A stretch of 64,000 nt of DNA from Sphingobium trunci (GTDB lineage Bacteria > Pseudomonadota > Alphaproteobacteria > Sphingomonadales > Sphingomonadaceae), in contig NZ_JAKUJY010000006.1 of the NCBI RefSeq assembly GCF_022664535.1, positions 1-64,000 of the forward strand, in the 5' to 3' direction. The position numbers and the translations under genes are program-made. Positions 1-64,000 of the stretch are shown in pieces (position 1 is the stretch's first letter; every line of letters starts with the position of its first letter). The notes under the pieces are model-generated. The model worked only from the letters and a program-made list of their open reading frames with translations, was not told where the DNA came from and ran no database searches.

Positions 1-690
1 CCCTGCCGAGCCAAGCGAATGTCCGTTCGAACACCCACCGGCAGGGCAAGACCTCGAAGCCGGTGGCTTTGTCAGACCGCTTTATGATTTCGATGGTCCA
101 ACGTCCCATGGAGGCCAGGGCCGACTTGAGCTTGTCCCCGGCATAGCCACCGCCAGCGAAGATATGCCGCGTCCACGGGAACCGCTTGCGGATTGCGGCC
201 AGCACATCAACGGCACCGTCTCGATCCTGAATGTCGGCGGCATGAACGAGGATGAAGATCAGGAAACCGCAAGTGTCGGTCAGAATATGGCGCTTCCTGC
301 CTTTCACCTTCTTGCCCGCGTCAGAGCCTGAAATTCCGCCACTTTCGGTGGTTTTGACCGACTGACTCTCAATCACCCCGGCACTGGGCGACGCCTCACG
401 CCCCTCGATCTCACGCAAGTTCATGGCCAGGACCGTGTTGATTGCGTCGAACAGACCGGCATCCCGCCAGGCGTAGAAGTAGCGTCGCACCGTCGACACC
501 GGCGGGAAGCATTTGGGCAGCAGGCGCCACGCGCACCCGCTCGCCGCAATGTAGAGCATCGCATCGAGAACCTCACGCATATCAGCGTACGCCGCCGCCC
601 GCCTCTCTTCGCGGGCGGAAGGAACGGCGCTGCCAAAAGCTATTCCCGATCCGTCATATCGCTTGGATATCGCAATCCATCCCGGCTATG
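1..690 (-). pseudogene. IS5-family transposase remnant, truncated by the window edge
   Basis: Read on the minus strand this stretch encodes most of an IS5-group DDE transposase. An N-terminal RYPSDMTDRE block is followed by LPPAKRGGRRRT, YADMREVLDAMLY, ESQSVKTTESGG, KGRKRHILTDT, and near the left edge WVFERTFAWLGR, which carries the catalytic Glu. It is broken in three ways. A TAG codon at 640-642 stands where the family has the Trp after TDRE. The reading frame shifts near 583-588, between RRRT and ADMRE. The expected FAD(A/G)GY motif reads FAGGGY (about 152-154), so the second catalytic Asp is Gly. Some IS5-group elements use programmed frameshifting, but the stop and the lost Asp argue for decay. 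The C-terminus lies beyond position 1. Confidence 0.82.
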
Positions 691-700
691 CTCCCGCCGG

Positions 701-773
701 GCAATACCAGTCCATGCCACCATTCACTCCATCTCCTCGCAGAGAGTCGTGAATCACAACTTGCTGGTATTGC
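701..773. repeat. 10-bp inverted repeat beside the transposase remnant
   Basis: GCAATACCAG at 701-710 is repeated in inverted orientation at 764-773, around 53 bases of unique sequence. It lies just upstream of the broken transposase reading frame, so it could be part of an insertion-sequence end or a promoter hairpin. I cannot match it to a known terminal repeat. Confidence 0.35.
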
Positions 774-845
774 TCAACAACTTTTGGATCGGGCACTAAG
801 GCGCTTGGGAGGCGAGCGAAGAGACTGGTTTCGCGCTGGATCTTC

Positions 846-1538
846 TCATTGAAGGGGTATGTAGCCAACATTGGGTTCCATGATCCACATGTCGCATTCG
901 ACATAGCAGTTGGACGCGCGCAATGCTTTAACGGCTCTGCTGTCGACATCTATTCGAAATGCTCCCAGTTGGATTTCACCTATCTTTTGGATTGGTCCCA
1001 GCGGCTCGCAGTCCCATCCCATAGTTTGCACGAAGTCCGACCATATGGCTTCGATGACCATGGTGAAGCTTTCGATCCCCATTAGAAGCCCGTACTGGAC
1101 CAAAGCGCTAGCCAATTGATTGGCCACGATTCGCCGCCTCTTTCCTAATATCTTGGGAGATAGATGAATTTGATTGATCTCTCGGATCGAAAATCCCCTG
1201 GGGACCTCATTTTTGCACAAGTCGGGAAAGATCGAGCCAAGTACATGGGGGCGGTCCGTTCTTAGCAATCGTAATGAGCCGAGCTGCGTACTAACTGAAG
1301 GGTCCCTGACCACCAGATATTCAGTAAAATGATCGTCATAATTGTCCGGTTCATAAGGCCAGTCCCGTAGAATGATCGGACAATGAGAAAAATGAGAATT
1401 ATGGCCGTAATAACTTAATCCGTGTCCTGACGGTATAATATTTCTTTTGGTAATATTGATTAGTCTCGAAGAAATATTAATAGGATATTTTATATCAAGA
1501 TTCTGCCTTTTCTGTAAAATTTTAGAGCCCATATTCAT
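846..1538 (-). CDS. Divergent LuxI-family acyl-homoserine-lactone synthase, no luxR beside it
   Basis: This is a 230-residue protein; the family usually has about 200-230. It carries the LuxI core: an RDW segment, ExDxYDD, YLVV, GSLRLLRTDRPHVLG, IREI, then GWDCEPLGP and LGAFRIDV near the C-terminus. Family members make N-acyl-homoserine lactones from S-adenosylmethionine and acyl-ACP. Several conserved positions are altered. The usual E-x-x-R reads E-I-N-Q, so the Arg is Gln, and the N-terminal R...F...W region does not align beyond the Trp. The start is the ATG at 1538 with AGGA about 10 bases upstream. The gene lies in AT-rich DNA next to a decayed transposase, and no luxR-type gene is visible. 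It may be an active enzyme with shifted specificity or one losing function. Confidence 0.75.
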   Translation of the reverse strand: MNMGSKILQKRQNLDIKYPINISSRLINITKRNIIPSGHGLSYYGHNSHFSHCPIILRDWPYEPDNYDDHFTEYLVVRDPSVSTQLGSLRLLRTDRPHVLGSIFPDLCKNEVPRGFSIREINQIHLSPKILGKRRRIVANQLASALVQYGLLMGIESFTMVIEAIWSDFVQTMGWDCEPLGPIQKIGEIQLGAFRIDVDSRAVKALRASNCYVECDMWIMEPNVGYIPLQ

Positions 1539-2724
1539 ACCATTCCTGATTGATACAGTGGGCCTTCCTCTTTACCCCCTCCAATATTTTGTCGCAAAAG
1601 AGATGTATAACAGTTTGTATTTTTTATGTATTGTATAATATAAAATCGCAATATTACTCCATTTTATTTATTATATCTATAATTTTATCGCTAATTAATT
1701 GGTGTATTATTATTAGTATACTAAATCTTATACTATAAAAATTGAAAGTGTCCAAATATAATATAACTATATAGAATACCTAAAATAAATGTCATAATAA
1801 TTATATAATATATACCATGAGATTTACAAATAATATTATAAAACTTCTAGATAAAATCCGGGTAGAGGATCGTATCACGAGTAGAAATCAAAGCGGTTTT
1901 ATCCCGGAGCCTTCGAAGCAGCCTCCGAAACGCTCCGGGATGCTCCAGAGCGCTTGCACGGTCGCCTGGAGAAGTGCCCCATAAGGGGGTGCACGCCGTA
2001 CTGAGTGTGCGGGGGGCCGCTGAAAGCGGCTGGTACGGCATGGGTGCCTAGGCGCATGCGTCTAGGCTCTCAGCACGCGGGCAGGGGGGTCAGTCTCCCG
2101 GCTGAGATAAATAAATATTACGGAATTGGTGAAGGATGTACAAGCATTTATCGTAAATTCCATAAGAATCGATGCATAGACATTATGCTCATGCCGCAAT
2201 TATTGCGCGATACGTACGATTCAGTGGCAGTGCCGGCATCATCTCCGCCCTCAACGGCCGCTTCACCGTATCCTACGATAGCAAAACAAGGAATCGAAGC
2301 GGTGTGGATTGGAGTGCAGAAATGGAGTCCGGCCCAGATTTGATGCTGTTTGCCGGGGAGGTTTTGATTGGTTCCTCAGACGGGGCAGCAGCAGCTTCGT
2401 CGGTTACGCGGCACGGCGGTGGAGCGCTTACGATATGAAGAATATGTTTGCTTGTAGGAGAATAATTAGGCCATTTTAGAAGAAGCGGAATGCGGCTCGC
2501 CATCGTCTGCTGGACCGATCATGGCCGAAGATATGTACGGGCTGTATCGCTGCTAACCGGAACGAACCAAGTATAGACTGATGATTGTCGCCCTATGTGA
2601 TCTTCAACCGCTTGGATGACACTGTCGATTTCCATCGCGCACCAGATCTTCATTTTTATTCAGGATGCGCAAGGTGATTCTCCGGAGTGAACGATCATCG
2701 TCATTGCGATCCGTCATCTATCCC
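1539..2724. other. Gene-poor island segment; left part extremely AT-rich
   Basis: I find no convincing gene in these 1.2 kb. From about 1590 to 1855 the sequence is strikingly AT-rich, with long runs of A and T, unlike the GC-rich surroundings. From 1860 GC content returns to normal, and small hairpins occur around 2021-2065, including GCCTAG paired with CTAGGC. Short open frames at 2005-2343 and 2172-2438 have no recognisable motif or good ribosome-binding site. The stretch most likely holds promoter DNA for the luxI-like gene plus remnants of earlier insertions. Confidence 0.5.
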
Positions 2725-3933
2725 TTATCGGTGGACTGGTGCATTGCCGCTATCACGCAGTTGGTCCAGATAGTCACTCCACCACTGCGCCATTTCAACA
2801 CGTTCGCCCCAATAGGCGGACTGGTTGTAAATGCGTCGCACGCTGCCCGCGACCATATGTGCCAGTGCCCGCTCGATGGCGTCGGGATTCCATTTGCCCG
2901 ATTCGTTCAGGAGCGAGGACGCGGACGTGCGGAAGCCGTGCGCGGTCATCTGGTCCTTCGAATAACCCATGCGTCGCAATGCCGCGTTGATCGTGTTATC
3001 GCTGATTGGCCTCGCTCGCGTCCGTATCGACGGAAAGGCGTAGCGCCCAGAGCCGGATAGAGAACGCATCTCCGAAAGGATCGCCAACCCTTGCCTAGAC
3101 AGAGGCACCGAATGGGGCTGGCGCATCTTCATCTTCTCTTCAGGAATGATCCAGACAGCTTTGTCGAAGTTGACCTCCTTCCATTCCAACTGTCGGATTT
3201 CACCGGGGCGCTGGAACACATGTGGCGTGAGTTTCAGGGCATACATGACGGCGGGATCGCCCTGATAATCTTCTATTGCCCGGAGCAATGCGCCGAACGT
3301 CGCGGGGTCGGTGATCGCCGGGAAGTGCTTGACCTTCGCTGTGGTCAGCGCGCCTATCAGCAGTTGAGCCGGGTCACGCTCCGCCCGCGCCGTTGCTACC
3401 GCATAGCGAAACACGCGACTGGCGAAGGATCGTAAGAGATTGGCCGTTTCCAGTCGGCCCCGCCGTTCATGTTTCCTCAGTTCATGCAGCAGTTCCTGCG
3501 GCGTGATGTCCGTTATGGGACGCTTGCCGAAATCGGTGCCAAGCAGCTTCACGAACCAGCGCATCTTTTCCAGCGTCGGCTCCGCCAGCCCCTCCCGCGT
3601 TTTCTTCTCGATCAGTTCTTCGGCCACGCTGCCAAAGCTGTTGCTGGCGCGGATGCTTGCCTCGATCCGCGCTTGCCGTTTGGCACTGTTCGGATCAATC
3701 GAATGAGCAAGCTGTCTGCGGGCAGCATCACGAGCTGCCCGCGCCTCGGCCAGAGTGATTTCCGGGTAGGACCCCAGAGCCAGTTTGCGCTCCACGCCAT
3801 TCATTCGGTATTTGAGCCGCCACAGCTTGCTGCCCTTTGGGTTGACCAGTAGGTAAAGCCCCTGAGAATCTGTCACCTTGTAAGGCTTCGCTTTTGGCTT
3901 GGAGTTTCGGATTGCCGTATCGGTCAGCGCCAT
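2725..3933 (-). CDS. Tyrosine recombinase, P4-type genomic-island integrase
   Basis: This 402-residue integrase begins with the DUF4102-type N-terminal domain (LTDTAIRNSKPKAKPYKVTDSQGLYLLV), which binds arm-type sites. A central SAM-like DNA-binding region follows, then the C-terminal catalytic domain. The catalytic set is visible: Arg in QRPGEIRQLEW, His and Arg in HGFRTSASSLL, and the nucleophile Tyr in the IYNQSAYWGER segment. I place the start at 3933; a longer frame to 4005 would add 24 residues made of a GC-rich repeat region. The gene lies 166 bases from the 3' end of tRNA-Cys, the classic arrangement of an island integrated into a tRNA gene, with the island extending leftward. It looks intact. 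Confidence 0.93.
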   Translation of the reverse strand: MALTDTAIRNSKPKAKPYKVTDSQGLYLLVNPKGSKLWRLKYRMNGVERKLALGSYPEITLAEARAARDAARRQLAHSIDPNSAKRQARIEASIRASNSFGSVAEELIEKKTREGLAEPTLEKMRWFVKLLGTDFGKRPITDITPQELLHELRKHERRGRLETANLLRSFASRVFRYAVATARAERDPAQLLIGALTTAKVKHFPAITDPATFGALLRAIEDYQGDPAVMYALKLTPHVFQRPGEIRQLEWKEVNFDKAVWIIPEEKMKMRQPHSVPLSRQGLAILSEMRSLSGSGRYAFPSIRTRARPISDNTINAALRRMGYSKDQMTAHGFRTSASSLLNESGKWNPDAIERALAHMVAGSVRRIYNQSAYWGERVEMAQWWSDYLDQLRDSGNAPVHR

Positions 3934-3990
3934 TGGGGGCCTCGATAATGTGGGGGCCTCGCGAGGCCCCCAAGGTAGGCCCCCAACGTC
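3932..3990. repeat. GGGGGCC repeat cluster with a perfect 20-bp palindrome upstream of the integrase
   Basis: A perfect 20-bp palindrome (GGGGGCCTCG and its complement) occupies 3952-3971. The same GGGGGCCT unit recurs at the integrase start codon, and its complement recurs near 3978-3985. The cluster lies between the integrase start and tRNA-Cys, where P4-type integrases have arm sites and autoregulatory operators. Its role is inferred from position only. Confidence 0.5.
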
Positions 3991-4098
3991 TGCGGTTGCA
4001 GGCAAATAGAGGCGGTCGCTGCCAACCAGCGATTACCTGTAAACTAGCGGAAATGAGGGGTTTTTTCAATTATCAGCGAGCGTTGGCTGACAGCAATC

Positions 4099-4172
4099 TG
4101 GAGGCCCGAGCCGGAATCGAACCGGCGTATACGGATTTGCAGTCCGCTGCGTCACCACTCCGCCATCGGGCC
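4099..4172 (-). tRNA. tRNA-Cys (anticodon GCA)
   Basis: Read on the minus strand, 74 bases fold as a tRNA. The acceptor arm GGCCCGA pairs with TCGGGCC, followed by the discriminator T and an encoded CCA. The anticodon loop CTGCAAA gives anticodon GCA, so this is tRNA-Cys, and the T-arm GCCGG-TTCGATT-CCGGC is canonical. Its 3' end faces the integrase gene and is the likely chromosomal attachment site; the second copy of the repeat should lie left of this window. Confidence 0.96.
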
Positions 4173-4373
4173 TCGGCGTGGGACGCCGCAGATGTGCGGC
4201 TTTTGGTGCAAAGTCAAGCCGGGCTGTGATAATGAGGGGCAAGATTCTGGCGACGGCGCACGCAAAGCCGCTTGGCGTGGCCTGTCCGCTGATTTAGAGG
4301 TCCGCATATGCCTTTTGCTGTATTGCTTTCCTAATACAGTTCCCATAGAAGCTATCCCAATCGAGGAATTGTC

Positions 4374-5006
4374 GTGACCGAGCAGAATTTTTCATCGATG
4401 CGGACCGCCATGGTTGAAAGCCAGCTTCGCACCAGCGATGTGGACGATCAGCGCGTGATCGCGGCGATGGCGCATGTCGCGCGCGAGGATTTCGTGCCGG
4501 CCGAGCGGCGCGCGATGAGCTATATCGATCGACCCATCCCGCTGGCTGGGGGGCGTTCGCTCAATCCGCCGCTGATCGTCGGCCGTCTGCTCAAGGAAGC
4601 GCAGATTGCCGACGGCGACAAGGTTCTGCTGATCGGCGCCGCCACCGGCTACAGCGCGGCCTTGCTTGCCAATCTGGGCGCGCGGGTGACGGCGGTCGAG
4701 GAAGAAGGCGGGCCGGAGATCGCCGTCGCGGGCGTGACGGTGGTGCGCGGCCCGCTCAACGGCGGTGCTCCCGAGGGTGCTCCCTATGATGTGCTGTTCA
4801 TCGACGGCGCTGTGGAGGAAGTGCCCGCCGCGCTCGTTCAGCAGCTTGCCGAGGGCGCCCGGGTCGTGACCGGAATCGTCGAGCGTGGCGTCACACGCCT
4901 GTGCGGCGGCCGCTTGGTAGCCGGCTCTCTGGGCCTTGCGAGCCTCGCCGATCTGGAGATGGTTGTGCTTCCGGGCTTTGCCGGGCCGGAGAAATTCACG
5001 TTCTGA
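4374..5006 (+). CDS. Protein-L-isoaspartate O-methyltransferase family protein
   Basis: This 210-residue protein has the PCMT layout: an N-terminal ARTAMVESQLRT-type helix, FVPAERRAMSYIDRPIPL, then a SAM-binding motif VLLIGAATGYSAALLANLGARVTAVEE and a DVLFIDGAVEEVP strand. Classical Pcm repairs isoaspartyl residues, using S-adenosylmethionine as methyl donor. This form belongs to the alphaproteobacterial branch that sits just upstream of tolC, and its SAM motif I is slightly unusual (GAATGY where classical enzymes have GTGSGY), so isoaspartyl repair is not certain. The start is a GTG preceded by GAGGAATT. The next gene starts 19 bases downstream, which suggests one transcript. Confidence 0.85.
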   Translation: MTEQNFSSMRTAMVESQLRTSDVDDQRVIAAMAHVAREDFVPAERRAMSYIDRPIPLAGGRSLNPPLIVGRLLKEAQIADGDKVLLIGAATGYSAALLANLGARVTAVEEEGGPEIAVAGVTVVRGPLNGGAPEGAPYDVLFIDGAVEEVPAALVQQLAEGARVVTGIVERGVTRLCGGRLVAGSLGLASLADLEMVVLPGFAGPEKFTF

Positions 5007-5025
5007 AAGGGCGCATTGGGGGGTC

Positions 5026-6516
5026 ATGACAGCAAGGCATCAAGTTCTTCGGCGCCGTGCCGTATCGGTTCTGCTGCTCATCTCCTCCGCCATGACCGGG
5101 GCGGCGCAGGCGGAGACGTTGCAGGGCGCACTGGCCAAGGCCTATCGGTCCAACCCGACGCTGACGGGTGCGCGCGCGGGGCAACGGGCGACGGATGAGA
5201 GCGTGCCGATCCAGAAGGCCAGCGGGCGGCCCGGCCTGGACGTGACCGGCACCTATAGCGAAAGCCTGCAGAGGCCCACCATCAGCTTCACATCGCCGCA
5301 GCGGACCTTGGATGCGAATGCGCAGTTGCGGGTCCCGATCTATGCAGGCGGCGCCGTGCGCAACGGCGTCAAGGCCGCCAAGACCCGCGTCTCGGCCGGA
5401 CAGGCTGATCTGCGCGGGACGGAGGCCACCGTGTTTTCGCGCGTGGTCGCGGCCTATATGGATGTGATCCGCGACAGTTCGGTGGTGGCGCTCAACCAGG
5501 CCAATGTGAAGGCGCTGGAGGTCAATCTCCAGGCGACGAGCGACCGGTTCGAGGTCGGCGATGTCACGCGGACCGACGTTGCCCAGTCCGAGTCGCGACT
5601 GGCGCTGGCGCGCTCGAGCCTCCAGACGGCTGAAGCGAACCTCATCACCAGCCGCGAAAATTATATTTCGCTGGTCGGAGAGGCGCCCGACGATCTGCAA
5701 CCGCCCCCTGCGTTGCCCGGACTCCCCGCTTCGCCCGACATGGCCGTTCAGGTCGCGTTGAAGGACAATCCCGATATTCAGGCTGCCGCCAAGGCAAGGG
5801 AAGCGGCGGGTTATGACGTGAAGGTCGCGAAGGCCGGCGCGCTGCCTACGTTGAACGCGTTCACGCAGGCGGGCTACACCAATTATCTGCACTCGCTCAA
5901 CTCCGCGGCGCAGGATGCGCAAGGCAATATCGTCGAGGGGCCACAGATCAACAAGCAGGCCGCGGCGGGCCTTCAACTGACCCTGCCCTTCTATCAGGGC
6001 GGCCGTCCGGGCGCGCAGGTGCGCCAGCGCCAGGCGCTCGAATCGCAGGCGATGGAGCAGGAAATCGAGGTGGAACGCGGGGTTATCGCCCAGACGCGGT
6101 CCGCTTATGCGAGCTGGCAGGCGTCGCTGGAAAGCATCCAGTCGAACCAGAAGGCGGTCGATGCCGCGAACCTTTCGCTGGAAGGGGTGAGGGCGGAAAA
6201 TTCGGTCGGCAGCCGCACCATCCTCGACATATTGAATGCCGAACAGGAGGCGGTGAACGCCAAGGTCCAGTTGGTGACAGCGCGGCGCAACGCCTATGTT
6301 GCGGGGTTCAGCCTGCTGGCCGCCATGGGCCATGCCGAGGCGGACGACCTCAATCTGGAGGCGGGCGCGCTGTACGACCCGATGGTGAATTACGACCGGG
6401 TGAAGGGCAAATGGTTCGACTGGGGTTTCGACCCGGCACCCAAGGTCCAGTCGACGCGCACCGTTGACTCGCCCGCGCAAAACGCCAATGTGGACCCCGC
6501 ATTGGCACAGCCTTAA
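5026..6516 (+). CDS. tolC: TolC family outer-membrane efflux channel protein
   Basis: This 496-residue protein starts with a signal peptide (RRRAVSVLLLISSAMTGAAQA). It contains the two homologous OEP repeats of TolC, including ETLQGALAKAYRSNPTL near the mature N-terminus, VAAYMDVIRDSSVV, DVAQSESRLALARSSL, and in the second half YASWQASLESI and SVGSRTILDILNAEQEAVNAK. TolC trimers form the outer-membrane duct for tripartite efflux pumps and type I secretion. The start at 5026 is chosen because it gives a clean signal peptide; the frame stays open about 30 codons further upstream. It follows the methyltransferase gene closely and precedes popZ, an order I recall from other sphingomonads. Confidence 0.95.
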   Translation: MTARHQVLRRRAVSVLLLISSAMTGAAQAETLQGALAKAYRSNPTLTGARAGQRATDESVPIQKASGRPGLDVTGTYSESLQRPTISFTSPQRTLDANAQLRVPIYAGGAVRNGVKAAKTRVSAGQADLRGTEATVFSRVVAAYMDVIRDSSVVALNQANVKALEVNLQATSDRFEVGDVTRTDVAQSESRLALARSSLQTAEANLITSRENYISLVGEAPDDLQPPPALPGLPASPDMAVQVALKDNPDIQAAAKAREAAGYDVKVAKAGALPTLNAFTQAGYTNYLHSLNSAAQDAQGNIVEGPQINKQAAAGLQLTLPFYQGGRPGAQVRQRQALESQAMEQEIEVERGVIAQTRSAYASWQASLESIQSNQKAVDAANLSLEGVRAENSVGSRTILDILNAEQEAVNAKVQLVTARRNAYVAGFSLLAAMGHAEADDLNLEAGALYDPMVNYDRVKGKWFDWGFDPAPKVQSTRTVDSPAQNANVDPALAQP

Positions 6517-6587
6517 CGCTATTTTAACCTCGCAGGGCGTTCCTGGCTTCTGCTATAGTGTTGTGGCGACAGGAACAGGGGTTAACC

Positions 6588-7091
6588 ATGGGCGACATGA
6601 GCAAGGAACCCTCGATGGAGGATATCCTCTCGTCCATCAAGCGGATCATCGCGGAAGAGGGCGAGGAGGTCGTGCAGACCTTGCCGCGCCGGGTGCGGGC
6701 CGAGGCCAAGGCGCCGCCGGCTGCGCGGGCGGCGGTCGAGCCGGTGGCCCCGACGGAGATCGAGCCTGAAATCGACGAAGTGCTGGAACTGACCGACGAG
6801 GTTGCCGTGGAGGAGCCGATGCCTGCCCACCGAACGTCCCGTGCGCCGCGCGCTGCGGTTGAGCAGGAGGATGCCACCATCCTGTCGGTCGAAAGCGAAG
6901 TGGCCGCCCGCCATTCCCTGTCCGCTTTGTCCTCCATGCTGGTGACGCCCAAGGAGGGTGAGGACAATACGCTGGACGGGCTGGTCCGGTCGATGCTGAA
7001 GCCGATGCTGAAGGAATGGCTCGACGCGCGGCTGCCGGCCATGGTCGAGGATATGGTCGCCAAGGAAATCGCCCGCATCACGGGCCGCTGA
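6588..7091 (+). CDS. popZ: DUF2497 / PopZ-like polar organizing protein
   Basis: This protein has 167 residues. The N-terminal MSKEPSMEDILSSIKRIIAEE helix and the C-terminal LVRSMLKPMLKEWLDARLPAMVEDMVAKEIARI block are the two conserved parts of the DUF2497/PopZ family. Between them is a long acidic, Pro- and Ala-rich linker. In Caulobacter, PopZ forms a polar network that anchors the centromere complex and recruits cell-cycle proteins. The conserved helices and the neighbourhood (tolC before, valS after) support the assignment. The start at 6588 follows AGGAACAGGGG; ATG 6597 is an alternative. A hairpin with a T-run follows the gene. Confidence 0.88.
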   Translation: MGDMSKEPSMEDILSSIKRIIAEEGEEVVQTLPRRVRAEAKAPPAARAAVEPVAPTEIEPEIDEVLELTDEVAVEEPMPAHRTSRAPRAAVEQEDATILSVESEVAARHSLSALSSMLVTPKEGEDNTLDGLVRSMLKPMLKEWLDARLPAMVEDMVAKEIARITGR

Positions 7092-7122
7092 ACCGCGGGC
7101 GGAAGGTGATTCGTCCCTCGCG

Positions 7123-7163
7123 GGCCAACGCTTGCGCTGCTGGCGTCGGCCTCCCGCCTTTTT
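7123..7163 (+). terminator. Probable intrinsic terminator after popZ
   Basis: GGCCAACGC at 7123-7131 pairs with GCGTCGGCC at 7143-7151 with a single mismatch. A run of five T follows at 7159-7163, 32 bases past the popZ stop. It probably separates popZ from the peptidase gene. Confidence 0.5.
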
Positions 7164-7307
7164 GAATGTGGATTGCTAGGCGGTTGTTTCTTTATTTCGC
7201 GAGCGTGGTTGATCCTTGCCGGTCCTGGTAACGCCGCCTACACCTTTGTCATAGCTGTCGTGCGGCTCCTGAAAGGCGTTGCGCGATCCGATCCAAGGGT
7301 GTTTTTC

Positions 7308-9365
7308 ATGAAATATCTTCTGCATGGCGTCGTGGGCGCGCTGGCGCTGGCCCAGATGCTGTCGCTCACCCCTGCCGCTGCCCGGCCATTCACGCCCAGC
7401 GACATGGTCGGCCTGAACCGGGTATCGGCGCCGTCGGTCTCGCCTGATGGCCAATGGCTCGCCTATCAATTGCGCACGACCGACCTGGCCGGGAACAGGG
7501 GGCGGACCGACCTTTATCTGCTGGACCTGCGCAAGGCGGCCTCTGCGCCGCGCATGATCGCGTCGGTGGCGGACAAGAATGAAAGCGCGCCGGTTTTTTC
7601 CGCGGACGGAAAGTCGCTTTATTATCTCTCCAACCAGAGCGGTGACGATCAGCTCTGGCGCGTGGCGCTGGCGGGCGGCAAGGCCGAGCAGGTGACGAGC
7701 GCGCCGGGCGGGATTTCGGGCTTTCTGCTCAGCCCGGCCGGCGACAGGGTAGCGTTGTGGGCCGACCGGCCGGTGGGGGCGAAAACGCTGGACGATGCGA
7801 AGGCCGCCCCGCCCCCCGGTGCCGGGACGGGCCGCACCTATGAGCAGCTGTTCGTGCGTCATTGGGACATGTGGGCCGATGGGCAGCGCTCGCAGATTTT
7901 CGTGATGCCGCTCAGCGGCGGTGGCAAGGCGATCTCCGTCATGGGCGCGCTGGTCGGGGACAGCCCGTCCAAGCCCTTTGGCGGCGCCGAGGAGATAGGC
8001 TGGAGCGCTGACGGCAAGACATTGTTCTTTGCGCTGCGCGAGGCGGGACGGATCGAATCGCTTTCGACCAACCTCGATATTTTCAGCGTTGCGGCGGACG
8101 GCAGCGCGGCGCCGGTCAATCTGACGCAGGCCAATCAGGCGACCGACACCATGCCCGCCGTGTCGCCGGATGGGAAATGGCTGGCCTATGCGGCGATGAA
8201 GCGGCCCGGCTATGAGAGCGACCGGCTGGTGCTGATGCTGCGGAACATCGCGACCGGTGAGGTCAGGGCGCTAACCGAAGGCTGGGACCGGTCGGTGGCG
8301 TCGATCGGCTGGGAGGCGGACGGCAAGGGCATCCTCGTCACCGCCGACGATGTGCTGGACCATCCGGTGTTCCGCGTAGACATGGCTTCGGGCAAGGTCG
8401 TGCGGCTGACGCAGGCGGGACATGTCGGCAGCGTCGTGCCGCTGCCCCAGGGCGGTTTCGTCTATGCGCTCGACAGCATCCAGTCGCCCGCGGATTTCTG
8501 GAAGATGCCAGCAAAGGGCAAGCCCGTGCGGCTCACCAGCGTCAATGCGGAGAAGCTGGCCGGAATCGATGACGTGTCGGTGCAACGCTACAGCTTCAAG
8601 GGCGCCAATGGCGACACCGTCTGGGGGCAGATCGTGAAGCCCCTGAAATCCTCCCAAGCCGGTGCAACGGGCAAGCTGCCGGTGGCATTCCTTGTCCATG
8701 GCGGGCCGCAGGGCAGCTTCAATGACAGCTGGTCCTATCGCTGGAATCCCAAGGCTTTTGCCAGCCATGGCTATGCGGCGGTGATCGTCGATTTCCACGG
8801 CTCGACGGGCTATGGCCAGGCCTTTACCGACAGCATCAACAAGGATTGGGGCGGCAAGCCGCTGGAGGATCTGAAGCTGGGTCTGGCGGCGGCCGCGGCG
8901 AAGGATGCGCAGGTCGATGCAGGCAATGCCTGCGCGCTGGGCGCCAGCTATGGCGGCTATATGATGAACTGGATCGCGGGCAACTGGCCGGACGGCTTCC
9001 GGTGCATCGTCCAGCATGACGGCGTGTTCGACGCGCGCGCCATGGCTTATGAGACGGAAGAGCTATGGTTCGACGAATGGGAGCATGGCGGCACCTATTA
9101 TGAGAAGCCGGAAGAATATGAAAAATGGAATCCGGTGAACCATGTGACGAACTGGAAAACGCCGATGCTGGTCGTGACCAGCGAAAAGGATTTCCGCATT
9201 CCCTATACGCAGGGGCTGGCGGCGTTCACCGCGCTCCAGCGCCGGGGCGTCCCATCGAAGCTGCTGGTCTTTCCGGACGAGAATCACTGGGTGCTGAAGC
9301 CGCGCAATTCGCTGCAATGGTATGATGAGGTGCTGGGCTGGCTCGACAGGTGGACGAAGCAGTAA
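7308..9365 (+). CDS. S9 family prolyl oligopeptidase-type peptidase, exported
   Basis: This 685-residue protein has a signal peptide ([25 protein letters not shown]). A beta-propeller follows, with repeats such as [24 protein letters not shown] and [12 protein letters not shown], and then a C-terminal alpha/beta hydrolase domain. The catalytic Ser is in GASYGGYM, the Asp in SEKDFRIPY and the His in DENHWV. S9 peptidases of this dipeptidyl aminopeptidase/acylaminoacyl peptidase type cleave short peptides, here probably in the periplasm. The start at 7308 follows CAAGGGTG and gives the signal peptide; the frame is open about 45 codons upstream without signal-like features. It lies between popZ and valS, but has its own 5' gap of about 215 bases. 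Confidence 0.93.
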
Positions 9366-9408
9366 AAGCGCTGGAACGGGATGGGAAGGCAGATTAAGGC
9401 GCCTTCCC

Positions 9409-12138
9409 ATGACCGAATTGCCCAAGACCTTCGACCCCGCCGAAATCGAGTCCCGCTGGTACGCCCATTGGGAGGAAAAAGGCCTGTTCCGTCCCGAACG
9501 CCCGGACGCGGAACCCTTTACCATCGTGAACCCGCCGCCGAATGTGACGGGCAGCCTGCATATCGGCCATGCGCTGGACAATACATTGCAGGACATCGTG
9601 ATCCGCTACGAGCGGTTGCGCGGCAAGGATGCGCTGTGGGTGGTGGGCACCGACCATGCGGGCATCGCGACCCAGATGGTGGTCGAGCGGCAGATGGAGG
9701 CGCGGCAGGACAAGCGCACCAACTACACTCGGGACCAGTTCATCGAGAAGGTCTGGGAATGGAAGGCCGAGAGCGGCGGCGCGATCACGCGCCAGTTGCG
9801 GCGGCTGGGCTGCTCGATGGACTGGGCCCATGAGCGCTTCACCATGGACGAAGGCTTTTCGAAGGCCGTCATCAAGGTGTTCGTCGAACTGCACAAGCGC
9901 GGCCTGCTCTATCGCGACAAGCGGCTGGTGAACTGGGACCCCCGTTTCCGCTCGGCGATTTCGGACCTGGAGGTCGAGACGCAGGAAGTGAAGGGTGGCT
10001 TCTGGCATTTCCGCTATCCGCTGGCCGATGGCGTGACGCTGGCCAATGGCGCCGACCATATCGTCGTGGCGACCACGCGGCCGGAGACGATGCTGGCGGA
10101 CATGGCGGTTGCGGTCCATCCGGAAGACCCGCGCTACAAGGATGTCATCGGCAAGGATATCCTCCAGCCGATCACCGGGCGCCGGTTCAAGGTCGTGGCG
10201 GACGAACATGCCGACCCGGAACTGGGTTCGGGCGCGGTCAAGATCACGCCGGGCCATGACTTCAACGATTTCGAGGTGGGCAAGCGGGCGGGCTTCCGGG
10301 CGGCCGAGATGCTCAACATGTTCGACGCCGACGCCAATGTGGTCCAGACCGCCGACGGGCTGATCCCGGAGCGGTTTCTGGGCCTGCATCGTTTCCGGCA
10401 CGACGGCCGGGACGGCGCGCGCGAACTGGTCGTCGCGGAGATGAAGGCGCTGGGCCTGCTGGTCCCTTATGTGTCGAAGAACAAGGAGGGTGAGGAAGTC
10501 GAGGCGGATTTCGAGCCGCGCACCATCCAGACGCCCTTTGGCGACCGCTCCGGCGTGGTGATCGAACCTTGGCTGACCGACCAATGGTATGTCGATGCCG
10601 AGAAGCTGGCGGTCGCGCCGATGCAGGCGGTGCGCGACGGGCGGATCGAGATCGTGCCCAGGACATGGGAAAAGACCTTCTTCAACTGGATGGAGAATAT
10701 TCAACCCTGGTGCGTGTCGCGCCAGCTCTGGTGGGGGCATCAGATCCCTGCCTGGTATGACGAGGACGGCAACCCCTATGTCGCAGAGAGCGAGGAAGAG
10801 GCGCAGGCGCTGGCCGGCAACAAGAAGCTGACGCGCGATCCCGATGTCCTCGACACCTGGTTCTCCTCGGCGCTCTGGCCCTTCGGCACGCTGGGCTGGC
10901 CGGAACAGACCGAGACGCTTTCGCGTCACTATCCCAATGACCTGCTGATCTCCGGCTTCGACATCCTGTTCTTCTGGGATGCGCGCATGGCGATGATGGG
11001 GATGGAGTTCATGGGTCCGGAGCGAAGCGACCCGCAACAAAAGGTGCCATGGCGCAAGCTCTATCTCCACGGGCTGGTGCGGGCGGCGGACGGGCAGAAA
11101 ATGTCCAAGTCCAAGGGCAATGTCGTCGATCCGCTGGGCCTGATCGACAAGTTCGGCGCGGATGCGTTGCGTTTCTTCATGGCGGCCATGGAAAGCCAGG
11201 GCCGCGACGTGAAGATGGACGAGAGGCGGGTCGAGGGCTATCGCAACTTCGCGACCAAGCTGTGGAATGCGGCGCGCTTCCTGCAATCCAACGGTGTCAC
11301 CGCTTCGACTGCCCATGAGGCGCCCCATGCGGAAGCGCCCGTCAACCGCTGGATCATCGCCGAAACGGTCGCCACCGTTCAGGCGATCGACATGGCCATG
11401 GCCGAACTGCGCTTCGACGCGGCGGCGAACGCCATCTATCACTTCGTCTGGGACCAGTTTTGCGACTGGTATATCGAACTGACCAAGGGCCAGATGGACC
11501 AGGAGACCCGCGCCGTCGCGGGCTGGGCGTTCGACCAGATACTGGTGATGCTGCACCCCTTCATGCCCTTCATCACCGAAGAGCTGTGGAACCTGACCGG
11601 CAGCCGCGAAACCGAGCTGATCGTCGCGCAATGGCCGCAGGCGCTCCATGCCGTGGACGGCGAGGCGCAGGCGGAGATGGCGTGGCTCATCAAGGCTATT
11701 AGCGAAGTTCGGGCCGCCCGGACGTTGGTGAATGTGCCTCCGGGCGCGAGAATGGAGGCTTGGATACTTCCCGTAAATGATGCGCGTGATCAGATGGTGA
11801 AAAGAAATTGGCCATTGATCGCAAAGCTGGCCCGGATCAATTTAAGCGATTTGCCCATAGATCAACTTGGCAAAGGGAATACCTTACAAGTTGTTGCCGA
11901 TGATGTTGTTTTCGCTCTTCAATTAGAAGGCGTGATCGACATCGCCGCGGAAAGGGCGCGGCTTGCCAAGGCGCTGGCCGCAGCGGAGAAGGAAAGGGAT
12001 TCGCTGGGCGGCCGTCTGTCCAATCCCAGCTTCGTCGAGAAGGCCAAGCCCGAAGCCGTTGCCAAGGCGCGCGAGGATCATGCCGAAAAGGCTGCCGAAG
12101 CGGAACGGTTGAAGGCGGCGCTGGAACGGCTGGCCTGA
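9409..12138 (+). CDS. valS: Valine--tRNA ligase
   Basis: This 909-residue class I synthetase attaches valine to tRNA-Val. The HIGH motif is at residues 51-54 within [14 protein letters not shown], and the KMSKS loop is in [14 protein letters not shown]. The editing (CP1) domain lies between them ([22 protein letters not shown]). A C-terminal arm with heptad-like charged helices ([21 protein letters not shown]) is the ValS coiled coil. The start at 9409 is the first Met consistent with the family N-terminus ([21 protein letters not shown]). A short stretch near 11700-11930 uses noticeably more A and T codons than the rest, but the frame is unbroken. Confidence 0.98.
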
Positions 12139-12170
12139 CCGGCCGGCCTGGAGTCTGCAAGGGGACGAGG

Positions 12171-13622
12171 ATGGAGGCCGGGAAGGGCAGGGCGAAAGAT
12201 CTGACGCAGGGGCCGATCGCCTCGACCCTGCTGCTTTTCGCGATTCCGACGCTGGCGTCCAATATCCTCCAGTCGCTGAACGGGTCCATCAACGCCATCT
12301 GGGTCGGTCGTTTCCTGGGCGCGCAGGCGCTGGCAGCGACGGCGAACGCGAACATCATCATGTTCCTGATGTTCTCCGTCGTCTTCGGCTTCGGCATGGC
12401 GTCGACGGTGATGATCGCGCAGGCAGTCGGGCGCGGCGATCTGGACGCGGCGCGACGCGCCTTCGGATCGGCGGTGGGTTTCTGCACCATGCTGGGCGTG
12501 GTGGTGGCGACGGCGGGATGGATCGGCGCGCCTGTCTTGTTGCGGCTGCTGGCGACCCCGGCCGAAGCCTTTGCCATGGCGCTCACCTATTTGCGGGTGA
12601 TCTTCATCGCCATGCCCGCCTCGCTCCTCAGCGTCATGATGATGATGGGCCTGCGCGGCACAGGGGATGCGCGCACGCCGCTGATCTTCATGTTCGTCAG
12701 CGTCGGCGTCGATCTGGTGCTGAACCCGGTGCTGATCCTGGGGCTGGGGCCGATACCGGCGATGGGGATTGGCGGGTCGGCGGCGGCGACGGCGGCGGCG
12801 GGCTTTATCAGCCTGGTCGGCATCATCCTTTATACCTATGCCAGGGATCTGCCGCTGCGGCTGCGGGGCAAGGAAATGGCCTATCTGCGCCCGGCGCTGG
12901 CGCAGATGCGCGTGTTGTTCGGCAAGGGGCTGCCGATGGGCCTGCAGATGATCGTCATGTCCGCGTCCGGGCTGGTGATGATCGGGCTGGTCAACCGCGA
13001 GGGCATACTCGTCACCGCAGCCTATGGCGCCGCGCAGCAGATCTGGACCTATTTGCAGATGCCCGCCATGGCGATGGGCGCGGCGGTCAGCGCCATGGCG
13101 GCGCAGAATGTAGGGGCAGGGCGCTGGGACCGGATCAGCCGGATCACCGGCTATGGCATGGGTTATCTGCTGTTGATCACCGGATCGATGGTGGCCGTGA
13201 TCCTGCTGTTCCACGCGCCGCTGCTGTCGCTGTTCCTGGGGACGAACAAGGCGGCCGTCGCCGCTGCGTGGCACATGCAGTTGCTGGTTAGCTGGAGCTT
13301 CGTGCTGTTCGGATGCACCATGATCCTGTTCGGCGTGATGCGGGCCAACGGGGTGGTGGTGAAGCCCCTGCTGATCCTGATCTTCACCCTCTTCGCGGTG
13401 CGGCTCGGCTTCTATCATCTGGGCTATCCGCATCTGGGCGCGGATGCCCTTTGGCTCAGCTTTCCGGTCGGATCGGCGACGTCCTTCCTGCTGGCCGCGC
13501 TGGTCTACTGGAAAGGCGGCTGGCGCAAGGCGAAGCTGCTGGTCCCCGTCAATGAGGAAGAATGCCGCGAAAGCATCCAGGCGGAGAGCGAGCCCGCCGG
13601 TCGGATCGTCCCGGCGGGCTGA
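12171..13622 (+). CDS. MATE family efflux transporter
   Basis: This is a 483-residue integral membrane protein with about twelve hydrophobic segments in two similar halves. The first half holds GPIASTLLLFAIPTLASNILQSLNGSINAIWVGRFLG, and the second begins around LPMGLQMIVMSASGLVMIGLVN. MATE pumps exchange drugs or organic cations for protons or sodium at the inner membrane. AAGGGGACGAGG precedes the ATG, 32 bases after valS, so it may be co-transcribed with valS. The substrate cannot be read from the sequence. Confidence 0.93.
   Translation: MEAGKGRAKDLTQGPIASTLLLFAIPTLASNILQSLNGSINAIWVGRFLGAQALAATANANIIMFLMFSVVFGFGMASTVMIAQAVGRGDLDAARRAFGSAVGFCTMLGVVVATAGWIGAPVLLRLLATPAEAFAMALTYLRVIFIAMPASLLSVMMMMGLRGTGDARTPLIFMFVSVGVDLVLNPVLILGLGPIPAMGIGGSAAATAAAGFISLVGIILYTYARDLPLRLRGKEMAYLRPALAQMRVLFGKGLPMGLQMIVMSASGLVMIGLVNREGILVTAAYGAAQQIWTYLQMPAMAMGAAVSAMAAQNVGAGRWDRISRITGYGMGYLLLITGSMVAVILLFHAPLLSLFLGTNKAAVAAAWHMQLLVSWSFVLFGCTMILFGVMRANGVVVKPLLILIFTLFAVRLGFYHLGYPHLGADALWLSFPVGSATSFLLAALVYWKGGWRKAKLLVPVNEEECRESIQAESEPAGRIVPAG
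13591..13620. terminator. Inverted repeat at the end of the MATE gene, possible terminator
   Basis: AGCCCGCCGG at 13591-13600 is perfectly complementary to CCGGCGGGCT at 13611-13620, with a 10-base loop. It overlaps the last codons of the MATE gene and precedes the converging end of the HerA-like gene. No T-run follows, so termination is only likely. Confidence 0.4.
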
Positions 13623-13629
13623 GGTCGAT

Positions 13630-15288
13630 CTAACGCCCCTGGCTGCGCCAGCGGGTGATGGTGCGGTCGAGAATTTCCGCTTCGCCGCCGGACTGGCGCC
13701 ACAATTCGGTGAAGCTGGGATCGCCCGAAGCCGGACGCCGTTCCTCCTCCAGATTGTCCAGCGCGACGCGGATCGGCACGGCGACGCCTTCGCCGCAGAT
13801 GATCGCTTCCCGGTTGCGCAGCGCGGGGATGGAATCCAGGAAACCACGCGCACCTTCGGGCATGGCCGCCTTCACGAAGGCCTGGTCCCTGTCGTTGTTG
13901 AGGCGCATCGAGATGATCGTGCCGCATTGCGACAGCACGCCTTCGGCCAGGTCCGACGGGCGCTGGGTGATGAGGCCCAGCGAAACGCCATATTTGCGTC
14001 CTTCCTTGGCGATGCGCTCCAGGATGCGGCGCACTGCCTGACCGCCGCCGGTGGTGGTGGAGGGAATGTAGCGATGCGCTTCCTCGCAGACCAGCAGGAT
14101 CGGCCGCTGCGGCTCGTCGCGCGCCCAGATGGCATAGTCGAATACGAGGCGCGAGAGCACCGATACGACGACTGAGGTGATGTCGGAAGGCATGGCCGAC
14201 ACGTCGATGATCGAGATCGGTTTGCCGCCCGCGGGCAGGCGGAAGATCTTGGCGATGAATTCCTGCATCGAATCCGCGACGAGCATGCCTGAAAACATGA
14301 AGCTGTAGCGCGGGTCGGTCTTGATCTCATCGATCTTGGTCTTCAGCCGCATATAGGGCAGCGATCCCGTCCCCTTGTCCAGCTTCCCCATCTCGTTCTG
14401 CAGGATGTTGGTGAGGTCCGAGAGCAGGTAGGGAACCGGCGAATCCACCGTCAGCCGCCCGATGCTCTCGGCAAGACGATTTCTTGAGCGCGCCGCGAGC
14501 AGGCATTTGGCGAGGATGTCGCAATCGACCGTCCGTTCCGAACCTTCGGAGGTGACGAACACCTCGCAATGTTCCTCGAAATTCATCAGCCAGTAGGGCA
14601 GGGCGAGATTGTTGATGTCGTATACCGCACCATTCTGCTGAAAGGCCGCGCCATATTCGCCATGCGGATCGATCATCACGATATGCCCCTCCGGCGAGAG
14701 GTCGCAGATGCGGTGGAGGATCAGGGCGGCGCTGGTCGACTTGCCGGTGCCGGTCGATCCCAGCAGCGCGAAATGCTTGCCGAGCATGGAATCGACATAG
14801 AGCGCGGCACGGGTGTCCGCTGTCGGATAGACGGTACCGATCTGCACATGGGGGCGGTCGTCCGCCGCATAGATTTGCCGCATGTCCTCGCTGGATACCG
14901 GATAGACCTGCGTTCCGGGCGTCGGATAACGGGTGACGCCCCGGCGGAAGCGATAGATGCGGCCGGTCAGCTTTTCCTCATCGCCTTCACCCAGAAAGTC
15001 GATGTCGGCGATGATGCTGGCGCTATCCTGCCGGTCCATCGCCATCGTCCGGACGCTGGCGATCAGCCATACATTGCCCACGCGCATCTTCACCTGGCTG
15101 CCGACCTGGCCCGCCATGGCGATGCAGGGGTCGGCATTATGGGCGAGCCCGGCAATGCGGTCGGTATCGACAATGATTTGCGAACTGGAGCCTGCGATCT
15201 GGAAAACCATGCCCATCGCATCGCCGGGCGCGGAAAAGACATGCGGCTGGGCGCTGGCGAAATGGTCTGCGCCGTGCATATGGGTCAT
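13630..15288 (-). CDS. HerA-like ATP-binding protein (HAS-barrel plus P-loop ATPase)
   Basis: This 552-residue protein has an N-terminal beta-rich HAS-barrel-like domain. A HerA/FtsK-type ATPase follows, with Walker A GSTGTGKST at residues 177-185, ILLVCEEAHRYIP as Walker B, and an ITQRPSDL sensor. HerA proteins are hexameric DNA translocases. In archaea HerA works with NurA in end resection, whereas bacterial stand-alone members are less well defined. The start at 15288 (MTHMHGADHF) is preferred over an upstream extension of 101 codons, because the family's conserved barrel begins after it. No nurA-like or sir2-like partner is adjacent, which argues against a HerA-based defence pair. Confidence 0.9.
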   Translation of the reverse strand: MTHMHGADHFASAQPHVFSAPGDAMGMVFQIAGSSSQIIVDTDRIAGLAHNADPCIAMAGQVGSQVKMRVGNVWLIASVRTMAMDRQDSASIIADIDFLGEGDEEKLTGRIYRFRRGVTRYPTPGTQVYPVSSEDMRQIYAADDRPHVQIGTVYPTADTRAALYVDSMLGKHFALLGSTGTGKSTSAALILHRICDLSPEGHIVMIDPHGEYGAAFQQNGAVYDINNLALPYWLMNFEEHCEVFVTSEGSERTVDCDILAKCLLAARSRNRLAESIGRLTVDSPVPYLLSDLTNILQNEMGKLDKGTGSLPYMRLKTKIDEIKTDPRYSFMFSGMLVADSMQEFIAKIFRLPAGGKPISIIDVSAMPSDITSVVVSVLSRLVFDYAIWARDEPQRPILLVCEEAHRYIPSTTTGGGQAVRRILERIAKEGRKYGVSLGLITQRPSDLAEGVLSQCGTIISMRLNNDRDQAFVKAAMPEGARGFLDSIPALRNREAIICGEGVAVPIRVALDNLEEERRPASGDPSFTELWRQSGGEAEILDRTITRWRSQGR

Positions 15289-15426
15289 AAGCCTTTGTTC
15301 CCCCTCGACCGGACTGGATTCCGGCACGCCGGACCGATTTAGCCGGTGACTGGTAAAGATTATGCTTATCTCCTGCCGGAAATCGGCGATGCGATGGGCG
15401 CGCCTTATCTGGTTCAGAGGAACAGA

Positions 15427-16557
15427 GTGTCGGGCTTCGCCGTTGAAACATTTGCCGAAAATCGGGAAAATCGCTTGGCTGTGACGTTGACGACCGACGC
15501 GGCGCGCCGATCCGATGCGATCTCCATCGCGCGCGTCATCTGCATCATGGGCGTGGTTTACGTCCACGCCTGGACCGGTCTCAACGGCCATGATCTGGAA
15601 AGCTTGCGGGGAACGCCGCAGGACAGCCTGCGCTGGGCGCTGATGGAGATTTTCGGGCGCAGTGCGGTGCCGCTGCTGGGCCTGATTTCAGGATGGCTGG
15701 TGGCCGGTTCCTCGCGGACGCAGGACTGGATCCGTCATGTCGGGCGGAAGGCGCGGACCATCCTGTTGCCGATGATCCTGTGGAACGGCATCGCGATCCT
15801 GTTCGTGTCGGGGGCAGCGTGGATGCTGGGACTGTCCGCTCCCATACCCTCTTCGACTGACTGGATGGTCCAGGAGCTGTTCATCGTCAGCCGGAACCCG
15901 GACATCAACGTCCAGATGCCGTTCCTGCGCGACCTGTTCCTGTGCATGATCGCAGCCCCCCTGTTCGTTCGGCTGCCGGGGTGGATGCTGGCGGCGATCG
16001 CGGCGGCTGCCGCCTTGTGCCAGATCATGGGCTGGGGACCGCCGGTGTTGATGCGCGCGTCGATCCTGTTCTTCTTCGTCATCGGCATCATCGCCCGGCG
16101 CGGGGGGCTGGCGGATCGCTTGGCGGCGTTGCCCTGGACGGCCGCGGCGGCGCCCTTCGCTCTGCTGATGAGCGCGCAGCTATTCGTCTCGCTGCACCCC
16201 GGCGCCATCACGCCCGGCATCGGTTCAGCGGTGCTGGATCTGGCGGTGCGGGTTGCGGCGGCGCTGTTCTTCTGGCGGCTTGCCTGGAGCCTGGCCGCTA
16301 GCGTCGCACGGGGAATGCTGCTGCGCATCGAGCCCTTTGCCTTCTTCCTCTTCTGTTCCCACCTGATCCTGATCTGGCTGGGCGGCCCGGTGCTCGGCGC
16401 ATGGTTCGGCAAGCTGGGATCGCCCTTCTACCCGGCCTATCTGCTGGTGCAGCCGCTGCTCGTGCTGGTGGTGGTGGTGGTGCTGGGATCGCTGCTCAGC
16501 CGGGCGTCTCCGCGGCTGGCCAAGCTATTGAGCGGTGGCCGCCTCATGGCTGCCTGA
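15427..16557 (+). CDS. Acyltransferase family (type 3) membrane protein
   Basis: This 376-residue protein has about ten hydrophobic segments, and the acyltransferase-3 signature begins at [17 protein letters not shown]. Such enzymes transfer acetyl or other acyl groups to sugars of exopolysaccharide, LPS or antibiotics at the inner membrane. I prefer the GTG at 15427, because CAGAGGAA precedes it with good spacing; in-frame ATG codons at 15346 and 15394 and a GTG at 15481 are alternatives. It is divergent from the HerA-like gene, and its 3' end overlaps the converging flavin-dependent oxidoreductase gene by 33 bases. The substrate is unknown. Confidence 0.85.
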
Positions 16558-17559
16558 CGCCTCAGCATCGCCTGACAGGGCCGTGGCCGCCGCCATGGCG
16601 ATTTCCAGGCTGCGCTTGCGTGCCTCGAAGTCGTAGATCTGGCCGCCCAATATGATTTCATCGACCTGGGTCCGGCGAATGAAGGTGGAAAGGTCACGCT
16701 CCATATCGGCCTGGGTGCCGATGGTGGAGGCACTCAGAACGTCGGCCAGCATCGCGCGCGCCTGCTGCGGCAGGCTCTCATAATAGCCGGGCACGGGCGG
16801 CTGAAGCCTGCCGGGGCGGCCGGTGCGCAGGTTGACGAAGGCCTGCTGCATGGAGGTGGCGATCAGTTGCGCATCCTCTGCCGTATCGGCGGCGAATATA
16901 TTGTAACCCGCCATGACATAGGGATATTTGAGCTGCGCCGAGGGGCGGAAATCGCGGCGATAGATGGCGATTGCCTCATCCAGCACGCCCGGCGCGAAAT
17001 GCGACGCGAAGGCATAGGGCAGGCCCAGTGCGGCGGCGAGCTGCGCGCCATAGAGGCTCGACCCCAGGATCCACAGCGGCACCTCCTCTCCGGCGGCTGG
17101 CGTCGCCTGAAAGCCGAGCCGCGCGTCGCCCGCGAAATAGGCCTGCAATTCCATCACGTCGCGCGGGAATTCGTCCGGGCCGCCGGTCAGGGTGCGGCGC
17201 ATGGCGTGGGCCACTCGCTGGTCGGAGCCGGGCGCACGGCCAAGGCCGAGGTCGATCCGGCCGGGAAACAGCGCGGCGAGCGTTCCGAACTGTTCCGCGA
17301 TCAGCAGTGGCGCATGATTGGGCAGCATGATGCCGCCCGCGCCGATGCGGATATGGCTGGTCGCCTGGCCGATATGGGCCAGCACCACCGAAGTCGCGGC
17401 CGATGCGATGCCCGGCATGCCATGATGTTCCGCCACCCAATAGCGGTGAAAGCCCAGCGCTTCGGCATGGGCGGCAAAGGCGGCGGCGCGGGCCAGCGCT
17501 TCGCGCGGCGTGCTGCCTTCGGTGACGGGGACGAGGTCCAGAACGGAAAAACGAGTCAT
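16525..17559 (-). CDS. LLM class flavin-dependent oxidoreductase
   Basis: This 344-residue protein belongs to the bacterial luciferase-like monooxygenase superfamily. The N-terminal [53 protein letters not shown] and [16 protein letters not shown] are hallmarks of the single-component MsnO8/LLM branch often seen in proteobacteria. It should use reduced FMN supplied by a reductase, but the substrate cannot be inferred. The start at 17559 (MTRFSVLDL) fits the family better than the Met 12 codons upstream. Confidence 0.92.
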
Positions 17560-17611
17560 GGCCCGGATATGGGGCACTGACCCGTTTTGTTTCAATACCT
17601 AATCGGCGACA

Positions 17612-18052
17612 TCAGACCGCGCGGCCAAATCCCTGGGCGGGGCTGTCGACGCGGCGGCCGAAGCCGGTGGGCCGCCGGGCGACCAGAGGATTGGCGTCGC
17701 GGTCGAGCAGCGCCATCGTCTCGGTGAAACAGGGTCGCAGCGCCACCACATCCTCGATCAGTTCATCGGGAGCTTCGCGCGTCTCCACGCAGCGGCGTGC
17801 GACCATTTCGATCTTTTCGGCCAAGGCGCTCAGACGATAGGCCCCGAACTGGGCGGATTCACCCTTCAGCGTATGCGCCGGGGTGACGAGCGCGGTGGCG
17901 CTATGCGCGCGAATGGCCTCCTCGATCGCGCCGATGGCCTTTTCGCCGTCTTCCCGGAAATAGCCGAGAATCCGCAGGAAAGCGGTGCCCAATTCGGATC
18001 GGGATTTGGCAAACTCGGTCCAGTTGACCAGATCGGCCTCTTGATATGACAC
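17612..18052 (-). CDS. Hpt (histidine phosphotransfer) domain protein
   Basis: This small 146-residue protein carries a single Hpt four-helix domain. The phosphoryl-accepting His lies in AHTLKGESAQFGAYRLS. Hpt proteins relay phosphate between hybrid sensor kinases and response regulators. The GTG start at 18052 is supported by GGGAG eight bases upstream. No sensor kinase or response regulator is nearby, so its partners must be encoded elsewhere. The C-terminal 30 residues (RRPTGFGRRVDSPAQGFG) look disordered. Confidence 0.88.
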   Translation of the reverse strand: MSYQEADLVNWTEFAKSRSELGTAFLRILGYFREDGEKAIGAIEEAIRAHSATALVTPAHTLKGESAQFGAYRLSALAEKIEMVARRCVETREAPDELIEDVVALRPCFTETMALLDRDANPLVARRPTGFGRRVDSPAQGFGRAV

Positions 18053-18140
18053 GCGACACTCCCTGCCTTGCCGGGGGAGAATAAGCGTTGCGCGTAAACG
18101 CCCGGTTAAGCCATATCGGTCGGGAAACGATTGCAGAAGG

Positions 18141-18356
18141 TCAGGCAGGCCGGGAAAAGGCGAAAAAATGCAGCCCGTCGCAGGTGAAGCGCCAACCCTG
18201 CTGCCGGGCAAGCGCCTCCAGCTCGCCGGGAGCGATCGGGTCGTCCGCCTCGATGGTGACCGCATCCGCCGTCCGCATGGCCCGGGCCACCCGCAGCGCC
18301 GGCCAGGGGCATTTCATCCCCCGCGCGTCGATATGCGCGGTGTCACTTGCTGGCAT
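18141..18356 (-). CDS. TusA/SirA-family sulfurtransferase-like protein
   Basis: This 71-residue protein has the TusA fold signature: DARGMKCPWPALRVARAM, with the active-site Cys in the CPxP motif, then VTIEADDPIAPGELEALARQQGW. TusA relays persulfide sulfur for tRNA thiolation and related pathways. Its start overlaps the end of der by 14 bases, so the two are probably translated from one message. It may be a true TusA or one of the less characterised paralogs. Confidence 0.85.
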   Translation of the reverse strand: MPASDTAHIDARGMKCPWPALRVARAMRTADAVTIEADDPIAPGELEALARQQGWRFTCDGLHFFAFSRPA

Positions 18357-19710
18357 AGGGGTTTTTGGCGCTGCGCAGCGTCAGCCGCACGGGAACCGCG
18401 CCGAAACCGAGTTCCTTGCGGATGCCGTTCACCAGATAGCGGCGATAGCTTTCCGGCAGTTCGTCCAGCCGCGTGCCGAACAGCACGAAGGTCGGCGGGC
18501 GGGTCTTGTTCTGGGTGATGTAGCGCAGCTTGATCCGCTTGCCGCCCGGCGCGGGGGGCGGATTGGCCTCCAGCGCGCGTTCGAACCAACGGTTGAGGAT
18601 GCCGGTCGAGACGCGCTGCGACCAGGCAGTGCGGGTTTCGAAGGCGACGCGGATCAGGTCGTCCAGCCCCTTGCCGGTGGCGGCGGAGACGGTCATGATC
18701 GGCACGCCGCGTATCTGGGCAAGGCCGTCGGACAGCGCCTGCTTGATGCCCTGATAGAGCGCCGAGCCATTCTCCACCGTGTCCCATTTGTTGAGCGCGA
18801 TGACAAGGGCGCGGCCTTCCTCCAGCACCTTGTCGGCGATACGCAGATCCTGTGCTTCAAGGCCGCGGGTGGAATCGAGCAGCAGCACCACGACTTCAGC
18901 GAAATTGACCGCGTTGAGACCGTCCGACACGGCCAGCTTTTCCAGCTTGTCCTGTACCTTAGCGCGCTTGCGCATGCCCGCCGTGTCGATCAGGCGGACC
19001 GGACGCTCCTGCCCGTCGGGCGCGGTCCATTTCCAGTCGACGGCGATGCTGTCGCGGGTGATGCCCGCTTCCGGGCCGGTCAGCAGGCGGTTTTCGCCCA
19101 GCAGCCGGTTGATGAGGGTCGATTTGCCCGCATTGGGCCGGCCGACAATGGCGAGCTTGAGCGGCGCGGCTTCGAGGTCGGCTTCTTCGGGTTCCGCCTC
19201 CTCTTCCTCTTCTTCCCGGTCGATATAGGGAAGGAGGGCCTGGAACAGGTCGGCCATGCCCTGGCCATGCTCGGCGGAGAGCGGCACCGGCTCGCCCAGG
19301 CCCAGGCTGAACGCCTCCATCACGCCGTCCTCGCCCTGCCTGCCTTCCGCCTTGTTGGCGACCAGCACGACCGGGGCATCGCCCTCCCGCAGCCAGCGGG
19401 CGATTTCCTCGTCCAGCGGGGTGATCCCGGCGCGGGCGTCGATCAGGAACAGCGCGACGTCGGCGGTTTCCACCGCCGCCTGCGTCTGGAGCCGCATCCG
19501 GCCGGGCAGGGTCTGCGGATCTTCATCCTCGTAACCGGCCGTGTCGATGATGGTGAAATCGACGCCGAGCAGATTGGCCTGCCCCTCACGCCGGTCGCGG
19601 GTGACGCCAGGCTGGTCGTCGACCAGCGCCAGCTTCTTGCCGACGAGCCGGTTGAAGAGGGTGGACTTGCCCACATTGGGCCGCCCGACAATGGCAACTG
19701 TGGGCAGCAT
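18343..19710 (-). CDS. der: Ribosome biogenesis GTPase Der
   Basis: This 455-residue protein has two consecutive Era-like GTPase domains. The first P-loop is GRPNVGKST (residues 9-17) with a DTAGYEDED switch; the second is GRPNAGKST with DTAGMRKRAKVQ and the NKWD specificity motif. A KH-like C-terminal domain follows (LNRWFERALEANPPP, GKRIKLRYITQNKTRPPTF, SYRRYLVNGIRKELGF). Der is essential for 50S subunit maturation. A patch of consecutive Glu (EEEEEEAEPEEADLE) separates the two G domains. It lies downstream of bamB, as in many proteobacteria. Confidence 0.97.
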   Translation of the reverse strand: MLPTVAIVGRPNVGKSTLFNRLVGKKLALVDDQPGVTRDRREGQANLLGVDFTIIDTAGYEDEDPQTLPGRMRLQTQAAVETADVALFLIDARAGITPLDEEIARWLREGDAPVVLVANKAEGRQGEDGVMEAFSLGLGEPVPLSAEHGQGMADLFQALLPYIDREEEEEEAEPEEADLEAAPLKLAIVGRPNAGKSTLINRLLGENRLLTGPEAGITRDSIAVDWKWTAPDGQERPVRLIDTAGMRKRAKVQDKLEKLAVSDGLNAVNFAEVVVLLLDSTRGLEAQDLRIADKVLEEGRALVIALNKWDTVENGSALYQGIKQALSDGLAQIRGVPIMTVSAATGKGLDDLIRVAFETRTAWSQRVSTGILNRWFERALEANPPPAPGGKRIKLRYITQNKTRPPTFVLFGTRLDELPESYRRYLVNGIRKELGFGAVPVRLTLRSAKNPYASK

Positions 19711-19738
19711 GATGAGGCCCGATTCCTTTAAAATATGA

Positions 19739-19804
19739 GTGCTCCTGCGAAGGCTGGAGCCCAGTTCCGCAGCATGGACTGGACTCCCGCCTTCGCAGGA
19801 GCAC
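19739..19804. repeat. Sphingomonad-type intergenic inverted repeat
   Basis: A 14-bp perfect inverted repeat (GTGCTCCTGCGAAG and its complement) bounds a 66-base element between bamB and der, with an internal arm AGTCC/GGACT-like pairing. From memory, elements beginning GTGCTCCTGCG with this shape recur in sphingomonad genomes, so it is likely a REP/MITE-type sequence. It would fold in the bamB-der transcript. Confidence 0.6.
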
Positions 19805-19828
19805 GGTTACTTACCATCATTGATGGCG

Positions 19829-21163
19829 TTAGCGAAACGCCGTCAGCCTGCCGTCATCGGCAAGAATATAGAGCGTGTTGTTGGCGACGACCGGCGAAAG
19901 CGACATGGACTTCTTCAGCCTGATCTCGGTCTGAATCTTGCCGGTCGTGGGATCGACATAGTTGAGGTCGCCATGGGTCGACACCAGGATCAGGCGGCCG
20001 CCCGCCAGCACCGGGCCGGTCCAGCGGATCGCCTTGTCCTTCTTCTTTTCCTTCTCCCAGCGGCGGAGCTGGCTGATCCACCGGATCTTGCCGGTGGCGC
20101 GGGCGACACAGAGCAGCTTGGCGTCGCTGGTGACGGCGAACACCCATTCGCCCACGACCGAAGGCGTGGAAATGCCGGCGATGTTGATTTCCCAGAGGCG
20201 CTGGCCACTCACCAGTTCATAGGACGCCATGCGACCGCCCTGACCGATGGCGAACACCCGGCCGCGATCGATCACCGGGTCGGCGTCGATATCGGTCAGC
20301 GAAGCCACCGCCGTCGAAATGCTGGTGCGCGAGAGGGCGTCACCCCAGAGCGTCCGGCCATTTTCGTAGCGATAGGCGGTCAGCTCTCCCGAACTGTAGC
20401 CCGCGATCACCGTGCCCTGCGCGGCGGCGGGCGCGGCGACGCCGAAAATGCCCGTGACCTGCAACGTGCCGCTGTCGGTCCATTGCACTTCGCCGTCACT
20501 CTGGTTGAGGGCGAAGATCTGATTGTCCTGGCCCATGACATAGACATGGCCATTGGCAAGCGTCGGCGCCCCGCGCAGCGGTCCACCGGGACGCTTCTTC
20601 CACAGGATGGCGCCCGTATTGGCGTCCAGCGCCGCGACGTCGCCGACGCCGGTGCTGGCATAAAGCTTGCCGTCGATGACGCTGACGCCGCCGCCGAACC
20701 GGGCGCGGCCGCTGCCTTCGGAGGGGAGGTCGGTTTGCCAGAGCCTGGCGCCGCTGTTGGCGTCGAAGGCGATCACGCGGGCATCGGCGTCGATGACGTA
20801 GAGCTTGCCGCCCACCACCACCGGAGCGGAAGCGAGGCGGGCTTGCGGCGTGCTGCCCGCGATGGACGCGGTCCAGGCCTGCGAGGGGGACGCGCCCAGC
20901 GCCAGATTGCCCATGGTCTTGGCAGGGCTGCCGCCGGGCTGCGACCATTGGTCGTTGACATAGGGTTCGGGCAGGCTGACGGGCACGTCCGCCAGCGAGG
21001 GATCGACCTCGACGCCCTGTTCATTGGTCAGGATCGAGGTGCGCTTGCCCACCACCGGGGTCTTGGGTCCGCCCTTCTTGCCGCCGACCACGCCGCAGCC
21101 TGCGAGCAGGCCGACCATCATCGCAACGGTCAGGGCGCGACGCGCGCCCGCAAAATTCGTCAT
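19829..21163 (-). CDS. bamB: PQQ-like beta-propeller lipoprotein, outer-membrane assembly factor BamB
   Basis: The protein has 444 residues. A lipoprotein signal (VAMMVGLLAGCG) ends in the lipobox Cys. The mature part is an eight-bladed propeller with repeated PQQ-type blades such as GKLYVIDADARVIAFDANSGARLWQTDL and GRVFAIGQGGRMASYELVSGQRLWEI. BamB helps the BAM complex insert beta-barrel proteins. I take the ATG at 21163 because GAGGA lies eight bases upstream; an ATG at 21190 overlaps the preceding stop as ATGA and could be used by translational coupling. The order yfgM-like, bamB, der matches the proteobacterial pattern. Confidence 0.92.
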   Translation of the reverse strand: MTNFAGARRALTVAMMVGLLAGCGVVGGKKGGPKTPVVGKRTSILTNEQGVEVDPSLADVPVSLPEPYVNDQWSQPGGSPAKTMGNLALGASPSQAWTASIAGSTPQARLASAPVVVGGKLYVIDADARVIAFDANSGARLWQTDLPSEGSGRARFGGGVSVIDGKLYASTGVGDVAALDANTGAILWKKRPGGPLRGAPTLANGHVYVMGQDNQIFALNQSDGEVQWTDSGTLQVTGIFGVAAPAAAQGTVIAGYSSGELTAYRYENGRTLWGDALSRTSISTAVASLTDIDADPVIDRGRVFAIGQGGRMASYELVSGQRLWEINIAGISTPSVVGEWVFAVTSDAKLLCVARATGKIRWISQLRRWEKEKKKDKAIRWTGPVLAGGRLILVSTHGDLNYVDPTTGKIQTEIRLKKSMSLSPVVANNTLYILADDGRLTAFR

Positions 21164-21186
21164 GCTGTGCATCCTCAAGCGCCCCA

Positions 21187-21885
21187 TCATCCCTTGACCG
21201 CCTCGGCGGGCGATTCCACCGCATCGACACCCAATAAACCTGCCATCTGTCGCGCGCGTGAACGGATCGACTGGGGCACATTGCGATCCTTGGCCATGGC
21301 AGCGAACAATGGCCCGGCCAGATCGGGCTTGCGCATCTTCATATAGGCGATGGCGACCAGTTCCCCGGCGCTGCCGAACCAGGGCGCGCCCTCGACCGCC
21401 AGAGGCTTCAGCCGGTCGACCACCTGCTGCGGCTGCAGGCTTTCAAATTCCAGCGTGGTCTGGCGGATCAGCGCCAGGTCGCGATAGGGCTGGTCGAGCG
21501 CGCTGTCATTGGCCATGGCCTGATAGGCGGCGATGGCGGCCTTGTTGTCGCCCTTTCGCGCGGCGGCGCCAGCCTTCACCAGCAGGGCAGAGGCACGGAA
21601 GCCGGGCTGGCTGGCGTTCGTCAGCTTGTCCAGATCCTTGGCATCCGGCGTGCCGCCGCCGACGGCGGTGGCGATCACCTTGTCCATTTGCTCCGAAACG
21701 GCCTCCGACCGGGTTTTCGTATAATGCTGCCAGTAGAGGAAGGCGCCGAACGCCACCAGGCCCAGGATCACCAGAATGACGATCCAGCGGCCGAAGCGCT
21801 GCCAGAAGGTCAGCAACTGGTCCTGACGGACGGCCTCGTCGACCTCGCGCATGAAGGCTTCGCTATTTTGGGGCGTCAGGGCCAA
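21187..21885 (-). CDS. YfgM-like membrane-anchored TPR protein
   Basis: This 232-residue protein has a cytoplasmic N-terminal segment (FMREVDEAVRQDQLLTFWQRFGRW), one transmembrane helix (IVILVILGLVAFGAFLYW), then a periplasmic tetratricopeptide-like region. The arrangement matches the YfgM/DUF2133 family, which in E. coli contacts the Sec translocon and periplasmic chaperones. The gene directly precedes bamB with a 4-base ATGA overlap if the longer bamB start is used. Confidence 0.88.
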   Translation of the reverse strand: MALTPQNSEAFMREVDEAVRQDQLLTFWQRFGRWIVILVILGLVAFGAFLYWQHYTKTRSEAVSEQMDKVIATAVGGGTPDAKDLDKLTNASQPGFRASALLVKAGAAARKGDNKAAIAAYQAMANDSALDQPYRDLALIRQTTLEFESLQPQQVVDRLKPLAVEGAPWFGSAGELVAIAYMKMRKPDLAGPLFAAMAKDRNVPQSIRSRARQMAGLLGVDAVESPAEAVKG

Positions 21886-21905
21886 GACGGTCTCCAGGAA
21901 ATCAT

Positions 21906-21945
21906 AAAAAGCGCGCAGAAGGCGCGATCAATAGCGGCGCTATTG
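21906..21945 (-). terminator. Intrinsic terminator after panB
   Basis: Read on the minus strand, CAATAGCG/CGCTATTG forms one palindrome. It is followed by CGCGC-CTTCT-GCGCG and then CTTTTT, just past the panB stop. The short GC stem with a T-run is a typical rho-independent terminator. Confidence 0.65.
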
Positions 21946-21956
21946 GCTCAGGCAAA

Positions 21957-22829
21957 TCACTTTTTGGGCCGGTAGACCTGATCTTCGGTCGGAAATGTCC
22001 GGTTTCGGACCTCTGCGGCATAGCGGGCGGCGGCGTTGCCGATGGTGTCGGCGATATTTTCATATCGTTTCACGAAGCGGGGAACGCGTTCGAACATGCC
22101 GAGCATATCCTCCGCCACCAGCACCTGTCCGTCGCAATGGGCCGAGGCGCCGATGCCGATCACCGGCACGTCGACGCTGTCGGTGACGGCTACGGCGATA
22201 TCCTCCATCACCCCCTCGATCACCATCGCGAAGGCGCCGGCCTGCGCCACGGCACGGGCGTCGGAGATGATCTTGGCATGCTCCTCCTGGCTCTTGCCGC
22301 GCGCGCCATAGCCACCCAGCGCGTTCACTGCCTGCGGGGTGAGGCCGATATGCGCCATCACCGGAACGCCGCGCTTGCTGAGGAACGCGATGGTTTCGGC
22401 CATCGCCTCGCCCCCCTCCAGCTTGACCGCCGCGCAGCCGGTTTCGGCCATGATGCGGCTGGCGCTGGCAAAGGCCTGTTGCGGGGAGGATTCATAGCTG
22501 CCGAAGGGCATGTCGACCAGCACGACGCTGTGATAGCTGCCCCGCACCACGGCGGCGCCATGGGCGATCATCATGTCGAGCGTGACCGCCAGTGTGGAGG
22601 GCAGGCCGTAAATCACCTGACCCAGCGAATCGCCTACCAGCAGCATGTCGCAATGCGGATCGAGCAGTTGCGCCTGCCGCGCCGTATAGGCGGTCAGCAT
22701 CACCAGCGGTTCCTGCGTCTTGCCTTCGAACTTGCGGCGCTGGATGGCAGGCACGGTCAGGCGCTTCATCGGCGCGGGCGTGGGATTGGCGCGGCTGGTC
22801 GATGTGTCGAGCGTGAAGGTGGTGGACAT
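21957..22829 (-). CDS. panB: 3-methyl-2-oxobutanoate hydroxymethyltransferase
   Basis: This 290-residue enzyme makes ketopantoate from 2-oxoisovalerate and methylenetetrahydrofolate, the first committed step of pantothenate synthesis. Family motifs include [26 protein letters not shown], the metal-binding VDMPFGSYE region, HIGLTPQ and [15 protein letters not shown]. The start at 22829 gives [27 protein letters not shown]; the later Met at MKRLTVP is an alternative. No panC lies beside it. Confidence 0.96.
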
Positions 22830-22902
22830 GGGATGCGCTCTACCCCAGCGGCGCGCCGGGCGCAAATCGGACGCCATGCCAGTTGGTTGATGGCGGCATC
22901 AG

Positions 22903-22940
22903 AAAAAAAACGGGGAGCGACAGGGCCGTGTCGCTCCCCG
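22903..22940 (-). terminator. Intrinsic terminator of the first TonB receptor gene
   Basis: On the minus strand, CGGGGAGCGACA pairs with TGTCGCTCCCCG across a short loop and is followed by eight T residues (22903-22910). It sits 26 bases past the receptor stop codon and is a strong rho-independent terminator. Confidence 0.88.
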
Positions 22941-22965
22941 CAGGGGGTGAACCTCTTCTAAAAGA

Positions 22966-25449
22966 TCAGAAGGCGTATTTGATCGTTCCGCCCCAGGTGC
23001 GCGGATCGCCGGGCGTGCCGGCGATCAGGCCGGTATTGCCGGGCGCCACCTGAAGATTGTCGATATAGTTGACGTCAAAGGCGTTGCGGACCCAGCCGAA
23101 CACATCGAACCCGTCGCCACGGAAGCCCGCGCGGAAGTTGGTGAGAGCATAGCCCTTCACATCCGTGTAGATGGACGGCGTGGCGTTGGAGTTCCAGTGA
23201 GAGCGGTAATTGCCGTCAACGCCGAAGTAGAGCTGGCCTTCCTTTGCCAGGAGCGTCACCGGGATGTTATATTCGGCGCCATAGGAGAAAGCCCATTTCG
23301 ACACGCCGGGCAGGCTCTCGCCGGAAATGTCCACGAAGGGTGGGCTGACCTGGTTGGCCGTCGCTGCCGCGCCGATCGTTCCGGTATAGGCGCACTTGTC
23401 GGTCTTAGATACGACAATCCCCGTGCTCGACCCGCCGCTCAGTTCCGGCGGCGGCGGCGCGTTGCAGAACTTCACATATTTGGCATCGGTATAGGCGCCG
23501 TTGGCATAGGCGGTGAAACGATCGCTGGCGACGACCTTGAAGTCCGCCTCGATCCCCTGCGACCGCACCTTGTCGGCATTGGCGAGATAGCCGCGCGTCG
23601 TGCCGAACTGGCCGCCATTCACCGTCGCCTGGAAATCCTTGATCTCGGTGCGGAAGGCGGTGAGGTTGAAGGTGGCGCGGCGGTTCCAGAACTGCGTCTT
23701 GAGGCCCAGCTCGAAATGGTTGACCGATTCCGGCTTCACCGTGCCTGCGGCGTAGTTGACGGTGTTGTCGGAGTTGAGCGGCAAGCCGTTCTGGTTGATG
23801 CCCAGCGTCTTGAAGCTCTTCGCATAGGTCGCATAGGCGAGGATGTCGCGCGCGATCTTGTAATTGACGTTGAAGTCGTAGGTGAAGTTCCAGGCGCTGT
23901 CGGAAGGCGCGCTGATCTGCGGCTGGTAGATGCTGCACTGCGCCGTGAGCACAGCGTTGCCAGCCGTCGCGGTCGGGGCGCAGCTGGTGATGACCGCGCC
24001 TGAGCCGGTGGTCACCACGCGCTGGTAGAAGCCCGATTTCTTGTCATAGTTGAGGCGCGCGCCCGGCTGGATGGTCAGAGCATCCGTGACCTTCCAGCTC
24101 AGCTGGCCGAACAGGGCTGCGCTCTCGCTCTTCAGCCACTGCGTGTTGGTGGCGGTCAGGCCAGCCAGCGTCGCGGGATTGTTCGCGACATTGGTGGGAT
24201 TGGTCGAAGGGGTCAGGTTCCACTTGGCCGCTGCCGTGCCCTGCTGTTCCGTGCCCTGGGTGTCGATCCGCTGCTTGAAGCCGAACAGGCCCACCACGAA
24301 GTCGACCTTCCGGCCTTCGACATTATAGCGGAATTCCTGGCTATACTGGTCCTGTTGCGAGGGGTTCTGGGATTTGGAGATGATCGGCAGGCCGGTGAAG
24401 TCGCGGTCGTTCGACGGGTTCCAGTCCCAGAAGCGCCAGGCGGTGACCGATGTCAGCGTGCCGGGCCCGACATTCCAGACCGCCTTTGCCGACACGCCGC
24501 CGATCTTGTTGCGGGCGTTCAATTCGGTGTCGAGATCGGTCAGCCGGTCATAAGGGTTGCGGCTGGGCACCACATAGCCCTGCGCGGCGGCCAACGCGTC
24601 ATATTGACGGTTGGGCGCGCGCTGCGTCGTGCCGACGCGGACGAAGACGGTGCCGCAGCATTCCGGGTCCTGCCGGCTGTAATCGCCCGACAGGGTCAGG
24701 CTGAAATTATCGGTCGGCTTGAACAGCAGCTGGCCGCGAATGCCCAGATTGTCCTGTTCGTTGATCCAGCGCTTCGAGGTGACGTTGTAGATCGTGCCGC
24801 GGCGGCTGGTCGTCGCAACCGCGATGCGCGCGGCCAGCGTGTCGGACAGCGGGCCTGAAACAGCAGCCTTGCCCTGCTTGTAGCCAAGATTGCCGGCGGT
24901 CACTTCCGCGCGGCCCTCAAAATCGAAGGTCGGCTGGTTGGTCGTGATGTTGATCGCGCCGGCGGTCGTGTTCTTGCCGTAGAGCGTGCCCTGCGGGCCG
25001 CGCAGCACTTCGACCTGCGCGACGTCGAGAAAGTCGAAGGTCGCGGCGGCGACGCGCGAATTATAGACGTCGTCGACATAGATGCCGACGCCCTGTTCGA
25101 AACCGTCGCTGGTCAGGCCGAACGGCACGCCAAGGCCGCGAATGTTGACCGAAGTGTTGCGCGGATTGGTCGTATAGACCTGCAACGTCGGCGCCAGCTG
25201 CTGAAGCTTGATGACGTTGAAATTGCCGGTGGCTTCGATGCTGTCGCCCTTGATGACGGAGATTGCCAGCGGCACTTCCTGCGCCGTTTCCTGGCGGCGG
25301 CGAGCGGTGACGATGATGACTTCACCGCGGGGACTTGCCTGTTCGGCGTTGTCGGCGTCGGCGGCCTGGGCTGCTTCCTGCGCCTGTGCGCTGGACGCGA
25401 TGAAGGATGCGCTCGCCACCCCGGCGAGCAACAGAAAACGCGCAATCAT
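22966..25449 (-). CDS. TonB-dependent outer-membrane receptor
   Basis: This 827-residue protein has a signal peptide (FLLLAGVASASFIASSAQA), a TonB-box-like EVIIVTARRR and a plug domain (VPLAISVIKGDSIEATGNFNVIKLQQLAPTLQV, VNIRGLG, VEVLRGPQGTLYGKNTTAGAINITT). The 22-strand barrel ends in a terminal Phe, as barrel proteins usually do. Such receptors import scarce substrates using TonB energy; the ligand cannot be told from sequence. YezD-like and RBBP9-like genes lie upstream on the same strand, a company I associate with sulfur-compound use. The leader carries two near-identical CCGG-type palindromes, and a strong terminator follows. Confidence 0.94.
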   Translation of the reverse strand: MIARFLLLAGVASASFIASSAQAQEAAQAADADNAEQASPRGEVIIVTARRRQETAQEVPLAISVIKGDSIEATGNFNVIKLQQLAPTLQVYTTNPRNTSVNIRGLGVPFGLTSDGFEQGVGIYVDDVYNSRVAAATFDFLDVAQVEVLRGPQGTLYGKNTTAGAINITTNQPTFDFEGRAEVTAGNLGYKQGKAAVSGPLSDTLAARIAVATTSRRGTIYNVTSKRWINEQDNLGIRGQLLFKPTDNFSLTLSGDYSRQDPECCGTVFVRVGTTQRAPNRQYDALAAAQGYVVPSRNPYDRLTDLDTELNARNKIGGVSAKAVWNVGPGTLTSVTAWRFWDWNPSNDRDFTGLPIISKSQNPSQQDQYSQEFRYNVEGRKVDFVVGLFGFKQRIDTQGTEQQGTAAAKWNLTPSTNPTNVANNPATLAGLTATNTQWLKSESAALFGQLSWKVTDALTIQPGARLNYDKKSGFYQRVVTTGSGAVITSCAPTATAGNAVLTAQCSIYQPQISAPSDSAWNFTYDFNVNYKIARDILAYATYAKSFKTLGINQNGLPLNSDNTVNYAAGTVKPESVNHFELGLKTQFWNRRATFNLTAFRTEIKDFQATVNGGQFGTTRGYLANADKVRSQGIEADFKVVASDRFTAYANGAYTDAKYVKFCNAPPPPELSGGSSTGIVVSKTDKCAYTGTIGAAATANQVSPPFVDISGESLPGVSKWAFSYGAEYNIPVTLLAKEGQLYFGVDGNYRSHWNSNATPSIYTDVKGYALTNFRAGFRGDGFDVFGWVRNAFDVNYIDNLQVAPGNTGLIAGTPGDPRTWGGTIKYAF

Positions 25450-25460
25450 TATGATTCCCC

Positions 25461-25512
25461 TTCCGGATGTCCGGTTAAAATTGATCGCGGCAGTTCCGGC
25501 TGTCCGGTCAAA
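25461..25512. promoter_or_regulatory. Tandem palindromic repeats in the TonB receptor leader
   Basis: TTCCGGATGTCCGGTTAAA (25461-25479) recurs as TTCCGGCTGTCCGGTCAAA (25494-25512), with 17 of 19 bases identical and a repeat period of exactly 33 bases, about three helical turns. Each copy holds a CCGG...CCGG palindrome. They lie 12-63 bases upstream of the receptor start codon, a natural place for a dimeric regulator or a translational control site. Confidence 0.5.
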
Positions 25513-25621
25513 GCCGATGGTCTGCGGGAATGGTAGGTGCGGCCCACCCCTTGCCGCTTTTGTCTGCCACCTTGGCGGCGGCTTATCTTAGCAACCCTGT
25601 CTCACGCCCCCGCGTCACGAA

Positions 25622-25813
25622 TCAGGCGGTCAGGCGCGTCTTTTCCGTTACGTCGATCTGCACCACCCGCGCGTCATGCACGGTCAAAGTGACGGATCCG
25701 AAACGAAGTGTCTCGAGCACGCTGCGCACCTTCTCGATGCTGACGGCGATGTCGTGGCGCTGCCCGTCGGTGCGACCGTTGCGGGCAAATTCAATCGATC
25801 GGTTTTCACTCAT
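25622..25813 (-). CDS. YezD family small protein (DUF2292)
   Basis: This 63-residue protein contains the YezD core IEKVRSVLETLRFGSVTLTVHDARVVQIDVTEKTRL. Function is unknown. From memory, homologs are often encoded beside sulfonate or sulfate uptake genes. The start at 25813 follows AGAGG with good spacing; an open stretch of 15 codons upstream lacks a binding site. A TTGTCTACT box stands 37 bases before the start, as it does before the neighbouring hydrolase gene. It is probably part of the TonB receptor unit or its own small transcript. Confidence 0.85.
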   Translation of the reverse strand: MSENRSIEFARNGRTDGQRHDIAVSIEKVRSVLETLRFGSVTLTVHDARVVQIDVTEKTRLTA

Positions 25814-25849
25814 AAACACCTCTTCGCCGCTCTTTATCTCAACTGCATC

Positions 25850-25858
25850 AGTAGACAA
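25850..25858 (-). promoter_or_regulatory. Shared TTGTCTACT box, copy upstream of the YezD gene
   Basis: On the minus strand, TTGTCTACT precedes the YezD start by 37 bases, with TAAAGA 16 bases beyond TTGTCT, so it may be a -35 element. The same nonamer precedes the RBBP9-type gene at 26629-26637, which suggests common control. Confidence 0.35.
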
Positions 25859-25911
25859 AAAAGCAAATATAAAGGGCGCTCAAGTTTCTCTTTCGCGCCC
25901 TCATGGGAAAT

Positions 25912-26580
25912 TCAGCCGTGGGCACGCAAAACGGCCAGCCGCCGCTCCTGATGCGCCAGCGGAATGGCGGGTCGCAACTGGCGCATGGCGGAGGCCTGCT
26001 CATGCGCATTGTCGATCAGTTTCTCCAGCAGGGCCTGGCCGAAACGCCATTCGCCCAGGCCCGAATCGGCGTTGATGTGCCCGCAATAGCCCGCATCGAC
26101 GAAGCTGCTGCCCCAATTCTTGCCAATGCTGTGAGCACGCTCGAAAAAGATATAGGGATCGTTGCGGCTGGCGACGACGATCGAGGGGAAGGGCAGTTGC
26201 GCGCGGGGCGTGGGACCGAAGCCGCCGATCGTCTCGGGCGTTTCCATCCGGTCGCAGTCGGGCGGTGCCACCAGCAACGCCCCCGTCACGGGCCAGCCAT
26301 AGGCCTGGCTCTGCAAGGCGCCCCACCAGGCGACGGCCAGACAGCCCAGACTGTGCGCGGCCAGAATGATCGGCCCGTCGACTTCGCGGATGGCCGCATC
26401 CAGCCGATTGACCCAGCTGTTGCGGCTGGGGCTGGCCCAACTGCCCAGATCGACGCGCTCGCAATCACCGCGCGTCTCTTCCCAAAGCGTCTGCCAATGG
26501 CCCGGACCGCTGTTGTTGAGGCCCGGAATGGTCAGCACGACCGGTTGGCGCGCGTCTCCAGAATGTCCGAATCGCTCCAT
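25912..26580 (-). CDS. RBBP9/YdeN family alpha/beta hydrolase
   Basis: The protein has 222 residues. It opens with VVLTIPGLNNSGPGHWQTLWEE, has the nucleophile elbow AAHSLGCLA (Ser), an Asp in ASRNDPYIFFE and the His in GHINADSGLGEW. These are hallmarks of the RBBP9/YdeN serine hydrolases, whose substrates are mostly unknown. It is transcribed toward the YezD and TonB receptor genes and shares a promoter-like box with the YezD gene. Confidence 0.92.
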   Translation of the reverse strand: MERFGHSGDARQPVVLTIPGLNNSGPGHWQTLWEETRGDCERVDLGSWASPSRNSWVNRLDAAIREVDGPIILAAHSLGCLAVAWWGALQSQAYGWPVTGALLVAPPDCDRMETPETIGGFGPTPRAQLPFPSIVVASRNDPYIFFERAHSIGKNWGSSFVDAGYCGHINADSGLGEWRFGQALLEKLIDNAHEQASAMRQLRPAIPLAHQERRLAVLRAHG

Positions 26581-26628
26581 GGTCTCATCCTCGTCCTGTT
26601 TGGAAGAGGAAGATAATTCTATTTATTA

Positions 26629-26637
26629 AGTAGACAA
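26629..26637 (-). promoter_or_regulatory. Shared TTGTCTACT box, copy upstream of the RBBP9-type gene
   Basis: On the minus strand, TTGTCTACT lies 49 bases before the hydrolase start and is followed 16 bases after TTGTCT by TATCTT. Together these could form a -35/-10 pair matching the one before the YezD gene. Confidence 0.35.
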
Positions 26638-27060
26638 TCGGCAAGCGACAAAATGTGTCGGAAATTGGGCGGCCCGATTAATCTGAGGTTCAGGAAAAAA
26701 GCGGGTATCGGACTTCTTCCGCCACGCTTGCCTCAACGCGTTGAAAACAGGCTTTTACCAGGCACGGATCAGCCCCAAATAGTGGATGACGCCGCAGCCG
26801 TGGGCATCATTATAGCCAGGCATTCATCCGGAAGATGGCGGCGCATCATCCACAATTTCCTGGGCCGGATCGACGAATGAGCTGCCTTTGCCGTCCTTAT
26901 GCAGCACCGACCCGGTCGGAAGCGATCAGGTTGCCAGCATTTTCCGTCAAGGAATGGGCGCCAGACTCGGACCCAGGCTCGGACATTGTCACCCTCCTGC
27001 GAAAGAATCGCTTTATAAGGGGAAACCGTGGGGCGGCGGCGGGGTTTCTTGGAACGGCAT
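26638..27060. other. Intergenic region without a recognisable gene
   Basis: About 420 bases between the divergent hydrolase and OsmC genes. Short open frames on both strands lack family motifs and good start sites. It should contain the promoters of both flanking genes; a GAAAGAATCGCTTTATAAGG stretch near 27000-27020 is a plausible part of the OsmC promoter. Confidence 0.5.
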
Positions 27061-27072
27061 AGGAGGAAAGTC

Positions 27073-27504
27073 ATGAAGATCAATCGCAGCGGATCGGCGG
27101 TATGGAGCGGCGGCCTGAAAGACGGCAAGGGCGCGATCTCGACCCAGAGCGGCGCGCTGGACGCGCAGCCCTATGGCTTCGCGATGCGCTTCGAAGGGGT
27201 GCCGGGCAGCAATCCGGAGGAACTGATCGCGGCTGCCCATGCCTCCTGCTTCACCATGGCGCTCTCGCTGATATTGGGGGAGGCCGGGTTGACCGCCGAA
27301 AAGATGGAAACCAATGCGGTGGTGACGCTCGAACAGAAGGATGGCGGCTTTGCGATCACTGCGAGCAGGCTGACGCTCAAGGCGACCATCCCCGGCGCGG
27401 AGGACGCGCAGTTTCAGGAACTGGCTGCCAAGGCGAAGGCCAATTGCCCGGTATCGAAGGTGTTGAATGCGGAAATCAGCCTGGACGCCGAACTATTGGG
27501 CTGA
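27073..27504 (+). CDS. OsmC family peroxiredoxin
   Basis: This 143-residue protein has the OsmC layout. The first catalytic Cys is in AAAHASCFTMAL and the second in AKANCPVSKVL, both typical of OsmC/Ohr thiol peroxidases that reduce organic hydroperoxides in the cytoplasm. The KINRSGSAVWSGGLKDGKGAISTQSGAL opening matches the OsmC rather than the Ohr branch. A textbook AGGAGG stands seven bases before the ATG. The 3' end overlaps the converging permease gene by 12 bases. Confidence 0.95.
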   Translation: MKINRSGSAVWSGGLKDGKGAISTQSGALDAQPYGFAMRFEGVPGSNPEELIAAAHASCFTMALSLILGEAGLTAEKMETNAVVTLEQKDGGFAITASRLTLKATIPGAEDAQFQELAAKAKANCPVSKVLNAEISLDAELLG

Positions 27505-28401
27505 GGTGCGACGCCTGGCGCGGACATGTTCGCGCCAGGCGATGGTGAGGCCGCTGGCGATGATGAGCGCTGCGCCGATCCAGGTGCTGCTCATCGGCCA
27601 GTCGCCCCAGATTGCCCAGCCGAGCAGCGTCGTCCAGATGATGGTGCTATAATCCATGGGCAGTACCACCGACACCGGACCCCAGCGCAGCGATGCGGTC
27701 AGGCAGATTTGCGCGATGCCGCCGACCACGCCGATCAGCAGCAGCAGGCCCCAGGTGACCGGATCGTGGGACTGGCCGTAGAACAGCATTCCCACCCCCA
27801 GGGGCGGGACCGAGAGCAGGGTGAACCAGAAGACAATCACCCCGGCATTTTCGGTGCGGCCCAGTTCGCGCAGGACCAGGCTGACGCTGGCGGTGACGAA
27901 CGCGGCGGCGATGGCGACCGCGACGCCCGCAGCCGCGAAATGCCCAGCATCCGGCCGCACCATCACCAGCACGCCGAAAAAGCCGATCAGCACGGCGCCC
28001 CAGCGATAGATGCCGGTCGCCTCGCGCAGGATCAGGGCGGACAAAATGGTGCCGAAGATCGGCATGGTGAAGCCGATGGTCGCAGCCTCGGCGGGGGGCA
28101 GCAGGATGTAGGACAGGAAATTGAGCGCCATGCCGGAAAGGCCGATGACCATCCGCGTCGCGTGGACGCCGATCCGCCGGGTCCGGATCGATCCGATGCC
28201 GGTGGTCGAGGCGATCCAGGCGAACACCACCGGCAGCGCCATCGCCTGGCGGTAAAAGAGCGATTCCACGATATGTACGCCGTGCGCGTCCGCCAGCCTC
28301 ACCGTCACGAACATGACCGACAGGCAGATCACCGCGGTCAGCCGCAGGCAGATGGCATAGATCGGACGATGGGGACGGTCATGAAAGGGAGCGGGCGGCA
28401 C
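27493..28401 (-). CDS. DMT superfamily (EamA-type) transporter
   Basis: This 302-residue protein has ten hydrophobic helices arranged as two EamA repeats (for example FYRQAMALPVVFAWIAS, GIYRWGAVLIGFFGVLVMVRP). EamA transporters usually export amino acids or other metabolites. The GTG start at 28401 is preceded by AAGGCGAAG. The substrate cannot be inferred. Confidence 0.92.
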   Translation of the reverse strand: MPPAPFHDRPHRPIYAICLRLTAVICLSVMFVTVRLADAHGVHIVESLFYRQAMALPVVFAWIASTTGIGSIRTRRIGVHATRMVIGLSGMALNFLSYILLPPAEAATIGFTMPIFGTILSALILREATGIYRWGAVLIGFFGVLVMVRPDAGHFAAAGVAVAIAAAFVTASVSLVLRELGRTENAGVIVFWFTLLSVPPLGVGMLFYGQSHDPVTWGLLLLIGVVGGIAQICLTASLRWGPVSVVLPMDYSTIIWTTLLGWAIWGDWPMSSTWIGAALIIASGLTIAWREHVRARRRTSAQ

Positions 28402-28454
28402 CGCTTCGCCTTAGCCCGGTCGCGCGAGGACGCAACCGGGAAGGGCGGGGCAAC

Positions 28455-29267
28455 CTATTTTAGCGGCTTGCGGAATTTGAGCGTCATCCGGTCGCTTTCG
28501 CCGATGGCGAGATATTTCGCCTTGTCGGTTTCGCCGTTGCGCAGGGTTGGAGGCAGGGTCCATACGCCCTTTTCCCAATCGGCGGTGTCCTTGGGATTGG
28601 CGTTGATTTCCGACGATCCGACATATTCGAAGCCTGCGGCCTCCGCGATGCGGCGGACAGTCGAAACCTTGAGATAGCCGCTGGTCTTTTCCAGCGCCGA
28701 ATCTCGGCTTTCGGGCAGGCGATGGTCTTCGATGCCCAGCGTGCCGCCGGGCTTCAGCAGGTCATAAAAGGTCTTGAAGGTCGCCGCTTCCGTCCCGCCC
28801 ATCACCATATTGTGGATGTTGCGGAAGGTCAGCAGCGTGTCGACGCTGCCCGCCGGGATCAGACCGGTCTGATCGGGGAAGGCGGCCAGCTTCACCTTGC
28901 CGTAGATCTCGGGCTTGGTGGCAAGGAACGTCTTGAAACTGTCCAGGCCCCGTCCCGTAGGCTGAAGCGCATATAAAGTGCCTCTCTCGCGCAGCAGAGG
29001 GGCCAGAATCTCCGTATACCAGCCACCGCTGGGGGAATATTCCACTACGGTCTGGTTGGGCTTCACGCCGAAAAAGGCGAGCGTTTCAGACGGGTGGCGA
29101 TATGGGTCGCGGGCGACGTTGGCGGGGGTGCGGCTGGGCGAGGCGACCGCCGTTGCGATCGGATCGGTCGCCTGGCGGGTGCCATGCCCGGCATGTTGTG
29201 CGGCGAGTGCTGCGAGGGGGAGAGTGAGACCAGTCAGCAACAGAGTGATGCGGGCGAGACGGTTCAT
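28455..29267 (-). CDS. Exported class I SAM-dependent methyltransferase-like protein
   Basis: This 270-residue protein starts with a signal peptide (RITLLLTGLTLPLAALAAQ). A Rossmann methyltransferase-like domain follows (TLAFFGVKPNQTVVEYSPSGGWYTEILAPLL, VDTLLTFRNIHNMV, LKPGGTLGIEDHR, FEYVGSSEINANPKD). It matches the COG4798-type predicted methyltransferases. The predicted export is odd, because S-adenosylmethionine is not normally available in the periplasm; the family nonetheless commonly has signal peptides, and its function is unknown. Confidence 0.85.
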   Translation of the reverse strand: MNRLARITLLLTGLTLPLAALAAQHAGHGTRQATDPIATAVASPSRTPANVARDPYRHPSETLAFFGVKPNQTVVEYSPSGGWYTEILAPLLRERGTLYALQPTGRGLDSFKTFLATKPEIYGKVKLAAFPDQTGLIPAGSVDTLLTFRNIHNMVMGGTEAATFKTFYDLLKPGGTLGIEDHRLPESRDSALEKTSGYLKVSTVRRIAEAAGFEYVGSSEINANPKDTADWEKGVWTLPPTLRNGETDKAKYLAIGESDRMTLKFRKPLK

Positions 29268-29375
29268 CGGGAATCCTCTCTTCAGGGAGGCTTTCCGATG
29301 TGCTCCTCATAGCCCCGCCGTTCAAGCCGAGTGTCGGAAATTTTCCGTCAGCAACATCATGTTACCTGTCGGCCG

Positions 29376-30902
29376 TTACAGGCAGGCTTCCAGGAAAGGC
29401 TGATCGAAACCGAACTGCCGGGCCTTGTCGAGCGAATAGGGTCGCAGGCCCATCGAGCGATATTCGCCGATGATTTTCCCGCTGTCGTCCTCGTCATGAT
29501 ATTCGAACTTGAACAGTTCCTGGGTGACGATGACGTCGCCTTCCATGCCGATCACTTCGGTCAGGTTGGTGACGCGGCGGGAACCGTCGCGCAGACGCTT
29601 GACCTGCACGATCAGGTCGACCGAGTCGGCGATTTGCTTGGAAATGGCTTCCTTGGGGATTTTGATGTCGCCCATCAGGATCATATTCTCCATACGGCCC
29701 AGGCACTCGCGCGGACTGTTGGAGTGGAGGGTGCACATGGACCCGTCATGGCCCGTGTTCATGGCGGCGAGCAGGTCGAAGCACTCCGCGCCACGAATTT
29801 CGCCCAGGATGATGCGGTCGGGGCGCATACGCAGGGCGTTCTTGACGAGATCGCCGATGGTGATCGCGCCTTGCCCTTCCAGGTTCGGCGGACGGGTTTC
29901 CAGCGGCAGCCAGTGCGGCTGCTGAAGACGCAGTTCCGCCGCGTCCTCAATCGTCAGCACGCGCTCGCCCGGATCGATCATCTTCGACAGGGCGTTGAGC
30001 ATCGTCGTCTTGCCCGAGCCGGTGCCGCCCGAAATCACGATGTTGAAGCGGCAGGCGCCCGCGATTTTCAGCGCGGTGGCCATTTTCTGGCTCATCGCCC
30101 CCCATTGCGCGAGCATGTCGATAGTGATCGGCTTGGCCGAGAATTTACGGATCGAGATGGCGGTGCCGCGCAGCGAGAGCGGCGGGACGATCACGTTGAC
30201 GCGGCTGCCGTCGGGCAAGCGGGCGTCGGCCAGCGGCGTGGTCTGGTCGACGCGGCGACCGACCTTGTTGACGATGCGCTGGGCGATCTGGAACAGATGC
30301 TCCTCGTCGCGGAACTTGATCGGCGCGATCTGGAGCTTGCCCTTCTTTTCGATATAGGTCTGCTCCGGCCCGTTGACCATGATATCGCTGACATCCGGGT
30401 CGGCGAGCAGTTCCTCCAGCGGCCCCAGACCGAGCAACTCGTCGACGAGCACCTTTTCCAGCGCGAACTGCTCGCGCCGGTTGAGCGTCAGCTTGAGTTC
30501 CGCCAGCACCTCCATGATGATCGGCCGGAATTCCTCGGCCAGTTCATCCTTGGTCAGCGTCGCGGCGGCTTCGGGATCGACGCGCTCCAGCAGGCGGGGG
30601 AGCACCTGTTCCTTGATCTTGTGGACCGATGCCTCGAAGCCCTGCGGACCGGCATCGACCGCATGTTCGGCATTGGCGCGGTCGGACAGGCGCTGCATCG
30701 CGTCGGCATTGCGCTGCATCTGGCTGGTGGGCGCCGACAGCGGATCGACCGGCGTGTCCGCGGGCAGCGTGTTCATGTCCAGCGGCGGGAACTGGTCGCC
30801 GCCCTTCATCTCTTCGCGCGGCGCGGCGCCCTGCATGGGCCGGGCAATACCAAATCCCGGCTTGATACCCGCGGGTCCATTTTTCCGTCCAAACGCGCTC
30901 AT
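29376..30902 (-). CDS. cpaF: CpaF-family secretion/pilus assembly ATPase, orphan
   Basis: This 508-residue type II/IV secretion ATPase has VHKIKEQVLPRLLERVDPEAAATLTKDEL in the N-terminal domain, then LGPLEELLADPDVSDIMVNG, Walker A GGTGSGKTT, an Asp box, Walker B RPDRIILGEIRGAE and the His box TGHDGSMCTLHSNSP. CpaF powers Flp/Tad pilus assembly. No other tad/cpa gene is adjacent, so it either serves a pilus locus elsewhere or has a separate role. The first 80 residues are Pro- and Gln-rich and probably disordered. The start at 30902 follows GGCGGAGAATC. Confidence 0.94.
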   Translation of the reverse strand: MSAFGRKNGPAGIKPGFGIARPMQGAAPREEMKGGDQFPPLDMNTLPADTPVDPLSAPTSQMQRNADAMQRLSDRANAEHAVDAGPQGFEASVHKIKEQVLPRLLERVDPEAAATLTKDELAEEFRPIIMEVLAELKLTLNRREQFALEKVLVDELLGLGPLEELLADPDVSDIMVNGPEQTYIEKKGKLQIAPIKFRDEEHLFQIAQRIVNKVGRRVDQTTPLADARLPDGSRVNVIVPPLSLRGTAISIRKFSAKPITIDMLAQWGAMSQKMATALKIAGACRFNIVISGGTGSGKTTMLNALSKMIDPGERVLTIEDAAELRLQQPHWLPLETRPPNLEGQGAITIGDLVKNALRMRPDRIILGEIRGAECFDLLAAMNTGHDGSMCTLHSNSPRECLGRMENMILMGDIKIPKEAISKQIADSVDLIVQVKRLRDGSRRVTNLTEVIGMEGDVIVTQELFKFEYHDEDDSGKIIGEYRSMGLRPYSLDKARQFGFDQPFLEACL

Positions 30903-31030
30903 GATTCTCCGCCGAAATGATGTGCATCAGCTATGGCTGCTAAAGGTGAATAGGGTGGAAACTTTGATAAATGGCTAATGGACGGATGCTCGGCTTCGGC
31001 GCCCCTCAATCGGTGGAGAATGTCCAACAG

Positions 31031-31063
31031 AAAAGGCCGCGATCCTTTACGGAGCGCGGCCTT
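31031..31063 (-). terminator. Intrinsic terminator of the atp operon
   Basis: Read on the minus strand, AAGGCCGCG pairs with CGCGGCCTT across a 13-base loop and is followed by TTTTC. It lies 33 bases beyond the atpC stop and most likely ends the atp transcript. Confidence 0.78.
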
Positions 31064-31095
31064 CATTATGGATTTCGGTCAGATGGAGCGGCGTA

Positions 31096-31350
31096 TCAGC
31101 CAGCATGCTCCGCTAGGACGGTCAGGCCCTTTTCGTTCACTTCGGCAAAGCCGCCGCGGACCGGGATGACTTCCGGCGCACCACCTGCGCTGGCGAAGAT
31201 CTGGATCGCGCCGTCGCGAACGGTCGACATGAAGGGCGCGTGGCCTTCCAGCACGCCGAAGTCGCCGTCGGTGCCGGGAACGACCACCTGATAGACCTCC
31301 TCCGAGCGGACGAGCTTTTCGGGGGTCACGAGTTCGAAATGCAGTGCCAT
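31096..31350 (-). CDS. atpC: ATP synthase F1 subunit epsilon
   Basis: This 84-residue protein is the N-terminal beta-sandwich of epsilon ([46 protein letters not shown]). The C-terminal helical hairpin found in many bacteria is missing, as is usual in alphaproteobacteria. Epsilon connects the gamma stalk to the c-ring and can inhibit ATP hydrolysis. It is the last gene of the atp operon, 56 bases after atpD. Confidence 0.95.
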
Positions 31351-31406
31351 TCTTCGAAAGTCCTAAATCCCCTCCCCATGAAGAGGGAGGGGGATATGAG
31401 CGTTGA

Positions 31407-32873
<1,467 letters not shown>

Positions 32874-33758
32874 TTAAAGGGCTTCGGCGCCCGAGATGAT
32901 TTCGACGAGTTCGGTGGTGATCGCGGCCTGACGGCTGCGGTTATACTGGATCGTCAGCTTGTTGATGAGGTCGCCGGCATTGCGGGTCGCATTGTCCATG
33001 GCGGTCATCGACGCGCCCTGTTCGGACGCGTTATTCTCCAGCAGCGCCTTGAAGATCTGCACCGTGACGTTGCGCGGCAGCAGGTCGTCGAGGATCGCTT
33101 CCTCGCTCGGCTCATATTCCACGGTCGCGCCGATGGCGTCGCGGTCAGCGTCGGCGGGAATCTTGACCGGGATGATCTGCTGCTCGGTCGGGATCTGGGC
33201 GAGAGCCGACTTGAAGCGCGAGAAGAAGAGGTGCGCGACGTCGAACTTGCCGTTCAGATACATGTCCGTCAGTTCATGCGCAATCGCTTCCGCCTGATCA
33301 TAGCCGGGTTCCTTGACGCCGGTCGTGTCATACTGGGCGACGATCATGCCGGGGAAGGTGCGGTTGATGACCGGGCGGCCCTTGCGGCCGATGAGGTAGA
33401 AGCGGACGGTCTTGCCCTGCTGGATCAGCTCGTCCGCCTTCGCGCGGGCGGCCTTGACGATGTTCGCGTTGAACGCACCGGCAAGACCCCGGTCGGAGTT
33501 GGCGACGACCAGCAGATGGACGTCGTCCTTCCCGGTGCCGGCCAGCAGCGGGGAGGCGCCTTCGCCCGAACCACCGGCGATCTTCGATGCCAGCGAGGCG
33601 ACGACCGCTTCCAGACGGCTGGAATAGGGGCGGGCGGCTTCGGCGGCGGCCTGCGCCTTGCGCAGCTTCGCGGCGGCGACCATCTGCTTGGCCTTGGTGA
33701 TCTTCTGGGTCGATTTCACCGACCCGATGCGCAGCTTCAGTTCCTTGAGGCTAGCCAT
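32874..33758 (-). CDS. atpG: ATP synthase F1 subunit gamma
   Basis: This 294-residue central-stalk subunit has the conserved N-terminal [29 protein letters not shown] helix and the C-terminal helix [39 protein letters not shown]. Its start codon lies only three bases after the stop of the LysE-type gene, so its translation is probably coupled to that gene. Confidence 0.97.
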
Positions 33759-33761
33759 AGT

Positions 33762-34388
33762 TCAAACATTCCGAGCAAGGGCCAGACGGCCCGCGAGACC
33801 AAAGAAACCGACGCCCATGGCGCCTTCGAACCAGCGCATCGCGCCGCTCTGCCCGACCTTGCGTCCCGCCTTGGTGGCGAGCACCGCCAGAAGGGCGCAC
33901 CAGAAAAAGCCCAGCGCATAGACGATGGCGATCAGCAACATGCCCTGCCATGGCGCGTCCGGGCCGGTGCCGACGAATTGCGGCAGCGCGGCGAGGAAGA
34001 AGATCGCGACCTTGGGGTTCAGCACGGTGCTGACGAACCCCTGGGCGAAGGGCGATCCGCCGATCCGCACCCTGGGCGTTTCCGAAGCGGGCGAGGGCCT
34101 GATGGCTCCCCGCAACATCGAAAGGCCCAGCCATGCGAGATAGATCGCACCGGCAATCTTCACCGCCATGAACAGCCCCGGCACCGCATTCAGCACGCTC
34201 AGGAAGCCGAAGCCGCAGAGCGCCATGTAGAACAGCCCGCCGAGCTGGATGCCGCCGATGGCCGCCATCCCCGCCTTCAGCCCGCGGCGTGCCGCGTGAC
34301 CGGCCACCAGCATGGTGTCCGGTCCCGGCAGCAGCACCAGACCGATCGACATCACGGTCCAGGCGAGAAGGGAATGGGCGGTCAGCAC
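33762..34388 (-). CDS. LysE/RhtB family exporter inserted between atpA and atpG
   Basis: This 208-residue membrane protein has the LysE signature: AWTVMSIGLVLLPGPDTMLVAGHAARRGLKAGMAAIGGIQLGG, then FVSTVLNPKVAIFFLAALPQFV. The family exports amino acids and related metabolites. Its position is unusual. It starts 19 bases after atpA and ends three bases before atpG on the same strand, inside the F1 operon where atpA and atpG are normally adjacent. The frame is intact and codon use resembles its neighbours. It would be made at high level with ATP synthase unless translation is damped. Confidence 0.93.
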   Translation of the reverse strand: MLTAHSLLAWTVMSIGLVLLPGPDTMLVAGHAARRGLKAGMAAIGGIQLGGLFYMALCGFGFLSVLNAVPGLFMAVKIAGAIYLAWLGLSMLRGAIRPSPASETPRVRIGGSPFAQGFVSTVLNPKVAIFFLAALPQFVGTGPDAPWQGMLLIAIVYALGFFWCALLAVLATKAGRKVGQSGAMRWFEGAMGVGFFGLAGRLALARNV

Positions 34389-34407
34389 AGCGTCTTAGGC
34401 GCCCGTC

Positions 34408-36524
<2,117 letters not shown>

Positions 36525-36707
36525 GCGCTTACCGTCCTCCGTTAGTTTTGCCGGTCATGCAAAAAGAGGGGCGCGGCCTGCCGTCCCGAACCCCTGTTGG
36601 GGGGCCGGTTAGCAGCGGGATTATGACTATGCAAGTCATGGAACGCGATTCGACCGTCAGGATGAAATCAATCGGATTTGACTGAGTTTTTATGACGTCC
36701 GATTCGG

Positions 36708-38276
36708 CTATTTTTCGGCGTCGGACGGAGCGAGCCGGCCCTTCTGGCAATGATAGACGATCCGCTCATTGGGTTGGGCGGGCAGCAGGGCGGAAAGATC
36801 GGTCTGGAGCGAGGCGATCCTGGCCAGCAGCGCGGAGTCGCTGCCGCAACCCTTGATCGGGCCGTTCGTGAGCGCGCGGGCCTTGGCCATGGTGTCGAGG
36901 TCGGGCAGCCAGCGCTGGACCCGCAGCGTGCCGGTGGCGGGATCGAAGCGGCTGACGGTCACGAAACCATGGTCGTCCGGCACATTCGCCCGCTGCCAGC
37001 CAGTGCCGGAGGACACATATTGCATATTGCCGTCGACGCAGCCGCCATCGGCCCAGTTGAACGCGATGTCGTTAGGCTCCGATATGGTGAGGCGGCTGCG
37101 GCCGAGGTCGACCTTGCAGATATTGTCGCCCGCCCAGGCATAGGCATTGTTGGCGGTGACGCCCTTGTCCTCGGGCAGCCTGATGCGTTCGTCGATGCTG
37201 GAAAAGCTGGGCTTCAGGAAGAACAGCCCGATCGCGCCGAACAGCAGCAGGCCGCCCCCCGCCAGCCACCAGGTCGCGCGCTTTTCCCGGCCCTGGCTGT
37301 AGAACAGCCCGCCCGCGCCCAGGCCCAGCACCGCCAGCGCCAGCAGCACTGCCGCCCCCGCCATGGCATTTTCGCGGGCGGAGATGACATCGCGCTCGGC
37401 CGTGTCGCGGGCCTTGGTGATCGCCGCTTCGCGGGCGTCGGCGCGGGCGCGCTCGGACTGCTCGCTCCGCGCCTCCTCGCGCTGAGTCAGCGCGGCTTCG
37501 GCGGCATCGGCCTCCGCCATGGAGCGGCAGGGAACGACGGTATGCAGCGAGGAGACACCCGCCTGCCGCAAAAAGGAAGCAACCTCGCGCCAGGACACTG
37601 CAAATCCGAATTCGGCATCATTGCCGTCCGAGACCGATCCGAAGCTGTTGACGCCCAGCACCCGGCCGCAATCGTCGACCAGCGGCCCGCCGCTGTTGCC
37701 CGCCGCCAGCGGCGCTGTGTGCAATACCGTGTCGAAGCTTTGGCTGGCACGGCCGGAGGACACGGTGCCGCTGGTTTTCACCGTGGCCAGCGGCTCGACC
37801 AGTTGCTTGAGGCCCAGGCCCTGCGCGCGGTCCACCGTGCCGGGATAGCCGATCGCCGTGACATGCTGGCCGTCGGTGACGGCGCCTGCGTAGAAGGTGC
37901 TGACCGGCAGGCTGCCTTCTTCGAGCTGGATCAGCGCCAGGTCATTGCCGGGCGAAAAGGCGATGATCTTGCCGCCATAGGTCTTGGTGCCTTCGGAAGG
38001 GATGACGCCGATGACGAGATCCTTTTCCTCCCGCGTCAACTCGACCACATGGGCGTTGGTGATGATCTTGTCCGGCGCGACCGCAAAGCCGCTGCCATGG
38101 CCGACGAAATAGGCGTCCGACCCATTGGTCGCGACCAGCACGACCCGAACCACCCCGCGCGCGGCGGCAGCGATATCCTGTTGCTCGGCGCGCGCGGCGA
38201 GCGGCGCTGCAATCGCGAGGAGCGCGGCCAGAACAGGGGCGAGGCGACGGAGAAGGGCGACCATGATTGGCGGCAT
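36708..38276 (-). CDS. Trypsin-like serine protease with membrane segments and a C-terminal domain
   Basis: The protein has 522 residues. A signal peptide precedes a DegP/trypsin-fold domain with the triad His in ITNAHVVEL, Asp in GNDLALIQLE and Ser in AAGNSGGPLVDD. A charged helical region (EEARSEQSERARADAREAAI), two hydrophobic segments (AGAAVLLALAVLGLGAGGLFY and WWLAGGGLLLFGAIGLFFL) and a C-terminal domain of about 150 residues without recognised motifs follow. No PDZ domain is seen. It probably acts in the periplasm while anchored to the membrane. The Met at 38264 is an alternative start. Confidence 0.85.
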   Translation of the reverse strand: MPPIMVALLRRLAPVLAALLAIAAPLAARAEQQDIAAAARGVVRVVLVATNGSDAYFVGHGSGFAVAPDKIITNAHVVELTREEKDLVIGVIPSEGTKTYGGKIIAFSPGNDLALIQLEEGSLPVSTFYAGAVTDGQHVTAIGYPGTVDRAQGLGLKQLVEPLATVKTSGTVSSGRASQSFDTVLHTAPLAAGNSGGPLVDDCGRVLGVNSFGSVSDGNDAEFGFAVSWREVASFLRQAGVSSLHTVVPCRSMAEADAAEAALTQREEARSEQSERARADAREAAITKARDTAERDVISARENAMAGAAVLLALAVLGLGAGGLFYSQGREKRATWWLAGGGLLLFGAIGLFFLKPSFSSIDERIRLPEDKGVTANNAYAWAGDNICKVDLGRSRLTISEPNDIAFNWADGGCVDGNMQYVSSGTGWQRANVPDDHGFVTVSRFDPATGTLRVQRWLPDLDTMAKARALTNGPIKGCGSDSALLARIASLQTDLSALLPAQPNERIVYHCQKGRLAPSDAEK

Positions 38277-38379
38277 TCATATGCGATGGTAGGATTGAGG
38301 CAATGCGGAAATGCGCTAATCGGCTTTTGAGCGCAAGCGGCGGGAAGTCTGGCGTCTTTCGGGCGGCTATCCCATATGC

Positions 38380-39441
38380 ATGAGCAAGATGTCGCACCCT
38401 GAAGCCCCCATCGCCTCCATGCCGGACCCGGACGCCTGCTGGGACGCATTCATACGCCGGGATCGCGGCTTGGACGGCCGGTTCGTGGGCGCGGTGCTGA
38501 CCACGGGCATCTATTGCAAGCCGAGCTGCGCAGCGCGGCACCCCAGGCGCGAGAATATGATCTTCCTGTCCGATCCCGCGGCGGCGCGGGCGGCGGGTTT
38601 CCGCGCCTGCCTGCGGTGCTGTCCCGACGAAGTGGGCCGCGACCGGCTGGCGGTGGAGGCGGCGCGAGCCTTCATCGCGGGGGCCGAAACCCCGCCTTCG
38701 CTGGAGGAGGTGGCGGCCCATGCGGGCTACGCGCCCCATCATTTCCACCGGCTGTTCAAGCGGGAAACCGGACTGACCCCCGCCGCCTACGCGCGATCCC
38801 TGCGGGCCGAACGGTTGAAATCGGCTCTGGCCGAGGGAGGCAGCGTGACCGCAGCCATTTATGAAGCAGGCTATAATGCGCCCAGCCGCGCCTATGCGGA
38901 CGCGGAAAAGCATCTGGGGATGACGCCCAGCGCCTGGAAGGACGGGGGCAGGGATGTGGTGATTCGCCACAAGGTGATCGCCACCAGCCTTGGCCCTCTA
39001 TTGGTGGCGGCGACGGAACGGGGCCTGTGCCGCATCAGTTTCGATGAAGCGGAGGAAGACCTCAGGCAGCGCTTCCCCAAGGCGCGCATATCGCCCGCCG
39101 ATGCCCGGCTGGACGGGCTGGCGGCACATGTCGCACGGCTGATCGACGATCCGGCCCATGCGCCCGACCTGCCGCTGGATGTATGCGGCACAGCCTTCCA
39201 GCAGGCGGTATGGGCCGCGCTTCGCGCCATTCCGCCGGGCGAGACGCGCAGCTATGGCGAAATCGCGGCCGCCATTGGGAGGCCTGGTGCCGTGCGGGCG
39301 GCGGGAACGGCGTGTGGCGATAACAGGCTTGCCGTCCTGATCCCCTGCCATCGCGTTTTGCGGAATGACGGGAGCCTGGGCGGCTATGCCTATGGTCCGG
39401 AGCGCAAGCAGGCTTTGCTGGAGCGCGAGAAGCGCACCTAA
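38380..39441 (+). CDS. ada: Ada: DNA methylphosphotriester/O6-methylguanine repair protein and activator
   Basis: This 353-residue fusion has an N-terminal Ada zinc domain with Cys46, Cys50, Cys77 and Cys80, the same spacing as in E. coli Ada. An AraC-type helix-turn-helix region follows (SLEEVAAHAGYAPHHFHRLFKRETGLTPAAY), then a C-terminal O6-methylguanine methyltransferase domain with the acceptor Cys323 in IPCHRV. It removes alkyl damage and activates alkylation-response genes. The 3' end overlaps the converging small gene by four bases. Confidence 0.95.
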   Translation: MSKMSHPEAPIASMPDPDACWDAFIRRDRGLDGRFVGAVLTTGIYCKPSCAARHPRRENMIFLSDPAAARAAGFRACLRCCPDEVGRDRLAVEAARAFIAGAETPPSLEEVAAHAGYAPHHFHRLFKRETGLTPAAYARSLRAERLKSALAEGGSVTAAIYEAGYNAPSRAYADAEKHLGMTPSAWKDGGRDVVIRHKVIATSLGPLLVAATERGLCRISFDEAEEDLRQRFPKARISPADARLDGLAAHVARLIDDPAHAPDLPLDVCGTAFQQAVWAALRAIPPGETRSYGEIAAAIGRPGAVRAAGTACGDNRLAVLIPCHRVLRNDGSLGGYAYGPERKQALLEREKRT

Positions 39442-39587
39442 CCTTTCCTCAACCGCTCCATGATGGCCCTGCGCTGGGCCTTGCTCATCCCCGTCCAACG
39501 GCGGATTTCGTCGACCGTGCGGCCGCATCCGGTGCAGACCCGCCTGGCCTTGTCCAGCTTGCAGATGTTGACGCAGGGGGTTTCCAT
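39438..39587 (-). CDS. DUF1289 family small cysteine-rich protein
   Basis: This 49-residue protein reads METPCVNICKLD, then CTGCGRTVDEI, RRWTGMSKAQRRAI and MERLRKG. Four Cys in C-x3-C and C-x2-C pairs and the CxGCGRTxxEI motif define the DUF1289 family, a probable zinc-binding protein of unknown function. It begins 15 bases after priA ends, on the same strand, and is likely co-transcribed with it. It overlaps the end of ada. Confidence 0.85.
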   Translation of the reverse strand: METPCVNICKLDKARRVCTGCGRTVDEIRRWTGMSKAQRRAIMERLRKG

Positions 39588-39602
39588 CGAATTTTCAGGC
39601 CG

Positions 39603-41774
39603 TCACATGAAACTGTACGGGTCGACGTCCACCGCGACGCGCGTTCCCGATTTCCATGTCAGATTGCCCAGCCACTCCCGAATTGCGCCCTGCACGTCGA
39701 CCTGCCGGGTCGCTTGGATCAGCAGTCGGTGGCGATGCCGCCCGCGCAGCACCGAAAGCGGGGCGGGGGCGGGACCATAGACGCGCATCCCCTCGATCAG
39801 CGGGGCCGATTTCCCGATCAGCCGGGCGACCTCGGCCGCTTCGTCGGCATCATCGCTGGAGATGATGATCGCGGCGAAGCGGCCGAAGGGCGGGGCGTTC
39901 GCGTGCCGCCGATTGGCTGTCTCGACTTCATAGAAACGGTCGGAATCGCCCGCGATCAACGCCTTGATGACCTCCGCCTCCGGCATGCGGGTCTGGATGA
40001 AGACGCGGCCCGGCTTCTCCCCGCGCCCGGCCCGCCCCGCGACCTGCACGATCTGCTGGAAAGTGCGTTCCGACGCGCGCAGGTCGCCGCCCTCCAGCCC
40101 GAGGTCGGCATCGATGACGCCCACCAGGGTCAGGTTCGGGAAATGATAGCCCTTGGTGACGAGCTGGGTGCCGACGATGATGTCGACGATGCCCGCCTCG
40201 ACGGATTTCACGAACTCCGCGACCTTGGCAGGCGACCAGAGCGTGTCGGAGGTCACGATGGCCGTGCGCGCATCGGGCCAGAGCGCCTTCACCTCATCCG
40301 CGATCCGCTCGACGCCGGGGCCGCATGCGACCAGCGAATCCTCCTCCTTGCATTCGGGGCAGAAGCGGGGGGCGGGCACGACATGGCCGCAATGATGGCA
40401 GGCGAGGCGATGGGTCAGCCTATGCTCGACCATCCAGGCGGTGCAATTGGGGCATTGGAAGCGATAGCCGCAATGGCGGCAGAGCGTCAGCGGCGCATAG
40501 CCCCGGCGGTTGAGGAACAGCAGGCTCTGCTCCCCCCTGGCCATGGTCTCGTCCATGGCCCTGACCAGCGGCGGCGCGATCCAGCGGCCCCGCTCGGGTG
40601 GATCGGTGAGCAGGTTGACCTGTTCGATGGCGGGCATCTGCGCCCCGCCGAAGCGCGCTGGCAGTTTGATCTCGCGATAGCGGCCCAACTCGACCTGATG
40701 CCGCGTCTCGATGGCGGGCGTGGCGGAGGCGAGGATGACCGGGAATTTTTCGATCAGGCCGCGCATCACTGCCACGTCGCGCGCGTGGTAATGGACGCCA
40801 TCCTCCTGCTTGAAGCTGGACTCGTGCGCTTCGTCGACGACGATCAGGCCCAGATTGGGATAGGGCAGGAACAGCGCCGAGCGCGCGCCCACCACCACTG
40901 CGGCCTCGCCTGCCGCGATCGCCCGCCACGCCCGGCGGCGTTCGCTCTGGCGCAGGCCGCTGTGCCAGTTAACCGGGACGGTGCCGAACCGCCTTTCGAA
41001 GCGTTCGAGAAATGGCTCTGTCAGCGCGATTTCCGGCAGCAGCACCAGCACCTGCCGTCCTTCGCGAATGGCGGCGGCAATGGCCTCGAAATAAACCTCC
41101 GTCTTGCCCGATCCGGTCACGCCGTCCAGCAGGAAGGGCGCGAAGGCCCGTTCCCCGACCGCCTCGATGAACTGGTCGGCGGCGGCGCCCTGCTTGTCGG
41201 AAAGGAGTGGCGGCGCATGGTCCGGATCGGGCATGGGAAAGGGCGTGTCGACGCTGACCTCCACCGCCTCGAAGGCGCCCGCCTTGATAAGCCCGCGAAT
41301 CACCGCGTCGCTGACCCCGCCGATCATCGCCAGTTCGCGGATCAGCCCCTGTCGCTCGCCGATGCGCTCCATCGCCTGCGTGCGCTGTTCGGTCATGCGG
41401 TCGGGAAGGTCGCCGGTCGCCCGATATTCGATGACGGTCCGCGCGCCCTCCAGCGCCGCCATCGATGCCAGCGTCATCCGCAGCACGGCAGCGATGGGGG
41501 CGAGATAATAGTCCGCCGTCCACTCGATCAGTCGGCGGACGGATTCCGGGACGGGTGGCGCATCGACCGTGCCGGCGACGTTGCGCAGCCGGTTGTCGCC
41601 CACCGTCTCGATATCGGGAAAGCTGTCCTCGTCCCATACCACGCCCACGATCTGGCGCGGCCCCAGCGGCGCAACGACGATGCTGCCGGGTTTCACGCTC
41701 ACCCCATGCGGCACGCGATAGTCGAGCGGCCCCAGGGCGGCGTTCAGCAGGATGACACGGGCGCGCGAACTCAT
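39603..41774 (-). CDS. priA: Primosomal protein N' (replication restart helicase)
   Basis: This 723-residue protein has the N-terminal 3'-DNA-binding domain (VILLNAALGPLDYRVPHG), helicase Walker A GVTGSGKTEVY and DEAH box VVDEAHESSFKQ. The zinc-binding insertion CRHCGYRFQCPNC...CHHCG...CPEC and motif VI QVAGRAGRGEKPG follow. PriA reloads the replisome at stalled forks. The gene is complete. Confidence 0.97.
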   Translation of the reverse strand: MSSRARVILLNAALGPLDYRVPHGVSVKPGSIVVAPLGPRQIVGVVWDEDSFPDIETVGDNRLRNVAGTVDAPPVPESVRRLIEWTADYYLAPIAAVLRMTLASMAALEGARTVIEYRATGDLPDRMTEQRTQAMERIGERQGLIRELAMIGGVSDAVIRGLIKAGAFEAVEVSVDTPFPMPDPDHAPPLLSDKQGAAADQFIEAVGERAFAPFLLDGVTGSGKTEVYFEAIAAAIREGRQVLVLLPEIALTEPFLERFERRFGTVPVNWHSGLRQSERRRAWRAIAAGEAAVVVGARSALFLPYPNLGLIVVDEAHESSFKQEDGVHYHARDVAVMRGLIEKFPVILASATPAIETRHQVELGRYREIKLPARFGGAQMPAIEQVNLLTDPPERGRWIAPPLVRAMDETMARGEQSLLFLNRRGYAPLTLCRHCGYRFQCPNCTAWMVEHRLTHRLACHHCGHVVPAPRFCPECKEEDSLVACGPGVERIADEVKALWPDARTAIVTSDTLWSPAKVAEFVKSVEAGIVDIIVGTQLVTKGYHFPNLTLVGVIDADLGLEGGDLRASERTFQQIVQVAGRAGRGEKPGRVFIQTRMPEAEVIKALIAGDSDRFYEVETANRRHANAPPFGRFAAIIISSDDADEAAEVARLIGKSAPLIEGMRVYGPAPAPLSVLRGRHRHRLLIQATRQVDVQGAIREWLGNLTWKSGTRVAVDVDPYSFM

Positions 41775-41821
41775 GGCCCACTCCCTAAACTGCGGGACGG
41801 GAGAGGCAAGGTCAGGAAGAG

Positions 41822-42487
41822 TCAGATTTTCCAGCTCAATGCCAGCCAGGGAACATGCACCACCGAATCCGGCTTGCCGTCGCGGAAGGTCTGCTGCCGC
41901 ATGTAGAGTAGCTGTGCGTCGAGCGTCCTGGTGATCGGATGGCGCAGGCCGATCTGGTTGCGCATGACGGCAAGTCCCGTCTTGTCACTGGGCTTTGCGC
42001 GGTTGAGGTGAAACATCAGCTCGGTTGCGGCGATCAGCATCCATTGCTTTGCGCTGTCGAGCGGGACTGATAGCTGCACCCGCTGCCGTAGGCGCCAACT
42101 TGCCTTGTCGGCGGTGTCGAAAAATCGCTGCTCGATCCGGGTCCGGGCAAGCCAGAGCCCCCTGGCCATCGACATTTGCTGGAACAGGCGCATTTCCTGC
42201 TCGGGACCGGAGCGGAAATAGGCAAATCCCCCACCGATCTGCACGCCCGTCGCGATGCGATGGTCAAGCGAGACGCGCGCGACCTGCTGGTCGCCATTGG
42301 AGCTTTCCCGGCGAAAGCGCTGGCTGGTGTCGAGCATGACGGTGTCGGCATCGCTCGCCCTGACGATCAGCGATTCGGTCACCCACCCCTGGGATTCGCT
42401 GTTCGTGGCGGCGGCGGGTGCGGCTGCGCTGATAGCGATAAGCAGGGTCGCGTCGCAAATGTGGCGTGGACGCTGAAGGGGGAGCAT
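41822..42487 (-). CDS. DUF2490 domain protein, probable outer-membrane beta-barrel
   Basis: This 221-residue protein has a signal peptide ending near AAPAAATN. A series of amphipathic beta strands follows (VMLDTSQRFRRESSNGDQQVARVSLDHRIATGVQIGGGFAYFRSG, LWLARTRIEQRFF, WRLRQRVQLSVPL), closing with LALSWKI. The pattern matches DUF2490 and suggests a small barrel. The start at 42487 has AAAGGA upstream. Upstream sequence in the same frame is antisense to fsa and not coding. Confidence 0.85.
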   Translation of the reverse strand: MLPLQRPRHICDATLLIAISAAAPAAATNSESQGWVTESLIVRASDADTVMLDTSQRFRRESSNGDQQVARVSLDHRIATGVQIGGGFAYFRSGPEQEMRLFQQMSMARGLWLARTRIEQRFFDTADKASWRLRQRVQLSVPLDSAKQWMLIAATELMFHLNRAKPSDKTGLAVMRNQIGLRHPITRTLDAQLLYMRQQTFRDGKPDSVVHVPWLALSWKI

Positions 42488-42631
42488 GGATCGGTCCTTT
42501 GGAAAGGTACCGCCGTCATAATATTGCGCAGGCGTTTCGGTAAAGTCTCCGCGCTGGCAATAATGGCTAATTCCGCGATCAATCGCTAAACGGGGCGCGA
42601 TTCGTCCATCCCTCCTGCTGGAGCTGAACCC

Positions 42632-43285
42632 ATGAAATTCTTTGTCGACACCGCCGACACCAACGAAATCCGCGACCTTGCCGCCACCGGCCTGCTCGAT
42701 GGCGTCACCACCAATCCCTCGCTGATCCACAAGTCGGGCCGCAAGTTCCTGGAAGTGGTCGAGGAAATCTGCGGTATCGTCGAAGGCCCCGTGTCGGCCG
42801 AGGTCGTCGCGCTCGACCATGAGACGATGATGAAGGAAGCCGCCGTGCTGCGGAAGATCGCGGACAATGTCTGCATCAAAGTGCCGCTGACCATCGACGG
42901 CCTCAAGACCTGCAAGGCGCTGACCAGCGATGGCGTGATGGTGAACGTCACCCTCTGCTTTTCGGCCAACCAGGCGCTGCTGGCGGCCAAGGCGGGCGCG
43001 ACCTTCATCTCCCCCTTCGTCGGCCGTCATGACGATAATGGTTTCGACGGCATGAAGCTGATCGAGGATATCCGCCTGATCTACGACAATTATTCCTTCG
43101 CTACCGAAATCCTGGTCGCGAGCGTGCGCCACCCGATCCATGTGTTGGAAAGCGCAAGGATCGGCGCCGACGTGATGACCGCTCCGCCCTCGGTCATCAA
43201 GGCGCTGTTCAACCATGTGCTGACGGACAAGGGCATTGCCGGCTTCCTGGCCGATTGGGAAAAGACCGGCCAGTCGGTCCTCTGA
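42632..43285 (+). CDS. fsa: Fructose-6-phosphate aldolase / small transaldolase
   Basis: This 217-residue single-domain transaldolase has [32 protein letters not shown], the Schiff-base Lys in [37 protein letters not shown] and [13 protein letters not shown]. It interconverts sugar phosphates, but Fsa and TalC types cannot be told apart with certainty. It stands divergent from the DUF2490 gene. Confidence 0.93.
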
Positions 43286-43352
43286 AAGCGGTACTGGGAC
43301 GCTCCGACCTGTGCATGGGAAGGTAAGGCGGCAATTGCCGCGGGGACGGACA

Positions 43353-43421
43353 ATGCGCTTCGTTCAATATCTTTCCGCCTGCATCCTGCTGCTCGTTTAG
43401 GCTCATTGCCCGGCTTTCGCG
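43353..43421 (+). pseudogene. Signal-peptide segment interrupted by an amber codon
   Basis: In frame with the following alginate-lyase-like gene, ATG at 43353 opens MRFVQYLSACILLLV, then TAG at 43398-43400, then AHCPAFA followed by the current first Met. Without the TAG this is a normal signal peptide with an A-x-A cleavage site. GGGGACGG precedes the ATG. The mature protein could now be made only from a later start, without export, or by readthrough. Confidence 0.75.
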
Positions 43422-44525
43422 ATGCCGCTGCGGCATCCCGGGGCGCTGGATGACGGCGTGGAATTCTCCGCGATCAAGTTGGCCGTGGCCAGGGGACGTT
43501 CTCCCTGGGCCGATGTGTTTGCCCGCATGCGCGCCAACAGGCATGACGATCCGGCCTATATGCCCCATCCGGTGGCTGTGCTGGTGCGGGGCGCGGGGCG
43601 GGGGCAGCCGCCCCAGAATTATGCGAGCCTCTTCAACGACGCGGCGGTCGCCTATGCGCTCTCGCTCGACTGGCGGATCAGCGGCAATGCGGCGCGTGGT
43701 GCGGCCGCGGCGCGCATCCTCAATGGTTGGGCCCGCGGCCTTACCTCCATCACCGGCACCTCGGACAAATATCTGGCCTCGGGCCTCTATGGCTATCAAT
43801 TGGCCATAGCGGGCGAAACGTTGCGCGATTTTCCCGGCTGGGCGCAGGACGACCGTGCCGCCTTCCGCCAGATGCTGCTCAATGTCTTCGCGCCGATGAA
43901 CCGCGATTTCCTGCTCCGCCACAATGGTGCGAAGATCGATCATTATTGGGCCAACTGGGATCTGTCCAACATCGCGGGGCTGATGGCGATCGGCATATTC
44001 GCGGATCGCCGCGACCTGTATGAGGAAGCGCGCGATTATTATCTGCACGGGGCGGGGAACGGCGCCATTCTCCATGCTGCCTGGAAAGTCCACCCGGGCG
44101 GTCTTGCCCAATGGCAGGAAAGCGGGCGCGACCAGGGGCATTCCCTCCTGGGCATCGGCTTGGCCGGCACGATCTGCCAGATGGCATGGCATCAGGGCGA
44201 CGATCTGTTCGGCGCCTATGACAATCGCCTGCTTGCAGCGGCGCGCTATGTTGCAAGCTATAATCTGGGACAGGACGTTCCCTATGCTCCCTACAGCAAC
44301 AGCGACGTGACCCAGCCGGCCATCTCATCGGGCGGTCGTGGGCAGGCGCGACCCATCTGGTCGCTGCTTTACGCTCATTATGTGCAGGGAATGGGGTTGC
44401 ACGCGCCCGAACTGGCCCGGATCATCGCGGCGCAGGGGCCGGATGGCGGCGGGGGCGATTATGGGCCCAATAGCGGCGGATTCGATCAGCTTGGCTACGG
44501 AACGCTCACTTTTCTGAAGCCCTGA
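43422..44525 (+). CDS. Alginate lyase family protein, export signal broken
   Basis: This 367-residue frame begins exactly where the mature protein should, at MPLRHPGALDDGVEFSAIKLAVARG. The all-helical alginate-lyase (PL5-like) domain shows KYLASGLYGYQLAIAGETLRD, HNGAKIDHYWANWDLSNIAGLMAIGIFADRRDLY, WQESGRDQGHSLLGIGLAGTICQMAW and YGPNSGGFDQLGYGTL. Such enzymes cleave uronate polymers in the periplasm or outside the cell. An in-frame TAG lies in the signal peptide, so export is probably lost although the catalytic domain is intact. This could be a recent mutation or a sequencing error. Confidence 0.8.
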   Translation: MPLRHPGALDDGVEFSAIKLAVARGRSPWADVFARMRANRHDDPAYMPHPVAVLVRGAGRGQPPQNYASLFNDAAVAYALSLDWRISGNAARGAAAARILNGWARGLTSITGTSDKYLASGLYGYQLAIAGETLRDFPGWAQDDRAAFRQMLLNVFAPMNRDFLLRHNGAKIDHYWANWDLSNIAGLMAIGIFADRRDLYEEARDYYLHGAGNGAILHAAWKVHPGGLAQWQESGRDQGHSLLGIGLAGTICQMAWHQGDDLFGAYDNRLLAAARYVASYNLGQDVPYAPYSNSDVTQPAISSGGRGQARPIWSLLYAHYVQGMGLHAPELARIIAAQGPDGGGGDYGPNSGGFDQLGYGTLTFLKP

Positions 44526-44560
44526 GCATCAGGATGGCGAGGCCGCCCGGCTCACGGGAA

Positions 44561-44585
44561 CGGGAGCGCGCTGATGGCGCTCCCG
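44561..44585 (+). terminator. Hairpin after the alginate-lyase-like gene
   Basis: CGGGAGCGC (44561-44569) pairs perfectly with GCGCTCCCG (44577-44585) across seven bases, 36 bases past the stop codon. There is no T-run, so it may be a weak terminator or mRNA-protecting hairpin between converging genes. Confidence 0.4.
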
Positions 44586-44617
44586 CAAATGAACTGCACA
44601 GACATTGAGCCGCCGGT

Positions 44618-44950
44618 TCAATGTCCCCAATAACCCCAGCCCGCATGCCGGTAGTCCCAACGGGCTTCCCTGTTCTCGTGGGCGGCGAAGCGCGCATCGC
44701 GATAGGCACGGGCTCTCTGGACGTCGGCGGCGTGGGCATAGGCCTCGGCGGCGGCATAATCGCCATGATGGGCCGCGACATTGGCGGCATGCTGATCCCG
44801 CCGGGCTTCATGTTCGCGGATGTCGGCGCTCCGATAGGCTCGGTCGGCCATATGCGAGTCATAGGCCCAATATTGTGCATGGGCCGTACCGGCCATCAGC
44901 GATGCCGCGCCAGCCAAAGCTGCAACCAAAATCTTCTTGCCTGCAATCAT
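44618..44950 (-). CDS. Exported Ala/His/Tyr-rich small protein, function unknown
   Basis: This 110-residue protein has a signal peptide (KKILVAALAGAASLMAGTAHA). The mature segment is unusually rich in Ala, His, Arg and Tyr (AYDSHMADRAYRSADIREHEARRDQHAANVAAHHGDYAAAEAYAHAADVQRARAY), ending in WDYRHAGWGYWGH. The composition suggests a metal-binding or low-complexity periplasmic protein; I recognise no family. The start at 44950 follows CGGAGG. Confidence 0.75.
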   Translation of the reverse strand: MIAGKKILVAALAGAASLMAGTAHAQYWAYDSHMADRAYRSADIREHEARRDQHAANVAAHHGDYAAAEAYAHAADVQRARAYRDARFAAHENREARWDYRHAGWGYWGH

Positions 44951-45147
44951 GTCATGCCTCCGATGCTGTGCTCCGAATGGGCATGATCTTTCTAGGTACA
45001 TGGGCATGAACACCGGTTGAAATTCATGTTCATCAGATATTTATGCCCCCACCGGTTGGCGTTATACCCGCGGGCGCGAAGGGGAGTCGGTATTTTGTCG
45101 CAACTTCCGCCGCCGCGCATCATTCTCCTGAACAAGGGAGAGAATCG

Positions 45148-45480
45148 ATGTTCGTGGCAGTCTATTGGTGGCGGGTTCACCCCGGCAAGGAAGAGCAGTT
45201 CCGCAAGGCTTGGGCGCGGGGAACCGACCTCATTCGGGAAAGATATGGCAGCTATGGGTCGCGGCTGCACCGCGATGCCGACGGCCGCTTCGTCGGCTAT
45301 GCCGAATGGCCGGACGAAGCGACCTGGCGCGCCGCTTTCGACCAGAAGATGGTCTATGACGAACCCGAGACCCGCGCTGCCTTCGTCGATGCCATTGCGG
45401 AGGTGCCGCCCGACGCCGACCCCATTTTCACCATGACCGTGACTGACGACCGGCTGCTGCGATCGTTGGGTCAGCCGTGA
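45148..45480 (+). CDS. Antibiotic biosynthesis monooxygenase (ABM) domain protein
   Basis: This 110-residue protein has a dimeric alpha/beta-barrel ABM fold: FVAVYWWRVHPGKEEQFRKAW, GSRLHRDADGRFVGYAEWPDEATWRAAF. ABM proteins include quinol monooxygenases and heme-degrading enzymes; no specific role can be assigned. AAGGGAGAG precedes the ATG. Confidence 0.85.
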   Translation: MFVAVYWWRVHPGKEEQFRKAWARGTDLIRERYGSYGSRLHRDADGRFVGYAEWPDEATWRAAFDQKMVYDEPETRAAFVDAIAEVPPDADPIFTMTVTDDRLLRSLGQP

Positions 45481-45600
45481 AGGGAGGCTGGACTCGCGAT
45501 GCCGTATATGGTCTCCATTCCTATGGGCGTTCGAACCCGTTGGACGGCTCGAATGGCGCACATGATCTTCGGCAGGGCAAGGTGACGGATTTGCGGAGCG

Positions 45601-47208
45601 ATGCTTTTTCGGGCCGAGCGGCCATTGATGCTTGAGCGGGACGCGCGTGCGGCGCTGGCGCGCGGCGACCTGCCGGCCGCGGCAGCGGCGGCGAAAAGGT
45701 TGACCGAAGTCAGTCCCCATCAGCCCGAAGGCTATTTCCTCCTCGCCATGGCAGCGGTCGAGGCGGGACATGTCACCAGGGCCATTCCCCTGGTCGAGAT
45801 CGCGGTCGACCGTGGAGAACAGGCCGAGCATCTGGCCCAGCTTGCCAAGCTTCTGGTCCTCGTCCGGCGCGATGGGGAAGCAAGGGCCGCCGCACGCAGG
45901 GCCATGGCGGCGTCACCGGCGGATCCGCTCACTTTCGATACCATCGGATGCGTCCTGGCGCGGCTGGGCGATCATGAGGGGTCGCTGGCACCCTTTGCCG
46001 CGGCGGTGGAGGGGGAACCCGAAAACCTCGAATATCGATATAATCTGGCGGCCGCCTGCGGCTTCACCGGGGACGTCAAGCAGGCGCGCGCGCATTATGA
46101 GGCCATTCTGGCGCGCGATCCGGGCAATGGGCGCGTCCATTATGCGCTGGCGATATTGTCGCGCCAGACCGCACAGGCCCACCATGTCCCCCGGCTGGAG
46201 GCGGCGCTGGCATCGGCGGCGCGGCCGGAGGATGCGCTGCGCATCCGCTATGCCCTGGCCAAGGAACTGGAAGACCTTGGCGAAACCGGGATGTCGCTTC
46301 ACCACCTGTCCAGCGCCAACGAGGCGCAGAGGAGCGCCGTCGGTTATGATTTCGCGCAGGATGCGGGGATCTTCGATGCGATCGAGGCGCTGTTCGCGGG
46401 CGACGGGTCCGGTCTGGCGGCCGGTGAAGGGCAAAGCGGCGAAGCGCCGATCTTTGTCGTCGGCATGCCCCGGACGGGCACCACGCTGGTCGATCGCATC
46501 CTGTCATCGCATCCCGCCGTCGAGGCGGCTGGCGAGTTGCAGGCGATGCCGCTCGCGGTCAAGCAACTGGCTGCCCCCTATCTTGCCGGAGCGGCATCGC
46601 GCCGGGTGATCGATCCGGAAACCGTCGCAGCCAGCGGGCGCATCGATCCGGCCGCGCTCGGAGATGCCTATCTGGCGCGCGCGAGCGTCCACCGGGCGCA
46701 CGGCAAAGCGCGGTTCACCGACAAGCTGCCCGCCAACTTCCTCTACATCGGTCATATCATGCGCGCCTTGCCGGAAGCGCGGGTGGTCTGCCTGCGGCGT
46801 CATCCGATGGATACGGTGTGGAGCAACTACAAGAATCTCTTTGCCAGCCAGTCGGCTTATTATGCCTATTCCTATGATCTCATGGACACGGCGCGCTATT
46901 TCGCCCGGTTCGATCGGCTGATGGCCCTTTGGGACCAGCTATGGCCTGGCCGGCTGTTGCAGCTTTCCTACGAGGCGCTGGTCACCGACCAGGAGGCGCA
47001 GACCCGCAGCCTGTTGGCGTATTGCGGGCTGGAATGGGACGATGCCTGCCTGTCATTCCACCAAAATCACGCGGCAGTGGCGACTCCCAGTGCGGCGCAG
47101 GTCCGGCGGCCGATGAACGGGGATGCGCTGGGGCGATGGCGTGCCTACAGCGCCGCACTGGAACCGGCCCGCCTTTGGCTGGCGGGGCAGGGAATAGCGG
47201 TGGATTAG
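45601..47208 (+). CDS. TPR-containing sulfotransferase family protein
   Basis: This 535-residue protein has tetratricopeptide repeats over about residues 10-240 (LERDARAALARGDLPAAAAAAKRL, NLEYRYNLAAACGFTGDVKQARAHYEAILARDPGNG). A sulfotransferase domain follows, with the PAPS 5'-phosphate loop IFVVGMPRTGTTLVDRILSSHP, FTDKLPANFLYIG and VVCLRRHPMDTVWSNYKNLF. This TPR-sulfotransferase architecture is frequent in sphingomonads. It may modify a protein or glycan, but the acceptor is unknown. The start could also be the Met at 45628. Confidence 0.9.
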   Translation: MLFRAERPLMLERDARAALARGDLPAAAAAAKRLTEVSPHQPEGYFLLAMAAVEAGHVTRAIPLVEIAVDRGEQAEHLAQLAKLLVLVRRDGEARAAARRAMAASPADPLTFDTIGCVLARLGDHEGSLAPFAAAVEGEPENLEYRYNLAAACGFTGDVKQARAHYEAILARDPGNGRVHYALAILSRQTAQAHHVPRLEAALASAARPEDALRIRYALAKELEDLGETGMSLHHLSSANEAQRSAVGYDFAQDAGIFDAIEALFAGDGSGLAAGEGQSGEAPIFVVGMPRTGTTLVDRILSSHPAVEAAGELQAMPLAVKQLAAPYLAGAASRRVIDPETVAASGRIDPAALGDAYLARASVHRAHGKARFTDKLPANFLYIGHIMRALPEARVVCLRRHPMDTVWSNYKNLFASQSAYYAYSYDLMDTARYFARFDRLMALWDQLWPGRLLQLSYEALVTDQEAQTRSLLAYCGLEWDDACLSFHQNHAAVATPSAAQVRRPMNGDALGRWRAYSAALEPARLWLAGQGIAVD

Positions 47209-47263
47209 TTTAGACCCCGAAGCATCCGGGCACGGAACGCGGAAGAATTGCACGGCTTACGAT

Positions 47264-47305
47264 GGAAAAGCGCCGCTGCTCCGGGAGGAGCAGCGGCGCT
47301 TTTCC
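47264..47305. terminator. Bidirectional intrinsic terminator
   Basis: A perfect 19-bp stem (47264-47282 with 47287-47305) and a GGGA loop is flanked by AAAA on the left and TTTT on the right. It lies between the converging sulfotransferase and TonB receptor genes and should terminate both. Confidence 0.92.
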
Positions 47306-47343
47306 GAAGGACGCGGCGCCAACGGGGCGCCGCGTCACTTCCG

Positions 47344-49749
47344 TCAATATTTGATCCGCGCCTCCACGCCGACGGTGCGCGGCGTGAGCACGGTCTGGCG
47401 ATAATAGCGTACCGCCACGCCATCGTTGACGCCGATCCGCGAGCGATCCTGACCAACGGACACCACCGCATATTTGTCGAAGATATTGTTCGCGAACAGG
47501 CTGACCGAGTATTTGTCCGTTTCGTAGGACAATGCGGCCCGATGGAGGACATAGCTCGGGATCTTGTCGCCATAGCCGCGATCCCAGCCGACCCGCGAGA
47601 TCACGTTGCCGCGATAGGTCGCAGTCCAGTTGGCGCTGAAGCTGCCGTCCGCCATCGGGATGGTGTAGGTCGCGCCCAGGCTTCCCGAATTCTTTGCGGA
47701 GCCCGGCAAACGATCGCCCGCAAGCGCGTCCAACTGGGTGAATTTCGGACGCGTGTCGTAATTGTTAGGCGTGGTGCGGATGGTGATGATGCGGGGCACG
47801 TCCTCGGTCAGCTTGGCGTCGGTATAGGAATAGCTGCCCTGAATGGCCAGTTGCGGCACCGGCTTGAACTGGAAGGATGTCTCGAAGCCCTGCGATTTGG
47901 CCGCGCCGCCGTTCACGGTGATCCCGGTGACGCCGTAATAGGTGGCGGAATCCACCTGAATCCCCTCCCATTTGATGTGGAAAACGTCGAAATTGAACGA
48001 CAGCTTGCGGTCGAACAGCTGCATGCGCACGCCGATTTCCGCATTCCTCGTCTTGTCGGGTCCGTACTGGATTTCGTTCGGCAGGGCGCAGGCGTTCTGC
48101 TGATCGACCGGCACCGGATCCGGGCAGGGAGCGACCCGGTTGGGGCCGCCGATGCGATAGCCCTTGCTGTAGGTGGCGTAGGCCATCAGGTCCGGCGTGA
48201 AATTGTAGGAGGTGTTGAATTTCCACACCCAGCCGTCCTGCTTCGCCTTGCCGCCGGCAGCTTTGACATCATAGGGACTGAGCGGATCGCCCAGCAGCGG
48301 CAACACCAGCGCGCCCTGAATGTCGGACGTATATTTGAAGTAGCGCGCACCGGCGGTCACCTGCCATTGCGGCGTCACCTTGAAAGTGCCTTCGCCGAAG
48401 ATCGCCTTCTCGGTGATCTTCGACTTGGTGTAGCTCACATATTCCAGATCGTCGGGGTTGCCGGTGATGCCATAGAAGTCCGACAGGCCGGGCGTGTGTT
48501 CGGCATAGTCACTATGATATTTCTGCCGGTTGTAGAAGCCGCCGAGCACCCAGCTGAACGGGCCCCCATGGCGCGAGACGAGCCGGATTTCCTGGTTCAA
48601 TTGCTTGCGGCGGCCGTCAAGCTCGTTCCAGCTCGAGAAGGCGGGGAACAATTCATAATCATAGTCGAGATCGAGCAGCAGGTCGGTATTGTCTGACCGT
48701 GATTTTACTCGGACATTGGTATAGGCCGTGGTCGAGACGAGGTCTGCAATGTCCGCGATGTTCGCGTTGATTTCCATGCTGGCCAGGTGCGCGCGGCGGT
48801 TGACCGGCTCCTCGTAACGGCTCGCATTTTCATATTTGCCGGTTCCCAGAACGCCAGCGCTGTTCGACTGCGCACCCTCCGTCTTGGTCCGTTGGAAGGC
48901 GTAGGTGAAGATGACCTTCAAGTCTTCGCTGGTCTGGACGAGCAACTGGTTGCGGGTCGTGAAGGTCTTCTCGAAGTTGAGATCCTTGCGCCGACGCAAG
49001 TTCGCGCCATAGTCCGCCAGAGACACGCTGTCGGGCCCGCTGGGCTGAGGGAGCGAGACGCCTGGTGTCTTGATCAGCAGCGGATAGTCGATGAAGCCCG
49101 GATCGTAATAATAGCCGGTCGCCGAACGGAAGGCGACATGGTCCCTTATCAGCGGAATGTTGATCATCCCGTCGACCTGATAGCCGAAATTGTCCGAATG
49201 GCTCTTGGCATAGCCACGGCCATGCATTTCGCCTTCGAATTCGTCCACGTTCGGCCGGTTCGGAATATAGCGGATCGCACCGGCAAGCGTTCCCAGGCCA
49301 TAGAGCGTGCCCTGCGGGCCGAGCAGCGTTTCGACGCGCTCGATGTCGAGCAGCTTGAAGTCGTAATAGAGCGGAACCTCGCCCAGATAGATGCCGAGCG
49401 AATCGTCATAGTTGACGCCGCCGGAGTCCACATCCGAGGCGTTCAGGCCGCGCAGCACGATCGATCCGGTCGAACCCGGGCCGGTGTCCGAGATCGTCAG
49501 GCCGGGCGTGAAGTCTGCCAGGTCGCGCACATCGTCGATCCGCTGGCGCGCAATCTCATCCGCGCTGATGGCCGAGATGTTGATCGGCGTGTCCATGATC
49601 GTGGTCGCGCGGCGCGTGCCGGTGACGATGATGGCATTGCCGTCATCGGCCACGGCTGCATCCTGCGCCATGGCCGGCAGGGCAAGCGCCGTGCTGGTGA
49701 AGATGGTTGCGGACAGCAGCCCGGCCCTCAATTTCGCGCGATATGTCAT
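47344..49749 (-). CDS. TonB-dependent outer-membrane receptor in the urea/guanidine-type locus
   Basis: This 801-residue protein has a signal peptide (LRAGLLSATIFTSTALALPAMAQ), AIIVTGTRRATT, then a plug (TPINISAISADEIARQRIDDVRDLADFTPGL, IVLRGLNASDV, IERVETLLGPQGTLYGLGTLAGAIRYI). The barrel ends in the aromatic-rich VGVEARIKY. It imports an unknown ligand across the outer membrane. The start at 49749 is chosen because GGGGAAAG precedes it. It follows the hydroxylase gene on the same strand by 196 bases with no terminator seen between them, so the operator at 51001 may control both. It is the left boundary of the putative regulon. Confidence 0.92.
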   Translation of the reverse strand: MTYRAKLRAGLLSATIFTSTALALPAMAQDAAVADDGNAIIVTGTRRATTIMDTPINISAISADEIARQRIDDVRDLADFTPGLTISDTGPGSTGSIVLRGLNASDVDSGGVNYDDSLGIYLGEVPLYYDFKLLDIERVETLLGPQGTLYGLGTLAGAIRYIPNRPNVDEFEGEMHGRGYAKSHSDNFGYQVDGMINIPLIRDHVAFRSATGYYYDPGFIDYPLLIKTPGVSLPQPSGPDSVSLADYGANLRRRKDLNFEKTFTTRNQLLVQTSEDLKVIFTYAFQRTKTEGAQSNSAGVLGTGKYENASRYEEPVNRRAHLASMEINANIADIADLVSTTAYTNVRVKSRSDNTDLLLDLDYDYELFPAFSSWNELDGRRKQLNQEIRLVSRHGGPFSWVLGGFYNRQKYHSDYAEHTPGLSDFYGITGNPDDLEYVSYTKSKITEKAIFGEGTFKVTPQWQVTAGARYFKYTSDIQGALVLPLLGDPLSPYDVKAAGGKAKQDGWVWKFNTSYNFTPDLMAYATYSKGYRIGGPNRVAPCPDPVPVDQQNACALPNEIQYGPDKTRNAEIGVRMQLFDRKLSFNFDVFHIKWEGIQVDSATYYGVTGITVNGGAAKSQGFETSFQFKPVPQLAIQGSYSYTDAKLTEDVPRIITIRTTPNNYDTRPKFTQLDALAGDRLPGSAKNSGSLGATYTIPMADGSFSANWTATYRGNVISRVGWDRGYGDKIPSYVLHRAALSYETDKYSVSLFANNIFDKYAVVSVGQDRSRIGVNDGVAVRYYRQTVLTPRTVGVEARIKY

Positions 49750-49945
49750 GTCTTTCCCCATTTTCGATTGACGTGGCTCGTCTCGGCCCTGTTCCTGCCT
49801 GGTCTGGCGGATTTTGATTTGCGGACCTTTGATTCATGGGCCGACCATCGCTTGGCGGATGTTGTGTCGACGCACATGCTGCTCCCGACGGTCTCAAACC
49901 TCCGTCGAGGCGTTCACTCCCTGAAACCGGTACTTTGCTGGTGGA

Positions 49946-50902
49946 TCAACTGGCCCCAGCCATGGCTTGACTGCGCTTCGTTCTGATCCGGTCGATCAAC
50001 GGCTGGAACGGGAACATGAACTGTTCCCGGATGGACAGGCGCCTCAGATCGTCCTGGCCGACGATCACGCCTTCGCCTTCGCGGTATGTACCCAGGACGC
50101 GATCGATGAGGATCAGCGAATTGGCGTAGTTGCAGCGCGTGCTCTCATAATCCGCCGAATGGTGCAGGCTATGGTGGCGGATGGTGGTGAAGAACAGCGA
50201 GTAGAATTTCGGCGGGTCCGAACGCACATTGGCATGGGCGAAGGTCGATACCACGTTCAGCACGTTGAAGGCGCAGAAGATCGCCGTCGGCGAGAAGTCG
50301 AACAGCGCCACCGCGCTCAGGCTGATGAGGAACAGTTCGATCGGATTGCCCACCGCGCCCTTTGCGGCATTGAGCTGCGTGATGTGATGATGCGGGGCAT
50401 GGGTCAGCCAGAAGGGCGTCCAGTTGTGCATCAGGCGATGCATCCAATATTGGCCGAACTCGATGATGAAGACCACCGCCGCCACCTGTGCCAGCCAGGG
50501 CAGGTGCATCGCCCATGGGGTGGTGATGCCCAGCGATGTCTTGACCCCTTTGAGCGGTTCATCGGCCAATATGCTCGTTGCCCAGGAGATCACGGTGGCG
50601 CTCAGCACCACGTAGAACAGGTCGGTGAAGAATTCACGCCAGTTCATCCGCCAGCCGGCATGCCGCTCATGCACGAACTCCAGTCCCAGCACGATCAGCG
50701 TGATGAGCGCCGAGGTGACGACGATGGTCCAGTCATTGCCCGTCACCTCTTTCGGCGCGAACGCCCAGAAGGCGATGATGATGGCGACGAAGGCAGGCGG
50801 AACCAGGTTGAACAGCGTCTGCTTCCAGCCGACGTCGCTGCGGTCTGCGGCAACCGGTCCCTCCTCCGGGACAAGCGTGTTGCGGACTGGCAGTTTCTCC
50901 AT
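49946..50902 (-). CDS. Sterol desaturase / fatty acid hydroxylase family membrane di-iron enzyme
   Basis: This 318-residue protein has four to five membrane segments and the clustered histidines of the family: HRLMH, HAPHHH and HHSLHH. These bind two irons for oxygen-dependent hydroxylation or desaturation of a lipophilic substrate. The start at 50902 (MEKLPVRNT) follows GGATAGGGGG. An operator-like TATTAC-N14-GTATTA lies 99 bases upstream, matching sites before the importer and catabolic genes. Its substrate is unknown; context suggests it may act on an alkyl-guanidine or alkyl-urea type compound, which is inference only. Confidence 0.88.
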   Translation of the reverse strand: MEKLPVRNTLVPEEGPVAADRSDVGWKQTLFNLVPPAFVAIIIAFWAFAPKEVTGNDWTIVVTSALITLIVLGLEFVHERHAGWRMNWREFFTDLFYVVLSATVISWATSILADEPLKGVKTSLGITTPWAMHLPWLAQVAAVVFIIEFGQYWMHRLMHNWTPFWLTHAPHHHITQLNAAKGAVGNPIELFLISLSAVALFDFSPTAIFCAFNVLNVVSTFAHANVRSDPPKFYSLFFTTIRHHSLHHSADYESTRCNYANSLILIDRVLGTYREGEGVIVGQDDLRRLSIREQFMFPFQPLIDRIRTKRSQAMAGAS

Positions 50903-51000
50903 CGAAAACCCCCTATCCAGGCCAGTTGACCAGCCTGTCGCTAAAAGATTCTCTCTCCTTTTCCCGTCGCTCTGCCAGGCGATGGAAACCATGCTATGGA

Positions 51001-51026
51001 TATTACGTTTCTCGTCAAGCGTATTA
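51001..51026. promoter_or_regulatory. NikR-like operator candidate, site A (hydroxylase / TonB receptor)
   Basis: TATTAC at 51001-51006 and GTATTA at 51021-51026 are inverted half-sites separated by 14 bases, with one mismatch to the consensus TATTAC-N14-GTAATA. The site lies 99 bases upstream of the hydroxylase start. Its spacing is the same as in three other sites of this locus. Confidence 0.65.
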
Positions 51027-51177
51027 ATTCAGGGCGCAAGCTTTTGGCGGTGAGGCGCATGAAACCGCGCAAGAGGGTCGTTGCGTAACAAGGGCGTAAC
51101 ACGATTCCGCTGCCCGGAGCGACCAAGATTCCGGGCGAAGATCATCACTGATTCGCCATCGGACGCATGATGTCGTG

Positions 51178-52191
51178 TCAGGAGTAGCGATAGGGATTCC
51201 GGTCGATGGTGGTCGTCCCGCGCGTCTGGTTGCACAGGAATACCGTGCCGGTGAAATAGATGCCGGGTGCGGTGATCTTCTGCGCATAGGCCCAGGCCTC
51301 GCGCAGTTGCTGCACGGTCATCTGCACGGGCGCTTCATCGGGCTGGTAGGTCATGCCATAGGCATAGTCCTCGCCATCCTTGCTGATTTCCACATGGCAT
51401 CCCATCACATGCGTCACCGGATGGGTGTCGCAAAAGTCGATCAGGCGCTTCATGCTGTCGAACCACGCCTCCCAGAAGCTGATGTAGCAGCGCCCGCGAT
51501 AGAACATGTCGCCGGTGTAGAGGATCTGCGTATAGCTGTCATAATAGGCGAATTCCGAGACGACGTGCCCCGGAGAACCCCAGATCAGGATGTCGCGCCC
51601 GCCCAGGTCGAGCGTCACGCGCTCCTCCGGGAAATTGGTCATGCCCCAGAAACCGACCATCTCCTCATGGGTGAGACCCATATAGCGGGTATTGGAGCGG
51701 TCGGCGAACTGGTTGGTCGCGGCATAATGGTCCGCATGCAGATGGCTGAACGCGACCAGCAGTTCCAGGCTGGCAGGATCGCGGCCGTTGCGGCGGCACC
51801 AGTCCTCGATGCACTGGTCGACGACGCCGCGCAGATCCCAGTCGTTGCGCAACTGCACGAAACCCTCGTCGAGGAGCAGGACGCGTTCATTGCCGAAATA
51901 AAGCGGGGCGAACGGCGCCTCGTAGCTATAGGCCTTGTTCTGGCGCAGGATGGCCGTGTGCGGATTGTACCAATGGACCTGCACGGGTGGATCGTCATTG
52001 TCCATGCAGGAGGAGGAACCGCAAATCCACCGTTCCGGGAAGCTGCCGGGGGCGGGCAGGCTGCTCTTGAAGTCGATGGGCGGCGGGAGGGTTGCGGCCG
52101 ACGCCGCATGGGAGAGCGCGTTCAGCGCGCCTCCCGTCAGCGGCACGGCGGCAATGGCGGCGTTGAGCGTCAGGAAAGAGCGTCGATCCAC
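51178..52191 (-). CDS. Metallo-beta-lactamase-fold hydrolase, exported
   Basis: The protein has 337 residues. The N-terminus MDRRSFLTLNAAIAAVPLTGGA is a short Tat-like signal with one RR pair. The metal-binding set of the MBL fold is present: HLHADH in SHLHADHYAAT, His in WGSPGHVVSEF, Asp in LYTGDMFYRG and His in MGCHVEI. It should hydrolyse an ester, amide or lactone-like bond using two metal ions, probably in the periplasm. It lies 31 bases downstream of a paralog and is probably transcribed with it. Confidence 0.88.
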   Translation of the reverse strand: MDRRSFLTLNAAIAAVPLTGGALNALSHAASAATLPPPIDFKSSLPAPGSFPERWICGSSSCMDNDDPPVQVHWYNPHTAILRQNKAYSYEAPFAPLYFGNERVLLLDEGFVQLRNDWDLRGVVDQCIEDWCRRNGRDPASLELLVAFSHLHADHYAATNQFADRSNTRYMGLTHEEMVGFWGMTNFPEERVTLDLGGRDILIWGSPGHVVSEFAYYDSYTQILYTGDMFYRGRCYISFWEAWFDSMKRLIDFCDTHPVTHVMGCHVEISKDGEDYAYGMTYQPDEAPVQMTVQQLREAWAYAQKITAPGIYFTGTVFLCNQTRGTTTIDRNPYRYS

Positions 52192-52222
52192 GACAGGTCT
52201 CCTCTATATCGAAAATCTTTGA

Positions 52223-53308
52223 TCAGAAAGGACGCGGCGGGTTGATGTTGGGTACGCCCTCGGGCCAGACGGACGTGCGCTGGTCAGGGCTGACGCCGTT
52301 GAACAGGACGAAGTCCGGGCGGATCAGCATCATGTCCTTGCCCTTCACTTCGCGGGCATATTGCAGCGCCTCGTCGATCAGGTCCGGCGTCATCTCCAAG
52401 ACCCGCTCGAAGGGTTTGTAGGTCGCGAAACGGGGATAATATTTGCCTGGCACGAACATCATCTCGATATGGCCGCCGAGCAGCCATTTGACCGGATTGG
52501 TGGCGGCAAAGGCCTTGAGCCGTTCCAGCGATGCGATGAAATCGCCATCATTGCCGATATTGATCTTGCCGGGAAACAGCAGGTCGCCGGTGAACAGAAA
52601 GTCGCAATAGGGATCGTAGAAAGTCACGCCGTCGCGATGGGCTCCCGGTGTCGGGATCACGGAGATCACCCGGTCGCCAAGATCGATCCGGCCCGTGCCC
52701 GAAGGCCAGTTCGCAAGGCCATGGAAACGCTGCATCAGTGCCAGCGGCTTGGGCACTATGCTGGTATCCGGCCGGCCCGCGAACTGCGTCAGGCCCTGAT
52801 TTTGCGCGATATCCTCCCCCGACGTGAGTGCGATCGTCAGGGGCGGGATGCGGCGCCCGCGGGCCTTCGCCCAGCGAGCGATGATGGCATCGACCGTCTC
52901 CCGCAAGGGATAATGGCGGGCGTTCGCGGTGGCGCCGCTATCGATCAGCAGGGCGCCTTTGTTGCCGAACAGCAGATAGGTGAAGGGGGCTTCCCAATGC
53001 ACGCAGACATTCTGGCGCAGGACGAAGCTGTCCTCATTATACTGAACCACCTGCACGCGCGGATCGCGATTCTTGGCCGCGACATTGGAGCCATAGGTCC
53101 AGCGTAAGGAAAGGCTGCCCGGCGCCGGGCCATCGCAGGCATAATCATGGACGACCGGTTTGCCGCGGTGGAGCGGCATCGCGCTGTCCGTGTTGCGCAC
53201 GCCCGGCGGATTATATCCCAGCGCCGGGTTTCCGTTGGGATAGGCGCGCCCGGTGGCGGCCTGGGAACTGCCGGAAAAGCCGGTGTTGCGACCTGGATTC
53301 TGTGCCAA
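52223..53308 (-). CDS. Metallo-beta-lactamase-fold paralog lacking the HxHxDH motif
   Basis: This 361-residue protein is clearly related to its downstream neighbour; compare RVQVVQYNEDSFVLRQNVCVHWEAPFTYLLFGNKGALLIDSG with the neighbour's VQVHWYNPHTAILRQNKAYSYEAPFAPLYFGNERVLLLDEG. It keeps a His in PTPGAHRDGV, Asp in LFTGDLLFPG and His in LGGHIEM. Where HxHxDH should be it reads TSGEDIAQNQG, so three or four metal ligands are missing. No signal peptide is obvious. It may be a non-enzymatic partner, a single-metal enzyme or a binding protein. It is divergent from nikR1, and an operator-like site lies 63 bases upstream. Confidence 0.85.
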   Translation of the reverse strand: MAQNPGRNTGFSGSSQAATGRAYPNGNPALGYNPPGVRNTDSAMPLHRGKPVVHDYACDGPAPGSLSLRWTYGSNVAAKNRDPRVQVVQYNEDSFVLRQNVCVHWEAPFTYLLFGNKGALLIDSGATANARHYPLRETVDAIIARWAKARGRRIPPLTIALTSGEDIAQNQGLTQFAGRPDTSIVPKPLALMQRFHGLANWPSGTGRIDLGDRVISVIPTPGAHRDGVTFYDPYCDFLFTGDLLFPGKINIGNDGDFIASLERLKAFAATNPVKWLLGGHIEMMFVPGKYYPRFATYKPFERVLEMTPDLIDEALQYAREVKGKDMMLIRPDFVLFNGVSPDQRTSVWPEGVPNINPPRPF

Positions 53309-53370
53309 GAAATACCCCCGGAATGATGGGGAGCCGGAAAGACCGGCCCGACATCGAATCAGGATAGAGA

Positions 53371-53396
53371 TATTACGAAGCTCAGCAATGTTAATA
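53371..53396. promoter_or_regulatory. NikR-like operator candidate, site B (hydrolase pair / nikR1)
   Basis: TATTAC at 53371-53376 and TTAATA at 53391-53396 form half-sites with the 14-base spacer of the family, with one mismatch. It lies in the divergent region 63 bases before the hydrolase pair and 138 bases before nikR1, so it could control both directions. Confidence 0.65.
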
Positions 53397-53406
53397 TTTT
53401 TTTGCA

Positions 53407-53490
53407 GTAACGATATCGTTCACCGTCGATCAGCGGGTGTATCATCGGTCAGCTTTGGTATAGGAGGGGCGTCCTGCCGCTTGCAGGACG
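53407..53490. promoter_or_regulatory. Palindrome and leader hairpin in the nikR1 upstream region
   Basis: AACGATATCGTT at 53409-53420 is a perfect 12-bp palindrome, a possible second operator. Further on, CGTCCTGC (53470-53477) pairs with GCAGGACG (53483-53490) across five bases, a hairpin 43 bases before the nikR1 start. Neither resembles a riboswitch known to me. Confidence 0.4.
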
Positions 53491-53533
53491 ACATAGGTTT
53501 CGAGGATATGATGATGAGTGAGAGGGGCGCAGC

Positions 53534-54043
53534 GTGAGTAACGATCCTGCCAGTCTGGCCCGGCTTAGCATGAGCCTTCCCGCCGACCTGTTCCGCCAGC
53601 TTGATGCGATGGTCGAGGAACGCGGTTTGCCTTCCCGCTCACAGCTTATCGCCGAACTGATCCGCCACGCGCTGGCCGAACATGAGGCTTTGACGCGCCC
53701 GGAGGAGATGCTCGCGGGTACGATCACCTTGGTCTATCGCGGCGACAAGGGCCGCGTGCGCCACCAGCTTGCCCAGAGCCAGACGGACTATCTGAAGGAA
53801 GTCATCTCATCGCAGCATGTTTTTCTGGAAGACGATCAGTCGCTGGAAGTGCTGCTGGTGCAGGGACCGGCGGAGCGGTTGAAGGAATTGTGCGATGCAC
53901 TGCGCGCCATTCGCGGCGTGCACCAGCTCAAGCTCGTGACCACGACGGCGCTGCTGCCGCCGCTGCACGAGCAGGACGGGATCGCACAGCATCGCTCTGC
54001 GGCAAGGCATGGCCTGCAAACCAAGAAGGACGTGGCGGCCTGA
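53534..54043 (+). CDS. NikR-like ribbon-helix-helix regulator 1
   Basis: This 169-residue protein has an N-terminal ribbon-helix-helix (ARLSMSLPADLFRQLDAMVEERGLPSRSQLIAELIRHALAEH) that binds DNA as a dimer. An ACT-like tetramerisation domain follows (LAGTITLVYRGDKGRVRHQLAQSQTDYLKEVISSQHVFLEDDQSLEVLLVQG). This is the NikR architecture, but aligned to E. coli NikR only His87 is kept. His76 appears as Thr, His89 as Phe and Cys95 as Ser, so the high-affinity nickel site is absent. It should sense something else, plausibly a pathway metabolite. The GTG start follows GAGAGGGG. A close paralog is encoded 3 kb downstream. Confidence 0.9.
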   Translation: MSNDPASLARLSMSLPADLFRQLDAMVEERGLPSRSQLIAELIRHALAEHEALTRPEEMLAGTITLVYRGDKGRVRHQLAQSQTDYLKEVISSQHVFLEDDQSLEVLLVQGPAERLKELCDALRAIRGVHQLKLVTTTALLPPLHEQDGIAQHRSAARHGLQTKKDVAA

Positions 54044-54131
54044 CGGGCGTGGGCGCTGGCAGCGCTGCCTTATGGGTGCTCGGGGGGTATAAGTCGGCGT
54101 CTATGGCATGGAGGGAAGGGAAAGCGACAAG

Positions 54132-54157
54132 TATTACAAAATGATCACGACGTAATA
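54132..54157. promoter_or_regulatory. NikR-like operator candidate, site C (ABC importer)
   Basis: TATTAC at 54132-54137 and GTAATA at 54152-54157 are perfect inverted half-sites around 14 bases. The site lies 59 bases before the start of the substrate-binding protein gene, and its right half overlaps a TAATAAT that could serve as a -10 element. Repression by occlusion is the simplest reading. Confidence 0.72.
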
Positions 54158-54216
54158 ATTTCGATGGACAACCCCTCGAATCGCAGCAATGTTGCACCAC
54201 GAAAGGGGACCGAGTC

Positions 54217-55296
54217 ATGATCGTTTCGATCCGCAACATTGCCAAAGCCGGGCTGATCGCCGGAATGCTGCTCACCGCCGGCTGCTCGCAGACGCCGGGC
54301 GAAGCGCCCAAGCATAGCGAGTTCAACATCGGATGGTCGATCTATGCGGGCTGGATGCCCTGGCCCTACGCCCAGCAGGCCGGCATCGTGAAGAAATGGG
54401 CCGACAAATACGGCATCAAGATCAATGTGGTCCAGGTCAACGACTATGTTGAATCGGTCAATCAATATACTGCGGGCAAGCTGGATGGCGTGACTGTCGC
54501 CAACATGGACGCGCTGACCATTCCGGCTGCGGGCGGCAAGGATACCAGCGCGATCATCGTGGGAGACTATTCCAACGGCAATGACGGTATATTGATGAAG
54601 GGGGCCAGCGATCTCAAGGCGATCAAGGGCCAGTCCGTCAATCTCGTCGAGCTTTCCGTCTCCCATTATCTGCTGGCACGCGGGTTGAACTCGGTCGGGC
54701 TGCAGCTCAAGGACGTGAAGACGGTCAATACGGGCGACGCCGATATCGTCGGCGCCTTCGCCAGCCCGGATGTCAAGGTTGCGGTGGCCTGGAATCCGCA
54801 GCTCAACGCCATGAAAGAACAGCCGGGTGCGAAGCAGGTCTTCAGTTCGGCCGATATTCCGGGCGAGATACTGGACCTGCTGTGCGTCGATACCGCGACG
54901 CTCAAGGCGAATCCCAATCTGGGCAAGGCGCTGGCGGGCATCTGGTATGAAACGACCGCGCTGATGGTTCGCCAGGACGCCGAAGGCAAGGCAGCCCGCG
55001 CCGCGATGGCCAAGCTTGCAGGCGCGACGCCGGAGTCCTTCGACAAGCAGCTCACGACCACCTATCTCTATTCGGACCCCAAGGCCGCCGTGGCGGCGAC
55101 CGATGCCCCCGCCCTGATCACGACCATGACCCGCGTGCGGGACTTCAGCTTCTCCAAAGGCCTGTTCAAGGGCGCCGCTTCGGCGGACGCGGTGGGCATG
55201 GCCTTTCCCGGCAACAAGACGCTGGGCGACGCGCACCATGTGACGTTGCGTTTCGACGACAGCTTCATGAAGCTGGCAGCCGACGGCAAGCTGTGA
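54217..55296 (+). CDS. ABC importer substrate-binding lipoprotein, urea-carboxylase-associated type
   Basis: This 359-residue protein has a lipoprotein signal (AGLIAGMLLTAGC, lipidated Cys23). The NMT1/SsuA-like periplasmic binding fold follows: FNIGWSIYAGWMPWPYAQQAGIVKKWADKYGIKINVVQVNDYVESVNQYTAGKLDGVTVANMDALTIPAAGG. It matches the putative urea ABC transporter binding proteins encoded beside urea carboxylase. The permease gene follows after 88 bases. The ligand may be urea, guanidine or a related compound; the enzymes downstream favour guanidine. Confidence 0.92.
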   Translation: MIVSIRNIAKAGLIAGMLLTAGCSQTPGEAPKHSEFNIGWSIYAGWMPWPYAQQAGIVKKWADKYGIKINVVQVNDYVESVNQYTAGKLDGVTVANMDALTIPAAGGKDTSAIIVGDYSNGNDGILMKGASDLKAIKGQSVNLVELSVSHYLLARGLNSVGLQLKDVKTVNTGDADIVGAFASPDVKVAVAWNPQLNAMKEQPGAKQVFSSADIPGEILDLLCVDTATLKANPNLGKALAGIWYETTALMVRQDAEGKAARAAMAKLAGATPESFDKQLTTTYLYSDPKAAVAATDAPALITTMTRVRDFSFSKGLFKGAASADAVGMAFPGNKTLGDAHHVTLRFDDSFMKLAADGKL

Positions 55297-55384
55297 GCGG
55301 GTTGGCCAGACCATGCGCATGGACGCATGGCTGGCGCCGCAACATCCGTCGGCAGCGGATTTTCACTAGGTGGGATCAAGAAGA

Positions 55385-56200
55385 ATGCGTTGGGTGAATC
55401 GTCATGTCGGGCGAGGGGACCGGCTGCTGCTGGGGGCGGCGCCGATCCTGCTGATCCTGCTGGTCTATATCCTCATGGCCGCGAGCCGCCATGCGGCGAA
55501 TCCGGCGGACAAGATCCTGCCGCTGCCCGGCGCGATGGCGCAGAGCATGTCCGCGCTGCTGTTCGTGCCGGACCAGCTCACCGGTCAGCTGCTGTTCTGG
55601 GCCGACACGATGGCCAGCCTGCAGCGCCTCGGCATCGGCCTTGGCGTCTCGACCCTGATGGCCCTGATCGTGGGCCTCGCGCTGGGAGCGTTGCCGCCGG
55701 TGCGCGCCACGCTGGGCCCGCTCGTCACCGGCATTGCGGTCATTCCCCCGATCGCGTTGCTGCCGATCCTGTTCATCGCATTGGGACTGGGTGAGACCGC
55801 CAAGGTCGCCCTCATCATCATTGGCATCGCGCCGGTCATGATCCGCGATATCGCCGCCCATGTCGCCGCGCTGCCGAGGGAGCAGATCATCAAGGCGCAG
55901 ACCCTGGGAGCGAGCAGCTGGCAGGTGATCATTCGTGTCGCCCTGCCGCAGGCGATGCCGCGGCTTTTGCACGCGATGCGCCTCGCGCTCGGCCCGGCAT
56001 GGGTCTTCCTGATCTCGGCCGAGGCGATCGCGTCGGATGTGGGTCTGGGGTACCGCATCTTCCTCGTGCGCCGTTATCTCTCCATGGACGTGATCCTGCC
56101 CTATGTCGCATGGATCGCGGTGCTGGCGATCATCATGGACGTGACGCTGGTCTTCCTCAGCCGGCGGCTGTTCCCCTGGGCCCATGGAGAAAGCCATTGA
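55385..56200 (+). CDS. ABC importer permease, urea-carboxylase-associated type
   Basis: This 271-residue inner-membrane protein has six hydrophobic segments and the EAA loop AQTLGASSWQVIIRVALPQAMPRLLHAMRLALGPAWVFLISAEAI that docks the ATPase. It belongs to the SsuC/TauC-like permeases found with urea carboxylase. The ATG at 55385 is preferred; a GTG five codons upstream is possible. It overlaps the ATPase gene by four bases. Confidence 0.93.
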   Translation: MRWVNRHVGRGDRLLLGAAPILLILLVYILMAASRHAANPADKILPLPGAMAQSMSALLFVPDQLTGQLLFWADTMASLQRLGIGLGVSTLMALIVGLALGALPPVRATLGPLVTGIAVIPPIALLPILFIALGLGETAKVALIIIGIAPVMIRDIAAHVAALPREQIIKAQTLGASSWQVIIRVALPQAMPRLLHAMRLALGPAWVFLISAEAIASDVGLGYRIFLVRRYLSMDVILPYVAWIAVLAIIMDVTLVFLSRRLFPWAHGESH

Positions 56201-56979
56201 GCACGCTCCTGCGCTTCCGCGACGTCTGGGTCGAATATGGCGACCGGATCATTATCGAGAAGCTCAACCTCGATATCGAGCAAGGCTCCTTCGCGTCCAT
56301 CGTCGGCCCGTCCGGTGCGGGGAAGAGCAGCTTCCTGCGCCTGATCCTGGGGCAGGAGGCGCCTCGGCGTGGTACCATCGCCCTGGACGGTGAACCGCTG
56401 ACGCCCGAATGCGGGCCGGATCGCGGCGTGGTGTTCCAGCGCTATTCCGTGTTCCCGCATTTGACCGCGCTGCGCAACACGATCCTGGGCATGGAATGCG
56501 AGAAGGCACCCTTGCTCGGCCGCCTGTTCGGCGGCGCCAGGCGCGCTGCGGAGGAGGAAGCGGTCGCAATGCTCGAGGCGGTCGGCCTCGGCCACAGCCT
56601 TCATCTCTATCCCGCGCAGATGTCCGGCGGCATGCAGCAACGTCTGGCGATCGCGCAGGCGCTGGTGAAGCGGCCGCGCATCCTGCTGCTCGACGAGCCG
56701 TTCGGTGCCCTGGATCCCGGCATTCGGGCGGACATGCATGTGCTGATCCGCAGATTGTGGCGCGAATATTCGCTGACGATCGTGATGGTGACCCACGATA
56801 TCCGGGAGGCCTTCACGCTCGGTACCCGCGTCCTTGCGCTCGACAAGCGGCGCCACGATCCCCATGCGCCTCACCGTTTCGGCGCGACCGTTGTCTATGA
56901 CCTGCCCTTGCGGGCGCGGCAGGAAGAGGATCTCGATCAATCCGAAAATATTACCATTGACGAAAACGGTAATAATTGA
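56197..56979 (+). CDS. ABC importer ATPase, urea-carboxylase-associated type
   Basis: This 260-residue ATPase has Walker A GPSGAGKSS, the Q-loop VVFQRYSVFPHLTAL, signature MSGGMQQRLAIAQAL, Walker B ILLLDEPFGALD and the switch His in VMVTHDIREA. The best start is TTG at 56197, which overlaps the permease stop as TTGA and has GGAG seven bases upstream; no suitable ATG exists in frame. The last codons (ENITIDENGNN) run through an operator-like sequence for the next gene, so the end of this protein is encoded by a regulatory site. Confidence 0.92.
   Translation: MSTLLRFRDVWVEYGDRIIIEKLNLDIEQGSFASIVGPSGAGKSSFLRLILGQEAPRRGTIALDGEPLTPECGPDRGVVFQRYSVFPHLTALRNTILGMECEKAPLLGRLFGGARRAAEEEAVAMLEAVGLGHSLHLYPAQMSGGMQQRLAIAQALVKRPRILLLDEPFGALDPGIRADMHVLIRRLWREYSLTIVMVTHDIREAFTLGTRVLALDKRRHDPHAPHRFGATVVYDLPLRARQEEDLDQSENITIDENGNN
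56949..56974. promoter_or_regulatory. NikR-like operator candidate, site D (nikR2 and catabolic genes)
   Basis: TATTAC at 56949-56954 and GTAATA at 56969-56974 are perfect inverted half-sites with the 14-base spacer. The site lies inside the last codons of the ATPase gene and only 17 bases before the nikR2 start. It resembles site A over 20 of 26 bases when A is read on the other strand, including a central TTGACGA. Confidence 0.72.
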
Positions 56980-56991
56980 AAGAGAATGGGC

Positions 56992-57471
56992 ATGGGCTCC
57001 GAAACCACAGGTCTGGCGCGACTCAGCATGAGCCTGCCTGCCGATCTCTTCAGGCAACTCGACATGATGGTGGCCGAACGCGGCCTGCCCTCCCGATCGC
57101 AGCTCATCTCCGAACTGATCCGCCACGCGCTGGCGGAACATGGCTCGCTCATGCGGCCCGAAGAGACGCTCGCGGGGACCATCACCCTGATCTACCGGGG
57201 CGAGCGGGGCCGGGTGCGGCACCAGCTTTCCCAGACGCAGGCCAGCTACCTCAAGGAAGTGATCTCCTCGCAACATGTCGTGCTGGAGGACGACCAGTCG
57301 CTCGAAGTCCTTCTGGTGCAGGGGCCGGCCCTGCGGCTGAAGGAACTGTGCGACGCCATCCGTCGCGTGCGCGGGGTGCAGCAGCTGGAACTGGTCACCA
57401 CCACCTCCCTCCTGCCGCCGCTGTACGATCAGAGCGGCGATGATTTCAAAAGCATCGGAGCGCATTCATGA
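56992..57471 (+). CDS. NikR-like ribbon-helix-helix regulator 2
   Basis: This 159-residue paralog of the regulator 3 kb upstream is near-identical in the DNA-binding part (LARLSMSLPADLFRQLDMMVAERGLPSRSQLISELIRHALAEH) and in the ACT-like domain (SSQHVVLEDDQSLEVLLVQG). The same three nickel ligands are replaced. The shared DNA-binding residues imply the two recognise the same operator. I prefer the ATG at 56992, although 56986 is possible. The stop overlaps the start of the first DUF1989 gene as ATGA, so regulator and catabolic genes form one operon. Confidence 0.9.
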   Translation: MGSETTGLARLSMSLPADLFRQLDMMVAERGLPSRSQLISELIRHALAEHGSLMRPEETLAGTITLIYRGERGRVRHQLSQTQASYLKEVISSQHVVLEDDQSLEVLLVQGPALRLKELCDAIRRVRGVQQLELVTTTSLLPPLYDQSGDDFKSIGAHS

Positions 57472-58292
57472 CCGAGACCCTGGCCGATCCGCTTGCGGCG
57501 CGCGACCATGCCCGCGCGATGGCGGGCACTGTCGTCGAGAGCATGCCGTTCCTGCCTCCGGTGGCCGATGATCTTCCCGAGGGAGTCGGTCCCGAAGATC
57601 ATGTGTGGGAGGAAATCATCGCCGCGGGCGGCTATGCCACGCGGCGCCTTTCGCGCGGGTCGCGGCTGCGGCTGATCGACCTCCGGGGCGATGCCTGTGC
57701 CTCGATCCTCATCTTCAACGCCGAGATGCCGACCGAGCGGCTCAATATCGCCGACACGGTCAAGGTCCAGTGGAACGCCTATCTCGGCGCGGGCAAGCTG
57801 CTGCTGTCCGACATGGGCCGCGTGCTGATGAGCATCGTCATGGACGACGCGGGCACGCACGACGCCTTGTGCGGCACCTCCAACCCTGCCACCAATGCCG
57901 CGAAATATGGCGAGGGCAGCAACAGCGGTTCCTATCCCAGCGGACGCGACAGGTTCCTGCTCGGTGTGGCCAAGCATGGGTTGGGGCGCCGGGACGTGCA
58001 TCCCTGCGTGACGCTGTTCAAGGGCGCGAGGATTGAAGCCGACGGCAGCATCACGCCTGATGTCGGGCCCTTTGCGCCGGGCCGCAGCATCGTCCTGCGC
58101 GCGGAGATGGACGTGATCCTGGTCATTGCGAACGTGCCCCATGTGCTCGATCCGCGCGCGGAATGGAGCGTTACGCCGCTGCGCGCCTCGGCATGGCGTG
58201 GGCCGGTGACGGGCGAGGATGACCCGGTGCGCACGGCCACGCCGGAGGGCCTGCGCGCCTTCAGCAATGTCGAAGACTATTTCCGCCGCTGA
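57468..58292 (+). CDS. Urea amidolyase associated protein UAAP1 (DUF1989), putative carboxyguanidine deiminase subunit
   Basis: This 274-residue DUF1989 protein has GGYATRRLSRGSRLRLIDLRGDACASILIFNAEMPTERLNIADTVKVQWNAYLG, HDALCGTSNPATNAAKYGEGSN and DVHPCVTLFKGARIEADGSI. In bacteria that use guanidine, paired DUF1989 proteins form carboxyguanidine deiminase, which turns carboxyguanidine into allophanate and ammonia. The pairing here with UAAP2, the carboxylase and allophanate hydrolase matches that pathway. Activity is inferred from family and context. Confidence 0.9.
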   Translation: MTETLADPLAARDHARAMAGTVVESMPFLPPVADDLPEGVGPEDHVWEEIIAAGGYATRRLSRGSRLRLIDLRGDACASILIFNAEMPTERLNIADTVKVQWNAYLGAGKLLLSDMGRVLMSIVMDDAGTHDALCGTSNPATNAAKYGEGSNSGSYPSGRDRFLLGVAKHGLGRRDVHPCVTLFKGARIEADGSITPDVGPFAPGRSIVLRAEMDVILVIANVPHVLDPRAEWSVTPLRASAWRGPVTGEDDPVRTATPEGLRAFSNVEDYFRR

Positions 58293-58307
58293 AAGGACGC
58301 GAGGTTC

Positions 58308-58943
58308 ATGAACACCGACCCCCACCTGTCCGGCCTTTCCGGCACCGTCATCCACGACGTCGTCGTTCCCGCCCGCGCGCCCTGGCTGCACCATGTCATG
58401 GCCGGGCAGAGTCTGCGGATCGTCGACCTGGAAGGCAATCAGGCCGTGGATTTCCTGCTCTATTCCGCCGCGGACGATGCCGAGCGCTACAGCGCGCAGG
58501 ACACGGTTGCGGCACAGGGCAATCTGTTCCTGCGCGAAGGCACCAAGCTGCTGTCCAACGAGGGTAACGCGCTGATGACCATCACCGCCACCTCGGTCGA
58601 CTATCATGACACGATCGGCGGCGCCTGCTCCTGCGAGTCCAACACGCTGCGCTACGGCCACCATACCAAGGCAGAGCATGCCTGCGTCGAAAATTTCCTG
58701 GAAGCCAATCTCAGCGAAGGGCGCGGCAAGCGGGATATCGTTTCCAACATCAACTTCTTCATGAACGTACCGGTGGAGCCGGACGGGTCGCTCGGCATTG
58801 TCGACGGCATTTCCGCGCCGGGACTGACCGTCGATTTGCGGGCGGAAATGGACGTGATCGTCGTCGTCTCCAACTGTCCGCAGATCAACAACCCCTGCAA
58901 CGGCTTCAATCCTACCCCCGTCCGCATGATCGTCAGCGCATGA
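58308..58943 (+). CDS. Urea amidolyase associated protein UAAP2 (DUF1989), putative carboxyguanidine deiminase subunit
   Basis: This 211-residue DUF1989 protein has LHHVMAGQSLRIVDLEGNQAVDFLLYSAADDAERYSAQDTVAAQGNLFL, YHDTIGGACSCESNTLRYGHHT and VVVSNCPQINNPCNGFNPTPVR. The His/Cys-rich motifs probably form a metal site. It is related to the preceding protein but shorter, and the two likely form a heteromeric enzyme. Its stop overlaps the carboxylase start (ATGA). A GAGGTTC precedes the ATG. Confidence 0.9.
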   Translation: MNTDPHLSGLSGTVIHDVVVPARAPWLHHVMAGQSLRIVDLEGNQAVDFLLYSAADDAERYSAQDTVAAQGNLFLREGTKLLSNEGNALMTITATSVDYHDTIGGACSCESNTLRYGHHTKAEHACVENFLEANLSEGRGKRDIVSNINFFMNVPVEPDGSLGIVDGISAPGLTVDLRAEMDVIVVVSNCPQINNPCNGFNPTPVRMIVSA

Positions 58944-61900
58944 GCTTCGATACCGTCCTGATTGCGAACCGCGGGGCGATCGCCACCCGGATCATCCGAA
59001 CGCTGCGGCGCATGGGCCTGAAATCGGTCGCCGTCTATTCGGAGGCGGACGAAGGGTCCAACCATGTGTCGGAAGCGGACGAGGCCGTGTTCATCGGCGG
59101 CGCCAAGGCGTCCGAAAGCTATCTCAACATTCCGGCGATCATCGCGGCCGCGAAGAAGACCGGGGCAGGGGCCATCCATCCCGGCTACGGTTTCCTGGCC
59201 GAGAATGTCGAGTTCGCGGAATCCTGTGCCGATGCCGGGATCGTCTTCGTCGGCCCGACGACGGACAATATCCGCACCTTCGGCCTCAAGCACAGCGCCC
59301 GTGCGCTGGCGGCCGCCCATGATGTGCCGCTGGCGCCGGGCACCGGCCTGCTCACCGACGAGGATGAGGCGGTCGGCGCCGCCGGCGCGATCGGCTATCC
59401 GGTCATGCTCAAGGCGACGGCCGGTGGCGGCGGCATCGGCATGCGCATATGCGAGGATGAGGCGCAACTGCGCGAAGGCTTCGCCAGCGTGAAACGGCAA
59501 GGCCAAAGCAATTTCGGCGATGCCGGGGTCTTCCTGGAACGCTATATCGGGCGGGCGCGCCACATCGAGGTGCAGTTGTTCGGCGATGGCGAGGGCCGCG
59601 TCATGGCGCTCGGCGAACGCGACTGTTCGCTCCAGCGGCGCAACCAGAAGGTGGTGGAGGAAGCGCCTGCGCCCCTGCTGCCCGATGCCGTGCGCGCCGC
59701 CCTGTTCGCCGCAGCCGTCCGGCTCGGCAAGGCGGCCAAATATCGATCTGCAGGTACCGTCGAATTTCTCTACGACGCCGATCGTGCGGAGTTCTTCTTC
59801 CTGGAGATGAACACCCGCCTGCAGGTCGAGCATGGCGTGACCGAGGCGGTGATGGGCATCGACCTTGTCGAATGGATGGTGCGCGGCGCGGCGGGAGACT
59901 TCGCTTTCCTCGATGGTCCCGCGCCCAGTCCCAAAGGGCATTCGGTGCAGATGCGCCTCTATGCCGAGGACCCGTCGCTCGATTACCGACCGACCTCCGG
60001 CACGCTGACGGCGCTCGAATTTCCCGCGAATATCCGGGTCGAGACATGGTGCTCGGCGGGCAGCACGGTCAGCGCCTGGTACGATCCGATGCTCGCCAAG
60101 CTCATCGTCCACGCACCCACCCGCGCCGAGGCGGTCGAGGCGGCGCAGCGCGCGCTCGATGTCAGCCGGGTCGACGGCATCGAAACCAATCTGCGCTGGC
60201 TGCGCGATGTCGTGCGCACGCCTGCCTTCACCAGCGGCGATGTTTCCACCCGCGTACTGGATGGCGTGGTCTATGGTCCGCGCTCGATCCGCGTGGTCAG
60301 CGGCGGCACCGCGACAACGGTGCAGGACTGGCCGGGCCGTCAGAAGCTGTGGGCCGTGGGGGTGCCGCCCTCCGGTCCGATGGACGATCAGTCCTTCCGT
60401 CTCGGCAACCGGCTGCTGGGCAATCCGGAAGGAACCGCAGGCCTGGAAGCCACCGTCACCGGTCCGACACTGGCCTTCGTCGCGCCCGCGCGAATCTGCC
60501 TGATGGGTGCGGATTTCGGCGCGACGCTGGACGGCCAGCCGGTGGCGCGGGGCGTTCCGATCGATGTGGGCGCGGGCCGGACGCTGGCGCTGGGCCGCGC
60601 GTCGAGCGGCGGCATAAGGGGCTATATCCTGTTCGCGGGCGGGCTGGACATCGCGCCTTATCTCGGCAGCCGCAGCACGTTCGAGCTTGGCCAGTTTGGC
60701 GGCCACGCCGCCCGCCGCCTGCTCGCGGGGGACACCCTGCATCTGGGCGATCAACTGGCCGGCGACGCAGCCGGGGTGGCGTTGCCCGCCGTCGCGCTTC
60801 CGGACATCGCCCATGAATGGACCCTGCGCGTCCTCTATGGCCCGCACGGCGCCCCTGACTTCTTCACCGGTCAGGATGTCGAGACCTTTCTGGGCGCGGA
60901 ATGGAAGGTCCATTACAACTCCAACCGCACCGGCGTGCGCCTGATCGGTCCCAAGCCGCGCTGGGCGCGCACCGATGGCGGCGAGGCGGGACTTCATCCC
61001 TCCAACATCCACGACAATCCCTATGCCATCGGTGCGGTGGACTTCACCGGCGACATGCCGATCATATTGGGCCCTGACGGCCCTTCGCTTGGAGGGTTCG
61101 TCTGCCCGTTCGTGGTGATCGCCGCCGACCGCTGGAAGATCGGCCAGCTCTCGCCCGGCGACAGGCTGCGCTTCACCCCCGTCACCATCGAGGATGCGGC
61201 CGCCGCCGACGCGGCGCAGCGTGAACTCGTCGCGATGGGGGCTGTACCTCCGCCCAGCCCGGTGCGAACGGTGGAGGCGCTGTCGCCGATCCTTGGCGAG
61301 ATCGCCGAGGGACCGGGCCGTCCCCGCACCGTATATCGCCAGCAGGGCGACCGGAACATCCTGGTCGAATATGGCCCGATCGTTCTCGATATCGAGCTGC
61401 GCATCCGGGTCCATGCACTGATGAGCGAGCTGGAACGTCTCGCCGCGCCCGGCATTATCGATATCGTGCCGGGCATCCGCTCGTTGCAGCTGCACTTCGA
61501 CGGCGCGACGATGAACCAGCAGGCCGCGCTTGCCATGCTCATGGCGGCGGAGGAACGGCTGGGCGACCTGGAAGACTTCACCATCCCGTCGCGCATCGTC
61601 CATCTGCCGCTGAGCTGGCGTGATCCCGCCACCATCGAGACGATCGACAAATATATGGCGACGGTCCGCGACGATGCGCCATGGTGCCCCGACAATATCG
61701 AGTTCATCCGTCGCATCAACGGCTTGCCAGACGTGGCCGCGGTGGAAAATCTGATATTCGAGGCGAACTATCTCGTCATGGGCCTGGGTGACGTCTATCT
61801 GGGCGCGCCGGTGGCGACCCCTGTGGACCCGCGCCACCGCCTCGTCACCACCAAATACAATCCTGCGCGCACCTGGACGCCGCCCAATGTCGTGGGCATC

Positions 61901-62548
61901 GGCGGCGCCTATATGTGCATCTACGGCATGGAGGGGCCGGGCGGTTACCAGCTGTTCGGGCGCACCATTCAGGTGTGGAACACCTATCGCCAGACCGACG
62001 CCTTCATCGAGGGCAAGCCCTGGCTGCTGCGTTTTTTCGACCAGATCCGCTTCTATCCGGTGAGCGCGGAGGAGCTGGTCGAGTGGCGCCGCGAATTTCC
62101 GGCGGGGCGCCGCTCGATCAGGATCGAACCGTCCGAATTCCGGCTCGCGGACTATCGTGCCTATCTGGCCGACAATGCGGCGGGCATCGCGCAGTTCGAA
62201 CAGCGCCGGCAGGCTGCCTTCGACGAGGAACGGGCCGAATGGCAGCGCCGGGGCGAATTCGACCATGCGGCCGATCTCAACGAGGCGGACCTGCCAGCGG
62301 AGGAGGCAATCGAACTGCCCGACGGTTCGGACCTCGTCGAAGCGCCCTATGGCGGCAGCGTCACGCGCCTGCTCGTCGCAGCAGGCGATACCGTTGCTGC
62401 GGGCGACAGGATCGCGGTGATCGAGGCGATGAAGATGGAATGTCTGGTGGAAAGCCCTGGCAGCGGAACGGTCGAGGCGCTCTACATGCGCGTGGGCCAG
62501 TCGCTCCAGCCTGGCGCGCCGATGCTGGCGCTGCGGAGGCATGCATGA
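58940..62548 (+). CDS. uca: Biotin-dependent urea carboxylase, probably guanidine carboxylase
   Basis: This is a 1202-residue multidomain enzyme. Residues 1 to about 450 are a biotin carboxylase (IANRGAIATRIIRTL, ATP-grasp loop KATAGGGGIGM, RDCSLQRRNQKVVEEAPAP, EMNTRLQVEHGVTE). A KipA-like then a KipI-like carboxyltransferase region follows (TVQDWPGRQKLWAVGVPPSGPMDDQSFRLGNRLLG; YRQQGDRNILVEYG), with GGAYMCIYGMEGPGGYQLFGRT near the active site. The C-terminal biotinyl domain carries Lys1165 in EAMKMEC. It carboxylates urea to allophanate or guanidine to carboxyguanidine at ATP cost. The adjacent DUF1989 pair favours guanidine. Gene starts and stops overlap on both sides. Confidence 0.93.
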   Translation: MSFDTVLIANRGAIATRIIRTLRRMGLKSVAVYSEADEGSNHVSEADEAVFIGGAKASESYLNIPAIIAAAKKTGAGAIHPGYGFLAENVEFAESCADAGIVFVGPTTDNIRTFGLKHSARALAAAHDVPLAPGTGLLTDEDEAVGAAGAIGYPVMLKATAGGGGIGMRICEDEAQLREGFASVKRQGQSNFGDAGVFLERYIGRARHIEVQLFGDGEGRVMALGERDCSLQRRNQKVVEEAPAPLLPDAVRAALFAAAVRLGKAAKYRSAGTVEFLYDADRAEFFFLEMNTRLQVEHGVTEAVMGIDLVEWMVRGAAGDFAFLDGPAPSPKGHSVQMRLYAEDPSLDYRPTSGTLTALEFPANIRVETWCSAGSTVSAWYDPMLAKLIVHAPTRAEAVEAAQRALDVSRVDGIETNLRWLRDVVRTPAFTSGDVSTRVLDGVVYGPRSIRVVSGGTATTVQDWPGRQKLWAVGVPPSGPMDDQSFRLGNRLLGNPEGTAGLEATVTGPTLAFVAPARICLMGADFGATLDGQPVARGVPIDVGAGRTLALGRASSGGIRGYILFAGGLDIAPYLGSRSTFELGQFGGHAARRLLAGDTLHLGDQLAGDAAGVALPAVALPDIAHEWTLRVLYGPHGAPDFFTGQDVETFLGAEWKVHYNSNRTGVRLIGPKPRWARTDGGEAGLHPSNIHDNPYAIGAVDFTGDMPIILGPDGPSLGGFVCPFVVIAADRWKIGQLSPGDRLRFTPVTIEDAAAADAAQRELVAMGAVPPPSPVRTVEALSPILGEIAEGPGRPRTVYRQQGDRNILVEYGPIVLDIELRIRVHALMSELERLAAPGIIDIVPGIRSLQLHFDGATMNQQAALAMLMAAEERLGDLEDFTIPSRIVHLPLSWRDPATIETIDKYMATVRDDAPWCPDNIEFIRRINGLPDVAAVENLIFEANYLVMGLGDVYLGAPVATPVDPRHRLVTTKYNPARTWTPPNVVGIGGAYMCIYGMEGPGGYQLFGRTIQVWNTYRQTDAFIEGKPWLLRFFDQIRFYPVSAEELVEWRREFPAGRRSIRIEPSEFRLADYRAYLADNAAGIAQFEQRRQAAFDEERAEWQRRGEFDHAADLNEADLPAEEAIELPDGSDLVEAPYGGSVTRLLVAAGDTVAAGDRIAVIEAMKMECLVESPGSGTVEALYMRVGQSLQPGAPMLALRRHA

Positions 62549-64000
62549 ACGCGCCCGACCGCCTGAGCGCCCTTGCCATCGCCGCGGCCGTCAATGCCGG
62601 TGAGACCACTGCCCTCGCCGTGGCGGAAGATGTCTATGGCCGCATCGATGCCTATAATGCCGTTCAGCCTCATATATGGATCAGTCGCGCCAGCCGCAGG
62701 GATCTGCTGGCCGCTGCGCGCGCCGTCGATGCCCGTGTCGCGGCGGGAGAGCAACTGCTGCTGGCGGGTGTGCCTTTCGCGGTGAAGGACAATATCGATG
62801 TCGCCGGTTTCGAGACGACGGCCGCCTGTCCCGCCTTCGCCTATGAGCCGGAGGGCAATGCCGGCGTGATCGATCGCCTGCTGGCGGCGGGCGCGATCTG
62901 CGTCGGCAAGACCAATCTCGACCAGTTTGCGACCGGCCTCAACGGCACGCGCAGTCCCTATGGCATTCCGCGCAACGCCTCCAACCTCGCCTATGTCAGT
63001 GGCGGGTCGAGTTCCGGTTCGTCCGTCGTGGTCGCGGCGGGGCTGGTTCCCTTCGCGCTCGGCACCGACACCGCGGGTTCCGGGCGCGTGCCTGCCGCGT
63101 TCAACCATCTGATCGGCTTCAAGCCCACCAAGGGCCGCTGGAGCACGCGCGGGCTGGTCCCCGCCTGCCGCACGATAGACTGCATCACCGTCTTTACCGA
63201 CGACACGGCCGACGCCCGGCTGGTGGACAGGGTGGTCGCGGGTTTCGATGTTGCCGACCCTTATTCCAGGTCGCTGGCCGACCGCGCGCTGCGCGTGAAG
63301 CGGATCGGCGTGCCGCGTCGCGACCAGCGCGTCTGGTTCGGTGATGGCGAATCCGAATATCTCTATGACCGTGCCTTGGAAAAGCTTGCGGCGCTGGGCG
63401 AGATTGTCGAGATCGACTTGGCCCCGCTGCTCGAAGCGGCGCAGCTGCTTTACGGCGGGCCCTGGGTGGCGGAGCGAACCGCCGCGATGGAGGCGATTCT
63501 GGCCAGCAACCCGCTCTCCATCGATCCCACCGTGCATGATGTCGTGGCGCCGGGTGCGTCGATCAGCGCCGTCGAACTGTTCAACGGCATCCATCGCATG
63601 GCCGCTCTCAAGCGTCAGGCCGACCTGATGTGGGACGCGATCGACATGCTGGCCTTCCCCACCACCGGGACGACCTATCGCGTCGTCGAGATGCTGGCCG
63701 CTCCGATGGCGCTCAACAGCAATCTGGGACTGTACACCAATTTCGTGAACCTGCTCGACATGGCGGCGGTTGCCGTGCCCGCAGGTGTTCGCGCCAATGC
63801 CACCGGATTTGGGATCACCCTGATCGGCCCGGCCGATACCGACCGCGCCCTGCTCGACGCGGCGGACGCCTATCTCGCGGCGGCGGATCTTCCGCCGCCG
63901 CCGCCACTTGACCTGGAGGGAAAGATGCAGACCGTAAAGCTTGCCGTCGTCGGCGCACATCTGAAGGACATGCCGCTGCACTGGCAGCTGACCTCCCGCG
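62545..64000 (+). CDS. atzF: Allophanate hydrolase, truncated by the window edge
   Basis: The visible 485 residues contain an amidase-signature domain. Lys81 is in FAVKDNIDV, the cis-Ser is in GGSSSGSS (residues 153-160) and the nucleophile Ser179 is in GTDTAGSGR. The beginning of the C-terminal domain appears near the edge (KLAVVGAHLKDMPLHWQL). The enzyme splits allophanate into ammonia and carbon dioxide, the last step of the urea/guanidine route. The ATG overlaps the carboxylase stop as ATGA, and GGAGG stands upstream. The remaining C-terminal part lies beyond the window. Confidence 0.94.
   Translation, partial: MNAPDRLSALAIAAAVNAGETTALAVAEDVYGRIDAYNAVQPHIWISRASRRDLLAAARAVDARVAAGEQLLLAGVPFAVKDNIDVAGFETTAACPAFAYEPEGNAGVIDRLLAAGAICVGKTNLDQFATGLNGTRSPYGIPRNASNLAYVSGGSSSGSSVVVAAGLVPFALGTDTAGSGRVPAAFNHLIGFKPTKGRWSTRGLVPACRTIDCITVFTDDTADARLVDRVVAGFDVADPYSRSLADRALRVKRIGVPRRDQRVWFGDGESEYLYDRALEKLAALGEIVEIDLAPLLEAAQLLYGGPWVAERTAAMEAILASNPLSIDPTVHDVVAPGASISAVELFNGIHRMAALKRQADLMWDAIDMLAFPTTGTTYRVVEMLAAPMALNSNLGLYTNFVNLLDMAAVAVPAGVRANATGFGITLIGPADTDRALLDAADAYLAAADLPPPPPLDLEGKMQTVKLAVVGAHLKDMPLHWQLTSR

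Follow-up and report, generated by a model that had tools for sequence, protein, structure and literature searches.

A NikR-family regulator lacking three of the four canonical nickel ligands and a candidate guanidine regulon in Sphingobium trunci

The described system closest to the locus reported here is the guanidine carboxylase pathway (Gca, CgdA/B and AtzF) with its ABC importer, whose enzymes and importer type are found here in the gene order of a Rhizobium locus (L228), together with the diagnostic Asp. The CPSF73/CPSF100 pair of eukaryotic RNA processing offers a parallel of another kind, being two MBL-fold proteins of which one has the metal motif and its paralogue does not. The regulators of the locus share their domains with NikR, known from E. 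coli, Helicobacter and Pyrococcus; the high-affinity nickel ligands of the E. coli protein are His76, His87, His89 and Cys95 (PMC7055735). In the methylguanidine operon of Vreelandella boliviensis (MgdH/MgdL), hydroxylation followed by the action of a second protein releases guanidine from a larger compound (PMC12508155); the present locus resembles it in being a guanidine carboxylase operon lengthened by genes for enzymes that, here putatively, release guanidine.

The locus occupies positions 47344..64000 of a window, by which we mean the whole 64,000-nucleotide stretch analysed (positions 1-64,000 of Sphingobium trunci GCF_022664535.1, contig NZ_JAKUJY010000006.1). On the minus strand are the left-hand genes, which encode a TonB-dependent outer-membrane receptor (47344..49761; PF00593 and PF07715 above cut-off), a membrane hydroxylase of the FA_hydroxylase family (49946..50992; PF04116) and two MBL-fold paralogues, MBL1 (51178..52191; PF00753) and MBL2 (52223..53308). 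The plus strand carries the regulator gene NikRa (53534..54043), the substrate-binding protein (54217..55296; guanidine/urea type, TIGR03427, 525.9 bits against a cut-off of 333.9), permease (55370..56200; PF00528) and ATPase (56197..56979; PF00005) of an ABC importer, and a second NikR paralogue without a nickel site, NikRb (56986..57471). These are followed on the same strand by UAAP1 and UAAP2, the two carboxyguanidine deiminase subunits (57468..58292, TIGR03425, 302.2 bits against 205.95; 58308..58943, TIGR03424, 333.5 bits against 284.7), a carboxylase (58940..62548; TIGR02712, 1766 bits) and an allophanate hydrolase (62545..64000; TIGR02713, 575.6 bits against 511.05) that overruns the window and extends as far as contig position 64314. 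UAAP1, UAAP2 and the allophanate hydrolase each exceed a curated cut-off, and all the genes that the preliminary description had listed, from the TonB receptor to the allophanate hydrolase, were found in their places. Two NikR paralogues, an MBL protein without the HxHxDH motif and genes past the window end are additions to that picture; beyond the window the gene set extends with a beta-propeller gene and a second hydroxylase gene having its own operator. No account of this gene combination was found in the papers searched, which did not include the pathway's founding papers.

A guanidine carboxylase is told from a urea carboxylase by Asp at position 1584 of the K. lactis enzyme and by Asp, not Asn, at position 1330 (PMC11410670). 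The segments GLGDVYLG and GAVDFTGD of the carboxylase in the window align with K. lactis Asp1584 and Asn1330, and Asp stands at both positions. Of 57 carboxylase loci, 56 show the D/D signature and the remaining one has D with an unread second residue; the search pattern missed the second diagnostic Asp in four of eight acidobacterial carboxylases. Judged by this signature, the carboxylase is of the guanidine and not the urea type, which favours the guanidine half of the guanidine/urea pathway proposed earlier and speaks against the urea half.

Operators were sought with the pattern TATTAC-N14-GTAATA, which has 12 scored positions and the geometry of the E. coli NikR site. The window sites with at least 11 of 12 matches are exactly the four operator-like elements of one geometry noticed earlier, and no site of that quality was found in the window at 18 other spacings. 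Operator 1 (51001..51026; 11/12), with a -35-like TTGACG between its half-sites, precedes the hydroxylase and TonB receptor genes; operator 2 (53371..53396; 11/12) lies between MBL2 and NikRa; operator 3 (54132..54157; 12/12) lies 59 bp 5′ of the substrate-binding protein gene; and operator 4 (56949..56974; 12/12), inside the 3′ coding end of the ATPase gene and also with TTGACG between its half-sites, precedes the genes from NikRb through UAAP1, UAAP2 and the carboxylase to the allophanate hydrolase. A scan of the whole 4.67 Mb genome, allowing at most one mismatch, gave five sites, all inside 17 kb of one contig, namely these four and one outside the window 5′ of the second hydroxylase gene. 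The pattern reversed without complementing, used as a control, gave four sites genome-wide at the same stringency, and therefore the raw count is not above chance; what is non-random is the clustering of the five sites in 17 kb, each by a gene of the set, and their recurrence in relatives.

Across 77 loci, spacing 14 gave 179 sites, whereas the 12 other spacings tried gave between 0 and 9 each; by class, 38 belong to the hydroxylase, 11 to MBL2 plus NikR, 33 to MBL2 plus the substrate-binding protein and 47 to NikR. Eighteen of the 77 loci, acidobacterial and LysR loci included, have no operator at all. The operator 5′ of the substrate-binding gene lies in relatives mostly 54-65 bp from the matched start. 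The half-site consensus is (G/A/T)TATTAC, which departs from GTATGA-N16-TCATAC of NikR but keeps its geometry. A TTGAC-type motif lies inside the operator in a fixed register at the hydroxylase (38/38), TonB (12/12) and smallS (4/4) sites, and in the same register at 46 of 60 NikR and 17 of 45 MBL2 sites; no such peak was seen at that register in the operators of the importer and of the second hydroxylase, and repression is therefore less clear there. Conservation of a -10-like block is limited to the hydroxylase, TonB and MBL2 operator classes.

Both regulators match the ribbon-helix-helix (PF01402) and NikR_C (PF08753) domains above cut-off, and NikRa falls below the cut-offs of both curated NikR models (TIGR02793, 65.2 bits against 175.45; NF003381, 102.7 against 105). 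The nickel ligands H78, H91 and C97 (P. horikoshii numbering) are T, F and S in NikRa, and the four ligand positions read T,H,F,S in NikRa and A,H,V,S in NikRb. Three of the four ligands are gone in all 68 distinct sphingomonad guanidine-locus regulators, the two of the window counted, and only the His87 equivalent is kept. Five more NikR-family proteins of the same genus (L033-L036 and L038) read H,L/V,R,S, and on these residues the loss of canonical ligands is not confined to guanidine loci; the full H,H,H,C set is present in three NikRs of other alphaproteobacterial families. The regulators of L151 and L214, two loci of another alphaproteobacterial family, retain two of the four ligands (H89 and H91). 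The position of the regulator genes and the company they keep suggest that guanidine use is under the control of a protein, which perhaps senses guanidine.

No guanidine riboswitch above the Rfam gathering score was found in the window, in 15 same-genus loci or in five LysR loci; the positive controls L151, L214 and L228 all gave guanidine aptamers. The orthologous operon of Rhizobium (L228) has guanidine-I 5′ of the importer and guanidine-II 5′ of UAAP1. L151 and L214 combine a NikR-like gene, an operator (11/12 and 12/12) and guanidine-II 5′ of UAAP; in the sphingomonad loci searched, operators were present and riboswitches absent. The L151/L214 combination is an apparent evolutionary intermediate, and NikR operators may have supplanted first the guanidine-I and then the guanidine-II riboswitches of an ancestral operon. 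If the regulator does sense guanidine, the loci form a stepwise series: guanidine-I and guanidine-II in Rhizobium, operator and guanidine-II in the other family, and operators at both places in sphingomonads.

In a survey of 397 genomes of the family (E<=1e-20 for NikR-like proteins, E<=1e-120 for MBL1, the model cut-off for UAAP2; lists matched by hand), NikR-like regulators were found in 51 and UAAP2 in 56, and all 51 regulator genomes were UAAP2-positive. In the five UAAP2 genomes without NikR, a LysR gene adjoins the importer and there is no operator. MBL1 was found in 27 genomes, 26 of them UAAP2-positive, and is missing from 30 of the 56 UAAP2 genomes. Co-occurrence of the left-hand genes with the core, a point on which the preliminary description had staked its proposal, is seen in relatives: one or more of the core genes UAAP1, UAAP2 and carboxylase occur in 48 of 51 non-acidobacterial MBL1 loci, a set selected by MBL1, and within the stretch examined 46 have a TonB gene (at least 45% identity) and 37 a hydroxylase gene. 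A sample of 15 same-genus genomes selected by the regulator has the core in 15, TonB in 12, the hydroxylase (at least 58% identity) in seven and the MBL pair in six; by these regulator-based counts the left-hand genes are therefore frequent yet optional. Of ten Acidobacteriota genomes with MBL1, eight have a carboxylase above its cut-off, whereas none of 118 further sampled genomes of the phylum does, and the acidobacterial MBL loci gave no NikR match. The operators recur and the genes co-occur in relatives, which bears out the idea of a single regulon linking the left-hand genes to the carboxylation pathway. What the sequence shows is that regulator, operator and guanidine genes are co-located and that operators lie 5′ of the genes for the importer, regulator/UAAP, MBL proteins, hydroxylase and TonB receptor.

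MBL1 has a Tat signal (MDRRSFL and a hydrophobic stretch), which predicts export, and an intact metal motif, HLHADH, whose H150, H152, D154 and H155 are invariant in all 11 proteins aligned; the fold of the MBL pair indicates no specific substrate. MBL2 matches the same fold (PF00753) above cut-off, with TSGEDIAQN in place of HxHxDH and no recognisable signal peptide. It accompanies MBL1 in all 51 non-acidobacterial and nine of ten acidobacterial loci, and the Tat rule assigns a signal to MBL1 but not to MBL2 in 53 of the 60 pairs, with two further pairs added by reading. Because the export signals fall in complementary patterns, they suggest that the pair, one active and one without the metal motif, may be a periplasmic heterodimer. 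Distant MBL1 relatives (37-43%) from Streptomyces and Bradyrhizobium plasmids have no adjoining guanidine genes in two annotated stretches. The hydroxylase scores 73.5 bits against NF052566 (OlsE), far under the cut-off of 475, and since its listed ATG is only 8 bp from operator 1, it probably starts at an internal ATG near 50902. The Pfam scan of ten window proteins turned up no MgdH-type 2-OG/Fe(II) dioxygenase; the hydroxylase belongs to PF04116.

We consider it likely that the locus forms a single regulon for the acquisition and use of guanidine, and probably of guanidine-bearing compounds, under a NikR-family repressor without a nickel site. The regulator would sit on the palindrome over the -35 region and repress, and cytoplasmic guanidine or a close derivative would free it from DNA. 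The TonB receptor would take in a guanidino compound, from which the hydroxylase, the periplasmic MBL1-MBL2 heterodimer and the beta-propeller would free guanidine, MBL2 crossing by Tat as a passenger of MBL1; the importer would move guanidine inward, and the carboxylase, UAAP1/2 and allophanate hydrolase would convert it to ammonia and CO2. From these parts we infer that the cell would import and trim a larger guanidino compound; the preliminary description had suggested a guanidino or ureido one. A fuller reading, to which we give slightly less than even weight, is that a former nickel sensor, its pocket rebuilt for guanidine, replaced two guanidine riboswitches stepwise and now controls a complete route from outer membrane to ammonia, in which the Tat-exported MBL heterodimer, the hydroxylase and the propeller free guanidine in the periplasm from a larger natural compound.

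Taken by the names of the family models (urea carboxylase, urea ABC transporter), the pathway would be one for urea and the regulator would respond to urea or nitrogen starvation, which is highly improbable given Asp at the guanidine/urea-separating position in 57 of 57 loci, the presence of UAAP1/2 and the guanidine riboswitches found in orthologous operons. The regulator could instead still sense nickel or another metal, so that metal scarcity turns on a guanidine route that needs no nickel, along with a TonB receptor for metal uptake. The NikR-family fold and the E. coli NikR operator geometry would fit, as would the H89 equivalent present in every guanidine-locus regulator read and the H89 and H91 retained in L151/L214. 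The fecA3 and frpB4 products are TonB-type receptors. NikR of Helicobacter governs both of these uptake genes (PMC7055735), which would fit as well. Metal sensing is nevertheless improbable when three of four ligands are missing throughout the sphingomonad guanidine-locus regulators, no recognisable nickel enzyme or importer appears among the window genes scanned behind operators, and the same or an orthologous operon carries guanidine riboswitches.

It is also unlikely, though less so, that the regulon is real and the left-hand genes are merely co-induced for a separate task, for example a general nitrogen- or lipid-related periplasmic one, with no trimming of a guanidino compound. The absence of MBL1 from over half of the UAAP2-positive family genomes, the variable positions of the hydroxylase and propeller genes, and a lipid hydroxylase model as the sole curated match of the hydroxylase, far under cut-off, all suit such a separation. 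Against it, the Acidobacteriota contrast given above shows the MBL pair tracking the guanidine pathway in another phylum too, in MBL loci that gave no NikR match, and six of the eight acidobacterial loci with a carboxylase have a propeller homologue adjoining UAAP1, although propellers are common and there is no background rate for comparison.

If the likely reading, a guanidine regulon with a guanidine-responsive regulator, is true, a repurposed metal sensor displaced RNA switches at the same promoters. With a named protein, a precisely defined DNA site, five promoters and an apparent intermediate, the locus opens the proposal to direct test, and it draws attention to a putative periplasmic heterodimer of MBL proteins. 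Its enzymes may free guanidine from larger compounds, a possibility relevant to the source of environmental guanidine. Compared with the guanidine carboxylase pathway as described, NikR-type operators here stand in for riboswitches, and a TonB receptor, hydroxylase, MBL pair and beta-propeller are added. Compared with NikR, three of the four nickel ligands are lost, one base differs per half-site (GTATTA-N16-TAATAC here, GTATGA-N16-TCATAC there), and the targets are guanidine genes. The Vreelandella boliviensis operon has a soluble 2-OG/Fe(II) dioxygenase, a lyase and riboswitches, whereas the present locus has a membrane hydroxylase, an MBL pair, a propeller and a protein regulator. MBL1 and MBL2 show the same active/inactive split as CPSF73 and CPSF100, in a pair that is here bacterial and predicted to be periplasmic.

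The gene list given for this locus (47344-64000) in the preliminary description is correct. On its left side, transcribed leftward, are a TonB-dependent receptor, a membrane protein of the FA_hydroxylase family and two MBL-fold proteins (MBL1 and MBL2). The right side, transcribed rightward, holds a NikR-like regulator (NikRa), an ABC importer of the 'putative urea' type, a second NikR-like regulator (NikRb), UAAP1, UAAP2, an enzyme of the urea carboxylase type and an allophanate hydrolase that ends past the window, at contig position 64314. Further along the same contig (C56) lie a LysR gene (C56:65333-66271; 3334-4272 of stretch L039) and, near it, a fifth operator with a second FA_hydroxylase paralogue behind it (together C56:67632-68673); this paralogue is 39.6% identical to the first. 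A beta-propeller gene, with matches to DUF6923, to Vgb lyase below cut-off and to designed or surface-layer propellers, follows the allophanate hydrolase in our genome and in many relatives lies between MBL1 and the hydroxylase. The criterion of PMC11410670 is Asp at K. lactis position 1584 together with Asp at 1330, the latter being the residue that tells guanidine from urea carboxylases. The enzyme of the window has Asp at both equivalents, as do 56 of 57 carboxylase loci, the remaining one having the 1330 Asp with the other position unread, and urea as the substrate was rejected on these diagnostic residues. UAAP1 and UAAP2 score over their family cut-offs and are the carboxyguanidine deiminase subunits, a name match taken partly from the title of Schneider 2020. 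We regard the regulon and its use of guanidine as near certain.

Four palindromes of the same geometry had been reported between or before the locus genes, and motif scoring of the window bore this out. The pattern was first scored as GTATTA-N16-TAATAC and was sharpened by comparing relatives to TATTAC-N14-GTAATA; with 11 or more of 12 matches this core occurs exactly four times in the window, and with any of 18 other spacings it does not occur. The E. coli NikR operator has the same geometry, being given as GTATGA-N16-TCATAC in a section of PMC7055735. A generic inverted-repeat finder, used to look for shared repeats, returned one unrelated pair only. At positions 1390-1735, unlike in the remaining window, chance matches to the half-sites are numerous and differ in spacing; this stretch is probably AT-rich and may mark the border of acquired DNA. 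A simple alternative is that the operators themselves are chance palindromes, and the bare count is indeed about what chance would give: with at most one mismatch the genome (4.67 Mb) has five sites, the four of the window and one before the second hydroxylase at contig position 67693, against four for a reversed control pattern. The longer pattern at three mismatches, with 129 sites in our genome versus 859 for its reversed control, is an uninformative setting. However, all five sites fall inside 17 kb of one contig, a clustering beyond chance, and it is this clustering together with recurrence in relatives, rather than the genome-wide count, that rules out chance.

The relatives compared were 15 loci of the same genus, 61 named loci selected by MBL1 from species-representative genomes, and further ones; 51 of the 61 are non-acidobacterial, including L101, which is titled Poribacteria but resembles a Croceicoccus contig. 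These sets are phylogenetically non-independent, and the counts of co-occurrence and of absent NikR apply to the stretches compared, often cut by contig ends. The set of 77 loci was reduced by hand, with 11 presumed duplicates dropped and the window replaced by its longer contig. Over these 77 loci (1.58 Mb) the core motif at 11 or more of 12 matches occurs 179 times, compared with 0-9 times for any one of 12 other spacings. By position, 47 sites precede NikR, 38 the hydroxylase, 20 the importer, 5 the second hydroxylase and 12 other listed genes, while 33 fall in the MBL2/importer interval and 11 in the MBL2/NikR interval; 13 have no listed gene start within 330 bp, and 18 of the loci have no site. 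Upstream of the first importer gene, 66 of 74 stretches (some genomes being counted twice) have a site matching at least 10 of 12 positions of the longer pattern. The other eight comprise six loci from five genomes with LysR instead of NikR, which hold no operator, and L117 and L217, where a site is present but further from the importer. A gene read as a TPR-sulfotransferase adjoins the TonB receptor in the window (45601-47208) and occurs in 40 of the 51 non-acidobacterial MBL1 loci; only 2 operator sites of the 77 loci lie before it.

Among 397 genomes of the Sphingomonadaceae, 56 have UAAP2 over cut-off and 51 are positive for the NikR-like profile at E<=1e-20, and comparison of the two lists places all 51 within the 56. 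The five UAAP2 genomes without the regulator have a LysR gene beside the importer and no operator, this LysR being 66-74% identical to the one near the second hydroxylase in our genome. All 15 regulator loci of the same genus contain UAAP1, UAAP2, the carboxylase and the allophanate hydrolase, together with TonB in 12, the hydroxylase in 7 and the MBL pair in 6. Across 385 genomes sampled from the whole class, the profile matches three: our own, G343 (same family) and G382 (a different family). As described in part of PMC7055735, the nickel ligands of E. coli NikR are His76, from the next subunit, and His87, His89 and Cys95. In a MAFFT alignment to P. horikoshii NikR, NikRa reads T, H, F, S at these positions and NikRb reads A, H, V, S, and the His87 equivalent is the sole ligand kept in 68 of 68 distinct sphingomonad guanidine-locus proteins, the two of the window included. 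Three NikRs of other alphaproteobacterial families keep all four. Judged from these aligned residues, the canonical nickel site of the locus proteins is lost. A small tree, which includes eight other NikR sequences (these three and the five named next) and takes a solved structure as outgroup, groups the 70 guanidine-locus proteins in a single clade (support 0.998). A special link between ligand loss and guanidine loci is countered by five other NikR-family proteins of the same genus (L033-L036 and L038, weak matches), which read H, L/V, R, S and have lost three of the four ligands; one of the five (G017:C38, in L056) has none of the window's genes nearby. These five also have a histidine-rich tail. 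Control by a canonical NikR was rejected because our genome has only two NikR_C proteins (E<=1e-8), both ligand-less. The same genome, in which these two are the only NikR_C proteins found, has a perfect canonical palindrome, GTATGA-N16-TCATAC, at C16:17481-17508 (L005, L055).

Read in the direction of the gene it controls, the spacer of the palindrome carries TTGAC, TTGCG or TTGCC at one register. The TTGAC-type motif is found there in all 38 hydroxylase sites, all 12 TonB sites and all four sites of a small secreted-type gene, as well as in 46 of 60 NikR and 17 of 45 MBL2 sites, and the 65 importer sites and 5 second-hydroxylase sites show no TTGAC-type peak at that register. In three classes (hydroxylase, TonB and MBL2) a conserved block containing TA comes next. 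An operator lying across a -35 box points to repression, which from these promoter sequences is the likely action of the regulator. The inducer would most simply be guanidine, and the chances that guanidine is the regulator's ligand range from about even to somewhat better.

Control of the window by a riboswitch was rejected, as the Rfam search matches only a tRNA; at Rfam's score no guanidine riboswitch is present in the window or in the 15 loci of the same genus. Rhizobium laguerreae carries the orthologous operon (importer, UAAP1, UAAP2, carboxylase and allophanate hydrolase) on a plasmid, where the importer is preceded by a guanidine-I riboswitch and UAAP1 by a guanidine-II riboswitch. In another alphaproteobacterial family, two genera (G382 and G914, 2 of 55 genomes sampled) have a NikR-like gene divergent to the importer, with an operator in the interval (11/12 and 12/12) and a guanidine-II riboswitch before the UAAP genes; their NikR proteins keep two of the four nickel ligands. 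The window and many relatives have operators before the importer and before NikR/UAAP. Taken together this looks like a stepwise takeover of riboswitch places by NikR operators, in an order of events that we infer from few loci. In L151, a NikR locus of this other family, the reading of frames also gives creatininase-like and glutamine-synthetase-like genes between the importer and UAAP genes (14093-16335), which suggests creatinine or creatine as a guanidino source there.

The carboxylase is 88-90% identical to those of L061-L064 versus 73-82% to those of the same genus, and a Novosphingobium resinovorum megaplasmid matches the cluster with 94% coverage and 82.5% identity. In carboxylase identity, and in having two copies of NikR and MBL1 and hydroxylase genes with no propeller gene in between, the cluster is closer to Novosphingobium than to its own genus; it has likely been transferred horizontally.

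MBL2 accompanies MBL1 in all 51 non-acidobacterial loci and in 9 of the 10 acidobacterial ones; MBL1 keeps the HxHxDH motif, and MBL2 has TSGED at that place. A simple rule of our own for calling signal peptides gave, for MBL1/MBL2 in 60 pairs, 53 TAT/none, 2 none/none, 1 TAT/TAT, 2 SEC/SEC and 2 none/TAT. In both none/none pairs (L064 and L092) the twin-arginine start is present and was missed by the rule, and the TAT/TAT call (L120) comes from an upstream alternative start. Once these three pairs are judged by eye, MBL1 has a twin-arginine start and MBL2 no accepted signal in the non-acidobacterial loci and in four Acidobacteriota, while L112 and L113 have Sec-type signals on both proteins, and L115 and L116 have an RRALF start on MBL2 and none on MBL1. 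The Tat system transports folded proteins and can take a signal-less partner along, and the Sec system cannot. The signal pattern is the one expected if MBL1 and MBL2 form an obligate folded heterodimer. MBL1 is found in 27 of the 397 family genomes, 26 of them UAAP2-positive; the other (G730, 92% complete) matches the lichen metagenome bin of L088. The carboxylase is over cut-off in 8 of 10 MBL1-holding Acidobacteriota versus 0 of 118 others sampled, a base rate taken at E<=1e-300 with at most five scored candidates per genome and unmatched orders. A ninth carboxylase, in L111, is cut by the contig end; it has both Asp residues and adjoins the MBL pair. Eight of these carboxylase loci were read: all have the first Asp, the second was found by pattern in 4, and in 6 UAAP1 has a propeller homologue (27-37%) as its neighbour. 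Four loci of the same genus without the pair (L046, L051-L053) have a single distant MBL next to TonB, and its HSHGDH motif is complete. In a structure search the MBL1 model (pLDDT 66.7, moderate) matches beta-lactamases of the MBL fold and flavodiiron cores in general, which points to no particular substrate. Plasmids of Streptomyces and Bradyrhizobium carry MBL1 relatives, and the annotated stretches there (L225 and L226) have no guanidine genes; in the latter, from Bradyrhizobium (3296-13955), a distant MBL1 relative is clustered with genes for a radical SAM protein, a tryptophan halogenase and a CTQ-dependent oxidase.

Our literature searches found no description of this combination of genes and regulator, although the founding papers of the pathway, Schneider 2020 and Sinn 2021, may mention such regulators; PMC2667541, matched on NikR and urea carboxylase, concerns another subject to judge from an excerpt. 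By analogy, the proposal of the preliminary description that a larger guanidino compound is taken up and trimmed would fit the left-hand genes, with trimming as the leading guess. The Vreelandella boliviensis operon, as outlined in part of PMC12508155, also encodes a dioxygenase and a lyase, which release guanidine from methylguanidine, whereas the enzymes of the present locus are different ones.
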